NCBI RefSeq assembly: GCF_000003605.2
Contig: NW_003139320.1
Span: forward strand, 231,657-270,587
DNA from: Saccoglossus kowalevskii
Lineage: Eukaryota > Hemichordata > Enteropneusta > Harrimaniidae
Direction: 5' to 3'
DNA: 38,931 nucleotides
A program made the position numbers and the translations under genes. Shown piece by piece: positions 1 to 38,931 of the stretch. Position 1 is the stretch's first letter. Each line of letters opens with the position of its first letter. A model generated the notes under the pieces. The model saw only the letters and a list, made by a program, of their open reading frames with translations, was not told where the DNA came from and searched no databases.

Positions 1-2471
1 ACAGGTGCCAATTTATGGGAACAACTGAATCTCAATGCACAATGAAGAGTTTGCCAAAGCAGATCATGTTTTAAGAATCTGTTGAGTTCAAAAGATAGTT
101 TCATTGCCAACAGTCTAGGAGTCTTTAATCATAAAATCCTAGAAAATTATACTAATTGTTTTTGTTGTTTATACCTCCATGGTGTCAGCTGCGTGTTCGT
201 TTTTGGCCATAAATTATGTAATTTCTTACATTATTTTGAGTCAAATAAAATATTCTATTCTAATCTAATCTATCAAACTGCAGGGGTGGTGGTGGTGTGT
301 CTTTTCTGTGCACATCTGATCACTTCATCTTTGTGTGGAGGAAGTGGTACAATTTTTACATCAAAAAAATTCAACTTCATCTTCTTACAGAACAGTTTTA
401 GGAGACTAACAAACAGACTTTTAGTGAAAACAACATTTTAGGATGATGTGATGTTTTTTAAAGACCCAGAATTTTTTCTCATGTTTTTTTTTTGTAACCT
501 TGTGCGTCACATCTTTTTTTAATTTAATTTCCAGGAAAAATATAAAGCACATTTTTGAAATTAGAATACAATTTTGTACGCTCACATCAATTTTGGAAAA
601 CAAATTGACCAGAAACAATTTTATTGAACTGCCTCTGTGTTTCCTTGTTTCTCTAGTTTTACAGGCAGCTGGGGTATCGATTTTTCTATAATTTATTGGT
701 TAATATTGGACTAAATGATAATTTAGTTTAATGTGTATATCTTTGAACTGTTGGATGTAATATCAAACATTTTATTTAAATGTTTTTATCACAAAAAATA
801 ATAAAACTGAAGAACATTATCTTGAATACAGCGCTCTCTATCACCAAAATATGAGGAAATACATCTTTATAATGACAATGTTTAAAATTCTCCAGTGTTT
901 CTCTGTTGAATAGGAGTTTTTTGTTTCTTTAAGACATGTACATTCTTATACCTAGGCCTGAATAAGTGAAAAGGTTTTGAGTTAATTTGAATTTAATTTA
1001 TTGTTTATTAGCTGGTATTATTTTTAAATTTTCAAAAAATTTCAAAAAATTGTTCATTACTAAAATTTGCCTACACATGCAAACTATTTTACATTGGATG
1101 ACAATATTTCCTGTCAAAATGTTTCCACACATTTGTATGTACTTATCTGTATAATAATGACTAATAAAAGGACATAATTTACCCCTTGAGTTGATAAAAT
1201 TTGCCCCCCCCCCACAAACATTCAGAGCCATTTTATCACATCTCAAATTAGCACATGATCACATGGAGAGTGTACTTGTCTTGAATAGACCTTTCATAAG
1301 CTTTAATGCCCTCAGCAATTCTGATTCAGCTAGATTGAAATCATATACACTTTTCTTTCATTTCACAGGGTTCTTCCACTAAAGGCACTTTTCATTCAAC
1401 ACACCTTGTGTGGAATATGACAGTTATATTTACATATTAGACCACATGAGTATGCATTTTTACACATCTACTATAAAATACCCAGGACAGTATTTTTTTT
1501 TTAAATATATATTTTTATGTATATCACAAATATTTACAAGTCAGGAAATTACAAATTTGTATGTCTTCAAATATACATAAATATCTTTCTGATATCTTTC
1601 TTGTGTAAAATACATCTTCAATAGCAGGAGGCATTATAGTAGAGTTATTATGTGGCTTATAGTATTATTCAGAAACGTATTGAAAGTCTACTGCCACTTC
1701 CTACCACAGCAAAAAATTGTCTGTAATGTATGATATTTGAAACACTTAAGTGATGGTTGGTCGAGGGAGGGAGAGGAAGGGGTAGCATATGCTCGTCAGG
1801 AAGTTGCTAATTTGTTAAAGCGAGGGAGTTGTCACCTACGCATGCGTCAGGTGGCCATAGCGTGTCATTGTTTACAAACAAGCATCTACCCATGAGCCTT
1901 TGCGTTTTTAGCGTGTGTTGTTATCATCGCTTGGGACTCAATTCTTGCACGTGCGCAGGTGACGACTCTCTCGCTTTAAAATATTAACACAGCATATGGC
2001 CAACAATACGATTTGAGGGTTTCAAGAGTGCGTGATATGTTGTTTGAGGTTTGTTCGAAGTTTGTGCACCGTAAGTGGCTCATGATTACCCAAATTTATA
2101 CAAAGTGACTGCACATTTCTCAGCACTATAGGTTGAAAATTCAACTGCAAACACATGGTATTATATTAAATGGATACTGGGTTTATATCTTGTTGATTAG
2201 TCGATGAACAAGACTGACGAGAATAGTTATGACGTATTTGACACAGAAATTCGCAAATGGTCAGCGTAGTAATGTACAGTACTAGATTTTTGGCATGATA
2301 TAAAAAGATATATTCATTATTATTATAAACTAAATTAAAACATTTATTATAAAATTTTTCATTATTAAAACAACTTTTCAGTTGGTGAAAGTATATTTGC
2401 TGTAGGAATGAATGCACTGTGTTGGCATCAAAGGCAACATATTTCATTGTCTAGAATTAGTTTTAAAATCA
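1..2471. other. downstream flank, no gene recognised
   Basis: This AT-rich stretch contains open frames up to about 119 codons (for example 82-441, plus strand). They lack a recognisable protein pattern and consist mostly of Phe/Leu/Asn/Lys, as expected by chance in AT-rich DNA. A poly-C tract lies at 1204-1213 and a poly-T tract near 1491-1502. A 165-bp inverted-repeat element at 1815-1979 is listed separately. The opposite-strand 3'UTR of a neighbouring gene cannot be excluded. Confidence 0.5.
1815..1979. mobile_element. MITE with TTAA ends (165 bp)
   Basis: The left end TTAAAGCGAGGGAGTTGTCA and the reverse complement of the right end TTAAAGCGAGAGAGTCGTCA agree over about 30 bases with few differences, continuing into CACCT(A/G)CGC. 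TTAA stands at both outer borders, compatible with a TTAA target duplication as made by piggyBac-type transposases. The interior is GC-richer than its surroundings and holds a small palindrome (TTGTTTACAAACAA). There is no coding capacity. Confidence 0.6.
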
Positions 2472-2477
2472 TTTATT
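2343..2477 (-). promoter_or_regulatory. candidate polyadenylation signals for the TTC41-like gene
   Basis: Minus-strand AATAAA hexamers lie at 2477-2472, four bases after the stop codon, and at 2348-2343. The first would give an extremely short 3'UTR, so the second or a later one is more plausible. AATAAA is frequent by chance in DNA this AT-rich, so this is only a candidate. Confidence 0.3.
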
Positions 2478-2480
2478 AAA

Positions 2481-3520
2481 TTATTGATTGATTTCAACAT
2501 CTTCTTTGAATGTTATTTTGGATATAGAAGCAGTCAGTTTGTCGTTATTAATGACACTGTTCCCGTTCATTTCAATCCTTGGCTCATTACTCTCTTCTTG
2601 AGTTGTTTTCCTCGATGACATTCCTGTTAGCTTCTTAACATCGGCGGTGATTATTTCTTCTCTATTTTTTTTCTTGGATGATTGCTGATAGTTATTATTT
2701 GGTCTCATTTGATGTCTTTTTGGTGGATAGTACTGACCTGGTCTGGAATATCGTCCGGGTACATGGTACCAGGAAGAGGTATGAACTAAGCCGGTGAGTG
2801 GTCGTGGACATGGTGGTTCTCCAAGTAGACTCTGTATCTGTATATGAGGACCATGGATAACATTCTTTGCATTACTGGAATCTATCGTAAACTTGCCAGG
2901 TATAGTACACTTGACACGATGTACTGAGTCAGCATCCATAGCACTAACAGGTCTATTTGAGTACCCACTATGAACGGTGGATCCACTCCCACTCCGCTGA
3001 CTCCGCTGTTTATATCTCACTTCTTGCCATTGATTGTAGTTCGAGGATCTACCTTGACTGACTGGCCTGGAGTCATAGCCTGATTGTTTTGATTCACTTC
3101 TACTAGGGTAATTGCCACCATCATCGAGTCTGAAGCTGTTACTACTTGTGACTTGCGACCTGTGAGATCTTCTCCCAACTGAGCTGCTACTGCTGCTGCC
3201 TCTATTGATTTCCCCTCGCGATAATGGTCTTTGTGAAAATCTTGGTGATGGCCTTTTATCTAATTTGATCAAATCTTGATCATGCCAACTCATGCTACTA
3301 TATGGCTGTTCTGGAGTTCTTTTATCAGGTTGTTTCACTGGCGCATAGTCATATTCACCATGAGCGAGCTGGCTTTCAACCTGCTTCAAGCACATTCTGA
3401 CAGCTTTTGTGAGTTTATGATTAGGTCCCAGTATTGTGGATCTGACATCCAGTGATCTTTTTAGTAATTGAATGGCTTCTTTCTTACATTGGCGACTTCC
3501 ATCGTCCTTTAGCATTCGGC
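2481..3520 (-). CDS. TTC41: TTC41-like exon 19: last TPR and Ser/Arg-rich tail
   Basis: Terminal exon of 1040 nt (acceptor atttctag) ending at TAA 2483-2481. The first 50 residues complete a TPR (KKEAIQLLKRSLDVRSTILG then PNHKL). About 290 residues of low-complexity tail follow, with runs of serine (GSSSSSSVGRRSHRS), SRP/RPVS motifs that could be phosphorylated, and aromatic Gly/Tyr/Arg segments. A more ordered-looking block (KCTIPGKFTIDSS, VIHGPHIQIQSLLGEPP, SSWYHVPGRY, PPKRHQMRP) near the end may be a conserved short motif region. The tail ends in a Lys/Glu-rich stretch. Confidence 0.88.
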
Positions 3521-6500
3521 CTAGAAATTGAAATGCATACGGAAATATTAATATAATAATTCTAGCAGACTAAGATTATGCCATATTTTAGTTAAAGTTT
3601 GGGTTGCAATAAAAAATAATGATTTTACTACTCATACATATATTGCTGTTGAATATAGAAATGAGGGATGATTTTTGAATAATACGTACTAATATAATAT
3701 TTCAAATCTTTCGTGGTAGGGAACGTTCACTGTGGAATAATTTTATCTACTTTTGCACATTTTGTCTATGTAAGTCGCACATAAAAGATGGTCATCATGT
3801 CACGCCATGTTTGATATAGATGCTTTGTGTTGTAAACAAGGTAAGTAAAACACATATTGTTTGTTTATATGAAATTTGAATGCTCAATGCATTACAACCA
3901 CTGCTCTACTTTGAACAAGCAGCCTCTCGGCTGAGATAGCTCTGCTGTTAGCAAATCACATTTCAATTAAGAACTGAAAATATCATTGGAAAATGAACAA
4001 ATCTAGGAAAGGTCTCCCTGAGGTCCCTATATGTATAGTATCAAAGCAATCGGACTTACAGTTTTTAACAAGAAGTCGAAAATATCACTTTTTTAATACC
4101 CAAATTTACAAAATTTCACCAAAATTAGAGAATTAAAGATATCATCACAAAATGAACAAATCTGAGAGAGGTCCACATGTAGTATCTATATATATAATAT
4201 CAAAGCAATTGGACTATTGTTTTTTAACAAGAAGTCAAAAATATAACTTTTTTACCAAAAATGACCAAAATATTCACCAAAATTAGAGAATTAAAGATAT
4301 CATTACAAAATGAACAAATCTGAGAGAGGTCCACATGTAGTACCTATATATGTAATATCAAAGCAATTGCACTTGCGGTTTTTAACAAGAAGCCGAAAAT
4401 ATCACTTTTTACCAAAAATGACAAAAATATTCACCAAAATTAGAGAATTGAAGATATCAACATGAAATGAACAAACCTAAGAGAGGTCTACCCAAGGTAC
4501 ATATACACCAAATATCAAAGCATTCAGGCTTGTAGTTTTCAAGAAGAAGTCGAAAAAGTAAAACATTGACACGGACGACGCCGGACGACGCCGGACAATC
4601 ACTCATATGATAAGCTCCGCTCGACAAAGTCGACAGCGGAGCTAAAAAAAGTAATCTGATCAGCAGTACTACAATATACATACAATAAATACATACACAC
4701 TAAATATAGTATACTATATATATATACATATACCCCGGTATATTAGATCATTATTAGATATACAAGATAATTTTAGTCAGTGATATTAGCCTTTGGCTGG
4801 AGGTATTTCAAACTGACTTTAAATAAACGAATTAAATTGAATTCAGATTTCACTTGATATAAAATTGTATTCTCTTACCCAAGTGAAATAGAGTTGTAGC
4901 AAATAATAGATGGTTTGGTCCAAGGCTGGTTTCTCTGATCTGTAAAGCTCTCCTAAACATTGGCTCAGCTTCAGCTCGATCAAAGCTGAAATAAAAAGAA
5001 GTCAAATAGGCGATGGTAAGTAATGCTTCCTCCTAATTTCTTATCAGCATTGTGCAGGAGATTTTCTGTCAAAAAGTTAGTTTGCTCATCAACTGGTTTT
5101 TATAGTGTTACAAGGCTGGACAATCGGAGGTATATATAAAAAGGTCCTGTGAGACAATTTGTTATGTTTAGTGCAGTCTTCCAGGTATCGTATTTTCTCT
5201 ATTAGAAGCACATCTACAATAGAATCAAGAATTGCATTAAGGTAGCGAGAAGGGAAATTTTCACTTTTTTCTTGATTTTTCAAATATTGATAAAACGGTT
5301 ACTTTAGACCTTGATACATCACCCCAGGTTTACAAAAGATCGAAATTGCGAAATAACGTTGCTCAAATTAGTGTTTTAAAACACTAGCAGAAAAGACTAC
5401 AACTGCCGTTTCGTGGATATTTGCATAGTGTTTATCTTTGGAAGGAATTAAATGATAACATCTTATCTGTATACTCTGTTGTTGACGATTCTGATATAAC
5501 GGGTGATAAGCTTCCAGTTGCAAATATACTGGATCATTAAAATGTACTTTTGTTTGACTAAGGACACACCTCAGTTACCTTACGTAAGTGTATGTACTTC
5601 TAATAATAGAACAAATACATTACCCCCTTCCTGAATTTGTGGGACTGCTCTGTCAATTTCGTTCCCAGCATGAAACTCATGATTCAGTTTATGGCTTGAC
5701 TTAAGGTAGAAGCCTAGTCATAATTTTTGACAAAATTGGTCATAAATCGCATGACAATGTTCATTAGTTTATTATGTACAATCATGAAGCTAATGTCTCA
5801 TGGTACAATGAAATAGCATTATTTTGTGTGTTACAGTTATGCTTTTTGAGAAACGCGTCCGAATATTTCTTGAAAATTGCTATTTTTACAACAATTCCAT
5901 AGAACACAATGTTGAAGAAAAACTGCATTTTTTGACACTTTTTAAAAGCCGAATTTTTTAAATAATACAGAACAACAAAAAGTACTCCATCATTAACAAT
6001 ATATGATTTTGTCAGCCTATGTCACCAGGCTAGATTTTGAGATATTGCATAATATCTCTGCCATAGAAACCTGTGGTAAAAGTGTTATAATAGTGTCAAA
6101 ATGACGATTTTCCACTAAAATAAAACCATCAATTTCTCGAAAAAAAGGCTGGTGACACCCAACTTTTTTTAGGTCAATATCCTTATATTGCTTGGAGTAC
6201 AGTTTATTGCAAAATGAATAAATTCTGGGTTTTTTAAATTATGAGTAGGCTTCTACCTTAAAATGTAAAAAACTCTCAAATACAACCACATCATATTACG
6301 TCTGTTACTAAAAAAGGTTAGTAACTGTGATAGTACAGATTAATGAAATCAAAATTTTACTCCACACAATCAATAAGTTACATTAAATAAATGATATCAT
6401 TTACAGCACAGATTCATTAGATGACACAAAGTTAAGGAATAAACAACCTGTTTCTTTGTTTTGTTTTCTGGGTGCCATGTGATGCAACACTGGTCTAGCA

Positions 6501-9500
6501 CTGACACTCCAAACTGATGACACAATTGAGAATGTAATATTGACTCACTGTATGTGATTCCAGCGATCTGATAGTAATGTCGCAAGATTGTCTAATACTT
6601 CAGCAACCAATGGATGAGATGTACCATACCAACGCTCTCTTAGACTAAGTGCTTGGCGAAGGTTGGGCTCCGCTTTTTCATGTCTGTGTTTACGCAACCT
6701 GTAGATAATTAGTAGTTTGTATTAGTATTGAAATTAATTGTACGGATTAGAAAAAACACACACAAACAGGGGGGTTAGAATTTGTAGACATGAGGGCAGA
6801 AGAATTGACTTTCAACTTACTGTAAAATCTGTATTAGAAGATGTGCTTCTACTCAAATAGTACAATGCAACAGAGGGAAATGTCTTCTGATAGAGCATCT
6901 AATTTTTGGTTCTCAATTGGTCGAAAACAATGGATGTGGCTTCTATTATTAGAGGCACAACTTCTATTACAGATTTTATGGTATTTTTGTAAGTGGTATT
7001 GTAAGGATGACTGAAGAACTGATAGCCACTTTAAGTAATACGATAGCCACTTACCAATAAACACCTAAATTATAATAGACTGTAGCCCTCCCAGCTGTAC
7101 TTTTGGCAGAGTTCATGCACTCTTTGGCTTCCTGTAAATATGCTTGAGCTTCTGACCAGTTACCACTGTAAATCTTGATATTACCAAGTCTATTCAATAA
7201 ACGACCTGAAACAGGACAATACCAAAGTACTGGATTGATCCAACATTGAACTTTTATGTAAGAATATATAATCGGTTAAATTTGCTGATGGAATAGATGA
7301 GTTTCAGGTACCATTGATGAATTGACGTTGATTCACTTCCGGTCAGCAGAATTACGCAGTATTATACTGATATTTAACTAAAACTTCAGTTTTGTTCTGA
7401 ACTTGTAAATTTTGTTGGCAGTAGTCATTAAAGTGTTCTAAATTCATGCACACAAAACAAAAAAAATTTAATTTATATTAATTTAGTATTCATGTGTACT
7501 TTTGTAAGATATTTCTAGGGAAAAAAATACATTCATGACTATTGAAAATCTGAGAAAGATGTCAAAAATTTATTTTGGCGCTCAGTAAAATATTCATTCC
7601 TGCAGACATTTATATTTCTAACATGAAAAATATCACAAAATATTTCACTTCAAAAAATTAAAATTAAAATTTAATTTTTTTTAAAAGCAAAAACAGATAA
7701 GGATATTCAGAAAACAAATCACAAAGCGAAATAAGTGGATAGTGACCATACCTTTACTTTCCATATGTGTATTGTACTCAGTGACGCAATCCTCTTCTGG
7801 TATGTCTAACAGAGTATTGAGTGATTTCTTGTAAAAGTTCTCAGCTTCATCATTTTTCAGTTGATAAAAGTGCCATTCTGCTAAACTTTCTTCAATCTTA
7901 AAGCGTATCAATAACTCGTCACTTGACAATGGTGTTTTCTGCAAATAACAGTATTGAGGTGAATTCAAACAAAATACAGACTAACAATTTGATTTCTGTT
8001 TTCTATTGCATGTTAGCATGCATCTACCGTGTAAATGAGTTTGGGTGACGAATTAACTACCAGGAACATCAGAAATAAATCTCTAGTATCTGATAATGCC
8101 AATATACTCTACAAAACATCTTCTTTTATTAAACTGATACTATTATGATTAGTTGCCTTCATATATAGTTCATAAAATACATTTACAGAACCATAGTGAT
8201 TGAAAAAAACCCTCCAAAATCAAAAAACTATCAGCAAATTGTTCAATTTTGACCACAAGCAGTCTTTATGATTTGATGACCTGAGGGTGCCAGGGGAGGG
8301 TGGAGGTGGGGGGGGGGTCATGTTTGTGAGTGTAACCACACCTATATAGGTAAGTGGAAAAACATCAAGGGAAAGAGAAACCATGTGGCATGGTCTTGAG
8401 TACATGCACAAGCTTTTTTTATTACTTACTTCTTTGATGTAGGTATATGCCATGAATAATAGTTCTCTAGCTCTGTCAAAGTGACCCAGTTCAGATAAGA
8501 ACTGTCCAGCATATCTAGATAATGACGCTAACTCACGCTTGCTAATGGGAGGTTGTTCTGCAACTGCAAATACATGAATGTAGTGAGTAAGGCCAATTAA
8601 CATGGTATTTTCCAATTAGCATAATGAACACGACTTTACAGATCAAAAATATTACATTGTCATGGCAATTGAAAATCAGTTAGCATGCACATCTAGCTCA
8701 GTATGACTTGCATTTGTGTTTAATTCCAATGTGTCTAGGAAATAAAATGGCCACAGACATTTTGAAATTGTAAAAAACAAGACAAGGATTAGAAACAAAC
8801 CAATATGTGCTACCGATAACAAATTTAAAAGAAATCGGTCCAAACTTTCTGGCAAAAGAATGATTACAAGATGAAATGTTGTATTTATTTGAAGAGGGTC
8901 AAAAACGGTTGCCAGTCAATCAAATTAATTTGATATGAATATGTATATTGTATTGTCTTTGCACCAACTGCATACTAGCATTGAATGAAATTGAAAACAT
9001 AAGTTTAAACGAGACTAATAATAATTAGCACAATAGACAACAATGTAATCAAATCGAAACATTGTTGGCTAAATCCACCTTATTAAATTAAGGTAACACA
9101 GTAGAAAGATATTACAAGTATCAAATAATGTATGTTGCTTGTTTACCTTCATCTTCTGCAGTCAAATATTCTTCTGCAGAGCTCCATTTAGACAATCCTG
9201 CATTGATTTCACTATTCACATTCTCTGTTAGAAAATAAATCAGCATCAGTCAAGAATGAAGTCAATTTCCTGGTGATCAGTAATTAATTACACTTTACCA
9301 ACAAGTATTTACAACAATACCACAAGAAAGAAGCTGTTTCTAGTGAGACACCTATTCAAGGCATCTTCCCTAGGTCCCTAAATAACAAAAGAACTAGTCA
9401 AAACTGAACACTAACAAGTCTGAGAAAGGTATTTACTCAGTTCATAGAGTTTGTTCCAGGAAATCAAGGTGATACAGATCCTGAGAAAGACAGGTTTCCT

Positions 9501-12500
9501 TATTATGCAGTATATAGTTTAGTTTTATCGCATTACATAAATTAAACATAAATCTTTATCGCACAAAATACACAAATACATTAAATTCCAGTTTGTCTTA
9601 ATGGTCTACCATATTGTAGTATGTACAGAAAGAATACAAGTTGTACTATTTAGAAGGCAGCTAGTAATATACTAAATTGCAGTGTATGGTTAATGAATTA
9701 CCTTGGGCATCATAGAAATCTTCTTCTCTAGAACTATCTGATTCATGATCTACAGAGTTGATACACCACTGGGATATATCAGATTCTGTAAAAAATACAC
9801 AACAGGGTATTATTTATGCACTGTATTCCCTTAAATAAAATTTACTTATATGTGACACATTAATAGCATAAGAATATACAAAACAATTTTCATTACATTG
9901 AACATAATTTGCTTAATAACTTATGTTGTTTTCATGAGAATTCAAGCACGATGGTACCCCCTTGCCAGTTAACAATGTTGCTTTCAGACAAACATTTGGC
10001 ACTTGCTTTTAAAATAGGAACACCACTTCCCATAAATGTCTCAGAGTCTTAAGTGTTGTGAGAGTACTGTTATTTTGAGGTGAAAACCGCTACAGCATTT
10101 TAAAAATGGTTTATAACACACAATATGCCATATTTGTGTTTTCATTATATACCGGTAATAAAAAAAAACATTTGTTCAACACACATGAAACATGCTCCCA
10201 TTTTTATTTTTACTATATCAGTTTTATTCTGAAAATCCCAAAATCTGTTTCCCTCATACATACATTGCATTGAAGTTCAAAGGAATATTACAAATATGCA
10301 AAGTTTTATACCGGTAATCAGGATTGGTAACAACCAGGTGTAAACAATAATTTAACTGTTCTACTGCATGAAAGTGATATCAGATACATTTCATAACACA
10401 GTCAACTTTCTGGTTCATAATCACACATTATTAATGCACTGATTTATCGTATTTTTATGCAACTCAAACGGCGCCACATGCTAACATTGCAAAATTGCTT
10501 GCTAACGTGCATGCATGTTTTCTCGGCTCCACATGTATAACAGTTAGCAATAAATAGAGCCCTCACCTTTTGTAGCACTTGTAGCATCAAAGATATCACC
10601 ATCTGATGCTGAGCTCAGAAACAAATCATCTATTTTATCTATTCTATCCTCATCAAGCACTGGGATGGAGATGTCAGATGGATTGACTAGTAAGTTGTCA
10701 GAACTTGATATTTCTTCAATCACAGACAACTGCTTCTTTAATTCAGGTTTCTGACAATCTGTAGGATAAAAGAGAACTTTTATAAATATTCAGGGAATTG
10801 CATAACATGTTTATGAGTGTTAATCTAATGAGTGGTTTCACCAGCCATTCTCAGCTGTCATGTACATTGTACATATACCAGTATTTACGGTACATCCTCT
10901 CATATTGTTTCATATTGTTTTCATTTTTATAATGTAATTTTTTTTTTACTATAACATTAATAAATGACACAAATCAATACTATGAATTACTTACATGTTT
11001 TGATCAAAAACCTTTCTTTTTATCGCAGATAAAATTCTGTTATTGTAAAGTGTAAATTTTTTTATCACAAAAAAATCAGTCTTTTTTTGTATCATAAAAA
11101 GTCTATAACAAATGGAACTATTTTGTGAAAGGTGGAAGGGGATTAAAACTGACTATGGCTGTGAATAGTCCAGGAGTCTTTGAATGCATGCAATCGTTTG
11201 GAAAAATACATAGTGATGTATGTTACATGTACATCTGCAGTTAAATATCAATCACAGATAAATAATAAATCTCACCAGATTTATGTGAATCTCCTTTCTC
11301 ACTGACATCATCTACGGAGACTGACTGCGAAATAATGAAACAAGACAATTACATGTAATTATAAACTGGTACACTAAAAACCTGAAACTTTTTTCAAATT
11401 ATTTAAATGTGGTTGAAATTTTGGAGTTTTGATATGCCAGACGTCTTTGTAAATAGTGGTGGTAACCATTTTGTCCAAAAAACACAAAAATATCATGAAT
11501 CATATTATAGCAACTACTTTAGTGAATTGCACATTGTATAACAGCAAGGATTGATAAGCTAAAGGTATGCAACTTGGATATCGATGTAAGGTGATAAGTG
11601 ATGAAGATCTCACATTAATTGAACAGATTTCTAACCAATAGCGTAACAGAACACAGAGAACACTTGTATGAAACATACTGTATAAAACCACTTAATTTTC
11701 ACTGCTAGAAATTTTAGGATTTCAGGATTTTGAACAATTTTCTCCTGTAAAATTAATGATTTACAGTAATTTGATTGCCTAAACAGAAATGAGTGAAAAT
11801 ATCACTGGATTCAAAAACACAATTACATGTCAACAAAATGGTCTGAGATGAATATTTAATCAGTTCATCAGTTCATACTTGCTTGGTATTTGCATTTAAT
11901 ACTTCTAGAAATGTAAGTTTGTTTGTTAATGATAATCTTGTATCGTAAAATCTGTATTAGAAGCTGCATCCGAGTCCCTAATAGAAGTCACACCCATTCT
12001 TTTTTAAAAAATTGAGAACCAAAAATTCATATTTTCTCATGTGTGTAGATTCTCTATTAGAAACCGCATCCATTCTGTTGCAGTGTATCATTTTAATAGA
12101 AGCTGCAGCTTCTAATACAGATTTTACAGTAATTCATGTGACTTAAGCACAAGATTTTCATCTCATACCACATCACTCTTATAAATCCTTGACTACATAG
12201 ATGCATGTGAGAGACAGAATGTACAAATAGACTCATCATCACAAGAGGCAGTTGACCACATAACAAATTGCAGATTGATAATGTATATAAATTTTGTACC
12301 TGTGTTTTCTCACTAGATTGGTCATTATCAAATATTATCTCAATATGACTATCAGTTCTGTCTGTGATTGCTTCATTCTGTGAAGCCTTTTCTATCATAT
12401 TTTTGTAAATTGTTGATGGATCAAAGCCAGCGTCTCTTAGCGTTTTCCAATATCGATGAAGATCTAATTTCAATGTATCATCCTCTCCCCCACACATGGC

Positions 12501-15500
12501 TGAAAATGTCCTGTGAAGTCAAAGCAGGTAAAGTATTGAGTATTAATTATTGCTTAAGTCTTACACAAAGATTTTAGTAGTTGGTCAAGATAAAAGCGAG
12601 ATTACGCCAGTAGAGAATAAAAACAAATAAATGCAAACTCAGCAAAAATTTCAATGTTCGCACATAATTTTTTTAGTATACATGTATTACAAAGCAGAAT
12701 TTGAAACATCGAAAAAACTTGTTAACAAATTAGCTGATCTCTAATTGACCATTAGTATTAGGATTGATTAGCCAATTAGACACATACTTGTGAGTAGTTT
12801 TGCTTTAACTCTGATTTTCTTGTTGATTATGTCAGCAATTATTCAGATTGAAATTTGATGTAGATAGAGGCTTTCACTAGTGATGGCAGGGCAAACTCGT
12901 TGCTGGCTGATGCAAGCTTCTTGCTCGTCTTTTACTGCAGATTTTAGCATTTCAACAGTGTACCATGTATGTGTGTTATAGCACTGACTTGACTCCTGAC
13001 TTGAAGGAGTTTCCTTGTGATACACTGACATTGTGTTTGTCAGGATCTGGCTCAACATGCATACACAGATGATGGGTTACTTGAATTACAGTTGGCACTA
13101 CCATCGGAGGGGAGGCATCTTAACTGGACAACCAGCATTGTCCAGGTAGCAGCTGACCAAATGACTTAGAAAGCAAAAGCAGTGCAACACCATGCCATGT
13201 CCTCATGCCCCAGATGTAACATGTACAGACTTATAAATGACAGATGATGTGGTATATGGGTGAGAATTCAGTTCTAGCTGTTCAAGTCATACACAAAAAT
13301 CTCAGGTTCAGGGAAATCATGGCACTAGGCAGTTGAACTAAATTTAGATTCAGACTAAAAGACATCAAGACTAAAAGACGTATGATGCATGTCTGCCTTC
13401 CCAACTTCCTGTGAACAAAACTCAAACACCTATTTGATCCAAATTATAAATCGAAAGTCAGCAAGTTTTGCAGTGATTAGCTTGTGGTACACTGAGATAA
13501 AGCTAAACTAAACTAAGTGTTGGCGTCCTTAGAAAGTATGATCCTCCTGCGATGGTGGTGGTGAATTAGCATGTTCTGAATTCTTGGATGTTTTAAGGCA
13601 ACGAAAAGTAGCCCCACAATCCAAGAGATGTTTGAACAACCCTTATTGAATGCTTTCTAAAGATTTAACCGTATACACGTACTATGCGATTAACCTATTG
13701 CTTGATAAAAAAAAATTATGGATAAAGAACCTGAATGCCCAGTCAGCCAGGCAAATGTAGTCTAATCTCCTATTTAAATTTAAGATTGGAGCTAATTGAC
13801 AATGGGATATTAATGAAAATCTTTTACTGATTACAATCAGCTTAACTGGTAGTATCACCACGTTGAGACTTATTACATAATTAATACAAAATGGAAGTTA
13901 CAACTCTATGAAATATTTTAGAAAAAACAATGATAATTAATAAAGGTATTGGACTATGCATATACAAAAATCATCTCACCTTGGTTCACTTAATATCTGA
14001 GACAAAGCTGCCAACTCCCCACTCATTTCAAGTTGCCATGGCAACTCCTCCACTCTTCGTTGGTTATGTTCTTGTTTCATTAGGTATCTGCCAATATAAC
14101 TGTGATACAGTTGTTTTTGTCTTTCCCAAAACTGAGGTAAACCAGGGTTGGTAGTAGGTCTGGTGGACTTTCCAACAATACCTATAATCAAATCAACAAA
14201 TTAAATATTAGTGATAAATTGTCTCTTCTGTTAAAGTTGTATTCCTACTTTGTATTACATGCAGAACACCTATCACTGAATATTGTGATCACCATGAGGA
14301 ATGACACAGTTAGTTGGCATGGCAACAAATCTTGAAATATTAGAGCACTGGAGGTGAAAAATAAATTCAAGTGTGCATTTTGGATACTCTATTTAGAAAT
14401 GTCTTTTATATTCGTTTTCAAATTTCTTGCGGACTGCACAAAAAGCAAGGCTCTTGTGATGCTACAGATAATACAAGTGGGAATGTGACCTTTTCACATC
14501 CAGTTCACTCTTTTTATGACAAACCCACAAAATAATCCTGTTTATAGTCTGCACTTTCTTTCAAAAGATTGGACAAAAATAGCCAAATTTTTTTGAGTAA
14601 AAACTGAAAATGAACTCAAATTTTGTCTGTTGGCCCCAAAATAAGAAAAATTTGGGCGAAAAAGTCTGGTGGTGAATAGGTTAATGTATCTACCCACATA
14701 GTAACCACATTGCCATATCAGGAGAGTTCATCATGTAGACTTTTTTAAGGATTTTTTATAAACAATTTTTGAAATAAATGGAATTAATAGTCCCCATTTT
14801 CAGACATCCAATTTGTCTGCAGATTAAAGTAAGGCATGTTCCATAGCTTCTCTCAAGTTCTGATGAAAGAATGTCAACAAACCACCGGGCCTCTCCATCA
14901 ATGAGTCTAACGCAGCAGATCTAAATAATGCCCAATCAAAGGAGGTAACAGCTGCAGGACCACTATATCCAATGATTTCTAAAATATCTAGGATTTCTTT
15001 CTCTGTTAGGCCATTACGGGACACAGCAATGAGTCGTAGTGCATCCGCCACCCAACCTTGCAATGCTGAAATAAATTAGTGGAAAAAATAAATAACAAAC
15101 ACACATACAACTTTAATATATAAATGTATAGCTAAAATATGCTTTGTTTATCACCAGAAATGTTTTCTCAAAAAAAGTTTTTAAATTGCACTTAAAAAAG
15201 TGTTAATTAGGGATGGCCTCACACATATAGAGATGCTGAATTGTTTACGTTATGGACATTGAGTTACGAAAACATGGAGTTACACAAATGACCACGCCAT
15301 ATTTTTGAAACCACGCCCACTTTTAAGAAACCACGCCCAAATTGTAACTTGATGTTCAATTAAGAGTTATCGGTAACAGAACTTCAAGTTAATACTAGCA
15401 ACATAAATTGTAGTTGCTGTTTAACGTCCACATTTAGTAACTCAAACTTGAATTAACAGTTATAAACCAAACTTCTAGTTATGGGCAACATAAATTTGTC

Positions 15501-18500
15501 ATTTTATTCAAAATCACATTATTTGCAGCACTCCTAATTCGTTTTAAAATTGCAGTTATTGTTGAATTTACAGGCATGACTGCTTGACTATAAAAACAAA
15601 AGTTAACATACTTACCAACTGGCGGTGGCGTTGTTGAACTACTAAATGTTGCAGTGCTTGTTGAGTAGGGATGATCAGTTGTCCAGCCGTAATCTTTGAT
15701 CCATCTTTCAATAATTAATCTCCATAAATCTCGTATATTGGCTGACTCTAAATAAATCTGTAGTTGTTTATTTAGATTTCTATGGGTACCACAAACTCGT
15801 AACTCATTGGCCAAAACACAGAGAAACAAAGGTCGTTCACTGAGTTTACATTCTAAAATCATGTTGATTTGCTCTTTGTCCAGACTCTTACAGTGGACTG
15901 CTAAGTGTTCTTCCACGATGCTACATCTGATATCGGGATCAGTGATTAACGATACCGAATGAAATATGGCATCTTTTCTCATGGCTAGACCTCGGAATGA
16001 CAAATCAGACTTCACCGTTGTTAAGATGATTTTACATTGCGGTGGTAATGTCGCTGATAGCCAAGACATCTCTTTCACCTGTAGCAAAATATTGAGATTG
16101 TTAGAGAAGGAGTTATAAAAATGTCGCAGTTGTGGCAGTTCAAATTTTGTATTACTGCGCATGTGTTTGACGCAATGCATAAAGGGAGATAGCCTTCCAT
16201 TACCGGTACAATGAAAAAAATATTATCACCCTGGAAACTGACTATTATATGTAATTTTTTTGAAATGTTCTAACAATATTAGGATTCATAACAGTAACAA
16301 AGTCAATATATGACTTCTACATTAAAGGTCATAACCTAGCAAATTTTTGAGATGCAAAGAAAGAATTTCACCATAAAAACCTGTGTAAAAATGTCATTTT
16401 TGACCCTTTTTCCCATTACATTTTATCTTATGATTTTGTTTAGTGATCTCAGTTGTTTTTTCGGTGTCCTGATCGCATGAACCCATAATAATATACAAGT
16501 ATGATGAACATGACATGTAATCTTTAATTTCAAAGCTCCTTGAGAATGGCATGAGTTTCCCAAAATAATATTCATAATAATAAAGTTTAAGAGATATTTC
16601 ACCTACCCCCGGTACATCATTTTCAATGTCATTACTACTGGTATGGCCATTTGGATCAAGCACACAATTCCCCATAGATATATTACATGTAAAACATGTC
16701 ATGGGGGGTGGGACTTGTGATGTAACATGAAAGACCTAGATATACCTGATGTATTTAAAGGTTGTAGAATGTTGCAATGTATTTCCTGAACAAAAACATG
16801 ACACTAATAGTAGGGAAGTGAATGACGTAGAAGTAGTTATATACATACCTGTTGTACGGAGACACCAAATGTGGTACTAAGTTCATCAATACCATCCAGA
16901 ATAAGGACACAAGGTCCTAAACCCAGGGCAGCTATAAATGCTTCACTAATGCGATGAAAATCGGACAAATCTTGGGCGTCCGATGAATTGCTGTCTCTTT
17001 GCTCACCTGAAATTTACAATTAAATTAGTAAAGTGAAAGTGGCTGTAATGATTTGAGGCTATGACGTTTAATTTAGTTATTTGCATAATGATATTGATAC
17101 ATTGTATGGAACATCCCGTAAGTATTTAGACTCAGTTCCAGACCTAGCAGTTGAGCAATAAACACCTTGGCTACAAGTGCTCCTCTCCAGTAGTGACCAA
17201 TACTCACTTGGTTCACTCTACCTTGAGAAGTCTGTTCTCAGTTTACAGTGGCATTCACAATATACAGTACTCGGTGTTCAGAAAGTACATGCCACAAACT
17301 CATGTTGTCACATTCTCCCATCAAAATTCATGAACCTTTCCTTTTTTTCAAGTTCTGGGTGAAGTTTAACTATTTAAGTGTTTTAAAATTCACTACTGTG
17401 ATAGTGAAAAAATTACTTATTTTGTTTTTTAATCTAGAAATACCAGCGTGGTTATAGTGGCATGCAGTGAATATTTGAACAATGTATACATGCATTGTGT
17501 ACATATATGGCACCTATATCAAATATATGTACAACTGTGGCATAGGTATGGAATTAATGCAAGAATGGACAATTATTTTTACTTGGTGGCAGAAGCAGAA
17601 GGGGTGGAGGAAATAACTGTAAACTGGTATATTTTCATGGCAGAATTTGTTTTGTGAATTTTGCGAGTCAGAAAAAAGTGCTAAATTTGGTAGCCCAGTT
17701 TGGACAAATACATGTAGGTCTAACCCTCCATCAGATAAATTGGCCTGTCCCTGAAATCATTATAAAAATTATATACATTTTCTTGCATTTTAAAATTAAT
17801 GTTCCAGAAGTAAATATAATTGGAAAACAGCATGGTACTTTGAACCAAGAGCCAGGAAAAATCAAACTGAAAATTACTGATTAATTTATATACGATAATA
17901 ATTATTTCATAGCAATTTTTATATCCAAAAAGATTTGATTTATACATTAAATTGTGAAATGTGTACAGATTTGGTTTAAAAATAATTCCCATTTTGTAAA
18001 ATTCTGAAAAAAACATACTGATATATGAGTGTACACTGTGAAATGTAAACAAATTGAAAGAAAGATTAAATAAACATTTTTACCAATGTATTCTTCACGT
18101 AACTCGTACGTAGCACGTCTCATGAAACTTGTAACGTCTGTACTAATAGAGCTGGCACCAACGTAATGAGTCAACACTTTAATATCACGATTGTTGTCTC
18201 TGAATTCCTTGACCCAGTTTGAAAGTATACTGGTTTTACCACAACCCCTGTCCCCTGTGACGACAAAAACTGATTTATACTTTGCCGGCGATGGCTCCCT
18301 GAAAAAAAAAAATGTTCATTTTATATCTAAAGCCAAGTAAAAATACATTTTGCATTGAAGGCCCAGTTATACTATAAATACGCTCCTAAACAATAGGGAT
18401 TATTTCCTTGCTTGTCACGATGTAGTAAACAGCTCAAGCCAAGCTCTGGTAAAAACATGTTATCTCAAACTTACAGGTCTACTATGTTGTGCCAAAGTGG

Positions 18501-20212
18501 ATGCATGAATGACTATGAATATCACAGCAGTGACTGTGTGTAGTATTCATGACAATAAATAGTGTACGAGCTGAGATTTTGGCGGATAAAAGTAAACAAG
18601 CAGCCTCTCGGCTGAGATAGCTCCACTGTTAGCAGTGCACATTTCAATTAAAGAACACAAGATATCATTAGAAAATGAACAATATGTATAGTATCAAAAC
18701 AATCAGACTTGCGGTTTTCAACAAGTGGAAATATCACTTTTTACCAAAAATTACAAAAATATTCATCAAAATTAGAGAATTGAAGATATCATTACAAAAT
18801 GAACAAATCTGAGAGAGATCCACATGTAGTACCTATATATGTAATATCAAAGCAATTGGACTTGCGGTTTTCAACAAGAAGTCGAAAATATCACTTTTTA
18901 CCAAAAATGACAAAAATATTCACCAAAATCAGAGAATTGAAGATATTATCATGAAATGAACAAATCTGAGAGAGGTCTACCCAAGGTACATTTATATCAA
19001 GTATCAAAGCATTCAGGCTTATAGTTTTCAAGAAGAAGTCGAAAAAGTAAAACATTGACACGGACGACGACGGACAATCACTCATATGATAAGCTCCGCT
19101 CCACAAAGTCGACAGCGGAGCTAAAAACATGAACCGGGGAAAGGAACGTTCAACTAATCTTGAATAATTACTACTGTCAATCAAAGTCACGTGATGTTGA
19201 ACCGCGAAACAGGATGCTCATAGGCTATGCAAGTGATTAACACCACTCATTAGCATAGCCACACCTCCAATTCAACTGGGCCTTTAACTTTTAAGCAAAT
19301 AACAAAATAAATAGACCATTACATTATACTTATCATTAATTTTATTTAGGGGGGCCTGTTAAGCCATAGGCTTATTTTCCACAGAACTTTCATGAGAGCA
19401 AGTTCTAGTGATAATATACTACCNNNNNNNNNNNNNNNNNNNNNNNNNNNNNNNNNNNNNNNNNNNNNNNNNNNNNNNNNNNNNNNNNNNGCTCCCTGTG
19501 GTAGAAACACAGACACGGAACAAACAGAATTATGCCACTTTTGTCAACTAGAAATGATGGAAACCAGACAAGTGGTCTATCGTACATTCTCTTTCTTTCA
19601 CTGATGAGTGAGCACCCAACCACAGTTAGTCTGCCAGGTAATTCTTTACAGTGTGTACTTTTCAATTAATTTATTGGCATTTAGGGAAAGAATTAATTAC
19701 TTGGAGTGACATGACACTAAGTAAAATATAACAGTTTGAGTCTTCACTGGGTATGAAATACTACCATACTTCGGGGATTGCCAAAGCTCAAGGAATGAAA
19801 ACCATTAAATGGATGGGATGGTCCCTTTATATACAGCTATATTTCTAGCAATATACTATGACTGGACTTAAAAAAAGAAGTTATGTTTCTGGTCAGCATG
19901 TGCACTAACAAAAACATTTTTTTTTAATTTTCTTTACAGATTTCACTACTGCACAGCAAAATCTGCAAAATTTGTGCCCTGGCAAATATTTTAGCAAAAA
20001 ACAAACAGAAAATGCCTCATCACCGAATTTTTTAAAATCAATTTGACCAGAAATTTGTTGTGCTATGTGAGGACATATGTGAAACAAATAAATAAATAAA
20101 AATATAAATAAATGAATAAAAAAATAAACACACAAACAAACAAACAAATAAACGAATAAATTAATAAACATATAAATAAACAAACAAACAAATAAATAAA
20201 CAAATAGGCAAA

Positions 20213-20247
<35 letters not shown>

Positions 20248-23200
20248 AAGTAATTTTAAACATGCTGAAAATATCTCTTTACTTTATTGTTGTCCAATAG
20301 ATGAAATAGGGGAAGACAATCATAAATCATAGGCCTTCCCAAACCTGGGTATCAATTAAAGTTATGGGTTTTCTAGTTGCTTGGATACACTGTGTATTAA
20401 AATGCCATGCTATTAAAATAACACAGTACTTTACTTGTAACCTAAATAATCTGATTCTTTTAACCTTGATGGTATTTTCTGCTGTTTTCTTTAGTTTAAG
20501 CTAGATTTGATTCATTCTTGTAGATCCTTGCAATTAATTCTTCTACAGTGAATAATATATATGTCCCTGCAATGGTAACCAGTGAAATACTAAATGTATA
20601 GATAGGGGAAAAACAATCCCATACATTCCGAGATATCTAGTTGCTAGGCTACCACATGTGTATTATTTGTTATGTTAAGTTAGGGTACTTGCTAAATAAA
20701 TGTACCCGCATTTCCAAAAGCTTTCCAATATAAAGGTGTGAGATTTGTTGACAGGGTACAACTGAACTCATCTAGTGTGATACCTTATTTGAATAGACAC
20801 AATACATTACTCTTGTTGTCATAGATTCTTTCACCAAGTCAATCACATTGTGAATGTAGACATATACTCTCCCACAGATCACTATAGGATTAAATAGAGT
20901 ACTATAACAATATAGTATAGAAACTAAATATAAAGGCAAGAAATGCAATTTGTTCTACACATAGATACTGAGTCCTAATAACAATGCCACCTGCTACAAA
21001 CAGGTATTTGATATTAAATAAACAAACCAAACTGTCACAACTGCCATACAGACTGTTTACATAATGACCAGTAGACAAGATGTGAAACATAAAGGTCAGG
21101 TTTGTATAACTACCAGAACTCAAATCTACTACTGTAGTATGTCTAAGTTTCTTTTTACCACTGAACTGAGCACAACTTGCTAGAAAGATGGTTCAATGTG
21201 ATTTTTGATCAGTTTTTCTTTGTAAAAAGCATACTATCAGTAAATATATAAATAATTGTTATTATTATTATTATTAATTGTAAATATTATTAATTATTGG
21301 AATTAATGTTATTCAGGGAATCATTGAATAAAATATATATGAACTGTAATTATATAATGTTTCTCTGGTATACATTATATTTTATTCATATGATTCTCTC
21401 AGCCAAGGGCATCATACATGTATGACATGGCAAAATATGGTGATAACCCCCCCCCCCCCTCCTGCATAGATGTATGTGACAACTACATCATCCATGAGAC
21501 ATGTGTTCTGTATTAATCCATTGCCTATGAACCTCACAGGTCATGTCATGTCATGTCATTTCCCAGGTTAAATATGGGACAAATTGACTTTTAGCATTTA
21601 AAATATCAAATGAAAAACAAGACAAATTCAAAGTGGATATAGCATGGAAAATGAGAATTATTATTTTTTTGTACAAGACCATGTTATAATGTGGCTGTTA
21701 TTCATGGGAAACAAAATCTGCTAATTAATGGGAATTAAATGTGCAGGCATATGAAAATATGCTATGCTACGTGAATTTTCATGATAATATGCATAACATT
21801 GTCTTACTATGGTAGAGAAAATCACTTTGAAAAAAACAACAACACATTTTTATACAATTTGAGATATAAATTATTAGTCCATTCCACGGAGCAACACTTT
21901 AGATATCGTGATGAAATACTTTCACCATAGAAACCAATGCAAAAACACAATAGAGTCTATAGATAAGTGAAAACAATTCAAGAATAGACCAGGTATACAC
22001 AAGCACTGAATACATGTGAACCATGCCGATTTAATGTAATTACAATATACCGTATTTGTAAAAAATGAAGAAAAAAACTCATATTTCTATTGGGTCCAAG
22101 ACTAGAAAAAAGAAAGTGTTTACACTAAATGCCAGCAATGATCACCAAGATGGTGGACAATAGATACTTCACTCTTATAAAACATTCTTATTGTATTTAT
22201 CACTGGGGTAGGCCTGACTTTTCCCAATGGCTTTTAAATTTTACAATTTAAGAACATACAATGCAATGTCACTCAGTAGTCCACCCCTCAACAAGGATTA
22301 CAATACCTTTTCATCGTAAATCTATTGGTAAATTCACATAATTGACCCAGGCCTGGTATCACACAAAGTCACTAGGGTAATGAAATTGTTAAAATCAAAA
22401 AAGGTCACTCTTAAAATGCCATCCAAGTCAAGCAAAGTGAACACACAGTCAAATGATTAAAAACCTAATCTGTCTTCATCTATTCAGACTAAAAATAACA
22501 TTAGACTGAATTGTCTGAAAAACTGGGTACCCCTCAGTACTTGAAAAGATTATTTAGGTTTGTTATAATGTGGCTGTTATTCATGGGAAACACAATCAGC
22601 TAATTAATGAAAATTAAATGTGCAGGCATAAAGCTTAAAACTTTTTCAGAAACAAGCAGTCTGTTGGCTGAGATAGCTCCGCTGTTAGTAATGCACATCT
22701 CAAGTAAAAAACTGAAGATATCATTAGAAAATGAACAATATTTATAGTATCAAAGCAATTGGACCTGCAGTTTTCAACAAGAATTTGAAAATATCACTTT
22801 TCACAAAAAATTTCAAAAAGTTAGATAATTAAAGGTATTATCACTAAATGAACAAATCTGAGAGAGGTCTACTTGAGGTACCTATATGTATAGTATCAAA
22901 GCAATCAGACTTGCGGTTTTTAACAAGAAGTCAAAAATATCACCATCTCGAGAAAAAGTGTTTTCTCAAAATTAATTTTATCATCCAGGTTCTTACATTT
23001 CTTACAAAATTTTCTGTTACACTTACTTGAGTTTTCCTGGTATAGTATAATGGTCTTGTGTTGTAATAGTGGTATCTGTAATGTCTTCATGTGATTCATC
23101 TAACAAAGATTCAGCGAACTCATCCAGTTTGGCGTACAGTGCTTGGATGTCAGGTGTGGATACAAATACACGCCTTCTTGTCTCAGCAAATGCCTCATGT

Positions 23201-26200
23201 GCCATCCATTCCTGAAACTGTTCCCCACCTGAATGAAAATAACGCTTTATGGATTAAAAGTACAATGAAATGATTTTATGGTCAATTATATTTCTTTGGA
23301 CTATCAAAGCCAGATGCAGTACTAATGTGTACTGATGACAATAATACTGTATAAATACTTCTTCAGAAAACTCAATTCTAAGTTTTGAGAGGTGTTCATT
23401 GTAACTCAATTATAAAAATTCATGCAAATAGCTAGAAATGTAAATTTTTGTCTTCTCTTGGATTTGTTTATGTTCATAGAATGTACATTTTATTCCCATT
23501 TAGTAGCACAACAATCATATTTGATTTAATAACTTTTAAAAAAAAATGGCAAAATCACAGCTCCTCAACCTTTTTACCACCAAACTTTCCCTTCCAAATT
23601 TTTTCTGCATTTTTTTCTTATATTTTTAATATTTCTGGAAATGAACCCTAAATGTGGAGGTAACATACAACATTTGAGTCAATTTTCACTCAAAATATTT
23701 GGAGTATTGCCCATCTTCTGAAGGAAAGTGCAGACTATAAACAGGACTAATTTGTGAATTTGTGATGAAAAGAAGGAACTGGTGGTGAAAAGGTTAAAAC
23801 CTTAGAATACCGCCTGTAGGCTATTCTATTATGGTCATGTATTGAGATACTATATGTACCTACCCATGCCTAGTATAAGCTCATTGATGTCCGGATACAT
23901 TTTATTAATAATACCAGTCCAATCTTCCAAAACCAATCTCCCAAGTTCTTGTGGAGTTTGGAAATATTTAACAGGAAGACCTTTTGTGACAATTCTTTTT
24001 TTCAAATCACGCATCTTGAGCTCAGCATAGTCACTCTCTGCATGGTATTTCTGTAATTTGGGAAATATGCAAATAATATTAATTGTTTAATCTTACATAA
24101 ATAACAGAGGTGTTTCTATAGGCAAAACAGGTTGTATTTGAATGATTTAGTTTACAATAAATATATTTTCACTGTTCCTAGGGTCCAAGAAATACTGACT
24201 CACAACGACTTTTGTGAATGTTTTTAAATTATGAGTGTCATTAAATCGGGAAAACATGTTTACAGTATTTGCTAAATCATGTACTAGTACTAAGTCAAAT
24301 GTCCAACTGCAAAAAATTTATTTTATATTAAATTTGTTTTATAACAACCAGCTATGAACAATGACAACAAAATGGCGGACAAATGGACAAGAATACCATG
24401 TGACACAGTAATATCCACAAATGGAACCAATGCATTCAAACGTATCATTAACATACACATGTCTAGTATCTGTAAGGTTGTGAGACAACTCACAGAAGTT
24501 TTTGCAGACCTCACAAGTTTCACAGAAATTAATCTGATGTTGGTTTAATCCAGACCAATCTGATTAAAATCTGATGCAGGCTTTATTTTTAATTTATCGA
24601 ACTATTTTTTATTTACCCAGGTAGGGCGTCAAAATAACAAAATGTTAAAACCATGTAAAACAATGGAAAAAACAAAAAAATTATTGTTAATTCAAACAAA
24701 ATAAATAATAATTTAATTTGAATCTAGAAAAGAAACACTTCTTGAATAGCTTATTTTACCAAATAGGATTGAAACAAAACAAAAAAAACAATAACACAGA
24801 CATAAACATTACATCAGCTTATAACTAACTTTTTAAAGTAGCTATAGTACAGTGTGAGTCAGAAACCTGTGAACATTACACATGTTTACTAAATTTTATA
24901 AATTCTGATTGGCCAATCCAGCAATGGTTTTGTGAAATCATAGCCAATATAAATTAATGTTAATGAGTTAGTTGATAGTCATCCAATCAGCAAACACAAT
25001 AATTTTAATGAGTAGGCGATAGTAGACATCCAATATATAATTGAAGATAATGAGCTATTATTAAATATTTATAATGTGTTTATAAACTAAGATACAGGTT
25101 TCTGCTATTCACTGTAGTTTGTCTTTTAAAGAAGCAACATATATGTTACTGTTAGTCATTCATATTCATTGCATTAACAGAGCATGAAATTGTTGTCACA
25201 CCAGTCTAACTGGACCGTGATGAACACTGTGGCATATAATTACAAGAGAGTAGTGAATGAAATTAATACGCTAAATACATCTTACTTGAAAGAATGTTCC
25301 ATTTTCTTTGATGTATAAATGTACATTGATTCAACTACTTTGCAAGAAAAGTACACCAACTGTGAGGCGTGTTTATTAAAAACATACTCACTGTATTTGG
25401 CGGTATTGTTTTCAAGTGACAAAGCCCTAACCAATCATCATGCAAAGTTGGTTGCTACAGTGACAGAAACTAAATCATGCTAACATAAACATATCAACTT
25501 CGCTTGATAAGAGAAAGATGACCGACATACCACGTACTTGTTAATGTTTCAAAGCAACACTATCAGTTGTACAAGCATTGCTACGGGAACTAGCTGTAGC
25601 ACAACAATAACAACGAAAATCCACATACCATACTACATGTATCAATGGCCTAATTCACACCTATATTCTATCGCTATACTGCTCAGAGCTTAATTATTCG
25701 CTGCGTTTTATTTTTGTTTGTTTCATTGATAGTTATATTAAAATACAGTAAAATTTAAATGTAACTACAGAACGTAAGTATTGATTCTTTTAGAACCTAT
25801 CCGTGCAACATCAGATCCATTAAAATTAAAATTTACAGTATCCATTACAAATGTGAAATAACAACAACAAAATGACCACAGGTAAATTGAAATCTCCAAT
25901 GAAAGAAAAAACTGGAAATATAAGAAAACAATGGGTACTGAATTGTGAGCTACATGTAAGGTTTTATCAAAAGGTAGTTCAAAAAAATTGAGAAAGTAAA
26001 ATATAAAAAAACGTAATTAAAACATGGCGCTAAAGATTATTTTAATAACTTAGTGTGACATATTTTTCTCACCAAAATTTTGGACTAACATTCTGCCCAT
26101 TTTTGTATTTTTCAATAATTCTCAGCATAATTTTAGGTTAAATGAACGTACTTTTCTATTGGCTACAGGTCAAAATTTTGAAAAAAAAACAATGAAAACA

Positions 26201-29200
26201 ATCATAGGAGTTTTATTTTTGTTAAAGTACCCAAAGGTTAGCATCACACAATAAGTATGTGTGTGCTACCATGTTTACAACAAACAAATAATACTACTTC
26301 CTGCAAAGAAAACTTTAGAGGTCTGCTAAGTAGGTAACATGTGTTAGTGCAATACAGTTTTAAATATCCAACATAACACATGTTATTGTGTATTTTTGTG
26401 TGCTCGAATATCCAATTAATTTTTACAATCGATAACATTTAATTACATTGGATTGCAAAAGGTGAGTATCTGCATATTATTTACTAGAGACAGCTGTGAA
26501 GAGAAAAACCTGTAAACATGCTTTATTGTCATCGTTTGTTCTCACAACTATTATGTGAATATAATGTTTTTTTTAAAAAACAAAATAGCATTGCAATAAA
26601 AGAAAGAGAGCAGATGTGTAGCAGGTGTTGAGCCCTGATGATTCGACTTAAATTCAATACCCACATGTTCTAAACTATACTGACAATATGGTGTACAGAA
26701 TAAATTGAGAATTAATTTGTGATTATTGAAATTTTATTCTATATTCTGATCTTTTTCAATAATGATATTTTAATGATGTACCGTGGCAACACATTTACAA
26801 TGGCAACTCAGCAGAGCCAATCAGTTGGACAGTAAATTAACACATCAACACAATATGAACAGTAATGATATCAGATATGAACGTGCAGGAAATTTATCAT
26901 GGAAATGAAAAATTATAGATTATTTTTGATGGAAGAAAAATGTAATATAATTCAACTAAGAGATAGATTAGTTATATGATCAGATGCTATTTTATGCACT
27001 TCTTATTTTCACATTTTTATACTGTATTATTAATCATCAGTCATTCCACTAAATTATGTGCTTGGTCACATTTTTAAAAAGTAACATTTCTGGGGATTTT
27101 ATTTTTGAAATTTTGTTTGTATGACCAAACATATATAACCTCATGAATATCTTTAATTACCCCACTATGTTAATGTTACCAAATACCTCACGATTTCACA
27201 TTAAATTGCTTACATATTATTTTTATTTTAGTAGATTATGGAAAATTAATTATTACAGTCAGCAGGTGGTGGTTATTACCAGAGAAGGATTTAGAGAGGG
27301 AACGCCCAAACTGGACCACTACTAATGCAGTACTAATTACGCCTATTACCCATACGTCATAATGATATTATTGTTAAGCCTAAAAGGTGCTCCTTCTCAA
27401 ACCACACATCCTGCATCTGCATTGTATTATACCAAAAAATATTGAACTTGAGTGTCACTGGTACAGATGGGTCCAAGCACATTATAGAGCATGTCAAGGA
27501 AGTCCATTGTTGAAGAGGTGTATAGTTTTTAAAATCCTGGCTGTGTAAATGATATAAGACCCAAAAAATCCATTGAGTGCACAAGAATGCTTGAGTGATT
27601 GTACATTTGGACCTACCCCAATGCACATATCAATTTCAAATACGAGTAAATACAAACCTATAGTACAGCCAAGCCTTAGGGGCAAATAATGTCTTACTTT
27701 AGCAAAACCTGTCAGCAACATATAATAATACATATAATAATATCTTCCAGCTTTGTGTTTTAAGTGAATTTCAACTCAAAATTTGTCATTGTATGTGCCT
27801 GTAAAACACTTTGCTTGAATTTTGAATTTAATTTCACAGCAGGAGTATGTCAAGGAAAAAAAATCTAACATAAGTACAATATCCCTTATACATGTATAAT
27901 CATTGAAAATAAGCTACACTCAAACATGCTGTATTCAGTGAAAATATACACATGTACCGGTATCAACTAAAAAAAACTGTCTATAAAATTTGAATACTGT
28001 AAAATACTTTTTTTTTAGATGGAATTCATTTTTTGATGAATTGACATTTTGACTGTTTTGTATGACATTTATTTTCACTGTATTTTGATATGAGTTGAAT
28101 GTAACACATAGACAGTGAAAATTAATTCCCAGAGAAAATAAAGAACTTCACAGTAACACTGAAATATAGATGAAAATAATTTTAGATAAGTAAATTTATC
28201 AGCAATAAATCATCTGTATGCCTTGTTTGCCATGAGATACAATATATTGAACAGAAAAGACAACATGTACTTTATAACACTTGTTCTTATTATGTTTCAT
28301 TTTATATTGTATTGTAAGTGCATCTTAAATACAAGCTCACACAAACCAAAAAAAAACAAAAACATTTATTAGTACACGTATTGTACATAGTTTGCTGACA
28401 TAATTTTACCATAGACACACTTCTGTATTTTATGCACTACTAACACAGGGAATACATACAACTTGTGCAAGTCTCTTTTAATATCATTCTGCATACAAAC
28501 TAATAAAATTATCCAAATAACCACTTAATAAATTGTTTCTCTTTTGATCAATATGTAAGGTATTAAAATACGATATGGAAATATAAAAATCAAGAACAAT
28601 GGTTAATTATTACTAATTTTCAGTTTACTTTTGGAACTAACATTTCTTGAAAAATTTGCTAAATTTTTTTTTGTTAGTGACTGTTTTCAATACAGAAGAA
28701 AAATATTCAATGACACTTGCCATGTACAGTCATTTTAATTACAAACTGTTTTAAATATGATGTTTACTTCTTCTGGGTTTGCCTATCTGTTGTTCTTTTA
28801 ACCTTTTATATTTTTGTCCTGCCCTTGCCTGTTGCTACATGTGTAGGTAGGTCAAATATGCGCAAACAGAATTACATCACGTCTGTTGGTAATTCAGTAA
28901 TCAGGAATTTACAGTAACTTTTTTTATTTATCTATATGCATCTTCCATGCAGATTACAATGAAATTGCAAGCTCTATCATATTCAATTGTACATGTGTGC
29001 TAGGTAAACTAACAAGATTAACTCAGAAAAGAAAAGTGAGATTAGATTGCGCTTACTTTTCAGTATGTATTGGATCAATTCTCACATTTTTTTCATTTGA
29101 AGAATGGTTTCTCAATTTTGTTTTCTTTCAGTGGGAAAGTTGTTTTTATTCTGTTTCACTTTGGTTTTAGTTGTTTAAATGTCAGTGTGAATATAGATTA

Positions 29201-29886
29201 TGGACAAATTTTTTGCTTGTTTTTAATGCAGAATATTTTCAATGAAATTTTAATCTGTAAAAGTCTGAAAATCGAAACCTCACCTCCAATAGTATCTCTC
29301 TTTCTTCTTCTGGAAGGTCTGTAAATAAATTGTCTATGTGGACGGACTCACGGAAGTAGAAATGACAATGAGCATTGTCATTGAGAAATGCAGCCTGGAT
29401 AATTTCCAATTCAGTCACACTGCAAGTTTGGTGTGACTCTTGCAAAACCCAGGAGTAGCCATTGCTAGCTGCTACAAGAAAGTTTTTATCCAACCAGCTG
29501 GAATCGTCAGGAATATCAGTGCAGTTCCTCTGCAACGGTGGTGCATCAATTGGTCTGTGTGATCCATAACGTTCTCCGAGGAGACAAATAAAAAAAGGTG
29601 TGCATCTGTTAATGTAGTCCAAACACAGTGTGACAACATTTCCTGAGTTACTCTGTTCATCGTTTATTCCCCACCGAAGATCCACTGGTGCAAAGTATGT
29701 ACCACGTTGCCGACACAAATTATCGATCTGTGGAAAGACTTTCCTGACGAGATAGTCTCGTTCTTCAGCAAAATCCTTGAATGTAGAGCTTATGAATGGT
29801 CTTACTGGTTGTCGCCAAGAGAACTGACGTTTTACTCCACTTAAGCCACGCTGTAGTTTGGGTCGCTTTCTGGCCGAGCTCATCAT
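2481..29886 (-). CDS. TTC41: TTC41-like STAND NTPase (DUF4062-NACHT-TPR), 19 exons
   Basis: Predicted cytosolic STAND-class ATPase; in such proteins the TPR arm senses or binds a partner and the NACHT module switches with nucleotide. Its cellular role is not known. Exons, 5' to 3' on the minus strand: 29886-29284, 24050-23864, 23228-23027, 18298-18084, 17006-16849, 16078-15616, 15065-14827, 14181-13980, 12510-12300, 11324-11276, 10758-10567, 9785-9702, 9224-9147, 8563-8430, 7938-7752, 7205-7055, 6698-6549, 4985-4879, 3520-2481. All junctions are GT-AG with matching phases except the exon 7 donor. Domain order: DUF4062 (about residues 24-230), NACHT with Walker A GDRGCGKT (about 346-353) and Walker B VLILDGIDEL (about 436-445), a helical NACHT-associated region (to about 830), an acidic linker (828-961), TPR-like repeats (962-1250) and a Ser/Arg-rich tail. 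The start is the first of two adjacent ATGs; an upstream 5'UTR exon is possible. It lies head to head with HSP90B1, as the name GNN (GRP94-neighbouring) of vertebrate TTC41 implies. The alternative assignment is another nephrocystin-3-like NACHT-TPR paralogue. Confidence 0.88.
3914..4648 (+). mobile_element. tandem-repeat mobile element with hairpin ends, copy 1
   Basis: A full-length copy in intron 18 of the TTC41-like gene. The left end starts AACAAGCAGCCTCTCGGCTG, with a CAGCC/GGCTG stem. The core is about four monomers of about 158 bp, marked by ATGAACAAA at 3993, 4152, 4310 and 4467. The right end has GGACGACGCC repeats and a strong hairpin (AGCTCCGCT at 4613-4621 pairing with AGCGGAGCT at 4635-4643). 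TAGCTC(T/C)GCTGT near the left border is inverted at the right border. Such a flank-plus-160-bp-core structure is known from pearl/HINE elements (Helentron-related) in invertebrates; the assignment is inference. Confidence 0.72.
4879..8563 (-). CDS. TTC41: TTC41-like exons 14-18: TPR repeats
   Basis: Exons 8563-8430, 7938-7752, 7205-7055, 6698-6549 and 4985-4879 encode successive helix pairs with the TPR pattern. Examples are YAGQFLSELGHFDRARELLF, AEWHFYQLKNDEAENFYKKS, LLNRLGNIKIYSGNWSEAQA and FDRAEAEPMFRRALQIRE, the last followed by LGPNH. The AEPxxRRALxIRE..LGPNHL form is the kinesin-light-chain/nephrocystin-type TPR that usually binds peptide ligands. Exon 14 has a tandem acceptor (ttgcagTTGCAG), so two-residue isoform variation (VA present or absent) is possible. 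Phases run 0,1,2,2,1 and agree. Confidence 0.88.
5701..6261. mobile_element. MITE with 26-bp inverted ends, TTAA-flanked (561 bp)
   Basis: The left end begins TTAAGGTAGAAGCCTAGTCA; the reverse complement of the right end begins TTAAGGTAGAAGCCTACTCA. Both continue TAATTT, giving about 26 bp with one mismatch. The outer TTAA on both sides fits a TTAA target-site duplication. The inside is AT-rich with no protein-coding frame. It sits in intron 17 of the TTC41-like gene. Confidence 0.75.
6828..6983 (-). mobile_element. TA-flanked MITE, family A, copy 1
   Basis: The left end TACTGTAAAATCTGTATTAG and right end CTATTACAGATTTTATGGTA form inverted repeats bordered by TA on both sides, as with Tc1/mariner-type insertions. 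The interior motif TTTTTGGTTCTCAATT is shared, in reverse orientation, with the copy at 11941-12131. It lies in intron 16. No coding capacity. Confidence 0.7.
9147..11324 (-). CDS. TTC41: TTC41-like exons 10-13: acidic linker
   Basis: Four small exons, 11324-11276 (49 nt), 10758-10567 (192 nt), 9785-9702 (84 nt) and 9224-9147 (78 nt), encode about 134 residues rich in Asp, Glu and Ser (for example SDISIPVLDEDRIDKIDDLF and ESDSSREEDFYDAQ). No domain is recognisable and the linker is probably disordered. It joins the NACHT module to the TPR arm. Each exon has clean AG and GT borders. The last three are all multiples of three in phase 1, so any of them could be skipped without changing the frame. 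Confidence 0.82.
11941..12131 (+). mobile_element. TA-flanked MITE, family A, copy 2
   Basis: TATCGTAAAATCTGTATTAG at the left and CTAATACAGATTTTACAGTA at the right are inverted repeats with TA borders. Additional AGAAGC(T)GCA and TCTATTAGAA blocks alternate inside, giving a strongly self-complementary sequence. It shares AATTGAGAACCAAAAATT with the copy at 6828-6983 in opposite orientation. It lies in intron 9. Confidence 0.72.
12300..14181 (-). CDS. TTC41: TTC41-like exons 8-9: helical NACHT-TPR connector
   Basis: Exon 8 (14181-13980) encodes LPQFWERQKQLYHSYIGRYL, then RRVEELPWQLEMSGELAAL. The RRVEELPWQL block is typical of DUF4062-NACHT-TPR proteins: a His/Arg helix preceding the leucine-rich connector. 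Exon 9 (12510-12300) completes the Arg codon and reads TFSAMCGGEDDTLKLDLHRY, then WKTLRDAG.DPSTIYKNMIE, again family-like, and turns acidic at its end. Phases join as 2 to 0. The 1.47-kb intron between them contains a short open stretch on the other strand that is treated separately. Confidence 0.9.
12511..13979 (-). other. TTC41-like intron 8, partly GC-richer
   Basis: The protein runs on without a gap from exon 8 to exon 9, so the minus-strand open frame at 13058-12843 is intronic. The segment about 12890-13260 is less AT-rich than its surroundings and has an exon-like stretch on the plus strand (see findings). Nothing else is recognised. Confidence 0.6.
14486..14684 (-). mobile_element. 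MITE with AACCTnTTCACCACC ends, copy 1
   Basis: The right end GGTGGTGAATAGGTTAA is inverted relative to the left TGACCTTTTCACATCC. The interior CCTGTTTATAGTCTGCACTT occurs in opposite orientation in the copy at 23565-23797. Located in intron 7. Confidence 0.6.
14827..15065 (-). CDS. TTC41: TTC41-like exon 7, with no usable splice donor
   Basis: The acceptor is tatttcag; the exon then encodes ALQGWVADALRLIAVSRNGL, TEKEILDILEIIGY, a Phe/Trp block, and RPGGLLTFFHQNLREAMEHA followed by LL. The TFFHQNLREA element is a hallmark of the region after NACHT. An in-frame TAA follows at 14826-14824. Exon 8 needs one carried-in base, so the expected exon end is the T of that TAA and the intron should start with GT; the sequence instead reads AATCTG. 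The only GT dinucleotides in the correct phase lie upstream and would remove the conserved helix. Possible explanations are an indel in the assembly, a damaged allele, or a natural truncation at about residue 689. Confidence 0.85.
15275..15498. repeat. short direct repeats in intron 6
   Basis: Three CCACGCC blocks occur within about 55 bp (15289-15342), two of them as AAACCACGCCCA. A 45-base unit beginning AGTTAT and ending GCAACATAAATT(T)G then occurs twice, at 15365-15410 and 15459-15498. It is probably part of an unidentified interspersed repeat. Confidence 0.45.
15616..16078 (-). CDS. TTC41: TTC41-like exon 6: NACHT sensor region and winged-helix part
   Basis: Exon of 463 nt. It opens with VKEMSWLSATLPPQCKIILT, where the strand IILTT is the usual sensor-1 element of NACHT ATPases (often followed by Arg or, as here, VKSD). 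A long helical region follows, with ERPLFLCVLANELRVCGTHR, the segment that in nephrocystin-3/TTC41-like proteins ends with selection of a downstream winged-helix domain. The end is a Ser/Thr/Pro-rich loop (STSTATFSSSTTPPP) before a strong GTAAGT donor at 15615. Confidence 0.9.
16079..18083 (-). other. TTC41-like introns 5 and 4 around exon 5
   Basis: Introns 16079-16848 and 17007-18083 hold AT-rich sequence with short chance open frames. I see no repeats with defined ends and no RNA gene. Confidence 0.6.
16849..17006 (-). CDS. TTC41: TTC41-like exon 5: NACHT Walker B
   Basis: Exon of 158 nt, entering in phase 1 and leaving in phase 0. It encodes a Ser/Asp-rich loop followed by a helix (FHRISEAFIAALGLG) and the Walker B strand PCVLILDGIDEL. 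The Asp after the hydrophobic strand and the DE pair two residues on are the usual NACHT arrangement for magnesium coordination and hydrolysis. Together with exon 4 this indicates an intact nucleotide-binding core. Confidence 0.94.
18084..18298 (-). CDS. TTC41: TTC41-like exon 4: NACHT Walker A
   Basis: Exon of 215 nt with acceptor ttttttcag and donor GTAAAA. It encodes KYKSVFVVTGDRGCGKTSIL: a hydrophobic beta strand followed by the P-loop GDRGCGKT(S), which fits GxxGxGK[ST]. The Lys and Thr needed for phosphate and magnesium binding are present, so nucleotide binding is expected. The downstream part (VLTHYVGASSISTDVTSFMRR) resembles the strand-helix segment after the P-loop in TTC41 and nephrocystin-3. 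Confidence 0.95.
18594..19127 (+). mobile_element. tandem-repeat mobile element, copy 2
   Basis: Same left end (AACAAGCAGCCTCTCGGCTG) and same right-end hairpin (AAGCTCCGCT ... AGCGGAGCTA) as the copy at 3914-4648. It has only three core monomers, the first shortened (ATGAAC landmarks at 18674, 18799 and 18957). It lies in intron 3 in the same orientation. The shared end points of the two copies define the element borders. Confidence 0.72.
19424..19490. other. assembly gap (67 N)
   Basis: A run of Ns within intron 3 of the TTC41-like gene. Exon phases on both sides (exon 3 ends with two bases, exon 4 starts with the third) are consistent, so no coding exon needs to be hidden here. Confidence 0.98.
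20083..20248 (+). repeat. (AAAT/AAAC)n microsatellite
   Basis: About 165 bp of interrupted AAAT, AAAC and AATA tetranucleotides, perfect (AAAT)n at the right end. The reading frames on the minus strand here (Phe/Leu/Ile/Tyr only) are products of the repeat and not genes. Confidence 0.9.
21682..22630 (+). repeat. 70-bp direct repeat pair
   Basis: 21682-21751 and 22561-22630 are about 66/70 identical, starting TGTTATAATGTGGCTGTTAT and ending GTGCAGGCAT. Flanks on both sides are unrelated, so this looks like two copies of a short dispersed element in intron 3, not a local tandem duplication. Confidence 0.65.
22650..22943 (+). mobile_element. tandem-repeat mobile element, copy 3 (truncated)
   Basis: The left end AACAAGCAGTCTGTTGGCTG and TAGCTCCGCTGTTAG match the other two copies. 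Two core monomers follow (ATGAAC at 22731 and 22848), then similarity stops inside the monomer and the right hairpin is missing. The truncated end lies about 80 bp from exon 3 of the TTC41-like gene, on the donor side. Confidence 0.65.
23027..24050 (-). CDS. TTC41: TTC41-like exons 2-3: end of DUF4062 and linker to NACHT
   Basis: Exon 2 (24050-23864, 187 nt) reads KYHAESDYAELKMRDLKKRI, then LPVKYFQTPQELGRLVLEDW. This directly continues exon 1 (..EREILLE) and matches the expected end of a DUF4062 domain. Exon 3 (23228-23027, 202 nt) contains HEAFAETRRRVFVSTPDIQA, a stretch commonly seen just ahead of the NACHT P-loop in this family. It is followed by an acidic, Thr-rich linker. The G|GT phase at the exon 2-3 junction makes a Gly codon and the reading frame is continuous. 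Confidence 0.9.
23565..23797 (+). mobile_element. MITE with AACCTnTTCACCACC ends, copy 2
   Basis: The left TCAACCTTTTTACCACCA and the reverse complement of the right end TTAACCTTTTCACCACCA agree at 16 of 18 positions. The interior AAGTGCAGACTATAAACAGG is the reverse complement of the core of the copy at 14486-14684. Located in intron 2 of the TTC41-like gene. Confidence 0.65.
24051..29283 (-). other. TTC41-like intron 1 (5.2 kb)
   Basis: Bounded by a GTGAGG donor and an AAATTACAG acceptor. Apart from the family B MITE at 27995-28155 I see only AT-rich sequence with chance open frames shorter than 90 codons and no protein pattern. DUF4062 sequence continues directly from exon 1 to exon 2 across it. 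Confidence 0.7.
27995..28155 (+). mobile_element. TA-flanked MITE, family B, full copy
   Basis: The left end TACTGTAAAATACTTTTTTT ... GATGGAATTCATTTT and the right end CAGTGAAAATTAATTCCC ... AAAGAACTTCACAGTA form imperfect inverted repeats about 40 bp long with TA borders. The outermost CTGTAAAAT is the same as in family A. It lies in the 5.2-kb intron 1 of the TTC41-like gene. Confidence 0.55.
29284..29886 (-). CDS. TTC41: TTC41-like exon 1: DUF4062 domain
   Basis: Exon of 603 nt (201 codons, ends in phase 0 at a GTGAGG donor). After a basic start (MMSSARKRPKLQRG) it gives the DUF4062 signature: RPFISSTFKDFAEERDYL, then a Cys/Arg-rich RGTYFAPVDLRWGI block, the motif ICLLGERYG and the helix CSVTELEIIQAAFL. 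The FISSTF..ERD core and the DLRWGI element are typical of the N-terminal domain of TTC41, nephrocystin-3 and NWD1-like proteins. In those families the domain precedes a NACHT ATPase. A 5.2-kb intron follows. Confidence 0.93.
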
Positions 29887-30046
29887 GAGATGTGTTTTGG
29901 AATCTTGACAGGTAATACTTTGCGTTTACATTTCGTGTTGGTATCCAAGTAATTCATTACTCTAAACCATTGTCATGTAGCATTCACAAAAATCTGTCAA
30001 GAATGAAGAAGAACGGAAATATTTGTATCAAGTGTAATATTTATGA

Positions 30047-30223
30047 TTTAATCTCTTGATCGCCATCCACAAAATAGTTCCATTTATAGTCTGCTCTTTT
30101 CCAACATTCAATGTTTTTAATTTAATTTTTTGATCAAAAACTAGACGCAATGTTACATTTTGTCTGTTTTGTCCAAAATTATGATTGAATTCACAGAAAA
30201 TGTGAAAAAGTTCAACCCAATTA
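30047..30223 (-). mobile_element. diverged MITE of the same family, copy 3
   Basis: It begins TTTAATCTCTTGATCGCCAT, a decayed version of the AACCTnTTCACCACC end, followed by CCACAAAATAG and TTTATAGTCTGCTCTTTTCC, matching the core of copy 1. The right end is degenerate. It lies in the intergenic space 160 bp upstream of the TTC41-like start codon, so it may be part of that gene's leader or promoter. Confidence 0.5.
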
Positions 30224-30769
30224 GAGCGGAAAAAAAATTGAAGTTGAAAAATGTTGCAGTTATGATTCTGAACAAGTGTGGAAGTCTGACCGACTTCGCT
30301 GCAGTGTATGTATTTGTTTAGTTTCATTGTAGATCGCGATCACCCTACGACAGACAACATAACAATACATGTACTGCCAATAAAAAAACAGCAACAAAAA
30401 AAAAAGGAAGTTGAGAGAACTACATCGAAACCAAGAGCAACAGTAAATGGATCTACAGGTACTAAGTAGTCGGAATGATGAATCAAAACACGATGCCAAT
30501 GCAAGATTAAATTAAATTAAAAAGTTGACAGCAACTCCAAAAAAATCAAATCGATACATTTTTTGAGGATGACAATTATACCATGCCTTAGGTTGCCTTC
30601 AAGTTTTATGGTGATCACACTACTTAACACAATAACAAAATGTGCATTGTTTATCCTAACTGACATGAGTGTTATCACAGAGTGGCTACGGTGTTACACA
30701 CACTGGCACAGATTATAAACACGACATAAGAACTTATCATGCCCCACAGACAAATTTCGTGATACTTAC

Positions 30770-30960
30770 TGGTCTACGAATTTTGAAATGTAAATCTCTT
30801 CATGATCCTGAAATAAAGATATCCCCGGGAAAATAACGGAAGTTGACACAAAGCTTTCAGCGTCGTTTATCGCTAGGCAGCAAAATACAAGGACAACCAC
30901 TCGGGAAAGTCCTGCAACCTCGTTCAATTCTGTAGTTATATGAAAGATATAATATCGCAT
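30770..30960 (-). other. possible first exon of an unknown or alternative transcript
   Basis: The open frame from ATG at 30960 encodes about 63 residues with a hydrophobic segment (LSRVVVLVFCCLAIND), like a signal peptide or anchor. It ends exactly at a strong donor, CCA|GTAAGTATC (30769). It lies between the two genes, upstream of the TTC41-like start. If spliced to the sequence just before that start (acceptor at about 29903) it would be out of frame, so it would be a 5'UTR exon there or belong to another gene. No homology is recognised; a chance open frame remains quite possible. Confidence 0.25.
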
Positions 30961-31315
30961 TTTTTGTAATTCTGCCCATTTATATGTTAAAACAAATTAA
31001 ATTATTTTAATAATTATTGTTTTGAAAGTATTAACCTTTTGAATTCTGGCAATAAAGCTCTATTACTAAGATACATATTCCATGTATAGGAACGAGGATA
31101 GTCATATTTCTACCCCGCTTAAAATGTGCAATAGAAACCTATAGTTAGTTTTCTAAACTTCTTAACGCATTCCCATTAGGTTATGACGGTAATTATCAGG
31201 GATATTTAAAATAAACGCTTATTTTGATCATGAATAAATTAACGTATACAATCTTGACCCAGACTGACATCATGACGTTGTTATGACCCCCATAATTTTG
31301 AGTTCATATTCCTGG

Positions 31316-31334
31316 CCAATAAGAAAGGGCCACG
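31316..31334 (+). promoter_or_regulatory. ER stress response element (ERSE)
   Basis: A perfect CCAAT-N9-CCACG (CCAAT AAGAAAGGG CCACG), about 200 bp upstream of the HSP90B1 start codon and on the same strand. The ERSE is bound by NF-Y at CCAAT and by ATF6 (or XBP1) at CCACG; it is the classical element of GRP78 and GRP94 promoters. This predicts induction of the gene by the unfolded-protein response. Confidence 0.85.
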
Positions 31335-31397
31335 CTCTGAGGTTGTAGTCTATGATTTGGTACTATTTTATTGGTCCATTTTGATCACGAGGGGATA

Positions 31398-31416
31398 CGC
31401 GGTATGCTCTGATTGG
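31398..31416 (-). promoter_or_regulatory. near-consensus inverted ERSE
   Basis: CGCGG-N9-ATTGG, which on the minus strand reads CCAAT-N9-CCGCG, is one base away from the ERSE consensus with exact spacing. It is 82 bp downstream of the perfect element and 117 bp upstream of the ATG. A third inverted CCAAT with the same spacing but two mismatches is at 31356-31374 (TTTGG-N9-ATTGG). Confidence 0.6.
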
Positions 31417-31532
31417 CCGAGAATCTTCGAGGTATTCCCTAAACTGACCGGGATTTCCGTGTTGACTCCACTCAGCTGAACTACTGGCTCTCTTTCACCT
31501 GGGCTTCGGAGATAGGTTAAGATATAATCAAA

Positions 31533-31584
31533 ATGAAGAGTCAATTTTGGTTGTTAGCCCTTTTCGGCTTACTGCTCGCGTCAA
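31533..31584 (+). CDS. HSP90B1: HSP90B1 exon 1: signal peptide
   Basis: ATG in a favourable context (TCAAAATGA) encodes [17 protein letters not shown]; the exon ends after 17 codons plus one base at GTAAGT. Joined to exon 2 the protein continues [10 protein letters not shown], so a signal peptidase cut after VLA or nearby is likely. The exon border inside the signal peptide and the 1.95-kb intron 1 that follows resemble the small first exon of vertebrate HSP90B1. Confidence 0.93.
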
Positions 31585-34500
31585 GTAAGTTCAATTTTAT
31601 TCACATTTTTTACAATTTTATTTAAAATGAAACGTTCTGTCGACTGCTGTACATGTGAAACGTGTTCTGGATGCGGAAGTGCTTACGCGTACTCCCAATT
31701 ATACGTGAGTTGGAACAGTGTTCACACGTTGGGAACATAAATAAATGAACGTTGGTTTGCCTTTTTTTCAATTCATTATTTTCACATTCATTTATATTAT
31801 AGTTCTCGTGTTGTCAAATAAACGCAATAAACTAATGTTAACATTTTCCGTCCGCCATCGATTCCAGAATCTTCGAAAACTATTCACGCCTTTTAGTTTT
31901 TTTACACCAACTGATCATGTTTGCGAGACATTGTAGATGCTCTCAGATCCCATGTAAGTCCTAAAATCGTGAAAACAGCTAACAGTGACTGTCCGAATTA
32001 CGTTCCTATAGTTTGTATGCAATAACCTTATCCAACTATCGATCAGAATTGCTGTTGCCCCTATTTGTATATTCTTATATCTCCCCATTTTGTTGTCAAC
32101 ATAATTATAATTCAGTGACTTTTCTCCAAAATAATGTTGAGAAAAATGGCAGTAGGCTAATGTAAGCCCAATATTTAAAATTTTAATAATTCTGGTTATA
32201 TAGGTTATATAGTTCCAAATTAGATCAGTATTAGATTCGGCGATGTTGTTTGTAAAATGTATGCAGATGAGTTTAGCTTTTGCTAAAAAACTTTAATTAA
32301 TTTGTGGAACTTGGGAGGGAGATAATATGAGAAATGTTATAGTTAAAAGGAAAATTTGCCTTAACCCAACATTTACTTGTGTTGTGTAGAATCCGCCCTT
32401 TCATTCATTCAGGTATCAAGTCATTACAAACCTAAAAATAGTAATCAATGATTTGAACAGCCAATAGAATAATGCCAAATCATTATAGCCTTAGAAACAA
32501 TGACTTGAAGCAGAGTAATTTATTCCATTCATTGAGTATGCATTGATGTTCACAAATATGAATATCTTCTCAAATACACATTACATTCAAATGTGTACCG
32601 GTACATCTAGTATTGTTTAATAGTTTGTGTCAGGCCTAAAGCATTGTCCTGTGAAATAAGAACACGTGTTGCTAGGACTTTACATTTTTATGCATTTACA
32701 GTATGTATGTAACATAAGAAGAAATAATGTTGGATCATTTTAATGAAAGATGCTGTAATTTTCATTGAAACATAGTCATTTATTTAATTTCATAGATAAA
32801 TTTGAAGAAAAAACGTGCTGTAAATTATGGTTTGTTGTGCTGCACATCATTTCATTTTCTTTTACATTGAAGTTTTAAATAAGAAGTTTGTAAATTATTC
32901 ACCAGGTATAAATGTAACATCATAAATTAATAATATATTAGTTTCATTGTTAATTTGTTTATCTCGACTGAAGATGCACAACAAAATTGATTGACCCCAA
33001 ATATCACTTTGGTTATTTAGACACTAGTTTGTCAAATTGAATGACAAGATTTTAATACTTTATACTTAATATTTTATATATTTATTTTGTGCATCCATTT
33101 TATCATTTCCCTTGGCCAAAGTTCATTAATTTGGCCATCTGCTCGCCAACATACCTTGCCAGAATTCCCACTATAAAACTATATTCACTGTCTACTAAAT
33201 CAAATAAATCTATTGCAAAGTCACACATTGTTAGCAGTTAAGCTACGATGTTATACAAGATAACAAAATTTATTGGTTTAAATTTGGAATTAATTTGAGC
33301 CGATACAGTAGCGCTGATTGATGGATTTGGCACACCAAATCAAATCCTTCAATTTAACTATAAAAGTCAAATGCACCTTTTTCTAACACAATCACACGGC
33401 CATGAATAGTCGACAAAACAGTGTGAATCCGATAATGCCAGGTGTACACAAATTGTTAAAATTGATATCCAAATGCAGGTACAGTTCATTAATACGATTG
33501 TTGTATATACTTAGCTTGATGTTTTATTGTAGCATGTGTGTTGGCTGAAGGAGCGGAAGATGCTACTGTTGAGTTGGATGATGATATTGGTAGCAGTAGA
33601 GATGGATCAAAGACAGATGACGAAGTTGTCATGAGGTAATAATCATTAATTTTAACATTTTTTTCTTCTGATATTTGACAGTGAGTTTGTCGCTTAGAAT
33701 TTTCGCTGAAGGAATTATTCAGTGCAAATAAAATCCAGCGACTATACCATTTTTTTCCTTTATTTTACACTCAACTCGTCAAAAAACAGTGAAAATAAAT
33801 TTTATACAAAACGCAAAAAAAGTTGACTCAGTGAAAATTAATTCCAGCTAAAATAAAGTATTTTACAGTAATTGTACAATTGCACGTTTCATGTGACAAT
33901 TACATCTGATTCATAAATGAATACTTGCAATTTGCATGTAACAGTTGTTGGCTTGAACACAGTACATCTTCGCACATAATTGGTAGGATAGTATATTGAT
34001 GCTGGAATTATTCAATATCAGAATTTATCCACACTACACATTCTCATTGTTAGAACAGCAACTATTAGATTATCTTGGATTATCTGCTTTAAAATTGTGT
34101 TCTTTTGGTCGTTGCTCAACAACATATGGCATAGTACTTAGTATGTGAATAATAAGTAGTCTCCATATTATTTAGATATACATATTTTTTTTTGTCACTG
34201 CAATAAGTACACTATAATCTATTTATTCTTTATAATAGAGGGGTCTTCCCTTGTTGTTCATTGTATGGCATACTTGACTCGTACTAGAATTTAATACTTT
34301 AATATATTTTGTTACAGAGAGGAGGAAGCAATCAAATTGGATGGTTTGAGTGTGGCACAGATGAAAGAACTTAGAGATAAATCTGAGAAGCACATTTTCA
34401 AGGCTGAAGTTGATAGAATGATGAAACTCATTATTAATTCACTATATAAGAACAAAGAGGTAATGTAATGACACGACTTGTACTCAAAATTAATTTTTTT

Positions 34501-37500
34501 TGTTACAACTGAAAAAGTCAACATTAATATTTTGATGTGTAATATTTTTAAATGTTTTTTTTTTTTTTTTAGATCTTCTTGCGTGAATTGATTTCTAACG
34601 CTTCTGATGCCTTGGATAAAATCAGATTGTTGTCTTTGACCGATAAATCTGCTTTGGATGCCACAGACGAATTTTCCATAAGAATAAAGGTATCAATATT
34701 TGTAATGTTTTTTTATAATTACTTGAGGAAAATTATGTTTATGAAGTGTTAATGCTCTCCTTGCCTTCAGGAATTTACTCTCCGACAAAAAGCATTGTGC
34801 AATATTGTGTTGTCTGTCATACTTACCGGTAATGTCTGTTGAATTGATCAACAATGCTAATTTTTAACTGACTTAATACCAGAAGCATTGTTTTGTGAGA
34901 ATATTTTAGATCAATGATACTAAACCAGTTCCATGCATAGACCTTATAGGTCTTGTGATATTTAACTGTTTCAATTCCTTTCAGGCTGACAAGGACAATC
35001 ACATGCTACACGTTACAGACACTGGTATTGGAATGACAAAAGAAGACTTGAAGAATAACCTTGGTACTATTGCTAAATCAGGAACCAGTGAATTTCTCAA
35101 TAAAATTTCGGTAAGTTCATAAAGTCATATTGTCAAATGATAGCTGTTCAGGAATGATTGTGGGTTTGGAGTTATTAAAATATTGTATAATTGATTAGTA
35201 GATATTGTATTTCTTCCAGTTTATAAATAAATTACCATGAATTCAAATTATTTTCCATTGAAGAACAGTTTTTAATGCTATATTGCATACTGAAGCATCT
35301 GCTAAAGTTGAGCACAAGTTTCGAAATTTTTCCGTATTCATCAGTTATCCACATGGTTTTATTAATCTGTTTTAATTCAATTTATTTCTTCAGGAGGTGC
35401 AATCTGCAGATGAGATGAGTGATATGATTGGTCAGTTTGGCGTTGGTTTCTACTCATCTTTCTTGGTATCAGACACGGTCATTGTGACGTCAAAGAACAA
35501 TGATGACAAACAATACATCTGGGAATCTGATGCGTCTGAATTCTCCGTGGTTGAAGATCCACGTGGTGATACACTCAAACGAGGCACAACTGTCAGGTGA
35601 GTTAATCTTGTGGTACCTGTGTTGTATTTAGTTGGAATTTAATTAGCATTACAAATTCTTGACATTTTGCAGAGTAAACGATACCATGAAACTAAGAAAA
35701 AAGATTTTTTTTTAATCATAACCTTGTTTCCATGGAAACCATGACTTTTTGATTGGTTTCTCCATAGTATTGAACCATACTAAAGTGGCCATTTTGAACT
35801 GAAAATTGATCAAAATACATACAACTGAGATTCATAATTTAAAAAAACTAGTTCATATAATCTAAGTTTATTCTTCAGACAATAAATAAATTCTGTCTTG
35901 TAAATGTTGGTCGCAACCATTCTTAAGTTTGTTATCCTGTAGCTTATTAGCTTATTGAATGCTTATTTCCGACCTTTCTTCAGTTTACATATCGCCAGTG
36001 GAGTAACAATTTCTGTTTTACAGTTTACTTTTGAAGGAAGAGGCCTATGACTTCTTGGAACCAGGAACCATTAGAGAACTTGTCAAAAAATACAGTCAGT
36101 TCATCAACTTCCCAATCTATCTGTGGGCCAGTAAAACTGAGATGGTAGATGAGCCTTTGGATGAGGATGAAATTGAAGCACAAGAGATGGAAGACGCAGA
36201 TGAAACTGAGGAGGGAGACGAAGATGAAGGTAAAAAAATTGAAATAGTAGCGATACTTTACTGCTTTGGATTGTAGAGGAATAACATAGTCTGTTTATGC
36301 AGGAGTTTTGTTCAGTGGCTGCTGACTAGCCATCTACTTGGCTTGATCAGTCAGTTCTTTGTATTTTTTGACTTGCAACCTCTCAAACTTGGCGAATCAC
36401 CTTTTATATTTTACTCTGTAAAAATTAAAGCTTATAATCTTTTTTTTGCAGAAGCCCAGGTTGAAGAAGAGGCTGAAGAGGAAGAGGAGAAACCAAAAAC
36501 CAAACAAGTAGAGAAGACTACATGGGACTGGGAATTAATGAATGCAAACAAACCAATTTGGACCAGGAAGTAAGTATATGTTATCTTTAATTCTAACATT
36601 ATTTTACTTTCTTTCACAGATTTATCATTCTTTGAGGTAAACCAGACTAAATCTCGATACTTGATTTACATTTACAGTCCTAAAGAAATTACAGATGAAG
36701 AATACAATGACTTTTTCAAGCAGTTCACCAAAGAGGTTGAAGACCCATTGGCAAAAACACATTTCACTGCAGAGGGTGAAGTAACTTTCAAGTCTATCTT
36801 GTATGTCCCCAAAACTGCACCTTCCGGTATGTTCAACGATTATGGAAAGAAGACAGATTTCATCAAAGTAAGATATTCTATCAGTCCAGAGATGGTGGAG
36901 GTGTAATTTAATTTGTTTTCAAACCACCTTGTATATAAATACAGTAATGATCCAGCTAGTTTTTGAATGATTTGGGTTGATCCAATGTTAATAATTTGAT
37001 TCAGTTTTGAGGTGATTAGCAGTAGTGGATTAACTGTGTGCGAATATAGGCTGATTACACTGATATAACTTAGGAAAATTTTACAAATGTGTGGTATTGC
37101 ATGTAAATGTTTAATTCATTGTTACCATTTCAATTTTTGCTGTATAGAATGAGTAATTGCATAATTCCGAGGTCTTTCAAGTCTTCAAAATATCTAAATT
37201 TCAAAGAAATAATTGCAATTTGTCGTACATTTGAAAATGTAGAACATTTTTTTTAAAAAAAACACAAAAAAACTCCAATCAATTTATCATCTCATTTTCA
37301 TGTGTTTGGAATGAAGTGATTTTAATTTTCTGATCGATATTTTTTCCATTGTTTTGTAGATGTATGTACGTAGAGTGTTTATCACCGATGACTTTGAAGA
37401 CATGATGCCAAAATACTTGAGCTTTGTCAAGGGAATTGTTGACTCGGACGATCTGCCTTTGAATGTATCTCGTGAAACTCTTCAACAACATAAACTACTG

Positions 37501-38931
37501 AAAGTCATTAAGAAAAAACTTGTTAGAAAGGTAAGACAACATAAAAAATTTTCAGATTTATTTTACTCTGGGGCTATTTTGCTGTTCATCGTAGTGCGAT
37601 TCTCCAAGCCCTGGTCAGATGTTACTTTTTCAGAAGCTAAATGCAGCCAGTTTGAGAATTCTTAAATGAATCATTGGTCAGTCTTGTTGCGCAATTCCAA
37701 CCAGAAATGTTTCTTGCTACAAATACAACCATTCATTAATCAATCATGTCTTTATTCTTTTCAGACTTTAGATATGATCAAAAAGCTGGATATCGAAGAA
37801 TACAATGAAAAATTCTGGAAGGAGTTTGGTACCAACATTAAGCTTGGTATTATTGAAGATCATTCAAATCGTACTCGTCTTGCCAAGTTGGTCAGATTCT
37901 TCTCGTCCAACTCTGATACAGAATTTACCAGTCTCGCTGAATATGTGGAAAGGATGAAGGATAAACAAGAGCATATTTACTTTATGGGTGGTGCCAGCAG
38001 AAAAGAGGTAAATGCTAGATATTTGCATAGTTTTGTATTTGTTTCAGTGTTGAACCAAATGTACATAATTCCCCTTTGGCCACAGGTTTTGATGAAAATC
38101 TTAAAGAAAATTCTGTGGATTTGCAGTCTGTTCACATAGGTTCACACGTTACATTTTCACACGTAACAATTACGAAGATTTACTCTTATGTATTTATGCA
38201 GAATATGTTACTTATGGACACTATGTATCCGATAATGATTTGTGATTTGTTTCTTTCAACATTCATTCAAAATTTTAAAAAGAAATTTAAATATTTTATC
38301 TGAAATATTTATGGAATGAAGTAATAATTAATAAATAATTTATTGTTTTAGGTTGAGAGTACACCATTTGTTGAAAGACTATTAAAGAAAGGCTATGAAG
38401 TGCTGTATCTGATAGAGCCAGTAGATGAATACTGTATACAGTCACTGCCAGAATTTGATGGAAAGAAATTCCAGAATGTTGCCAAGGAAGGTCTCAAACT
38501 CGATGAATCTGAATCCGCTAAGGAAAGATTTGAAGAAATTGAAAAAGAATATGAACCATTGATGAAATGGATGAAAGATGCAGCTCTCACAGATAAGGTA
38601 AACAAAATTGGTTTTATTACCTGTAGTTGGTAAAGAACGTTTGCTGCCAATACCCTTGTTTATTCCTATGTTCCTGGTGTCCTGGTAACGTTCTGGTTTT
38701 GACAGTACCTATGCTGGCAAGATTTTTGCCGTTCTGGTCCTAAATATATAAGGCGTTTTGAATTGTATATGCCATTGCACAAAATCGTCTTTCATTTTCT
38801 GAATTTGTCTTAATGCTTGTTTTTTGTCCATCACAGATCAAGGAAGCTGTGATTTCCAAGCGCTTGACAGATTCACCATGTGCATTAGTGGCTAGTTCAT
38901 ATGGTTGGTCTGGTAATATGGAGCGTATCAT
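31533..38931 (+). CDS. HSP90B1: HSP90B1 (GRP94, endoplasmin), 5' part of the gene, 13 exons
   Basis: ER-lumenal HSP90 that folds secreted and membrane proteins (integrins and Toll-like receptors in mammals) using ATP. Exons: 31533-31584, 33533-33635, 34318-34459, 34573-34689, 34985-35110, 35394-35596, 36024-36229, 36452-36569, 36678-36867, 37360-37530, 37765-38007, 38352-38597, 38837-38931 (continues past the window). All borders are GT-AG and phases agree, giving about 670 residues in the window. Visible parts: signal peptide, the GRP94-specific pre-N segment ([12 protein letters not shown]), the GHKL ATPase domain, the acidic linker, the middle domain with SRETLQQ, and the start of the C-terminal domain ([11 protein letters not shown]). 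N-glycosylation sequons NAS, NVS and NRT sit at positions known from vertebrate GRP94. The remaining C-terminal region with the expected KDEL-type signal lies beyond the window. Expression is likely stress-induced through the upstream ERSE. Cytosolic HSP90 is excluded by the signal peptide and pre-N segment. Confidence 0.97.
31585..33532 (+). other. HSP90B1 intron 1
   Basis: AT-rich, without recognisable exon or mobile element. One TACCGGTA palindrome is at 32596-32603. The open frame 31745-31936 has no protein pattern. Confidence 0.7.
33829..33870 (+). mobile_element. family B MITE fragment in HSP90B1 intron 2
   Basis: CAGTGAAAATTAATTCCAGC followed by TAAAATAAAGTATTTTACAGTA matches the right 42 bp of the element at 27995-28155. 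Two further weaker CAGTG(A/C)AAATAAA blocks occur just upstream (33719 and 33788), suggesting nested or rearranged copies. I could not identify a left end. Confidence 0.5.
34318..35596 (+). CDS. HSP90B1: HSP90B1 exons 3-6: GHKL ATPase domain
   Basis: Exon 3 carries the [19 protein letters not shown] helix. Exon 4 has [18 protein letters not shown], with the catalytic Glu at about residue 104 and the Mg/ATP-binding Asn at about 108. Exon 5 has HVTDTGIGM (Asp about 150, adenine-binding) and [12 protein letters not shown]; exon 6 has [14 protein letters not shown]. All four Bergerat-fold motifs are complete, so ATP binding and hydrolysis are expected. The GRP94-specific insertion before IGQFGVG is [10 protein letters not shown] here, one residue shorter than in mammalian GRP94 as I recall it. 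Confidence 0.95.
36024..36569 (+). CDS. HSP90B1: HSP90B1 exons 7-8: charged linker
   Basis: After [19 protein letters not shown] the frame becomes highly acidic ([20 protein letters not shown], then EEGDEDE in exon 7 and [15 protein letters not shown] in exon 8). It then gives [17 protein letters not shown], the start of the middle domain. An intron (36230-36451) splits the linker at a Glu codon. The linker is calcium-binding and modulates domain docking in GRP94. Confidence 0.94.
36678..38931 (+). CDS. HSP90B1: HSP90B1 exons 9-13: middle domain and start of the C-terminal domain
   Basis: Exon 9 has [20 protein letters not shown]. Exon 10 has [19 protein letters not shown] and [13 protein letters not shown], with the Arg (about 457) and Gln (about 461) that complete the ATPase site. 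Exon 11 has [20 protein letters not shown] and [20 protein letters not shown]. Exon 12 has [20 protein letters not shown] and [20 protein letters not shown]. Exon 13 has [20 protein letters not shown], running off the window within the Ile-Met codons. Exons 10-13 all start in phase 0. Confidence 0.96.

Follow-up and report, generated by a model that had tools for sequence, protein, structure and literature searches.

A TTC41-like gene with a TIR-like DUF4062 head lies head-to-head with GRP94 in the hemichordate Saccoglossus kowalevskii

The 38,931-bp stretch of Saccoglossus kowalevskii DNA analysed here (the window) carries a minus-strand gene for a DUF4062-NACHT-TPR protein (29886 to 2481) that lies head-to-head with GRP94 (ATG at 31533), the two start codons being 1,647 bp apart. 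The best reading of this arrangement is that TTC41 and HSP90B1 form an old inherited gene pair, because the name of a human pseudogene refers to the same neighbor and an adjacency of this kind would arise by chance with a probability of only ~7e-6. The fuller explanation, in which the TTC41 of this old pair is a putative NADase-type STAND sensor that the UPR might also reach, has in our judgment about an even chance of being right; its observed parts are the pair itself, the domain order of the protein, its homology to the TEP1 TIR domain, a conserved glutamate, the bacterial relatives and an ERSE.

Results

Geometry of the gene pair

The initial annotation had placed the start codons of the head-to-head pair 1647 bp apart, and this was confirmed (31533 − 29886 = 1647) with no assembly gap between them. 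The sole N run in the window (67 bp, 19424-19490) falls within an intron of the TTC41-like gene, so no gap interrupts the sequence that carries exons 1-3 of this gene and the GRP94 exons. The accompanying claim that both genes can be read confidently held for their domains and gene models, but it has to be tempered in that part of GRP94 is missing, TTC41 is an inferred name, and one of the 18 splice junctions is doubtful. When four DUF4062 loci (a lower bound) are placed at random in the 572-Mb genome, the chance that one of them begins, in head-to-head orientation, no more than 2 kb upstream of GRP94 is ~7e-6. The human 'Grp94 neighboring nucleotidase pseudogene (GNN)' is located at chr12:104237526-104323989 (PMC4995371). 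With the human name and the chance figure taken together, the ancient-pair interpretation of the initial annotation stands as the best reading, while the shared regulation proposed along with it stays a guess. We take the human HSP90B1 start to lie a few hundred bp beyond TTC41P/GNN. Our literature search returned no paper combining TTC41 with HSP90B1, or HSP90B1 with microsynteny, and one paper that gives the GNN name in full.

In the contig sequence up to 120 kb upstream, the recognizable genes are POC1-like, cyclin-Q-like and RBM17-like (identified by eye), none of which is presumably among the human neighbors of the pair, and therefore the shared piece on this side is the pair itself; the opposite side lies beyond the contig end. 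The 60 kb beside the 3' end of the TTC41-like gene (C3047:171657-231656) contain none of the 45 ORFs with the best codon scores.

The plus-strand gene

GRP94 (HSP90B1; 31533..38931, plus strand) was identified by tblastn, with a provisional human GRP94 sequence as the query, and by gene model, Pfam and phmmer. The model has 13 exons and a hydrophobic N-terminus, with exons 1-7 at 31533-31584, 33533-33635, 34318-34459, 34573-34689, 34985-35110, 35394-35596 and 36024-36229, and exons 8-13 at 36452-36569, 36678 to ~36867, 37360-37530, 37765-38007, 38352-38597 and 38837-38931; exon 9 extended to 36900 in the gene model and was trimmed by hand before the Pfam search. Because the contig ends with the window, the gene is incomplete at its 3' end. 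A C-terminal KDEL-type retention signal is a hallmark of GRP94, and here the contig ends inside the gene. The product scored 627.9 bits with Pfam HSP90, and a single exon matched endoplasmin at E 2.8e-39 vs 3.4e-20 for the best cytosolic HSP90 (HSP90-beta); the product thus belongs to the HSP90 family and is nearer to endoplasmin than to cytosolic HSP90. An HSP90 family search of the S. kowalevskii genome gave seven matches (three first-look candidates), all on the window's contig, and found only this GRP94, with no cytosolic HSP90 and no TRAP1. The absence of other HSP90s seems to reflect an incomplete assembly or first-look search.

The minus-strand gene and its domains

The TTC41-like gene (2481..29886, minus strand) was modeled by our own dynamic programming on splice and codon scores as 19 coding exons encoding 1,530 aa. 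Exons 1-6 are at 29886-29284, 24050-23864, 23228-23027, 18298-18084, 17006-16849 and 16078-15616, exons 7-12 at 15065-14886, 14181-13980, 12510-12300, 11324-11276, 10758-10567 and 9785-9702, and exons 13-19 at 9224-9147, 8563-8430, 7938-7752, 7205-7055, 6698-6549, 4985-4879 and 3520-2481. Its first in-frame ATG is at 29886, followed by another at 29883, and a stop codon in the same frame lies just above at 29926-29928. An additional exon of the first full model (4641-4477) was repeat DNA and was therefore removed by hand.

In the spliced protein, Pfam recognizes DUF4062 (41.9 bits, cut-off 24.7), NACHT (26.9 bits, barely over its cut-off of 26.7, by 0.2 bits), NPHP3_N (31.4 bits, cut-off 24.8), TPR_12 (91.6 bits, cut-off 30.1) and TPR_10 (65.9 bits). 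The TIR-like DUF4062 domain is encoded by exon 1 (29284..29886), as seen by Pfam and by phmmer to the TEP1 TIR domain, and the P-loop NTPase (NACHT/STAND; Pfam NACHT, NPHP3_N) by exons 4-6 (15616..18298), where we take GDRGCGKT to be Walker A and VLILDGIDEL to be Walker B. A winged-helix-like segment follows in exon 7 (14827..15065; HTH_NWD1 20.7 bits on the open frame, below the cut-off of 27). Most of the TPR region is in exons 14-18 (4879..8563; Pfam TPR_12, TPR_10, TPR_NPHP3), and exon 19 (3520-2481) holds its end and a Ser/Arg-rich tail, all on the minus strand.

Exon 7 contains the doubtful junction. The conserved FHQNLREAMEHALL continues to 14827, past the modeled donor at 14886, and from 14886 down to the TAA that closes the frame (14824-14826) no good GT donor was found; the exon end (14824-15065) is explained by a non-canonical junction, by an allele or by an error in the assembly. 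A frame that runs past a conserved segment into a stop codon is also what one would see if the gene were in decay here, as it is in humans. However, 18 of the 19 exons and 17 of the 18 junctions read normally and the codon score is positive in every exon, which makes decay improbable.

The introns contain a dispersed repeat (3951-4648, 18594-19127 and 22650-22956) with internal tandem units of ~157 bp; its copies at 4249-4548 and 18738-19037 are 94% alike, and its peptide LSTLSSGAYHMSDCP recurs in L026. A low-complexity (AAAT/AAAC)n array occupies 20074-20276. Rfam and tRNA scans of the window gave no match.

Identity of the minus-strand gene

The minus-strand gene is, very probably, the ortholog of vertebrate TTC41. 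This name draws on the GRP94 neighborhood and on a provisional mouse sequence, and the adjacency would be circular if used both to name TTC41 and to claim synteny. The S. kowalevskii genome (572,110,611 bp in 4,830 contigs) has at least four DUF4062 loci above the cut-off, the window gene included, and the three others, when modeled, each have a P-loop after DUF4062. The C1728 model also aligns with the window TPR region (E 9.4e-14), and the C2221 model ends before reaching any TPR array. The order DUF4062, NACHT, TPR is thus common to other genes of the same genome, and because of these genes it is not the architecture but the neighborhood that names the gene. The DUF4062-NACHT genes L013-L016 and L017-L020 (C1728 and C1684) are 53% alike over the first 394 aligned columns and are a small expanded family; C1728 has further TPR_NPHP3-type exon matches.

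With at least four such loci, three of them elsewhere with a P-loop, the window gene might be, instead of TTC41, another DUF4062-NACHT-TPR paralog whose position beside GRP94 is accidental. Clams have numerous genes of this kind, as in Corbicula, for which DUF4062 is reported in 12 of 99 NACHT (NLRP) members (PMC8298618). Against this stand the ~7e-6 expected from random placement and the fit of the provisional mouse TTC41 sequence, which is far better for the window gene (447 bits; 34.9% over 797 columns) than for the next gene (165 bits). The mouse sequence was, however, written out only once the window was known, so that the comparison is a lead and no test. The same applies to a quick tree in which this mouse TTC41 sequence joins the window gene (100 SH-aLRT), C2221 comes next (92), and NPHP3 stands apart on a long branch; eight of the 38 bacterial rows of an earlier tree, long-branched or short, were dropped from it. 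We consider a chance paralog improbable and retain the name TTC41.

NPHP3, which the initial annotation had raised as a competing assignment, is disfavored in a partial test. TPR_NPHP3 (PF24885) scored 82.3 bits on the window protein vs a cut-off of 100, NPHP3_hel was not listed by Pfam at E<=0.01, and a provisional human NPHP3 sequence fitted two other genes better, scoring 184 bits with C1728, 138 with C2221 and 72.4 with the window gene. The TPR_NPHP3 model is not specific to nephrocystin-3, as bacterial ORFs pass it (508 bits for the ORF of L046, a Methylobacter psychrophilus locus). Among its exon matches in the S. kowalevskii genome no NPHP3 gene was located; the best short match, C1047, was considered as NPHP3 and looks by eye like a kinesin light chain.

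The DUF4062 head

The DUF4062 domain is homologous to the TIR domain of TEP1 in its crystal structure sequence (PDB 11gz; phmmer E 2.8e-14). A bioRxiv preprint of May 2026 describes DUF4062 domains as TIR-like NADases, both in human TEP1 and in an antiphage system of bacteria (PMC13174449). In the window protein, E161 (codon 29404-29406) occupies the catalytic-Glu position (TEP1 E1008) and is conserved, a placement backed by four own-genome rows and 53 of 63 bacterial rows. R106 (29569-29571) keeps the RYG arginine (TEP1 R976), whereas residue 37 (29776-29778) is K where TEP1 has R908 and N83 is at the R954 position, leaving one of the three active-site arginines as Arg. A single-sequence structure prediction for the TIR-like fold was too low in confidence (pLDDT 35.7), and in a structure-database search (VIA; copy ending April 2026) TEP1 11gz was not among the matches listed. 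The role of TTC41, which the initial annotation called unexplored, can be described more precisely, in that the protein resembles a STAND sensor with a TIR-like, NADase-type head.

From the sequence, we put NADase activity of the TTC41 head at slightly under an even chance. Just as plausible, to our minds, is that the head is a pseudo-enzyme or scaffold and TTC41 acts by NACHT-TPR oligomerization alone, as one must suppose of NWD1, NWD2 and NPHP3: among the human DUF4062-NACHT proteins assayed in the preprint (TEP1, NWD1, NWD2, NPHP3), these three of four were inactive as NADases (PMC13174449). The loss of two of the three TEP1 active-site arginines points the same way, but the catalytic Glu and the RYG arginine are kept, and TEP1 itself is reported to be slow, with activity increasing with concentration (PMC13174449), so that a negative result from a dilute assay weighs little. 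Neither TTC nor pseudogene appears as a term in the main text of the preprint (PMC13174449).

Bacterial relatives

A single scan of bacterial and archaeal genomes with a four-row DUF4062 alignment confirmed 68 loci among 86 matched stretches. When the window protein was compared with the 68 bacterial ORFs by blastp, the DUF4062 core aligned in 66, a single alignment extended into the NACHT part in 40, the TPRs aligned in 17, and NACHT and TPRs both did so in 16. The L046 ORF (3986-7675) aligned in one piece with window residues 28-1219 (25%, E 2.5e-75). Pfam on six of the 68 ORFs found DUF4062 and TPRs over the cut-off in all six and NACHT in four.

The window protein is equally close to some bacterial ORFs (E 4.7e-78) and to C2221 from the S. 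kowalevskii genome (E 1.8e-78), the two values coming from different small databases. A free quick tree with 38 bacterial rows did not unite the animal DUF4062 genes, and a multiple origin of these genes from bacteria was considered. A single animal clade was not rejected (p 0.602), nor was a grouping of the window gene with C2221 (p 0.614); one animal clade being compatible with the data, we claim no transfer. In viral contigs, two stretches matched the pattern of the DUF4062 exon and none was confirmed as a relative. No PADLOC model matched the DUF4062 exon; three bacterial ORFs matched PADLOC TPR models, and one of them also matched a CARF-type model.

The intergenic region

The intergenic region (29887..31532) is 1,646 bp long and has no N. 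In 400-bp windows, CpG o/e is 0.64-1.09 across 29601-31600, spanning both 5' ends, vs 0.22-0.46 just within the TTC41 side (28601-29600) and 0.24-0.52 at 32001-33200. The window contains a single perfect ERSE (CCAAT-N9-CCACG; 31316..31334, plus strand). It is placed 199 bp before the GRP94 ATG and 1.43 kb from the TTC41 ATG, with a simulated expectation of 0.0013 in the intergenic region. NF-Y binds this element together with ATF6 or XBP1s, and the Hsp90b1 promoter is already known to carry it (PMC8301375); an ERSE upstream of GRP94 is therefore expected. A weak ERSE-like site with one mismatch lies at 31398..31416 (minus strand); the window has three one-mismatch sites vs 0.93 expected, a number reached in 5 of 100 shuffles. 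A UPRE scan of the window found no exact site and 41 one-mismatch sites vs 32.35 expected.

An acceptor at 29993 (score 3.8; ~0.06 such sites expected in 264 bp) could make 29887..29993 (minus strand) the 5' UTR part of a second TTC41 exon. Possible donors for it are at 30770 or 31449 (chance expectation ~1), and acceptor and donor together hint weakly at a non-coding first exon nearer to GRP94. Start sites of a bidirectional promoter are less than ~1 kb apart, and the ATGs here are 1,647 bp apart.

Co-regulation of TTC41 and GRP94 appears unlikely. We find it somewhat more probable than its converse that the linkage is passive, an inherited pair that nothing has parted, with the ERSE working for GRP94 alone and no intergenic element serving TTC41. 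The ERSE is near GRP94 and distant from TTC41, and GRP94 is a housekeeping chaperone, unlike the testis gene Ttc41. Consistent with passive linkage, human HSP90B1 itself appears on a list of ERSE genes (PMC5890977), mouse Ttc41 is given as a testis gene (PMC6842137), and Hsp90b1 is not named in one Ttc41 expression table (PMC9180418). On the other side, the high-CpG stretch runs unbroken across both 5' ends, and the possible 5' UTR intron, weak as it is, would shift the TTC41 start toward GRP94.

Discussion

In the mechanism we propose, ligand sensing would fall to the C-terminal TPR array of TTC41 and oligomerization to the NACHT P-loop ATPase, after which the N-terminal TIR-like DUF4062 head, whose catalytic glutamate is intact, would cleave NAD+. 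Through the GRP94 ERSE and the common CpG-retaining promoter stretch, unfolded-protein signaling may reach TTC41 too. A bolder version, which we think has little chance of being correct, would make TTC41 a bacterial-type STAND executioner that animals have retained beside GRP94, its DUF4062 NADase set off by NACHT-TPR assembly, with ER stress setting the dose of an NAD+-depleting death or immune sensor through a shared ERSE promoter, and would have this sensor lost in long-lived mammals including humans.

If the proposed mechanism is true, TTC41 would be an animal DUF4062-NACHT-TPR protein outside the human NADase set of the preprint and with bacterial relatives of the full architecture. An orphan gene that is broken in humans would become a candidate NAD+-cleaving sensor, testable at one residue, and there would be a concrete reason to ask why it stayed beside an ER chaperone.

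Among known systems, vertebrate TTC41 has the same DUF4062-NACHT-TPR architecture as the window protein. By its name (GNN; human TTC41P) and its human position it also has the same HSP90B1 neighbor (PMC4995371); the human copy is a pseudogene, and the sequence was compared only via the provisional mouse TTC41 sequence. NPHP3 (nephrocystin-3) has adjacent DUF4062 and NACHT parts as in the window protein (PMC13174449), and TPRs by its Pfam family name, but the window protein begins directly with DUF4062 and scores below the TPR_NPHP3 cut-off. The TIR-like domain of TEP1 (PDB 11gz) resembles the window DUF4062 in homology (E 2.8e-14), in the catalytic Glu and in one Arg, whereas TEP1 is vault-located with TROVE, vWA and WD40 parts (PMC13174449), and the window protein has TPRs and no such parts were found in it. 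Swarozyc, a bacterial DUF4062 NADase defense system, shares the DUF4062 head with its conserved Glu, and KpSwz carries a small HTH auxiliary domain (PMC13174449) where the window protein has NACHT-TPR. The domain order of the window protein recurs in the bacterial DUF4062-NACHT-TPR proteins, known here from sequence, such as the 1,230-aa L046 protein of Methylobacter psychrophilus, which are encoded in a single open frame and have a longer TPR array.
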